A stretch of DNA of 20,171 nucleotides from positions 1 through 20,171 of the IMG/VR virus record IMGVR_UViG_3300031997_000694. The stretch is one strand, 5' to 3'. Position 1 is the first letter of the stretch. Every line of letters begins with the position of its first letter. The position numbers were made by a program, and so were the translations under genes. Shown in pieces: positions 1 through 20,171 of this stretch. The stretch comes from a virus. The notes under the pieces were generated by a model. That model saw nothing but the letters and a program-made list of their open reading frames with translations, was not told where the DNA came from and searched no databases.

Positions 1-177
1 AGCGACGCTGGCCGACCGCTGCTCTGGTCGCTGCTGTCGCGGCACTGGTACGAAACAGACCGAGGCGCTCTGGCGAATCTGGTCGAGTACCTCAAGGAAC
101 GGGGCGTGCTCGTACAAGGTGAGCACATGGGGCATCGCACTTGCTGGTCCGTTCGGCTGCCTGGGGGTGAGTCGTGA
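1..177 (+). CDS. Partial small protein, first of three tandem paralogs (C-terminal 58 residues)
   Basis: The frame is open from base 1 to a TGA at 175-177, so the N-terminus lies outside the window. The visible part begins SDAGRPLLWSLL, continues with LVEYLKERGVLV, and ends in RLPGGES. These blocks recur in the genes at 398-733 and 730-1224, which makes this the first visible copy of a tandem family. No known fold or catalytic motif was recognised; the composition suggests a small helical protein. The last four bases (GTGA) overlap the GTG start of the next reading frame, so translation is probably coupled. Function unknown; from its place beside a helicase, an early or accessory phage gene is a reasonable guess. 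Confidence 0.7.
   Translation, partial: SDAGRPLLWSLLSRHWYETDRGALANLVEYLKERGVLVQGEHMGHRTCWSVRLPGGES
91..115 (+). repeat. 25-nt exact direct repeat, copy 1 (encodes LKERGVLV)
   Basis: These 25 bases are identical to 1126-1150, in the same reading frame of two paralogous genes. The middle paralog has a diverged version (LRDKGALV). This indicates fairly recent duplication or recombination between the first and third copies. Confidence 0.9.
160..175 (+). promoter_or_regulatory. Ribosome-binding site embedded in a gene end, copy 1
   Basis: The 16-mer CCTGGGGGTGAGTCGT occurs at 160-175, 716-731 and 1207-1222. It encodes the C-terminal PGGES of each paralog. Its GGGGGTGAG core resembles a Shine-Dalgarno sequence for the start codon that follows, here GTG at 174. 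The DNA appears to be both coding sequence and translation signal. Confidence 0.55.
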
Positions 178-401
178 CCATCCGTACGTACACCGTGACG
201 GTTGAGGATTGTGGTGGGTGGGAAGTGAGTGACTACAAGGCGACGGTGGAGACTCCCGAAGCCACCGCTTCAGCGAATTGTGCGACGGAAGCCCGAGCAG
301 TACGAGTCGCCCTTCATCGCCACGGCAAGGCCCTGACACTGCGGAGGCGGATGCTCTTGAAGCAGAAGGTCCGCTGGCTTCCTGGGGAGACCAAGCCATG
401 A
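174..401 (+). CDS. Small hypothetical protein (75 aa) coupled between paralogs
   Basis: GTG start overlapping the previous stop as GTGA, and a TGA that overlaps the next start as ATGA. The N-terminus (TYTVTVEDCGGWEVSDYKAT) looks like alternating beta strands; the C-terminal half is very basic (KALTLRRRMLLKQKVRW) and ends WLPGETKP. No family was recognised. The tight overlaps on both sides, and the matching position of a small reading frame in the next unit, are the main support for calling it a gene. A Shine-Dalgarno-like GGGGGTGAG ends two bases before the GTG. The basic half has less natural composition than the first half, so a frameshift or a shorter real product cannot be excluded. Confidence 0.55.
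   Translation: MTIRTYTVTVEDCGGWEVSDYKATVETPEATASANCATEARAVRVALHRHGKALTLRRRMLLKQKVRWLPGETKP
384..390 (+). promoter_or_regulatory. Ribosome-binding site GGGGAGA for the gene at 398
   Basis: GGGGAGA lies seven bases before the ATG at 398 and inside the end of the preceding frame. It supports ATG 398 as the start rather than any in-frame upstream codon, whose product would add a compositionally poor extension. Confidence 0.55.
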
Positions 402-733
402 CCGCCCGCGAGCAACTCATCGTCCTAATACGCCTGGCGGGTGAAGAGTGTCCTGAGCCAATGGCGTGGGAAGGTTTCGTGCTCGACGCTCTACTCTCCG
501 ACGCTGGAAGGCCGCTGATGCAGGATCTGATTTGGGAAGCCAATGATGCCGTGCCAGCGCCCGAGACAGGCCCCGAGTGGCGTGAAGGTGTGATGCGGCA
601 CCTCATGGAGACAGACCTTGAGTGTGACGTTGAGTGGATGGTCGAGTACCTCCGTGACAAGGGCGCGCTCGTACCGTTCGGGTCAAAGACCATTGAGCGG
701 TGGAGCATCGTGCTTCCTGGGGGTGAGTCGTGA
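398..733 (+). CDS. Small protein of unknown function, second tandem paralog (111 aa)
   Basis: ATG start in an ATGA overlap with the previous gene and seven bases after GGGGAGA. The protein starts MTAREQLIVLI, carries LDALLSDAGRPLM near residues 30-42 and VEYLRDKGALVP near 82-93, and ends VLPGGES. The same blocks in the same order occur in the partial gene at 1-177 and in the second half of 730-1224, so this is a tandem family. Relative to the third copy it has an acidic insertion between the GRPL and EYL blocks. No catalytic motif, membrane segment or cysteine pair stands out. It is probably a small soluble helical protein expressed with the downstream helicase; its role is unknown. Confidence 0.75.
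   Translation: MTAREQLIVLIRLAGEECPEPMAWEGFVLDALLSDAGRPLMQDLIWEANDAVPAPETGPEWREGVMRHLMETDLECDVEWMVEYLRDKGALVPFGSKTIERWSIVLPGGES
716..731 (+). promoter_or_regulatory. Ribosome-binding site embedded in a gene end, copy 2
   Basis: Second copy of the 16-mer also found at 160-175. It encodes the PGGES end of the second paralog and provides GGGGGTGAG two bases before the GTG at 730. Confidence 0.55.
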
Positions 734-1224
734 ACGAGCCACCGACCGACAAAGAAGATCCGATCCGTTGGGACTGGCTTGCCAGCAACAACCAGTACAA
801 CGGGGCGTACGTCGTATACGACGGGCTTGAAGTCTTGGCTGTCACGGGCTCATTGAAGCGACACGCCGAGGAAGCGGAGCGCATCGTCAAGTCGTTGCGG
901 GCGATCAGAGATGCACACTTGAGGCTTCCTGGGGGAGTTATGACCATGCGTGAGCAACTCATCGAACTGATCTTCCGCACGGCTGTCCTGCTCGACCCTG
1001 ACGAGGCGGCGGGAGTCCTCGACGCTCTGCTCAGCGACGAAGGCCGCCCGCTGCTGCGTGCGTTGCTGAGCGGTGCTGAGGTCAGGTCGATGCGAGTACC
1101 CGACTCGCTAGTGATGGTCGAAATGCTCAAGGAACGGGGCGTGCTCGTACCCATCGACACGCACATCACGGGCAGAGCCGCACGATTCGTCCTGCGCCTC
1201 CCTGAGCCTGGGGGTGAGTCGTAA
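730..1224 (+). CDS. Fused small protein plus third tandem paralog (164 aa)
   Basis: From a GTG at 730 (GTGA overlap with the previous stop) the frame runs without a stop through two parts. Residues 1-69 form a small domain (YVVYDGLEVLAVTGSLKRHAEE, ending LRLPGG). Residues 71-164 repeat the paralog family: MTMREQLIELI, LDALLSDEGRPLL, EMLKERGVLVP, ending EPGGES. In the preceding unit the same two parts are separate genes. An internal start at 940 or 946, preceded by GGGGGAG at 931-937, could still make the 94- or 92-residue paralog alone. ATG 946 has the better spacing to that site, while 940 aligns with the start of the second paralog. Whether one or two products are made cannot be told from sequence. 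Function unknown. Confidence 0.7.
   Translation: MNEPPTDKEDPIRWDWLASNNQYNGAYVVYDGLEVLAVTGSLKRHAEEAERIVKSLRAIRDAHLRLPGGVMTMREQLIELIFRTAVLLDPDEAAGVLDALLSDEGRPLLRALLSGAEVRSMRVPDSLVMVEMLKERGVLVPIDTHITGRAARFVLRLPEPGGES
931..937 (+). promoter_or_regulatory. Internal ribosome-binding site GGGGGAG within the fused gene
   Basis: GGGGGAG sits two bases before ATG 940 and eight bases before ATG 946, at the point where the fused frame passes from the small domain to the paralog domain. It suggests internal initiation in addition to the full-length product. Confidence 0.45.
1126..1150 (+). repeat. 25-nt exact direct repeat, copy 2
   Basis: Identical to 91-115 and in the same frame (LKERGVLV) of the third paralog. 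See the first copy. Confidence 0.9.
1207..1222 (+). promoter_or_regulatory. Ribosome-binding site embedded in a gene end, copy 3
   Basis: Third copy of the 16-mer. Here the paralog ends in TAA rather than TGA, and the helicase ATG follows at 1228, three bases after the stop. The GGGGGTGAG core ends nine bases before that ATG. Confidence 0.55.
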
Positions 1225-1227
1225 CTC

Positions 1228-2571
1228 ATGAAGGCACTCCGCCCGTACCAAGAGGAGGCCGTCGACTTCCTCGCCGCTGCCGGCCGGGCCATCTACGCCG
1301 ACGGGCCCGGCACCGGCAAGACCATCGGGACCCTCGAGGTCATCCGACGCTGGAAGCCAGCCAACACCCTCATCGTCGTGCCCGTGCTTCAGGGCGCCGG
1401 GATCCTCAACTGGCAGCGCACGATCCGTGACCAGCTCGAGGTCACCACCCACATCGCCTACGGCGTGCCGGCGACCCGGCTGGCCGCCTACAAGGAGTGG
1501 GCCCGCCGAGGTGGGATCTGCGTCGTCGGGTACGAGTCCATGCGCTCCGACATCGACAACATCTACGACGTCGGTGCCGACGCCCTCGTCGCCGACGAGG
1601 CCCACCGGCTCGTCAACCGCAACGCCAAGACCACCAAGGCGTTCCGCCAGCTCGCCGGGTACGCCGACAAGCTGCTCCTCGTCACCGCCACCCCGATGGT
1701 CAACGAGGCCGACGATCTCTGGTCCCTGTTCAACCTGATCGACCGGAAGACGTACAGCAGCTACTGGCGGTGGGTCCACCAGCACTGCACCACCAACGTC
1801 ACCGACTTCGGTGGGAAGCTCCAGCGGCCCGTCGAGCTGGTGAAGGGTCTTCTGCCCGGCGCCGACGAGCAGATCCGGGCCCAGCTCGAGCCTGTCCTCA
1901 TGCAGCGCCCCATCAGCGAGCTGCTGCCCGACATCTCGACCCCCACCGAGGAGATCCTCGCCGTCGAGCTGTCACCCCAGGAGCGCCGGCACTACCAGGA
2001 GCTGAAGCGGAAGTACGTCACCGAGCTGGACGGCGAGCAGATCATCGCACTGAACGAGGTGAGCAAGATCACTCGGCTCCGCCAGCTCACCTCCGACTGG
2101 TCGAGCGTGTTCGCCGAGGTCGGCGCCGGCGCCAAGGTGCTCGCAGCGGCCGAGCTGGTCGGCGACATCTCCGAGCAGGTCGTCGTCATGTGCGCCTTCC
2201 AGGCGACATGCGACCGGCTCGTCGAGCAGCTCACCCAGCGGAAGGTCCCGGCCGTCGCCTACCACGGTGGCACTGAGAGGTCACCCCAAGCTCTGGAGGA
2301 TTTCATACAGGGCAAGACCCGCGTGCTCGTCGGGACCCTCGGGTCCCTCGGCGAGTCCGTCGACGGGCTACAGGTCGCCCGGATCCTCGTGCTGGTCGAC
2401 CGCCCCTGGAACCCGAAGGGCTACGACCAGGCGGTCGGCCGGGTGCGACGCAGCGGCCAGGAGAACGACGTCGTCGTCTACCACGTCGTGGCCCACGAGA
2501 CCATCGACGAGCGTGTCGCTGAGGCCCTCGTCACGAAGCGTGACGTGGCCGAGGCGCTGGGGTTCCGCTAG
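1228..2571 (+). CDS. SNF2-like superfamily 2 DNA helicase/translocase (447 aa)
   Basis: The motifs of a superfamily 2 ATPase are in order. RPYQEEAV at 5-12 is the Q-motif-like start; Walker A is DGPGTGKT at 25-32; Walker B is DEAH at 123-126; TATP at 153-156 is motif III; and the C-terminal RecA-like lobe ends with GRVRRSGQ at 404-411, the SNF2 'GRxxRxGQ' motif VI. SNF2 proteins usually read D-E-M-G-L-G-K-T at Walker A, so GPGTGKT is a variant common in compact phage helicases. At 447 residues it is just the ATPase core, with no nuclease or zinc domain. Such proteins move along duplex DNA and are usual in the replication or recombination block of phages. ATG 1228 follows the previous stop by three bases, so it is probably co-transcribed with the small paralogs. 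Its TAG overlaps the opposing gene's stop. Confidence 0.93.
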   Translation: MKALRPYQEEAVDFLAAAGRAIYADGPGTGKTIGTLEVIRRWKPANTLIVVPVLQGAGILNWQRTIRDQLEVTTHIAYGVPATRLAAYKEWARRGGICVVGYESMRSDIDNIYDVGADALVADEAHRLVNRNAKTTKAFRQLAGYADKLLLVTATPMVNEADDLWSLFNLIDRKTYSSYWRWVHQHCTTNVTDFGGKLQRPVELVKGLLPGADEQIRAQLEPVLMQRPISELLPDISTPTEEILAVELSPQERRHYQELKRKYVTELDGEQIIALNEVSKITRLRQLTSDWSSVFAEVGAGAKVLAAAELVGDISEQVVVMCAFQATCDRLVEQLTQRKVPAVAYHGGTERSPQALEDFIQGKTRVLVGTLGSLGESVDGLQVARILVLVDRPWNPKGYDQAVGRVRRSGQENDVVVYHVVAHETIDERVAEALVTKRDVAEALGFR

Positions 2572-2574
2572 CGG
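2565..2574. repeat. 10-bp perfect palindrome over two convergent stop codons
   Basis: CCGCTAGCGG is self-complementary. Its central CTAG contains the TAG stop of the helicase on the plus strand (2569-2571) and the TAG stop of the holin-like gene on the minus strand (2570-2568). With no loop it is too short to be a convincing terminator. Confidence 0.8.
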
Positions 2575-2729
2575 TTCGCAGGCGCAACGACCACGCCGGC
2601 CGTGATGAGCACGGGGACGAGGGCGCTCGCAACGAAGCTGGCGTCGGACGCCTCTCCGGTGAAGTGCGCGATGAGAACGATGACGGTGGACACGATGGCC
2701 GCAGCGACGGCCTTGCTGTACTTGCTCAT
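2568..2729 (-). CDS. Small two-helix membrane protein, holin candidate (53 aa)
   Basis: An open frame from ATG 2729 to TAG 2568 gives a 53-residue protein. It has a short basic N-terminus (K3, K6), a hydrophobic stretch at about 7-23 (AVAAAIVSTVIVLIAHF), a short polar loop with E26 and D29, a second hydrophobic stretch at about 32-49 (FVASALVPVLITAGVVVA), and ends PANR. Two close helices with a short loop in so small a protein match class II phage holins, which form lethal holes in the inner membrane and time lysis. The start follows the previous stop by nine bases, with TAGGCT exactly six bases upstream. It is the last gene of the late block. Holin is an inference from size, topology and position; a small membrane or superinfection protein is possible. 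Confidence 0.7.
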   Translation of the reverse strand: MSKYSKAVAAAIVSTVIVLIAHFTGEASDASFVASALVPVLITAGVVVAPANR

Positions 2730-2735
2730 GCCCTC

Positions 2736-2741
2736 AGCCTA
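2736..2741 (-). promoter_or_regulatory. Candidate leaderless -10 element TAGGCT
   Basis: TAGGCT ends six bases before the ATG at 2729. Its TAG is also the stop of the upstream 105-aa gene. One of eight TANNNT hexamers at identical spacing on this strand. Confidence 0.6.
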
Positions 2742-3056
2742 CAGCTCGGACGCTGGGGGCTCCATCTCGACGCCGAGGCTGGCGAAAGCGTTGCGGTCTC
2801 GGCGGTCGTGGTCCCTGGCGAGGCGCGCGCCACGGTCGACCTTCCGCTCCGTGCGGTCGGCCTTCACGTCGAGATCCATGACGTACTGGGCGAGCGAGCG
2901 GCCGTTCCCGGTGTCAACGTGGGTGGCGGCGGTGCTGATGTCGACCCCGTTGGCCTTCGACTGCTTCAGTCCCATGTAGCCGATGATGCTGGCGGGGAGA
3001 GCAGCTGCCAGAATCCCTCCTGCGGCGATGAGGGCGACAACGGTGTCTTCGTGCAT
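2739..3056 (-). CDS. Single-pass membrane protein, lysis-associated candidate (105 aa)
   Basis: ATG 3056 to TAG 2739. Residues about 5-28 (TVVALIAAGGILAAALPASI) form one hydrophobic segment close to the N-terminus. The rest is soluble and charged, with a helical stretch (VMDLDVKADRTERKVDRGAR) that could form a coiled coil. Actinobacteriophages often carry similar short proteins with an N-terminal membrane anchor and a hydrophilic tail near their lysis genes (DUF2746-type proteins come to mind), but I could not confirm family membership. It lies between the giant virion protein and the holin-like gene, with nine-base gaps on both sides, which suggests a second lysis or membrane factor. TAGAAT lies six bases before the ATG and there is no clear Shine-Dalgarno. 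Confidence 0.75.
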   Translation of the reverse strand: MHEDTVVALIAAGGILAAALPASIIGYMGLKQSKANGVDISTAATHVDTGNGRSLAQYVMDLDVKADRTERKVDRGARLARDHDRRDRNAFASLGVEMEPPASEL

Positions 3057-3062
3057 GGTGCG

Positions 3063-3068
3063 ATTCTA
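3063..3068 (-). promoter_or_regulatory. Candidate leaderless -10 element TAGAAT
   Basis: TAGAAT ends six bases before the ATG at 3056. Its TAG is the stop codon of the giant gene. Confidence 0.55.
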
Positions 3069-6000
3069 TCGAACGCCTGTTCGACTTCGCTTGGTCGTGA
3101 CCTTGACCTTCTTCGGCTTGTAGCGCCTGATGCCCTTGAGGAGAGACGCGGTCGATGTGACGCCGATGCTGCGTCGAAAGTTCGAGCGGCGCACACCCTT
3201 GATCTTGGGCAGCACGAGCCGAGATGCTCTCAGAGGCGCTGTGTGGACCGTAGCGGCCCGCGGCTTGCGTTTGGCTCGACTGCCCGCCCCGAGCGCTGTC
3301 GGGTGCCCCAGGGTGGCCTGGGTGCGGGCTGAGAGGGCCTTGATCTGCGAGTCGGGCATGAGGGGCAGCCCGAGGAACTTCGCCGTGTTGTGGAGCTGGT
3401 CGGCGCCCTGCCCGGACGGGAAGACAGCCTGCGACTGGGGGAGCCCGATGCCAATGCCGGCGAGCGCCTTGAGCGGGTCGACCTTCTCGACGCGCTGCCC
3501 GAACTCTCCGATGCCAGGCTTCGCTGTGCCGGGGCGGGGAGCGTCCAGGCCAGCTCGGATCCCGATGTCGAGGAACGGGTTGATCGACTGGGCGATCCCC
3601 TCGGGGGTGACCAGCGTGCCGGCACCCATGAGCGGGTTGAAGATGCGGGTGTTGACGGCCCCGAGGAGCGGGATGTTCATGACCGTCTGGTAGCCGTGGG
3701 GGAGCACGACGCCGAACTGCTGGACCTGGAGGTCCTGGTTGAGCCGGTCGAGGTAGAAGGCGATGGCGGTCATCTGCGGGTGGTCGATGGGGAACCGGGC
3801 CCCGATCTTCATGAGGCCCTTGATCCACGGGTAGAACGGGACGACGGCCTTGACGACCTGACGCTCGAACGGAGACAGGTCGTTGTAGTCGACGAGCGCC
3901 TTGTAGACAGCGTCGAGAGCCTGCGGGGGCGGCATGTTCTTGCGGATGTTCTTGAAGTAGACCGCGGCGCGCGCGACCTCGTCGATGACCGCGTGGCTGG
4001 CGCCAAGCGACGTGGTGGTGTGGGTGAACGCACCAGTGACGCCCCGCTTGTTGAACGCCTCCTTGACGCCGGCGATGCCCTTGGTCGGGGGGAACAGGCT
4101 GCGTTCGCCGCCGGTGTCGACGAAGGTGTTGCCGTGGATGCCCTCGGGCAGCTCGGCCGCCTTGTAGCCCCTCCACGCCTTCACGAAGTCCTGCAGCCGA
4201 GCGCCATCGACGGCGGCCATGACGATGTTGCCGAAGACACGGTGGACGTACCAGCGGGGCGACAGGGTCAGCACCAGGGTCTTCCACGGGTTGGTGATCT
4301 TCGAGGCTGCAGTGAGGGTCGGGTGCGCGTAGTCCTTCGTCCAGCGGCGGAGCACACCGTCGACGGTCTTCGGGATGATGAGGTCGCCGGCCTGGATGGA
4401 GCGCTCGGCGGTGGCAGGGTCGACAGAGACGAGGCCAGCGCGCCGGGGGCCCCAGGGGACCCAGCCGTCGGGGATGACACCGTCGGGGCCGACCTCGCGT
4501 GCCCACTGCTTCTCGACCATGTCGACGACCCCGTTGGTGCGGGCCTCCCAGGTGACCTCGTTGACGGCGGCGACGAGCGACTCTATGGACCGGTACCCGG
4601 TCTTGTCGGAGAGCACGCGGGCCTTGCGGGTCCCAGCCTCGACCTCCTTGCCGAGCGGCGTGTTGGGTCGCCCGAGGCGCATGGAGCCGTAGACGAGCTG
4701 CTCGGCTTGCTTCTGCGTGAAGTTGCGGACGTGGACCGGGTCGATGCCCAGCTCCTCGGCACGCGCGATCATGGCAGTAAAGGTCTGCGGAAGGTCATCA
4801 AGGGCAGCGGCGAGGGCAGGGTTGTCCTTCCCTTCGTCGATCAGGTCCTTGGTGGCCTTCCAGAGAGGCTGCCACTGAGCTGGGACACGAGCCACCGACG
4901 GCATCTCGGCGGAGTCCATGAAGCGCTCGAGGGTGCGCTTGGCGCTGGCCTGCAGCATCGCCTGCCGCTGGGCACGGGGCAGCGTGCCGTCGATGATCGA
5001 CTGCTTCAGGGTGTCCCGCTGCCGCACGAGCTGGGCCCGCTGCTTGATGATGGTGTCCATGCGCCGCTCCGACTCGGCGAACCGCTCGGCCGCCTTGCCC
5101 GACGTGACGCCTCGGGCGTACATCTGGCGGGGCGTGGCACCAGGGACCTCGGGCGGAGTCTGCGCTTCCTTGCCGAGCATGCGCGGCTCGGGCGGAATCT
5201 CGCGTGCCTTGAAGCCGGGGGTCAGCTCGGTGGGGAGCTGCTCTGGGTTGAGGTAGGTGTCGAGCAGCTCGCGGGTCCCCTGCGGGATGTTGATGCCGGC
5301 ACGGTTGCCAGCGAACCCGTCCTTGGTGTACTGCCAGAACTGGTTGAGCACCTGGCGGAGCTGCTCGTAGATGGGGGTGAGCCAGTGGCTGCCGGGGGCG
5401 TGCCCGGATGCGAGGTAGCCGACGAAGTCGTTGGCGAACCGCTCCTCGTGCTGCCGGGTCCACTTCCCGCCCTCGATGCCGTAGGCCCGCTCGAGGCGGC
5501 TGAGGTCTTCGGGGCTCATGATCTGGCGGAGGACGTGGGCGTTCTCGTGGACGAGGGTGCTGAAGTCGGCGTCTTGGAACAGCCGCACGATCATCTTGTC
5601 GGTCTCGCCGCCGAGGATGGTGAGGCCGAGCACCTTCTCGTGGAGCGTGGAGGCGAGCACCTGGGGGAGACCGAGGCCGTACGGGTCGAGCGCGTCGATG
5701 GCGTCCCGCACCTTGGGGGTCGGGTCGGCCATGATGTCGGCGAAGTCGCGCCAGTCTTCGTCTCGGACGGCGGCGGCTTCCTCGTTGACGAGCTTGTGGG
5801 CCTCCTCGAGCGCGCCGGTCTTGTCCCCCTCGGCGAGCATCGCTTCGATGTCACGCTGCCAGGACCGGTGACTGTCGACGGCGGCCAGGTAGTCCTTGAT
5901 CTCGCTGGCGCTCTCGGTGACTTGGGTGAGGTACCGCTCGGTCTCGGGGACGAGGGCCGCAGCGTGCTCGGCGGTCTGCGCGCCGCGCACGACGGGCACC

Positions 6001-9000
6001 TGACGTTCCACGGTCGGTGGGCGTTCCTTCGCCTTCGCTTCGAGGGACGCGAGACGCTCGCGCATCGGGTCGGCGTTCAGGTCGAGGTACGCCTGCCACG
6101 GGTCGTTCTGTGGGGTCCAGCTCCCGTCACGGATCGACTCGATGAGGTCGGAGCCGTGGGCGAGGGCGATGCCGACGTTCTGCCGGCTGATCTCGCTCTT
6201 GATGTAGCCCCACAGCAGGGCCTGCACCTCGTGGGGCTTCACGTCGCGGCCCAGTTCGGCGCTCATGTCGTCGGCCATCGTGCGGACCTTCTCAGCGAAG
6301 GCGTGGTAGTTGCCGACGCGGTCCCACACATGCGTGTCGGCCTCACCGAAGCCACGACCCATCCAGCTGTCGAGGGTGACGCCCATCGACGTCTCGGGGT
6401 TGGCGAGGTTGTCATGGAAGCTGAGGATCTTGGCGAGGGCCTCGGAGCCGTGGTACTCACGCACGGCCAGCTCGTGGGCGATCTCGTCGACGGTGCCCTT
6501 GGCGCCGGCCTTGATCTGCGCCTCGGCCATCGGGATCATGTCGTCGACCATCTGCGAGGTGACGTGCTTGGCGCTGAGCCGCTTGGCGTTGCCGCCGAAC
6601 AGCTCGCCCCGGCTGCGGACGTAGTCGTTCGTCCAGCCGTCCCATCCGTCGTACGGGTGGATGGTGTGACCGCTGAGGATCTCGAACACCCCGTACTGGC
6701 TCGAGGTGTACATGTGTGTGTCCTTCGCCAGATGCTTGAACAGCCGGGTGCCGGCGCGCAGCGACGGGGCCTGGGCGCTGCCTCGCTTCATCGGGGTCTG
6801 GTCGAACTCGTCGATCATCTCCTTCAGCGCGTCGATGTGGGTGCCGCTGCCGGCGAGGAATCGCTTGATGTTGGCGATGCCGGTGAGGGTGTTGCCGAGG
6901 TTGGTGGCTGGCGAGGCGCTGACGCTGGTGATGGCGAGCAGCTCGTAGGCTAGGTCGGCGGCGTCCATCTGGTGGCCGTTGAGGAGCGTGACGGTGCGGC
7001 CGCGTCCCCACTTCTCGATGGCGGCGTGGGACCGGTAGTACCAGGGGAGCATCTTGTCGACGTCGTAGCCGGCGTTGACAATCTCGTGGTACAGGGGCAT
7101 GCCAGGCTCGAGCTGCATGACGTTCTGCGCCAGGACGCCGGTGGTCGGCAGGGACTTCGGCTGCTTGACGCGCGCCTGGTACTCGAAGCGCTTGAAGTAG
7201 CTGTCGGGGCTAATGTCGCCGTGGGTCTTCGCCCACTGCACGGCGATGGAGTCCTGCAGCGCCATGATCTGGTCAATCTGTGGGGCCGTCAGGTTCTTGA
7301 GCTTGCCGCTCTCGACGGCGGCGTAGAGCTGCTGGGCGCGCCGGTCACGGAAGGTGTGGTTCTTGATGAAGGCACCGCTGATGTCGGGGCGGCCGACGTA
7401 CTCGGTGCTGATGAAGGCGTCCTCAGGGCGCTTGGCGCCGAGGTCGTAGACCGAGTCCTGGGCGCGCGCGTTGCCGAGACGCACGGCGTCGGAGCGGGAC
7501 CGGACGATCTCGGACGGCTCGATGTAGACCTTGCCGGCGTCGTCGACCCAGCCGCCGAGCACGACGTTGGCGTGGCCGTCGAACATGGCCTGGTAGTGCT
7601 TGGCGATCCCGTCGAGCAGCTCGGGGGTGACGGCTGCCTTCGGGATGCCCTCGACGCCAGGGAGGATGCTGACGACGTAGCGGCCGTGCTCGTTCGGTGC
7701 GACGACGAGCGAGTCGGTGTGAGGGTCCCAGGAGAAGCCGGGGTTCTCGGGGTCGTTGAGCATGGCGATGAGTGCCGCGCGCCGCTCGGCCCAGCTGGCG
7801 ACAGCCTTCTCGCCGGCGCCCCAAATGGCAGGGAGCCCGGAGCGGCTGGCGTCGAAGGTGCCCTTGATGGCTTCCTGCGCGTCTTGGATCCGGCCGAGGC
7901 GCTCGCCGAGCTTGCCGAGGGTGTCGTTGTCAGAGGCAACCTTGCCTTCAGCCTTCATGCGCTCACGCATCACGGCCGGCTCCATGCGAAGCGCGCGGCC
8001 CGACTCGCTCTGTGCCTTGCGGAACATGCGCTGCTCGGCCTTGGTCAGAATCGGCTGGGTGTCGTCGAGAGCGAGCGGGAGGCCCTTGTTGCCGAGGCGG
8101 GACTCTTGGATCGTGCGGAAAGCGTCGATGCGCTGCCGCTTCCACAGGTCAGTGGCGTAGGCGATGTCGGCCTCGAAGGCGGGGTTGTCCCGCAGACCGG
8201 GCGGGAGGACTTCCTGCCGTACCCCTCGAGCCACGGCGGTCTCGTCACTCATGCCGAGCGCCTGCTGCCACTCGTGGATCCCGGTGAGGCGTGCGGTGAT
8301 CTCGTCGCCGGCGATGCGGGTCGCCTTGACGACGTCGCCGTCGACGAGTGGCAGGATGTGGAGCGCCGCAGCGTCGAGGGTCGCCCGGACGATGGGGCTG
8401 TTGTTGGCGGCACGCGCGGCGGTCTGCGCGGCGCGCTCGGTGGTCCGCAGCTCGGTACGGACCTCGTGGGCCAGGAGACGCTCCTCGACGCCGGCCAGGA
8501 GGCGGGTGTGAAGTGGGAGCGCCTCCTCGCCGGGGAGCTGCTTGCCGAACACGAACGTGCCGACCCTGCCTCGAGGCTTGGAGCCTTCGGCGGCGATGGC
8601 TTCGGCGCGTTGGCGCATGATCTCGCGGCCCTGCTCGAAGGCATCCTTCGGGATCATCGGGGATCCGCCGGCTTCGGGATTGCGGACAGCGGCTTCGGCG
8701 TTGGCCTTGGTCTCGTCGGCGATCAGCTCACGTTCGCCGACGGCGACCGGGTCAGCGGTGCTGGTGTAGGTCGTGTGCCCGTAGAGCGGGTCGGCCATGC
8801 GCTCGGGCATGAGGCCGAGCTTCTGTGGCGCGAAGGTCCCTTCGACGGGGGCAGCTGCTGTGGGCGCCTGGTAGGCGACATCAGCCCATTCGTTGGGGAG
8901 CACAGCTGAGCCGGAGGTTGGGGTCGGCTGGTTAGTCACTCGGCCGTATTCGGCAAGCGTGTCGGGGTGACTGGCCTGCCTTGCGACACTCTCCGGCACG

Positions 9001-10622
9001 GTGACTTGCTTCACGACACCGTCGGCGCCTGCGTAGTTGCGGGCGTAGCTTTCCTCAGTGTGGAACAGCGGGTTCGTGGCGGCGCCCCCTGCAGGCTCAC
9101 CTCGGTACAGGGTGACCGGAGCCTCTGGTTCGGGTGGCCGACTAGCTAGGAGAGACTCGTTCGCTGCTGCAGGCGGCGGCGCCGTGGCTTCCGCATGGGC
9201 AGCAGCGTCGGCGCTTGCCTGCTCGAGCGGACTAAGGCCAGTAGTAGCTGCCCGTTGAGCATCGATCTCACCAGCCGCCGCTGCCGCCTCGGCATCGATC
9301 TTCGAGGTGATGAGAGCGGCATTCTGCCCGCGGGTCTCTGTGGCGAGGGCCCGGCGGGCCTCGGGGCTGAACATGCGTGCATGGGCCTGGTAGGCAATCT
9401 CCTCGCCGTGGCGGCTGAAGTCGTTGAGGTTCTCCCGGTGGCCGAAGTAGTCGTGGATAGCCCGGAACCGGTTGTTCTCCTCGGGGGTCCAGAGTGGGTG
9501 CTCCTCACCGGGACCGGTGTTGTTGATCTTCATACGGCCGTTCTGCTCGATGTCGTTGAACATCTCCTGGGCAGTGGCGTACGGCTGGGCGTGGTTGTTG
9601 TCGGCGACGACTTCGACACGAATACCTAGCCCACCCTGGTCGCGTGGCCGGGTCAGGAAATCGTACTGAGCGTCCCGTTCGTTGGCGAGTGCCTGGTAGG
9701 AAGCCTGGGTGGCTGGGTCGTTGGGGGTGGCGAAGTCGGGGTGGTTGTAGGTGTCGGCCATCGTCTGGCGCGCAGCTGGGCTCAGGTCGGGGAGGCTGGT
9801 GTCGACCGGGGTCGGCTGCTCGAGGCCGTGCTGCGTCCCGTACTGGTCGTGGTACGCCTGCACCTCGGGGTGGACCTGAGCTGCCTGCCGCACCGGGGTG
9901 TCCTCGACGCCGGCCAGGATGTCCCGACCGTAGGAGCCGCCGGGGCCCTGCGCTTCGGCGATGGACGCTGCCTCTGCGGTCGGCTTGGTGACGACGCTGG
10001 CGGCGGCGAGCTTGGTCGCTTCGCCGGCCTGGGCGTAGGGGCGGATGATCTTGGTGTAGGCGCTCTTGAACGGGTGGGCGACGACGTGGGCGCGCGCGGC
10101 GCTGGCCCGAGCCGTGGCAGCTCGAGCAGCGGCTGCCTCAGCGCCGACGGTGTCCCCGGCAGCCGCAGCCGTGGCGGCAGCCTCGTCGGCTGCTCGGGCA
10201 CTGCTCATGAACGCAGACTCGCCGCCGCTGGCGATGATGGAGGCGTTGAGGGTGTCCTCGACGAGTGCAGGGAGGATCCCGCCCCGGCGGTTCCATGCGG
10301 GCTGGACGTACTGGTCTCCGCCGCCGAGCGTGGCGAGCGGCTTGTGGGCGAGCCCGCCGGTGACGGTGTCGGCGGTGGAGAGGAAGCTGCGTCCGACCCC
10401 TTCGGCGAAGTTCTGCGTGGTGTCGCCGGGGTTGGTGACCATGCCGACGCCGAGCTGCCCGATGCCCTGGACGAACTTGCCGGGCATCTCGAGGAGGTTG
10501 CCTAGACCGAGGCCACCCCAGCCGCCCCCGTTGTCAGCGCTCGGGTACGACGAACCGCCCCCGGCTTGCGCCTGGCGCTTGCGACGTTGAGCTGCGATCT
10601 CCCAAGGGGGGGTGTACGCCAT
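3066..10622 (-). CDS. Giant multidomain virion/polyvalent protein with zincin motif (2518 aa)
   Basis: ATG 10622 to TAG 3066. Order of regions: a Gly-rich, mildly hydrophobic N-terminus (about 20-110); an Ala-rich helical stretch (about 145-180); HDYFGH at 390-395 with ETRGQN at 429-434; VTLYRGE around Y506, suggestive of an ADP-ribosyltransferase fold; a GGWVDD block at W1025; a helical domain from about W1194 (PWYY) through TLDSW (D1418, W1420) to LLWGY (W1471); HENAH at 1692-1696, a zincin HExxH metalloprotease motif with a candidate third ligand at E1726; a probable coiled coil about 1840-1905; SPRWYVHR (W2124) and YNDLSPFER (Y2246) with PFYPW at 2262-2266; and a basic Lys/Arg tail over the last 70 residues. 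Such proteins in other phages are packaged and ejected with the genome, and some protect it or modify the host. It follows the adaptor and internal-protein genes, the usual place of ejection proteins. The motif readings are by eye; no RNA polymerase or lysozyme signature was seen. Confidence 0.88.
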   Translation of the reverse strand: MAYTPPWEIAAQRRKRQAQAGGGSSYPSADNGGGWGGLGLGNLLEMPGKFVQGIGQLGVGMVTNPGDTTQNFAEGVGRSFLSTADTVTGGLAHKPLATLGGGDQYVQPAWNRRGGILPALVEDTLNASIIASGGESAFMSSARAADEAAATAAAAGDTVGAEAAAARAATARASAARAHVVAHPFKSAYTKIIRPYAQAGEATKLAAASVVTKPTAEAASIAEAQGPGGSYGRDILAGVEDTPVRQAAQVHPEVQAYHDQYGTQHGLEQPTPVDTSLPDLSPAARQTMADTYNHPDFATPNDPATQASYQALANERDAQYDFLTRPRDQGGLGIRVEVVADNNHAQPYATAQEMFNDIEQNGRMKINNTGPGEEHPLWTPEENNRFRAIHDYFGHRENLNDFSRHGEEIAYQAHARMFSPEARRALATETRGQNAALITSKIDAEAAAAAGEIDAQRAATTGLSPLEQASADAAAHAEATAPPPAAANESLLASRPPEPEAPVTLYRGEPAGGAATNPLFHTEESYARNYAGADGVVKQVTVPESVARQASHPDTLAEYGRVTNQPTPTSGSAVLPNEWADVAYQAPTAAAPVEGTFAPQKLGLMPERMADPLYGHTTYTSTADPVAVGERELIADETKANAEAAVRNPEAGGSPMIPKDAFEQGREIMRQRAEAIAAEGSKPRGRVGTFVFGKQLPGEEALPLHTRLLAGVEERLLAHEVRTELRTTERAAQTAARAANNSPIVRATLDAAALHILPLVDGDVVKATRIAGDEITARLTGIHEWQQALGMSDETAVARGVRQEVLPPGLRDNPAFEADIAYATDLWKRQRIDAFRTIQESRLGNKGLPLALDDTQPILTKAEQRMFRKAQSESGRALRMEPAVMRERMKAEGKVASDNDTLGKLGERLGRIQDAQEAIKGTFDASRSGLPAIWGAGEKAVASWAERRAALIAMLNDPENPGFSWDPHTDSLVVAPNEHGRYVVSILPGVEGIPKAAVTPELLDGIAKHYQAMFDGHANVVLGGWVDDAGKVYIEPSEIVRSRSDAVRLGNARAQDSVYDLGAKRPEDAFISTEYVGRPDISGAFIKNHTFRDRRAQQLYAAVESGKLKNLTAPQIDQIMALQDSIAVQWAKTHGDISPDSYFKRFEYQARVKQPKSLPTTGVLAQNVMQLEPGMPLYHEIVNAGYDVDKMLPWYYRSHAAIEKWGRGRTVTLLNGHQMDAADLAYELLAITSVSASPATNLGNTLTGIANIKRFLAGSGTHIDALKEMIDEFDQTPMKRGSAQAPSLRAGTRLFKHLAKDTHMYTSSQYGVFEILSGHTIHPYDGWDGWTNDYVRSRGELFGGNAKRLSAKHVTSQMVDDMIPMAEAQIKAGAKGTVDEIAHELAVREYHGSEALAKILSFHDNLANPETSMGVTLDSWMGRGFGEADTHVWDRVGNYHAFAEKVRTMADDMSAELGRDVKPHEVQALLWGYIKSEISRQNVGIALAHGSDLIESIRDGSWTPQNDPWQAYLDLNADPMRERLASLEAKAKERPPTVERQVPVVRGAQTAEHAAALVPETERYLTQVTESASEIKDYLAAVDSHRSWQRDIEAMLAEGDKTGALEEAHKLVNEEAAAVRDEDWRDFADIMADPTPKVRDAIDALDPYGLGLPQVLASTLHEKVLGLTILGGETDKMIVRLFQDADFSTLVHENAHVLRQIMSPEDLSRLERAYGIEGGKWTRQHEERFANDFVGYLASGHAPGSHWLTPIYEQLRQVLNQFWQYTKDGFAGNRAGINIPQGTRELLDTYLNPEQLPTELTPGFKAREIPPEPRMLGKEAQTPPEVPGATPRQMYARGVTSGKAAERFAESERRMDTIIKQRAQLVRQRDTLKQSIIDGTLPRAQRQAMLQASAKRTLERFMDSAEMPSVARVPAQWQPLWKATKDLIDEGKDNPALAAALDDLPQTFTAMIARAEELGIDPVHVRNFTQKQAEQLVYGSMRLGRPNTPLGKEVEAGTRKARVLSDKTGYRSIESLVAAVNEVTWEARTNGVVDMVEKQWAREVGPDGVIPDGWVPWGPRRAGLVSVDPATAERSIQAGDLIIPKTVDGVLRRWTKDYAHPTLTAASKITNPWKTLVLTLSPRWYVHRVFGNIVMAAVDGARLQDFVKAWRGYKAAELPEGIHGNTFVDTGGERSLFPPTKGIAGVKEAFNKRGVTGAFTHTTTSLGASHAVIDEVARAAVYFKNIRKNMPPPQALDAVYKALVDYNDLSPFERQVVKAVVPFYPWIKGLMKIGARFPIDHPQMTAIAFYLDRLNQDLQVQQFGVVLPHGYQTVMNIPLLGAVNTRIFNPLMGAGTLVTPEGIAQSINPFLDIGIRAGLDAPRPGTAKPGIGEFGQRVEKVDPLKALAGIGIGLPQSQAVFPSGQGADQLHNTAKFLGLPLMPDSQIKALSARTQATLGHPTALGAGSRAKRKPRAATVHTAPLRASRLVLPKIKGVRRSNFRRSIGVTSTASLLKGIRRYKPKKVKVTTKRSRTGVR
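3069..3084. repeat. Inverted repeat TCGAAC-N4-GTTCGA
   Basis: Perfect six-base arms separated by GCCT, covering the last sense codons of the giant gene and lying directly upstream of TAGAAT. It could be an operator overlapping the promoter of the membrane protein gene or a weak transcript-end hairpin; there is no T-run. Confidence 0.4.
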
Positions 10623-10628
10623 ACGTCC

Positions 10629-10634
10629 AGGTTA
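10629..10634 (-). promoter_or_regulatory. Candidate leaderless -10 element TAACCT
   Basis: TAACCT ends six bases before the ATG of the giant gene at 10622. Its TAA is the stop codon of the 388-aa gene. Confidence 0.55.
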
Positions 10635-11798
10635 GCGACCCTGGTACTTTGCGGCGAGGACCGCTGCGGCCCGGTACTTGCCGGCCTGCTGGAGCTTCTT
10701 CACCTCGTCCTGCCAGGTCCGCTTGGGTCCGGGCCGGAAGGTGTTGAGCAGACCGCCAGGGCTCAGGACGTTCTTGGCGGCCTCGCCGAAGGTGCGGCCA
10801 CGGGTCGATCCGATCTCGCCGACGGCCCGCTGGTAGGCGGGGCCGTTGAGGATCTGCTTGTACTGCTGCGGAGCGCCGAGGCGCATGGCGTTGCCACGGT
10901 CGGCGGAGATGTCTGCCTGCCCGAAGCTGTTGTAGTTGGCGAGGCCCTGCCGGCGAAGGTCGGTGTTCGCTTGCCCGGAGGCGATGCCTTGCTGCCACAG
11001 CGCGTCTTCTCGGGCTGCCTTGCGCTGCTGGGCCCAGGTCGGGTTGTACCGGGGGTCCATGCGCGGGTCGCTCTGCCGGTCCTGCACGGACCAGTCGTGC
11101 TGCTGCTTCGCCATGTCCCACTGCTGGCGGGCCTGCTGGGCGTCACGCTGCGCCTGGATGTTTGCCTCGTCCTCGCGGGTGCTGATGTCAGCGAGCGCGC
11201 CGAGACGTGCCTGTCCGAGCCCGCCGCGCATGCGGCTGGCCTCGGAGGTGACACCGGCCTGGACGAGCGGGACGTCGGCTTGCCGGCTGGCAGCTCCAGC
11301 GGTCATCGCTGCCTTCTGTGCGGCGACGCCAGCGTCGGCGGGGGCGAAGCTCTGGAGGTGCTGACCCTGCTGCTGCTGGAGGGACGCGGCGGCCTGCTGG
11401 TCGAGCTGGGCGTTGGCCCCGTTGTAGACACCGGCGTACCGGCCAGGGAGACTGTTGACGACGCCTTGCGACAGGTTCTCTCGGCCCGACAGGTCCTGCA
11501 GGGCCGTCCGAAACTGGTTCTCGATGTCGCCGCGTGCCTGGGCGAACGAGGCGTGGTAGGCGTTGAGGTAGTCGGAAGGCATCTGGTCAGTCGGAGGTGG
11601 CGCCTGCTGGCGAGGCGGCGCCGTGGGGAGCGCCTGCTGCACCTTGCCGGCGGCGTTCGAGACCTTGTTGATCGGGGCGTTGAGGAAGCCACCCCAGCCG
11701 GGGACCTGCGGCTTGATGCCGAACGCCTTGCCGACGGCGCGGCCAGCCTGCTGCCCAGCTCCGTTGAGGAAGCTCCCGAACCCCTTGGTGCTCGCCAT
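10632..11798 (-). CDS. Gln/Ala-rich internal virion protein candidate (388 aa)
   Basis: ATG 11798 to TAA 10632. The start overlaps the upstream stop by one base (TGATG), so the two are translationally coupled. The N-terminus has Gly-rich segments (FGSFLNGAGQQAGRAVG), then a Pro/Gln linker near residues 58-75. A long helical, Gln/Ala/Arg-rich body follows, including LQQQQGQHLQ and QAQRDAQQARQQWDMAKQQ, likely coiled coil. No enzyme motif was seen. Position between the adaptor genes and the giant protein, and a composition like that of podovirus internal core or ejection proteins, suggest a protein packaged inside the capsid and released with the DNA. That role is inferred; a tail-associated helical protein is the main alternative. 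Confidence 0.8.
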   Translation of the reverse strand: MASTKGFGSFLNGAGQQAGRAVGKAFGIKPQVPGWGGFLNAPINKVSNAAGKVQQALPTAPPRQQAPPPTDQMPSDYLNAYHASFAQARGDIENQFRTALQDLSGRENLSQGVVNSLPGRYAGVYNGANAQLDQQAAASLQQQQGQHLQSFAPADAGVAAQKAAMTAGAASRQADVPLVQAGVTSEASRMRGGLGQARLGALADISTREDEANIQAQRDAQQARQQWDMAKQQHDWSVQDRQSDPRMDPRYNPTWAQQRKAAREDALWQQGIASGQANTDLRRQGLANYNSFGQADISADRGNAMRLGAPQQYKQILNGPAYQRAVGEIGSTRGRTFGEAAKNVLSPGGLLNTFRPGPKRTWQDEVKKLQQAGKYRAAAVLAAKYQGR

Positions 11799-12139
11799 CA
11801 GAAGCCACCACCCAGGGTGGTCCCGAGTGTCGCCATGATCCGGTTGTACTGGAGATCCGCCAGGTGGCGGTTCAGGAGACGGTCGACGTCGCTGTTCTGG
11901 TAGTTGAAGTCCTCACGGGCCTGGTCGGCTCGGACGCCAACCTGCCCGCCCCGGACGGTGCCGCGCGCGCTCGCGGCGTTGGTGATGTTGGTGAGGCCCC
12001 GGCCGTACATGACACCGAGACGGTTCTTGGTCAGCCCGGAGTCTTCACGGGACTGGGCCTCGTTCTGCTGGAGCTGCTGGAGCTGGATCGGGAGAGGCGA
12101 TCCGCCCGGCGCGCTGTAGAAGTCTTGCAGGGAGGCCAT
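11798..12139 (-). CDS. Small helical protein, virion-associated candidate (113 aa)
   Basis: ATG 12139 to TGA 11798. An extended N-terminus (FYSAPGGSPLPIQ) is followed by a Gln/Glu-rich helix (LQQLQQNEAQSRED). Next come a Gly/Arg segment (SARGTVRGGQVGVRADQ) and a last helix (DVDRLLNRHLADLQYN), and the protein ends in TLGGGF. The ARG..RGG pattern followed by a helix recurs loosely in the next protein (SRMRGGLGQARLGALADI), so the two may be related in structure. It is coupled to that gene by a TGATG overlap. Together they probably encode internal or tail-core proteins. No specific family was recognised. Confidence 0.78.
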   Translation of the reverse strand: MASLQDFYSAPGGSPLPIQLQQLQQNEAQSREDSGLTKNRLGVMYGRGLTNITNAASARGTVRGGQVGVRADQAREDFNYQNSDVDRLLNRHLADLQYNRIMATLGTTLGGGF

Positions 12140-12145
12140 GCAGTC

Positions 12146-12151
12146 AGTCTA
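12146..12151 (-). promoter_or_regulatory. Candidate leaderless -10 element TAGACT
   Basis: TAGACT ends six bases before ATG 12139. Its TAG is the stop of the adaptor candidate. No Shine-Dalgarno is visible upstream of this ATG. Confidence 0.6.
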
Positions 12152-12808
12152 GACCGAGTACCACTGATCGACGATCTGCGGGTAGGTGTCCTCCTGGCCC
12201 ACCATCAGGGCCGCCTGCATCTGCGTGAGGAGCCCCTGGGCGACCTGGAGGTGGCCACCGGCGACGTCGGCGTTGTCGTCGTCGACGTAGGCGAGGAACA
12301 GCGCGTACTCGACCAGGATCTGATGGTACTCAGCGGGGAACGCCGGCGTGGTGACAGTGCCGCCGCCGCCGGCGAGGCTGAGCGTGCTCGGCGTGGCGAG
12401 GTAGTCGATGATGATGGAGGTCGTGGCCGTGGGGGTCGGGTACACCTGGAGGGTGTTGGCGTAGATCCGGTAGAAGCCCGGCTGGCCAACGGTGGTGACG
12501 AAGTCGCCGAACCGGGCGCGCGGCACGTTGTTGCCCTTGAGGGGCCCCATGAGCACCTTGTCCGTGTCGTTCCAGACGACGAGGACACGCTGCGCGTCGA
12601 CGGGGAGCGCCACCGAGGTGGCTGCGGCGCCGATGGAAAGGGTGGCGGTGGCCTGCTTGTGGGCCCACTCGGAGCTGCCCATCTGGTTGTGGACCCAGGA
12701 GTAGGCGTCGTTCAGGAGGTTGACCCACTCGGCTTGGCTGACGATGCTGTTCGCCGTGTCGTGGAAGCGCGCAGCGCAGCGAACAGAGAGAGCCGTGACC
12801 GTTGCCAT
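12149..12808 (-). CDS. Head-to-tail adaptor / tubular protein A-like candidate (219 aa)
   Basis: ATG 12808 to TAG 12149. N-terminal helices (EWVNLLNDAYSWVHNQM) are followed by a beta-rich middle (ATATLSIGAAATSVALPVDA, LQVYPTPTATTSIIIDYLA), then a C-terminal helical region with FPAEYHQILVEYALFLAY at about 157-174 followed by DDDNADV. A 'P-x-x-x-H-x-x-L-x-x-Y-A' helix after a beta sandwich is typical of the dodecameric adaptors that sit below the portal in short-tailed phages (T7 gp11 and similar proteins). Size and location next to the hub candidate agree. The assignment rests on pattern memory and context rather than an alignment. The gap to the upstream gene is 16 bases and holds TAGGCT. Confidence 0.72.
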   Translation of the reverse strand: MATVTALSVRCAARFHDTANSIVSQAEWVNLLNDAYSWVHNQMGSSEWAHKQATATLSIGAAATSVALPVDAQRVLVVWNDTDKVLMGPLKGNNVPRARFGDFVTTVGQPGFYRIYANTLQVYPTPTATTSIIIDYLATPSTLSLAGGGGTVTTPAFPAEYHQILVEYALFLAYVDDDNADVAGGHLQVAQGLLTQMQAALMVGQEDTYPQIVDQWYSV

Positions 12809-12814
12809 GCAGCC

Positions 12815-12820
12815 AGCCTA
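12815..12820 (-). promoter_or_regulatory. Candidate leaderless -10 element TAGGCT
   Basis: TAGGCT ends six bases before ATG 12808. Here TAG is not the upstream stop (that is TGA at 12827-12825), so the hexamer cannot be explained by a stop codon. Confidence 0.65.
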
Positions 12821-12824
12821 CCGG

Positions 12825-14303
12825 TCAGACGAGGAAGTGGCCGGCCGAGGTGCCGATGCGGACAACCTCGATATCGGGGGCCGAGACGGCGCCGTTGCTG
12901 GCTCCGACGACCTGCACGTCCAGCTCGTGGCCGTACTCGCTGAACAGGAAGCTGAGGTGCTGGAGGGACCCCGACGGGGCGATGGTGACCGCTCGAGCTG
13001 TGCCGTTGACGGTGACGGTGATCGTGGAGGTCGCGGCGTTGTAGGCGCGCGCGTAGACCTGCACCTCTCGAATGCGGATCTGCCGGCCCGATGGGTCACG
13101 CAGCGGGGCGCTCTTGTAGGTGCCTGAGACGGCCGGCGTGTCCTCGTTGGCCCGGTAGACGTACAGACCGAAGCCGGGGCCGCCGGTTGCTGCCAGGAGG
13201 ATCCGCCCGTTGCCGTCCTGGGCGTTGTGCCAGTGGTCGGCGGCGGCGATGAGGTTGGAGAGCCGGAACCAGGAGTGTGTCCGCAGGTCGAAGACGTGGC
13301 CGTGGGGGGCGAACAGAAAGAAGTTCTGGTAGGCGACGTTGCCGGCGCCAACGTCGCCGTTGGCATCGGCGCCGCTGACGTCTTGCCGCCAGGTGGAGGC
13401 GGCGAGCTGGGCGCTGATGTCGGTGAAGTTCTGGCCGTCGCCGGTGAGGTAGATCCCTTGCCCGCCGCCGATGAAGCCGATCCCTTCGGTGGTGAAGACA
13501 CCGTTCTGGCCGGCGCCGGGGGTCCGCGCGTCGCTCATGCTGCGGACGACGGGGTCGGTGATGTCGCCTTGGAGCATGACCCACGGGGCGGTGCGGCACC
13601 CGATGAACAGGTCGCTCGGGGCGAACGGGACGATGGAGCAAATCTGGTTGCCGGCCTGGGAGGCGTTGATGGGCAGGTTGTTCGGGGCGCCGAACGTCTG
13701 TGTCTGCGAGTCGGTCCACCAGAGGACGTTGGCGATGGAGGCGAAGATCCGGTCGTCCTGCACGGCGACGGTGGTGACGCCGCCGGTCTTGAGGCGGGCG
13801 ACGGCGCCGGTGGAGTAGGTGATCGACCAGACACCGTCGTCGCTGCTGGTCTGGAACAGGTTGTAGATGTAGAACCGGGCCCCAGTGCTGTCGGTGAAGG
13901 TGTCGCAGATGATGCGGTTGGGGGTGGCGGCGACGGCGGCGTGGGTCTTGATGAGGACCCAGCTCGGTGCGGCGACGGTGCCGTTGTCCCAGCGGTAGAC
14001 CTTCACCTGATTGGTGGCGGTGTCGAACACGAACACGAGCTGGTCGAAGGTGTCGCCGACGGCCCCGGAGCGGAACACGACTGGGCTGAAGCGGAAGACG
14101 CCGCAGACGACCCCGGTGGAGACGATGCCCGTGGTGCTGAAGCTCGTCCCTGCGGGGGCCGCAACGAGGCCACCCTCGACGCCGGGCATGTAGTCGGTGA
14201 GGACCTGCGCGCCGGTGGCGGGCATCTGGAGGTGGTTGGCCGTGACGAGGCCGGGGCTGAAGTCAGTGACCTCGACCCAGTCGAGCGCCTTGTTACCGGG
14301 CAT
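12825..14303 (-). CDS. Beta-rich tail hub / nozzle candidate (492 aa)
   Basis: ATG 14303 to TGA 12825, overlapping the preceding gene by 11 bases. Almost the whole protein is short beta strands rich in aromatic residues, with repeated units such as VLWWTDSQTQTFGAPNNLP, PSDLFIGCRTAPWVMLQGD and HGHVFDLRTHSWFRLSNLI. These have the look of blades of a beta-propeller. It opens with DFSPGLVTANHLQMPATGAQ and YMPGVEGGL, a start often seen in podovirus tail proteins. The length is close to P22 gp10 (about 470 residues), a propeller-bearing tail hub; T7 gp12 is a larger nozzle of similar style. Its place between the capsid gene and the adaptor fits a tail tube or nozzle component. Assignment is by context and secondary-structure appearance. 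Confidence 0.7.
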   Translation of the reverse strand: MPGNKALDWVEVTDFSPGLVTANHLQMPATGAQVLTDYMPGVEGGLVAAPAGTSFSTTGIVSTGVVCGVFRFSPVVFRSGAVGDTFDQLVFVFDTATNQVKVYRWDNGTVAAPSWVLIKTHAAVAATPNRIICDTFTDSTGARFYIYNLFQTSSDDGVWSITYSTGAVARLKTGGVTTVAVQDDRIFASIANVLWWTDSQTQTFGAPNNLPINASQAGNQICSIVPFAPSDLFIGCRTAPWVMLQGDITDPVVRSMSDARTPGAGQNGVFTTEGIGFIGGGQGIYLTGDGQNFTDISAQLAASTWRQDVSGADANGDVGAGNVAYQNFFLFAPHGHVFDLRTHSWFRLSNLIAAADHWHNAQDGNGRILLAATGGPGFGLYVYRANEDTPAVSGTYKSAPLRDPSGRQIRIREVQVYARAYNAATSTITVTVNGTARAVTIAPSGSLQHLSFLFSEYGHELDVQVVGASNGAVSAPDIEVVRIGTSAGHFLV

Positions 14304-14769
14304 CGGGGCGCTTGCCTTCGTTCAGGAAGAACTTGGTCTTCGACTCGTGGGGGTTGTGGTGCTCGCGGAGACCCTTGAGGTGCTCCATCATCGGGAACAT
14401 GCGTTCGACGTAGAGGTCGGCGTTGGTCTGTTCGATGGCGGCGTTGTTGGCGTCCATGCGCTTCTCGGCGGAGACCCAGGCGGGGGAGTCCATCCGCATG
14501 AGGACGAGGTCGGGGAGGATGCGGTCGAACTCGTCGAGCCGGCAGTGGTAGATCATCTCGAAGCGCCCGTCCTCCATGTTGCGCCACACCTCGTAGCGCC
14601 GCCCGAGGATCTCGGTGCGGATAGGGTGCTTGACGACGCGAAGCGCCAGGGAGAGCCGGTCGTCGCCCGGCCAGTCTGCGCCGTTGCCGTTGCGGAGCTG
14701 GCGTTGCAGCTCCTGCGCACCGGAGTGCAGCCAGCCGATGGTGGGGTCGTTGACGAGCGGCGAGGGCAT
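14293..14769 (-). CDS. Hypothetical structural-block protein (158 aa)
   Basis: I start this gene at ATG 14769, which has TACACT six bases upstream. An in-frame TTG at 14799 would put the start inside a strong hairpin and is less likely. The protein begins MPSPLVNDPTIGWLHSG and has a mixed middle (ILGRRYEVWRNMEDGRFEMIYHCRLDEFD, split by charged turns). It then runs into a charged helical region and ends HHNPHESKTKFFLNEGKRPDAR. No family is recognised. It sits between the capsid gene and the tail hub candidate and overlaps the latter by 11 bases, so a head-completion or tail-assembly role is plausible but not shown. Confidence 0.78.
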   Translation of the reverse strand: MPSPLVNDPTIGWLHSGAQELQRQLRNGNGADWPGDDRLSLALRVVKHPIRTEILGRRYEVWRNMEDGRFEMIYHCRLDEFDRILPDLVLMRMDSPAWVSAEKRMDANNAAIEQTNADLYVERMFPMMEHLKGLREHHNPHESKTKFFLNEGKRPDAR

Positions 14770-14775
14770 GAGGCC

Positions 14776-14781
14776 AGTGTA
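14776..14781 (-). promoter_or_regulatory. Candidate leaderless -10 element TACACT
   Basis: TACACT ends six bases before ATG 14769 and just after the hairpin at 14786-14812. It is not part of a stop codon. It would restart transcription after the capsid-gene terminator. Confidence 0.6.
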
Positions 14782-14785
14782 CGAC

Positions 14786-14812
14786 GAAGGCCCCGGCAAT
14801 GCCGGGGCCCCC
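14786..14812 (-). terminator. Strong GC hairpin after the major capsid gene
   Basis: The minus-strand RNA has a nine-base perfect stem GGCCCCGGC-ATT-GCCGGGGCC, extendable to 12 pairs with two G-U pairs, about 20 bases after the capsid stop at 14832. There is no U-run (TTCGTCGT follows), as is common for GC-rich hosts. It may terminate or attenuate transcripts leaving the capsid gene, or protect their 3' ends. Confidence 0.7.
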
Positions 14813-14831
14813 GTTGAGTGTGGATGTCCGA

Positions 14832-16064
14832 CTAGAAGGTCGGAGTCGAGACGCGCACGAAGACGTGGCTGTTGCGGTTCGTGACGTTGAGGTTCTGGTA
14901 CGCCTTGAAGCGTGCCTCGACCGCGTCGCTGTTGTCGAGCGCCTTGTAGAGCACTCGGCCGTCGTCGTCGTCCCAGGTGAAGTCGAGGCCGACGAAGCGG
15001 CTGATCTCGCTCTTGGTGATGCCGAAGATGTAGGAGTCCGGGTTGAACCGGTCCTTCACCAGCGTGCCGACGGTGAGCTTGACGCCTTCCCAGCCGGCGG
15101 GGAGCTTCTCGGTGGAGACGTCGTACCGCTTGCGGGCCTGCAGATCCTGGGCGAGCTTGGTCACCTGGGAGTGCTCGGCGAGCCAGAGGTCGGGGGTGGA
15201 TCCATCACCCTCGGTCTGGACGATCTCCTTCGAGCGCTCGAGGAGCACCTCGGAGATCGGGGTCGACGTGGTTCCGTTGGTCTTCGCTGCCCACTGTGGC
15301 TCGGTGGCCGGGTCGAGGTTGGCGTAGACCTGGGTGTCGTGGATGAGGTGGCGGAGACCGTTCATCTCGCCACCGGCTGCTGTCGCTGCCTGGAAGTTCC
15401 CCTGGCGTGCGATGTAGTCACCCGTGGTGGCACCGGCGACTGCCGGGGCGAAGGTGACGACCTTCGTGGTCAGGTTGTTGGCGGTGACGATGGTCGTGCC
15501 GCGCGAGACGCCGGTCGACCCGTTGATGATGTCGATGGCCTCGTTCACGAAGACGGCCCGCAGCTCGGCACGGTCGGCGGAGCCGAACGTCTGCGTGGTC
15601 GTGGTGCCCGCCGTGCTGGCGGTACCGGTGAGCGACCCGAGGTACAGCGTGGACGAGATCGACACGGCCGCGTTGTAGCTCTGGCGGGAGCAGTCGTTCT
15701 TGAGGTCCTTCTCGGCGCCCTTCAGCTCGTACTCGAGCGCGCGGGTGAACGATCCGCTGTCGTTCTTGGTGAGGGCCTGCGCCGGTCCCGACACCTTGAT
15801 GGTGTGGTACAGGTACGCGAGGTTGTCGCGCACTTGCTGGAAGCGCTGCCGGTCGGCCGTGGGGAGCGCAGCCAGCTCGCCGCGTGCTCCGGTCGAGGTC
15901 GACCGTCCAGTGTGGACGCTCCAGACCGCCTGGCGGCCTTGGATGTCCTCCTCGTTGGTGCTGATCTCGGACCAGACCGGGTTGGCGCTGTTGACCGACT
16001 CACGGAGGCCGGGTCCGTAGTCGTCCTTGAGGGCTGCGTCGAAGTTGGTGAGGGACTGGGGCAT
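14832..16064 (-). CDS. Major capsid protein, HK97-fold type (410 aa)
   Basis: ATG 16064 to TAG 14832. The sequence opens MPQSLTNFDAALKDDYGPGL. It follows the usual opening of phage coat proteins of this size: an N-terminal arm, then VWSVHTGRSTSTGARGE and a long helix (LEYELKGAEKDLKNDCSRQS), then a Thr/Ala/Ser-rich beta region (LTGTASTAGTTTTQTFGSAD). The C-terminal half includes DLWLAEHSQVTKLAQDLQ, and the protein ends VFVRVSTPTF. It directly follows the scaffold and portal, the fixed position of the coat gene. It would form the icosahedral shell around the scaffold. No separate protease gene was seen. TATTGT is six bases before the ATG, and a strong hairpin follows the stop, as expected for the most abundant late product. 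Confidence 0.88.
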   Translation of the reverse strand: MPQSLTNFDAALKDDYGPGLRESVNSANPVWSEISTNEEDIQGRQAVWSVHTGRSTSTGARGELAALPTADRQRFQQVRDNLAYLYHTIKVSGPAQALTKNDSGSFTRALEYELKGAEKDLKNDCSRQSYNAAVSISSTLYLGSLTGTASTAGTTTTQTFGSADRAELRAVFVNEAIDIINGSTGVSRGTTIVTANNLTTKVVTFAPAVAGATTGDYIARQGNFQAATAAGGEMNGLRHLIHDTQVYANLDPATEPQWAAKTNGTTSTPISEVLLERSKEIVQTEGDGSTPDLWLAEHSQVTKLAQDLQARKRYDVSTEKLPAGWEGVKLTVGTLVKDRFNPDSYIFGITKSEISRFVGLDFTWDDDDGRVLYKALDNSDAVEARFKAYQNLNVTNRNSHVFVRVSTPTF

Positions 16065-16070
16065 GCCCCC

Positions 16071-16076
16071 ACAATA
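16071..16076 (-). promoter_or_regulatory. Candidate leaderless -10 element TATTGT
   Basis: TATTGT ends six bases before the capsid ATG at 16064. Neither base triplet here is a stop codon of the upstream gene. The six bases between are GGGGGC, so a weak Shine-Dalgarno reading is also possible. Confidence 0.6.
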
Positions 16077-16100
16077 TCTCCGAGGAATAAACGGGGGGGT

Positions 16101-16970
16101 CTAGCGGTTCGCCCGCTCCCGTGCCCGGCGTGCCTCGATGACTTGGGTGAGGGTGCGCTTCTCGGTGTTCTGCTCCTCAGCGCCGGCGCCAGCGTTCTCG
16201 CCGAGCGTCTTCGGGGACTGGTCCCGCTGGGCCCGCTTCGTCGTCAGGTACTTCTGGACGCGGGCCTCGTTGGCCTTGTTCCAGTCGTCGTAGCCCTTGC
16301 GGACAGCAGTCTCGACCTGCTCGGCCGTCGGGATGTCCACGTTCGCCGGCAGGTACTTCTCGCCGTGAATCATGATCTCGGACTTCTCGACCTCGTCGGC
16401 GATGGCCAGGGTGGCGAATGTGGTGGCGAGCGCGTTGGTGGCTGCGCCGCGTGCCACCTCGATCTGCGCCTCCTGGGAGGCGGTGGCGAGCTGCTCCTGC
16501 TGCGCCTTGAGCGCGGCCTTCAGGTCGGCCTTGGTGAGCACCTCGTCGTCGTCGGGATCGATCTCGTCGGCGGGGTCCTCGGAACCAGCGGCGAACAGCG
16601 CCTCCATCTCCTTCGCACCGAGGCCGAGCGCCTGGCCGGTCTGGTAGAACATCGAGATGACGCCCTGCTCGGTCTGCAGGTTGGACAGCAGCTCGGCGGC
16701 GGTCTTGACGTCCTCGACAGGCAGCTCACCGATGGCGTCGGCGTACTCCTTCGCACGGGTGCGGTAGTCCGCAGCCTGCGAGCGGAGCCCCTCGACGTAG
16801 GGGCGGTCGAACTGCTCGAGCGCCTCGTCCAGCTCGGGCGGCTCGGCCCAAGGGTCGGGAGCGTCGGAGGCTGCACCCTCGGGTGCGATGGCCTCGAGGC
16901 CGATGTCTTCGGATCCGTCGGGACCCTCCTGGGGCGCGTCGACGGCGGCGGCGGTGTCTTCTGCGGGCAT
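16101..16970 (-). CDS. Capsid scaffold protein (289 aa)
   Basis: ATG 16970 to TAG 16101. Very acidic N-terminal third (PAEDTAAAVDAPQEGPDGSED, then WAEPPELDEALEQFD), a long central helix (YRTRAKEYADAIGELPVEDV), an acidic patch (EDPADEIDPDDDE), then a Gln/Ala coiled-coil stretch (KAALKAQQEQLATASQEAQ). A basic C-terminus follows, ending EARRARERANR. This layout, acidic helical body with a basic capsid-binding tail, is typical of internal scaffolding proteins, and the gene lies between portal and coat as in P22 and T7. It would direct procapsid assembly and leave before or during DNA filling. Unlike its neighbours it has a good Shine-Dalgarno, GGAGGT nine bases before the ATG, and a 76-base upstream gap. 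Confidence 0.87.
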   Translation of the reverse strand: MPAEDTAAAVDAPQEGPDGSEDIGLEAIAPEGAASDAPDPWAEPPELDEALEQFDRPYVEGLRSQAADYRTRAKEYADAIGELPVEDVKTAAELLSNLQTEQGVISMFYQTGQALGLGAKEMEALFAAGSEDPADEIDPDDDEVLTKADLKAALKAQQEQLATASQEAQIEVARGAATNALATTFATLAIADEVEKSEIMIHGEKYLPANVDIPTAEQVETAVRKGYDDWNKANEARVQKYLTTKRAQRDQSPKTLGENAGAGAEEQNTEKRTLTQVIEARRARERANR

Positions 16971-16979
16971 GGTTCTGTG

Positions 16980-16985
16980 ACCTCC
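16980..16985 (-). promoter_or_regulatory. Shine-Dalgarno GGAGGT of the scaffold gene
   Basis: GGAGGT nine bases upstream of ATG 16970. It is the clearest ribosome-binding site on this strand, and this gene lacks the TANNNT element at -12 that most of its neighbours have. Confidence 0.75.
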
Positions 16986-17021
16986 GGGGTCAGTCAGGTG
17001 CTCGGGATGTACTACGAAAGT

Positions 17022-17027
17022 AGCCTA
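17022..17027 (-). promoter_or_regulatory. Candidate -10 element TAGGCT of a leadered scaffold transcript
   Basis: TAGGCT occurs in the portal-scaffold gap, about 50 bases before the scaffold ATG. A start about seven bases downstream would give a leader of roughly 45 bases containing the Shine-Dalgarno. The same hexamer lies before the genes at 2729, 12808 and 19188. No clear -35 box was seen. Confidence 0.45.
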
Positions 17028-17046
17028 CTGCACTGGTTCTGAAGTA

Positions 17047-19188
17047 CTACCTGCCCATCGACGCAGCTTGGCTGTCAGTCGATGCGCCGGGGACCTTGCC
17101 AGGCTGTCCAGGGCCGCCGATGCCGGCGACCTTGTTGGCGCTGGGCGTGCCAGCGAGGGGGCTCGCCGCCTGACCTGATGCGACGTCGAGCGGGTTGTTC
17201 GGCTGCCCGGTGGCGGGGTTGACGTACATCGGGGCCCCGCCGGCCGGCTGGGTGCCTTGCGGGCCGGGGGGCTGTGCAAGGTCCGGGCGGCCAGCGATGG
17301 GCGGCAGCGAGCCAGGGTCGGCCTGGTTGGTGCCGGGCACGCCGGGGCCAGCAAGCTGCTGGAGAACGAGGCTCGCGTGCATGTCGGAGTGCGCGTCGAC
17401 GCACGCCTTGATGTGCGGGGGCAGGCTGTCGTACTCCTGGGACTTCCGGTAGTCGTTGTGCTCAGTCATGTGGACCTCGTGGTTGTCCCACCCGTGGACC
17501 TGGCACTGGACCCCGACGCGCAGCCGGCTGTTCTCGCGCTGCGCCTGCTTCGAGTCGAGGTTCATGTGCTCCATCAGGAACTCGCCGCCAGGCAGGTCGA
17601 GGAGCTTGAACAGGTCCTTCGGCTCCTTGATGAGCCCGAGCGGGGCGAGCTGCATGGCGAGCTGCGTGCGGGCCGAGCGGGAGCGGGGCAGCGTCGACCC
17701 AGCCTCGATGTGGACGTCCATGACGGTGGCGATGTCGGCGGCGGAGAACCGCTGGGCCTCGAGGTCGCCGTCTTCGCTCCAGGTGCGGATGATGCGGTCC
17801 TCGGTCCAGTACTGCTTGATGAGCATGAGCATATGCCACCCGACGTTCTGGACGAACTGGGAGAGCAGCTTGGCGCTGATGGCGAGCTTGGTGTCGTCGG
17901 CTTCCTGCAGGGCGAGGATGGCAGCGGCGGGCATGTTGGAGCTGCCGGCGCCACCTTGGGTGGCGTCGTTCTGCCCGGAGCGTTCGCCCATCTCGTTGTC
18001 GGAGCGGGTCATGCCCTGCTCGTGTTGGGTCATCCACCCGGAGTCGGGGATGTCCCACTTCGGAGCGCCGTTGACGTTGGCGTACTGGATGATCTCGGCG
18101 CGGCTGGTGATGCGGCTCGCGTCGATGGATCCGATGGGGGCCATCAGCTTCGGCATGATGGTGCGGCGGAGCTGGGCCTCACGGGAGCGCGCGTCGTTGT
18201 AGTCGGTCTGCATCGGGATGAGGTCGTCGACCCAGGTGCGTCCCTGGGCGTCGCCGAAGCCGGGGAGCAGGTAGCACGGGACGAACGGGAGCTTGCCGTG
18301 GTCGTACGGGAAGGGCATGGGACCCTCGAGGATCGTCTTGCCGCACCACGTCACGACCATGCCCTTCGGCGCGGCGCGCCGGCCGGGCTTCATCCAGAAC
18401 TGGTGGACCTTCACGAAGTCGCCCTTGCTGTTGTCCTTGTCGTGGGCGACGCCGCTGGCGTTGGACAGATCGTTGACTTCGTCGAGGATGGTGCGGCCGC
18501 TCTCGGCGCCGTCGGGCATCTCGCCCCAGCGCTCCCACACACCCTCCTTGGTCATGGTGACGGTGCGGGAGCACCAGCCGACGGCGTCCCAGTCGGTGGC
18601 CGACGGGTCGGCACCCATCTCGTAGGCGGGGACCTTCTCAATGACGATCTCGCCCTGCTTCAGCTCGCCGCTGGGGTCGAGGTCGAGGGACGGGCCGGCG
18701 TCGGGGTCCCAGGCCACATGGGCGTAGGACCAGCCGAGCGTGACTGGCCAGAACATGAAGCTGGTGAGGAAGAAGCCCCACTTCACCCGGTCCATCTCGT
18801 GGGTGAGCATCCGAGTGCCGACCTTGGCGGCCGCGACGTCGTTGTCGTCGTCCGATGCGGGACGGCACTCGGGGATGGGGTTCTCCTTCGTGAGCTTCGC
18901 CACGGCACGTTCGACGATGGAACCCATCTTGTTGATCGTGAGACGCACGGGCGCGTTGGGGTCGTCCGGGTTGGTCTTGGGGCGAGCCCACTGCTTCCGG
19001 TTCTCGTCCCAAATGACCCACTGGTGGCCGAGCATGTACGCCATGTTCATCTTGAGGCGCAGCTCGGGCAGCTTCTTCCGGCCGTCGGAGACCTTGCGGT
19101 CGAGCCAAGCGACCAGCTCGACAGGATCCTTCGGCGGGATGAACGGGTTGCCGCCCTTGGGGGACGGGTCAGTGATGTTGTCGGCCAC
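17047..19188 (-). CDS. Portal protein, P22-like type (713 aa)
   Basis: GTG start at 19188, stop TAG at 17047. The N-terminal part has VELVAWLDRKVSDGRK and AYMLGHQWVIWDE. It is followed by VRLTINKMGSIVERAVAKLT at about 81-100 and NPIPECRPAS, the 'N-x-x-x-x-x-V-x-x-x-x-x-x-x-x-x-x-P-x-x-x-x-x-P' pattern near the start of podovirus portals. VPAYEMGADPSATDW and SYAHVAWDP fit the wing region. A long helical stretch follows, and the last 100 residues are low-complexity Pro/Gly/Gln (PGPQGTQPAGGAP). Portals form the dodecameric ring at the packaging vertex. Size matches P22 gp1 (about 725 residues). It sits between terminase-block genes and scaffold. The GTG start is supported by TAGGCT six bases upstream. 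Confidence 0.9.
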   Translation of the reverse strand: MADNITDPSPKGGNPFIPPKDPVELVAWLDRKVSDGRKKLPELRLKMNMAYMLGHQWVIWDENRKQWARPKTNPDDPNAPVRLTINKMGSIVERAVAKLTKENPIPECRPASDDDNDVAAAKVGTRMLTHEMDRVKWGFFLTSFMFWPVTLGWSYAHVAWDPDAGPSLDLDPSGELKQGEIVIEKVPAYEMGADPSATDWDAVGWCSRTVTMTKEGVWERWGEMPDGAESGRTILDEVNDLSNASGVAHDKDNSKGDFVKVHQFWMKPGRRAAPKGMVVTWCGKTILEGPMPFPYDHGKLPFVPCYLLPGFGDAQGRTWVDDLIPMQTDYNDARSREAQLRRTIMPKLMAPIGSIDASRITSRAEIIQYANVNGAPKWDIPDSGWMTQHEQGMTRSDNEMGERSGQNDATQGGAGSSNMPAAAILALQEADDTKLAISAKLLSQFVQNVGWHMLMLIKQYWTEDRIIRTWSEDGDLEAQRFSAADIATVMDVHIEAGSTLPRSRSARTQLAMQLAPLGLIKEPKDLFKLLDLPGGEFLMEHMNLDSKQAQRENSRLRVGVQCQVHGWDNHEVHMTEHNDYRKSQEYDSLPPHIKACVDAHSDMHASLVLQQLAGPGVPGTNQADPGSLPPIAGRPDLAQPPGPQGTQPAGGAPMYVNPATGQPNNPLDVASGQAASPLAGTPSANKVAGIGGPGQPGKVPGASTDSQAASMGR

Positions 19189-19194
19189 GGTCCC

Positions 19195-19200
19195 AGCCTA
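19195..19200 (-). promoter_or_regulatory. Candidate leaderless -10 element TAGGCT
   Basis: TAGGCT ends six bases before the GTG of the portal gene. Its TAG is also the stop of the upstream membrane protein gene. Confidence 0.6.
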
Positions 19201-19476
19201 CGGGATCGGCGGTGACTCAGCCTCGAACATCCCCGTGGGGTCGACCAGCACCGCCACCCCATCGTTGCTCTCGGGGTGGAGATCGTCCTCGTTCCACGGC
19301 TCGACGAACCGCTTGACGGCAGCGAAGTGCTCGTAGTCCCGGCTGCTGAGACGGTCGACCAGCTCGAGGCACCGCTGGCGTTCGGAAGCGAGCGCGGCCC
19401 GCAGGATCTGGACCTGCCAGATCAGGATGCCGATGACGGGGAGGGCGAAGGCGAAGCCAGCCAGCAGCTCATACAT
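19198..19476 (-). CDS. Small single-pass membrane protein (92 aa)
   Basis: I start this gene at ATG 19476, which overlaps the end of the zinc-knuckle gene by eight bases. A longer in-frame extension upstream reads as low-quality sequence and is rejected. Residues about 4-23 (LLAGFAFALPVIGILIWQVQ) form one hydrophobic helix at the N-terminus. A charged helix (AALASERQRCLELVDRLSS) follows, then an acidic, Pro-rich tail ending ESPPIP. The anchor-plus-helix layout resembles spanin-like or other small phage membrane proteins, but the position between terminase and portal genes is unusual for lysis genes. Function unknown. Confidence 0.72.
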   Translation of the reverse strand: MYELLAGFAFALPVIGILIWQVQILRAALASERQRCLELVDRLSSRDYEHFAAVKRFVEPWNEDDLHPESNDGVAVLVDPTGMFEAESPPIP

Positions 19477-19882
19477 CGGTGGCGACGACCTGACCGACCT
19501 GCAGCGGCGAGGACTTGGAGACGAAGCGGCCGGCGGAGTCCCGCTCGCCGAGGCGTTCGGCCAGGAGGGCCTTCTCGTCCTCGCGCCGCGCGTTGATCTC
19601 GGTGCCGGCCTCGACGAGCTTGATGACCGCGTCCTCAGCGACCCGTTGGTAGTGCTCGGCGTCTCGGGCGCGTACCTTGTAGTGCTCGAACTCGGCCTCC
19701 ATCTCGGGGGACCAGAGGCGGTACCCACCGAACTTGGCGAGGGTGACGACGCAGCCTGAGCAGAGCGCGAGGATGCCTTCGGTGTCGATGATGACCTCGG
19801 TGGAGAGGAGGTTGTCTCGGTTCCCGCAGATGTAGCAGCCGTGCTCGGCAAGCTCATCGGTGCCGCCGGTCCATCGTTCCAT
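19469..19882 (-). CDS. Zinc-knuckle protein with two CxxC pairs (137 aa)
   Basis: ATG 19882 to stop at 19469. The N-terminal third has C16-x-x-C19 and C41-x-x-C44, in HGCYICGNRDN and LALCSGCVVTL. Two such pairs about 20 residues apart are the normal spacing of a structural zinc ribbon or treble-clef site. The rest is helical and charged (HYQRVAEDAVIKLVEAGTEI, then REDEKALLAERLGERD), so it may bind nucleic acid or a protein partner. It lies between the large terminase and portal genes, 12 bases after the terminase stop. A role in packaging is possible but unproven; the small terminase subunit was not identified in this window. AGGAG lies nine bases before the ATG. Confidence 0.78.
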   Translation of the reverse strand: MERWTGGTDELAEHGCYICGNRDNLLSTEVIIDTEGILALCSGCVVTLAKFGGYRLWSPEMEAEFEHYKVRARDAEHYQRVAEDAVIKLVEAGTEINARREDEKALLAERLGERDSAGRFVSKSSPLQVGQVVATDV

Positions 19883-19883
19883 G

Positions 19884-19896
19884 AGGAGGTGCTCCT
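19884..19896 (-). promoter_or_regulatory. Small hairpin holding the ribosome-binding site of the zinc-knuckle gene
   Basis: The minus strand reads AGGAG-CAC-CTCCT. The left arm is the Shine-Dalgarno (19892-19896) nine bases before the ATG at 19882, and the right arm can pair with it, which may limit initiation. Five base pairs and a three-base loop make it weak. Confidence 0.4.
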
Positions 19897-20171
19897 AGTC
19901 GGGGACCCCGAAGACGGGGTTTACGGGCTGACGAGTGCCATGATAGCGGCGACCACGCGAACGCACGTTCTCCCACAGGTGGTTCTCGCTGTGGTCGGCG
20001 ACGCCCATGCTGTCAGCGTACGGGGTGGTGCTCTGTCGGACGGTGGGCATGATGAGGTCTTCAGACAGGGCGAACGAGTACATCAGGGCGTCGCCGCGGT
20101 CAGGGGACGAGAAGCCGAGCTTCCGCATCTCCTCCTTCGTGGCGGCCCGGATCTTGCCAGAAGTGATGCTG
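19895..20171 (-). CDS. Terminase large subunit, C-terminal part (partial)
   Basis: The frame is open from the window's right edge to TAG at 19895; the visible part begins SITSGKIRAATKEEMRKLGF. SSPDRGDALMYSFA is the closing nuclease motif of large terminases, where an Asp in 'PDxxDA' is the last metal-binding acidic residue. The ATPase domain lies beyond the window. The protein cuts the concatemer and drives DNA into the procapsid through the portal. The C-terminal tail after the motif (MPTVRQSTTPYADSMG, ending NPVFGVPD) is variable in this family. The next genes downstream are the zinc-knuckle and membrane proteins, then the portal. Confidence 0.88.
   Translation of the reverse strand, partial: SITSGKIRAATKEEMRKLGFSSPDRGDALMYSFALSEDLIMPTVRQSTTPYADSMGVADHSENHLWENVRSRGRRYHGTRQPVNPVFGVPD

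Follow-up and report, generated by a model that had tools for sequence, protein, structure and literature searches.

Probable leaderless promoters, some of them sharing stop codons, in the late genes of an uncultured phage

Many late genes of an uncultured phage carry the hexamer TANNNT at one fixed distance from the start codon. These hexamers are very probably the -10 boxes of individual late-gene promoters, read by the host sigma-A polymerase and giving leaderless mRNAs. They occur in the complete IMG/VR record IMGVR_UViG_3300031997_000694, which is itself a 20,171-bp fragment and is referred to as the window. In the reading that we favour, the housekeeping RNA polymerase (sigma-A) of an actinobacterial host would recognise the TANNNT box of each boxed gene. 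Transcription would begin at the start codon or one base off. Hence, the mRNAs would be leaderless, with no need of a Shine-Dalgarno (SD) sequence, and leaderless initiation would translate the boxed genes. Dense packing would often be accommodated by letting the TAG or TAA that ends the upstream gene form the first half of the box (TAG-NNT-N6-ATG). The remaining late genes would mostly be coupled by overlap to the preceding gene or be SD-led.

We define the gap as the number of bases between the end of the hexamer and the start codon; at gap 6, the first T lies 12 bases before the start. Genes were called with a home-made caller that uses codon usage only, was trained on the capsid and portal genes, and is blind to the motif. 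The caller returned 13 starts on the minus strand, which is the late strand of the window. TANNNT was found at gap 6 in 8 of these; all other gaps from 0 to 30 were without it. Dinucleotide shuffles of the same 13 upstream regions had a mean of 0.07 at gap 6 and a maximum of 3 at any gap in 5000 trials. The initial annotation had named eight hexamers and argued that their fixed placement exceeds chance. All eight are present, each ending exactly six bases before its start, and the comparison of 8 with 0.07 bears the argument out. The motif-blind caller arrived at these eight starts too, down to the start codon. These include the major capsid and giant genes, with TATTGT and TAACCT at gap 6, as the annotation had indicated.

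All features of the late block described here are on the minus strand and are given from high to low coordinates. An SD-led gene (19469-19882; SD AGGAG) is overlapped by a gene encoding a small membrane-like protein (19198-19476). The TAG stop codon of the latter is part of the TAGGCT box (19195-19200) of the portal gene (17047-19188), which encodes a P22-like protein and starts with GTG at 19188. The gene at the scaffold position (16101-16970) is SD-led, with GGAGG at 16981-16985. It has a TAGGCT box at 17022-17027, 51 bases from its start at 16970, and thus provides a leadered control. The major capsid gene (14832-16064; phrog_14242, E 2.5e-48) has the TATTGT box at 16071-16076. In the interval between the capsid gene and the next box lies a strong G+C-rich hairpin (GGGGGCCCCGGCATTGCCGGGGCC; approximate limits 14785-14816; minimum free energy -30.4 kcal/mol, z -4.4). 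This is a candidate terminator, at which transcripts of the capsid gene may stop shortly ahead of the next promoter. Directly after it, the TACACT box (14776-14781) precedes a gene of unknown function that is conserved in relatives (14293-14769).

The gene at 12825-14303 overlaps the gene upstream and has no box. Its TGA stop codon is at 12825, outside the TAGGCT box (12815-12820) of the SU10-type adaptor gene (12149-12808; PF24175, E 3.4e-18), which contains no stop codon. The TAG of the adaptor gene falls in the TAGACT box (12146-12151) of a small gene (11798-12139). A gene without a box (10632-11798) has a one-base overlap with this small gene, and its TAA opens the TAACCT box (10629-10634) of the giant virion-block gene (3066-10622). 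The giant protein, of 2518 aa, has no Pfam match; in PHROGs its one match is to phrog_3170 (unknown), over residues 302-439. Part of the 3066-10622 region also matches a separate, opposite-strand gene at 36767-37051 of relative G003. The giant gene ends in a TAG that belongs to the TAGAAT box (3063-3068) of a small gene (2739-3056). The TAG of that gene (2739-2741) lies in turn in the TAGGCT box (2736-2741) of the small gene at 2568-2729. The box is missing from five of the 13 late genes. Those starting at 16970 and 19882 are SD-led, and those starting at 11798, 14303 and 19476 overlap the gene upstream. Hence, the 13 starts sort into leaderless-type, SD-led and coupled. The initial annotation described a structural block of individually promoted genes. 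That description suits many of the genes, but only about half to two thirds of late genes are boxed.

Because the record is a fragment, the offset test for the rest of the genome was run on relatives instead. Searches with the capsid and portal proteins identified a clade of uncultured phages, the capsids of which are 43-61% identical. Among 236 deduplicated genes from 27 loci, the window included, TANNNT was counted 5 times at gap 5, 56 times at gap 6 and 14 times at gap 7; chance would give 0.87 per offset. With the window removed, 48 of 223 genes had TANNNT at gap 6. Hence, the offset count with shuffle comparison that the initial annotation had proposed gave the expected peak in related phages. 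Each of the 12 closer clade members has [CT]ANNNT before the capsid gene, at gap 6 or 7, although the flanking DNA differs. CATACT stands in place of TANNNT in some relatives. The clade consensus is TAGNCT, then a G-rich stretch closing in C, then ATG or GTG. Within the box, TA and the final T are constrained, C at position 5 is less strict, and little else is conserved. The trait is not universal: in G004, which belongs to a related lineage at a greater distance, boxes are limited to four, all at gap 5, and the rest of the genes mostly have an SD sequence or overlap. This is perhaps an intermediate or reverted state. In three G004 loci (L066-L068), TANNNT, mostly as GTAGCCT, lies five bases before the four starts.

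The initial annotation had overlooked that 5 of the 8 window boxes, those before starts 2729, 3056, 10622, 12139 and 19188, open with the TAG or TAA stop codon of the upstream gene. The TA of these boxes is thus partly given, but the exact 9-nt spacing from stop to start and the T at position 6 are not. Since the overlap might trivialise the observation, it was tested across the related loci. A stop-to-start distance of 9 was found in 27 cases, whereas distances of 8 and 10 were found in 1 and 4. Stops at distance 9 were TAG or TAA in 23 of 27 cases, compared with 91 of 204 elsewhere (Fisher 6e-5; this and the P values below are nominal, because the relatives are not independent and the caller is home-made). 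TGA is the commonest stop elsewhere, at about half of the total, yet accounts for 4 of the 27. T occupied box position 6 in 21 of the 23 TAG or TAA cases, against 31% at the same place in other genes. No 9-nt intergenic spike was seen in host-phylum DNA or in the other phages tested. These sequence patterns are most naturally read as a box held at a fixed position, into which the stop codon has been fitted.

The same overlap might be explained by translational coupling. Ribosomes would halt at TAG or TAA and restart nine bases on, with TANNNT as a by-product. An upstream stop codon does lie inside five of the eight window boxes, and inside 21 of the 56 gap-6 boxes of the clade with the window included (37%). 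However, the other 35 of 56 contain no stop codon of any kind. Coupling also predicts neither the scarcity of TGA nor the prevalence of T at position 6, and the 9-nt spike is confined to this clade among the DNA compared. We consider this explanation very improbable, and reject coupling as the cause of the spacing on stop-codon identity and the T at position 6.

Alternatively, the hexamer could belong to an element that is specific to the phage, is associated with starts and is recognised by a phage protein, instead of acting as a -10 box. A precedent is found in cluster K mycobacteriophages, where the start-associated sequence (SAS) is a 13-bp asymmetric sequence, GGGATAGGAGCCC (SAS/ESAS; PMC3203893). 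Like the boxes described here, SAS and ESAS are repeated motifs directly before many actinophage start codons, and the bases following the hexamer are G-rich and close in C. However, apart from TA, C and T, the columns before gap-6 boxed starts show few constraints, as in a -10 box, and no 13-bp asymmetric consensus like GGGATAGGAGCCC emerges. In addition, the position is identical to that of host leaderless promoters. The scaffold-position gene is also informative. In several members, a like hexamer is located approximately 25-50 nt upstream of this gene, together with an SD sequence (L002, L006, L012, L016 and L032, besides the window). A hexamer that has moved upstream, and has been joined by an SD sequence, behaves like a promoter rather than a signal for the start site. 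A start-associated element is, if anything, slightly less credible than coupling. Chance, or the picking of start codons in the initial annotation, can be set aside as having next to no probability: TAG and TAA stops often supply TA in dense genomes, but the motif-blind caller found the same eight starts, the shuffles never came near the count, and the repetition of the peak in relatives excludes this explanation.

A second fact favours a promoter: boxed genes are poor in SD sequences. In the clade, an SD-like sequence was found before 4 of 75 boxed genes, compared with 33 of 104 genes that have neither a box nor an overlap (Fisher 1e-5). We also read three near-complete large relatives in full. 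Their synteny with the window was confirmed by tblastn, and the limits of the structural block were set by hand from synteny and strand. With these limits, boxes at gaps 5-7 precede 42 of 88 structural-block genes (48%) but 6 of 79 genes elsewhere (5e-9). Conversely, SD sequences precede 13 of 88 structural-block genes and 38 of 79 elsewhere (4e-6). The SD-rich block of one relative has PHROGs matches to DNA polymerase, a Sak4-like annealing protein and an exonuclease. Boxes are therefore concentrated in what is probably the later gene class, as judged from gene content and not from timing. As the replication genes are mostly SD-led, leaderless initiation would mark the late class. The initial annotation interpreted the hexamers as -10 boxes of leaderless genes. 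This interpretation is consistent with their position, their conservation in relatives, the depletion of SD sequences and the concentration in the structural block. It also fits the scaffold hexamer with its leader and SD sequence, and the WhiB genes of relatives described below. Separately, locus L061 (G003 31667-37165, plus strand) consists of small genes, nearly all with a very similar SD sequence of the GAGAGGAG type. This SD block is in strong contrast to the leaderless late block.

We then considered which polymerase might read the boxes. WhiB is encoded by 5 of 5 large relatives and, in our control set, WhiB matched only Corynebacterium. This points indirectly to hosts among the Actinomycetota. 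The isolated distant cousins of the clade infect Arthrobacter, Microbacterium and Cellulosimicrobium. A portal-alignment search of genome contigs found no relative. Searches for sigma-70 domains (Sigma70_r2 and r4) found none in the window or in four relatives. Hence, the host sigma-A polymerase is the likely reader. There was no match to RNA_pol (PF00940), though the controls gave none either. No phage sigma factor or late activator was identified in the window fragment or the relatives.

No extended -10 element (TGN) was evident before boxed starts of the clade, and matches resembling TTGACA gave no peak at spacers of 16-19, so that no clear -35 element was found. Of the primary starts of M. 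tuberculosis, 73% show TANNNT, with no conserved -35 element (Cortes et al. 2013, PMC3898074); a missing -35 is thus normal in the host phylum. Matches resembling TTGACA did give a weak peak at spacers of 21-23, mainly due to TTGAGC before capsid boxes, with too few cases to support a claim. At L008, L012, L015 and L031, TGAGC or TTGAGC is located about 21-22 bp before the capsid box. The weak TTGAGC upstream of some capsid boxes hints at an unusual -35 element, an activator site or an additional factor. A more elaborate and rather doubtful proposal is that this clade of actinophages has made leaderless initiation its late-gene class. A phage factor, for example the WhiB-like protein of the relatives, would steer host RNA polymerase to TANNNT boxes without a -35 element, and the late block would have evolved to let stop codons serve as promoters as well.

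Leaderless genes as such are nothing unusual in Actinomycetota. The established hallmark of a leaderless gene is a TANNNT whose first T stands about 12 bp ahead of the start (Zheng et al. 2011, PMC3160421). In Actinomycetota and Deinococcota, TA-led genes match the phage boxes in the placement of TANNNT, in having no SD sequence and in having no clear -35. Mycobacteriales and related loci served as a positive control. In 16 loci, one per genus, the gap-6 peak was present and involved about 7% of genes. The density in the phages is higher: boxes precede 62% of the late genes of the window and, with gaps 5-7 counted, 48% of the structural-block genes of three relatives. Boxes containing a stop codon numbered 0 of 21 in the one-per-genus set and 5 of 72 over all 80 loci.

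The second positive control was Thermus phage phiYS40, which has leaderless middle and late mRNAs (PMC3594737). Its first 40 kb contain 7 and 3 boxes at gaps 6 and 7. As proposed for the clade, host-type promoters are placed directly at start codons in later gene classes. However, phiYS40 boxes often have a TTGAC-like -35 about 17 bp upstream, and none in the first 40 kb has an upstream stop at the 9-nt distance. The host phylum also differs. The initial annotation considered a structural operon of individually promoted leaderless genes unusual for a phage, but leaderless late mRNAs as such were already known from phiYS40.

Comparison with other phages gave few further examples. A megablast search of the window against a phage collection found no match. 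Matches in the collection to the capsid and portal proteins were actinophages and two metagenomic podoviruses. Arthrobacter phage Jasmine, Cellulosimicrobium phage DS1 and Microbacterium phage Shocker have distant homologues of the capsid and portal, with 24-27% identity. Unlike the window, these phages are largely SD-led, and TANNNT was at gap 6 in 0 of 44, 1 of 48 and 4 of 62 genes, respectively. The four gap-6 boxes of Shocker (L053) are above background, and most have another TAG-containing stretch just upstream. TANNNT was not found at gap 6 in P23-45, phiC31, phiBT1, TM4, GTE2, BFK20, R4 or the two metagenomic podoviruses, parts of genomes being counted for several of the comparison phages.

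Phage late genes are usually regarded as long operons, with one or few promoters and SD-led genes inside. Two features appear to be new: a densely packed actinophage late block that would provide about half of its genes or more with their own leaderless-type promoters, and the apparent fusion of stop codons with -10 boxes. Our search, mostly of freely available papers, found no report of either in actinophages. Despite their end-to-end packing, many late genes appear to form leaderless units of their own. Such phages would provide a compact natural test of leaderless versus SD initiation across gene classes. They would also allow a test of the idea, put forward for phiYS40, that a phage biases the ribosome in favour of leaderless mRNAs. 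In practice, the boxes offer a rule for fixing start codons in uncultured actinophages.

Rfam and tRNA scans of the window found nothing. On the plus strand, positions 1-1224 contain at least three related small ORFs in tandem, several of which have CCTGGGGGTGAGTCGTGA at their end. Within this sequence, an SD-like GGGGGTGA overlaps both the stop region and the start that follows. This is a compact fusion of stop and start signals of a different type, on the strand opposite the late block. A gene for an SNF2-type DNA helicase (1228-2571, plus strand; Pfam SNF2-rel_dom 5.6e-29, phrog_62) is convergent with the late block. Relatives have homologous helicases near one end of the late block.

Follow-up and report, generated by a model that had tools for sequence, protein, structure and literature searches.

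A modular giant protein in a phage late operon, probably of the polyvalent type, with interchangeable enzyme-like modules

What kind of protein is encoded by a single gene that fills 37% (7,557 of 20,171 bases) of a viral contig? The window, i.e., the whole 20,171-base stretch of DNA analysed here, is a viral contig classed as linear with a G+C content of 67%. A reading made from the letters alone (hereafter the sequence-only reading) had proposed that this gene encodes a packaged polyvalent protein, delivered with the phage DNA to counter host defences. The concept of polyvalent proteins in phages is a proposal derived from domain architecture (Iyer et al., 2017, PMC5512222). The gene is real and lies where that reading had put it, with the strand, which had been left unstated, being minus: it runs from an ATG at 10622 to a stop at 3066. 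A random frame would stay open over this length with a chance of about 2e-25 at the window's G+C, the third-position G+C is 88%, and other phage contigs encode full-length homologues that are 25-41% identical to it.

3066-10622, minus strand: giant polyvalent-type protein of 2,518 amino acids, about 273 kDa (open frame and homologues)
3069-3332, minus strand: basic C-terminal tail, residues 2431-2518 (25 Lys/Arg and no Asp/Glu in the C-terminal 88 residues)

No tandem repeats were found within the gene, in agreement with the earlier remark that structural repeats are lacking. The basic tail is likewise present in the window giant; however, it does not hold as a general trait, since the corresponding tails are neutral in the relatives L092 and L096, with an excess of Lys/Arg in L094 and L188.

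The surroundings of the giant gene are those of a late operon of a short-tailed phage (podovirus), on the minus strand, transcribed in the order portal, scaffold-like protein, major capsid protein, 492-aa protein, adaptor, 113-aa protein, 388-aa protein, giant and 105-aa protein.

17047-19188, minus strand: portal protein, P22-type (Pfam E 2e-32, phrog_156 E 5e-49)
16970-16101, minus strand: 289-aa protein in the scaffold position (assigned by position in the operon)
14832-16064, minus strand: major capsid protein (phrog_14242 E 3e-48)
between major capsid and adaptor, minus strand: 492-aa tail/stabilisation-like protein
12149-12808, minus strand: head-tail adaptor, SU10_adaptor (Pfam E 3e-18)
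11798-12139, minus strand: 113-aa small protein, predicted ejection-cassette partner (conserved upstream in L110, L185, L190, L200 and L003)
10632-11798, minus strand: 388-aa helical Gln/Ala-rich protein, predicted ejection-cassette partner (conserved directly upstream of the giants in L110, L191 and L200)

The giant is therefore encoded near late/virion genes, as polyvalent proteins are, with portal, major capsid and adaptor genes directly upstream and a terminase seen in relatives only (e.g., Shocker). The description of the giant as following small internal-protein candidates is fair, as the 113-aa and 388-aa proteins precede it in transcription order. Directly after the giant, a 105-aa protein (2739-3056, minus strand), whose N-terminal part has a single strongly hydrophobic segment and whose tail is charged, occupies a holin-like position, and an SNF2-family helicase gene (1228-2571, plus strand) is convergent with the late operon.

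A megablast search of the window matched no phage record, and its capsid protein shares only about 25% identity with those of Jasmine, Shocker and similar podoviruses. All four examined phages (Shocker, Jasmine, ctEqG8 and ctLwi270) have a gene of very large size at the corresponding place of their late operon, with a protein of about 350-430 amino acids encoded upstream, adjoining or two small genes away. A scan based on the capsid alignment yielded 79 viral loci, the nearest of which encode complete giants homologous to that of the window. The high G+C and the actinobacterial hosts of the nearest cultured relatives indicate that the host is likely an actinobacterium. Three-gene ejection cassettes are formed by gp14-15-16 of T7 and gp7-20-16 of P22. 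By this likeness, the two upstream helical proteins together with the giant would form such a cassette, which would suit a protein that is mainly an ejection or inner-core component similar to gp16 of T7 or P22, forming a DNA conduit and carrying its extra domains as passengers that do nothing in the host.

We divided the giant into core and modules by means of pairwise alignments and domain profiles.

10209-10529, minus strand: N-terminal conserved segment, residues 32-138 (profile matches in most close giants, including the core-only L097 and L200)
9300-9845, minus strand: 'HD' domain, residues 260-441 (FRAIHDYFGH...GEE..H...TETRGQN; phrog_3170 E 1e-28)
8808-9146, minus strand: tentative ADP-ribosyltransferase (ART)-like module, residues 493-605 (shared only with L092)
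7218-8510, minus strand: core N region, residues 705-1135 (profile matches in all close giants except L200)
6099-7154, minus strand: DUF7178 / HhH-GPD DNA-glycosylase-like domain, residues 1157-1508 (putative catalytic Lys1398 and Asp1418)
5235-5675, minus strand: zincin-like metallopeptidase domain, residues 1650-1796 (HENAH at 1692-1696 and Glu1726/1727)
3360-4946, minus strand: core C region, residues 1893-2421 (profile matches in all close giants)

Complete homologues in the same slot of relatives span 1,561-2,630 aa; the lengths are 2379 aa in L092, 2321 in L093, 2574 in L094, 2604 in L096, 1561 in L097 and 2630 in L188, with 2460 aa in L187, where the gene is open at the left end. The giant of L200 measures 1403 aa. 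The HD, ART-like, glycosylase-like and zincin-like modules are optional and their order is not fixed. In L092 the ART-like module lies ahead of HD, and in L094, L095 and L187 the HD domain stands between the glycosylase and zincin modules (about residues 1480-1689 in L094 numbering) and the ART-like module is absent; L096 and L188 are devoid of HD. The giants of L093 and L094 share 61% and 64% identity on the two sides of the HD domain, which is absent in L093; the alignment shows a clean gap there, about 235 residues long and matching the domain exactly. The idea that different giants acquired HD separately was not upheld, as a single clade was not rejected for the tree of the HD domain (AU test, p 0.64) and transposition and loss within the family fit equally well. 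The L097 and L200 giants consist of core only, with none of the modules, and still keep the slot; the core regions being the sole parts common to the giants, this speaks for the conduit function outlined above.

As judged from these alignments, the giant family is modular and not one continuous structural fold. Such a fold had been named by the sequence-only reading as the finding that would refute it; domain mobility rules it out for about one third of the protein, whereas the core (residues 705-1135 and 1893-2421) could well be a conventional ejection or structural component. The family itself, with its core-plus-payload layout and its members differing by single modules, is new.

The most widespread of the modules is the HD domain, which is encoded in at least 574 viral loci, either as a stand-alone protein of about 220-260 aa, such as the 243-aa form of L105, or at very different positions inside proteins of up to 3,643 aa. 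Its match, phrog_3170, is a family of unknown function. In the alignment, NDxFRAxHDxxGH, GE, H and TExxGQ are near-invariant, a degree of conservation that hints at an enzymatic role or a metal site. The AF2 model reaches a pLDDT of about 90 or above over most of residues 289-480, and neither Foldseek nor VIA-align found a fold match to it among solved structures. A relationship to aromatic amino acid hydroxylases, considered for the H-x4-H motif, found no support (Foldseek, tryptophan hydroxylase at E 5.2; VIA-align, phenylalanine hydroxylase at Z 2.1 over 32 residues). Among viral proteins, the BFVD structure matches of HD carry the names head-morphogenesis, ART-PolyVal-like, NAT_SF and LPD. 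HD lies beside curated polyvalent domains in ctQRb9 (ART-PolyVal 1e-19, LPD22 5e-14), L233 (LPD22, ART-PolyVal) and L236 (LPD38 1e-35), and it is paired with DUF7178 in the L238 protein. The window giant itself matched no curated polyvalent Pfam domain (ART-PolyVal or the LPD series), either whole or in 420-residue pieces, and LPD38 was not found in the window. That HD is a widespread polyvalent module, with no counterpart among solved folds, is a new recognition.

Stand-alone HD genes of about 220-260 aa also occur in Micromonosporaceae and Streptomyces genomes (L208-L223, L235, L241), where they were possibly domesticated from phages. The phage genome that encodes the L095 giant has elsewhere a further HD-like match, which is weak (E 3e-5) and contains a TGA in frame (L102, G005 35500-39000; match at G005 36767-37177).

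The zincin-like module retains its two His, the Glu between them and the downstream Glu without exception in all giants that have the region, as well as in ctQRb9 and vir555. Its best PDB profile match is a zinc metallohydrolase lipoprotein (E 3e-4). A metallopeptidase (MPTase) of the zincin type is the commonest, not obligatory, hub domain of polyvalent proteins, for which self-processing was proposed (Iyer et al., PMC5512222); the window giant has such a domain by its HExxH and Glu and by homology to those of ctQRb9 and vir555, the model not confirming the fold. The vir555 protein (1,974 aa; L010 6781-12705, from a Methanomicrobiales virus) is encoded between internal virion and tail proteins of a T7-like archaeal virus. 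The ART-like module resembles its namesake at the motif level only, in a region where the model is not confident, and gave no match in Pfam; a partial ORF (L131 3-503), also devoid of a Pfam match, contains a YRG...SWT motif weakly resembling it.

A zincin-like domain separates the enzyme block from core C, and this raises the possibility that the giant is a polyprotein, which would cut itself before packaging; only part of the fragments would then enter the virion, the others serving in assembly. DdrB of P1 is a proposed precedent, whereas the N4 virion RNA polymerase, likewise equipped with an MPTase domain, enters the virion without being cleaved (PMC5512222). We regard this scenario, which overlaps with our preferred one and differs in timing, as rather unlikely. 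That the giant is itself an N4-type virion RNA polymerase, which it recalls in size, podovirus context and zincin domain, is improbable in the extreme: no RNA polymerase match appeared for the whole protein in Pfam, PHROGs or NCBIfam, for its 420-residue pieces in Pfam, or in the solved-structure sequence search, and the domains that were identified occupy most of the chain.

For residues 1157-1508, the Pfam match to DUF7178 in the giant is weak (E 0.005), and the argument is built on motif and structure. Lys1398 and Asp1418 are invariant in seven aligned giants; they are spaced by 20 residues, and L246 has a spacing of 18 in its endonuclease III-type motif, as befits the catalytic Asp of HhH-GPD enzymes and the Lys of their bifunctional members. 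The motif GEKTGNFF...ATIDMW of L238 reads against GRKTANVV...TVDTH of endonuclease III-type proteins in the same sense. In a structural alignment of the AF2 model (mean pLDDT 45), the top 12 entries were all HhH-GPD glycosylases, led by M. jannaschii OGG, with Z 9.4 over 172 of 205 residues for this low-confidence model. Pa-AGOG (7.5), MagIII (6.6), EndoIII (6.3) and mouse OGG1 (5.4) followed, and the best unrelated entry reached Z 4.9 over 54 residues, values to be read with the low confidence of the model in mind and with the fact that helical models easily give middling Z. The other searches gave no support: hhalign of the region against HhH-GPD enzymes was not significant (E 0.05-0.08) and no better than control domains, a solved-structure sequence search found no match, and the Foldseek E-values for the same model (mean pLDDT 45) were not significant. 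Since the prediction from the motif was made first and agreed with the later structural ranking, we favour the assignment and consider that DUF7178 probably adopts the two-domain helical HhH-GPD DNA-glycosylase fold. This reading of DUF7178 is new; the DUF7178 member gp165 of Skog had been annotated 'glycosylase' by its depositors, and the word is absent from the text of Iyer et al. (PMC5512222).

At least two disparate domains are thus combined in one chain (HD, HhH-GPD-like and zincin-like, their activities predicted), each of them mobile or found elsewhere alone, and the several separate domain signatures noticed earlier are borne out by profile matches and by alignments with relatives. These domains also weigh on the conduit explanation: at 25-40% identity the zincin, glycosylase and HD modules keep their catalytic-type residues unchanged, which decay of passengers would not allow, and the same modules are found alone or in other protein contexts. 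Hence, we hold it improbable that the giant is mainly a conduit.

Among known systems, the 3209-aa polyvalent protein of ctQRb9 (UOF81042) is likewise a large late-region protein with unrelated enzyme-like domains and a zincin, and it shares HD and zincin with the window giant in sequence. It differs in having the Pfam domains ART-PolyVal and LPD22, whereas the window giant, in which no curated Pfam polyvalent domain was matched, has in addition a DUF7178/HhH-GPD-like domain and an actinophage-type core. Arthrobacter phage Jasmine gp28 and Microbacterium phage Shocker gp37 occupy the same slot and are distantly homologous in core C via the intermediates L098-L101 (the core C profile reaches these intermediates, Shocker gp37 and, with E 1e-9, ctEqG8 weakly), but the profiles detected none of the HD, ART-like, glycosylase-like and zincin modules in them. 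DUF7178 and HD are fused in Rhodococcus phage E3 gp205, annotated 'structural protein', and are neighbours among structural genes in Mycobacterium phage Sebata (gp106-gp107) and Gordonia phage Skog (gp165-gp166); these are smaller proteins of large-genome phages, lacking the podovirus core, and no zincin was detected in those scanned. The Microbacterium podovirus proteins Burro gp27 and Akoni gp31 (L103 4189-17664, L104 5985-19448) are similar in being very large and in coming from phages of actinobacteria; however, domain profiles showed no homology to any region of the giant, and their genes lie before the portal gene, unlike those of the window giant family. At more than 4,400 aa they also show that the window giant, which had been presented as a large instance, is not exceptional in size (PMC7302621). 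In Burro virions, a protein of about 250 kDa was presumed to be gp27 (PMC7302621).

Taken from architecture and context, the polyvalent reading is well supported because the modules are mobile and because HD stands beside ART-PolyVal, LPD22 and LPD38 in relatives. What stands of the earlier proposal is a multidomain architecture in the late region, with modules gained, lost and permuted; the counter-defence role and the injection are suggested by the genome slot. We therefore postulate that the giant is probably a phage-type polyvalent protein that joins a conserved ejection/virion core to interchangeable enzyme modules. The slot, the conserved two-protein cassette and the analogy with Burro gp27 suggest that it would be packaged in the capsid together with the 113-aa and 388-aa proteins and would leave with the DNA, the core helping in passage or packaging. 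The zincin-like domain could cut the chain and release the modules before, during or after injection. Within the first minutes of infection, the glycosylase-like module might act on bases of the incoming phage DNA or of the host DNA. Early infection might also be favoured by the ART-like and HD modules, through modification of host targets.

Tentatively, these elements may be combined further. The giant would be a conserved, injected 'chassis' with exchangeable payload slots in podoviruses related to Arthrobacter and Microbacterium phages; a delivered glycosylase would excise bases at the moment of entry, from the incoming DNA or from that of the host, and so either repair the phage genome or act as a weapon against host or modified DNA; and HD would be a new enzyme family, which hundreds of phages share and which Micromonosporaceae have domesticated in their chromosomes. 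We put this combined reading forward as a speculation that is less likely than not to hold.

The findings draw attention to the HD domain, whose near-invariant residues recur in phages of many hosts and whose confident AF2 model is without a match among solved structures. They suggest that DUF7178 functions as a DNA glycosylase of the HhH-GPD type, which may enter the cell along with the phage DNA. Finally, the giant family amounts to a natural experiment on module function: on a constant core, relatives differ by a single module (L093 and L094) or have none (L097).
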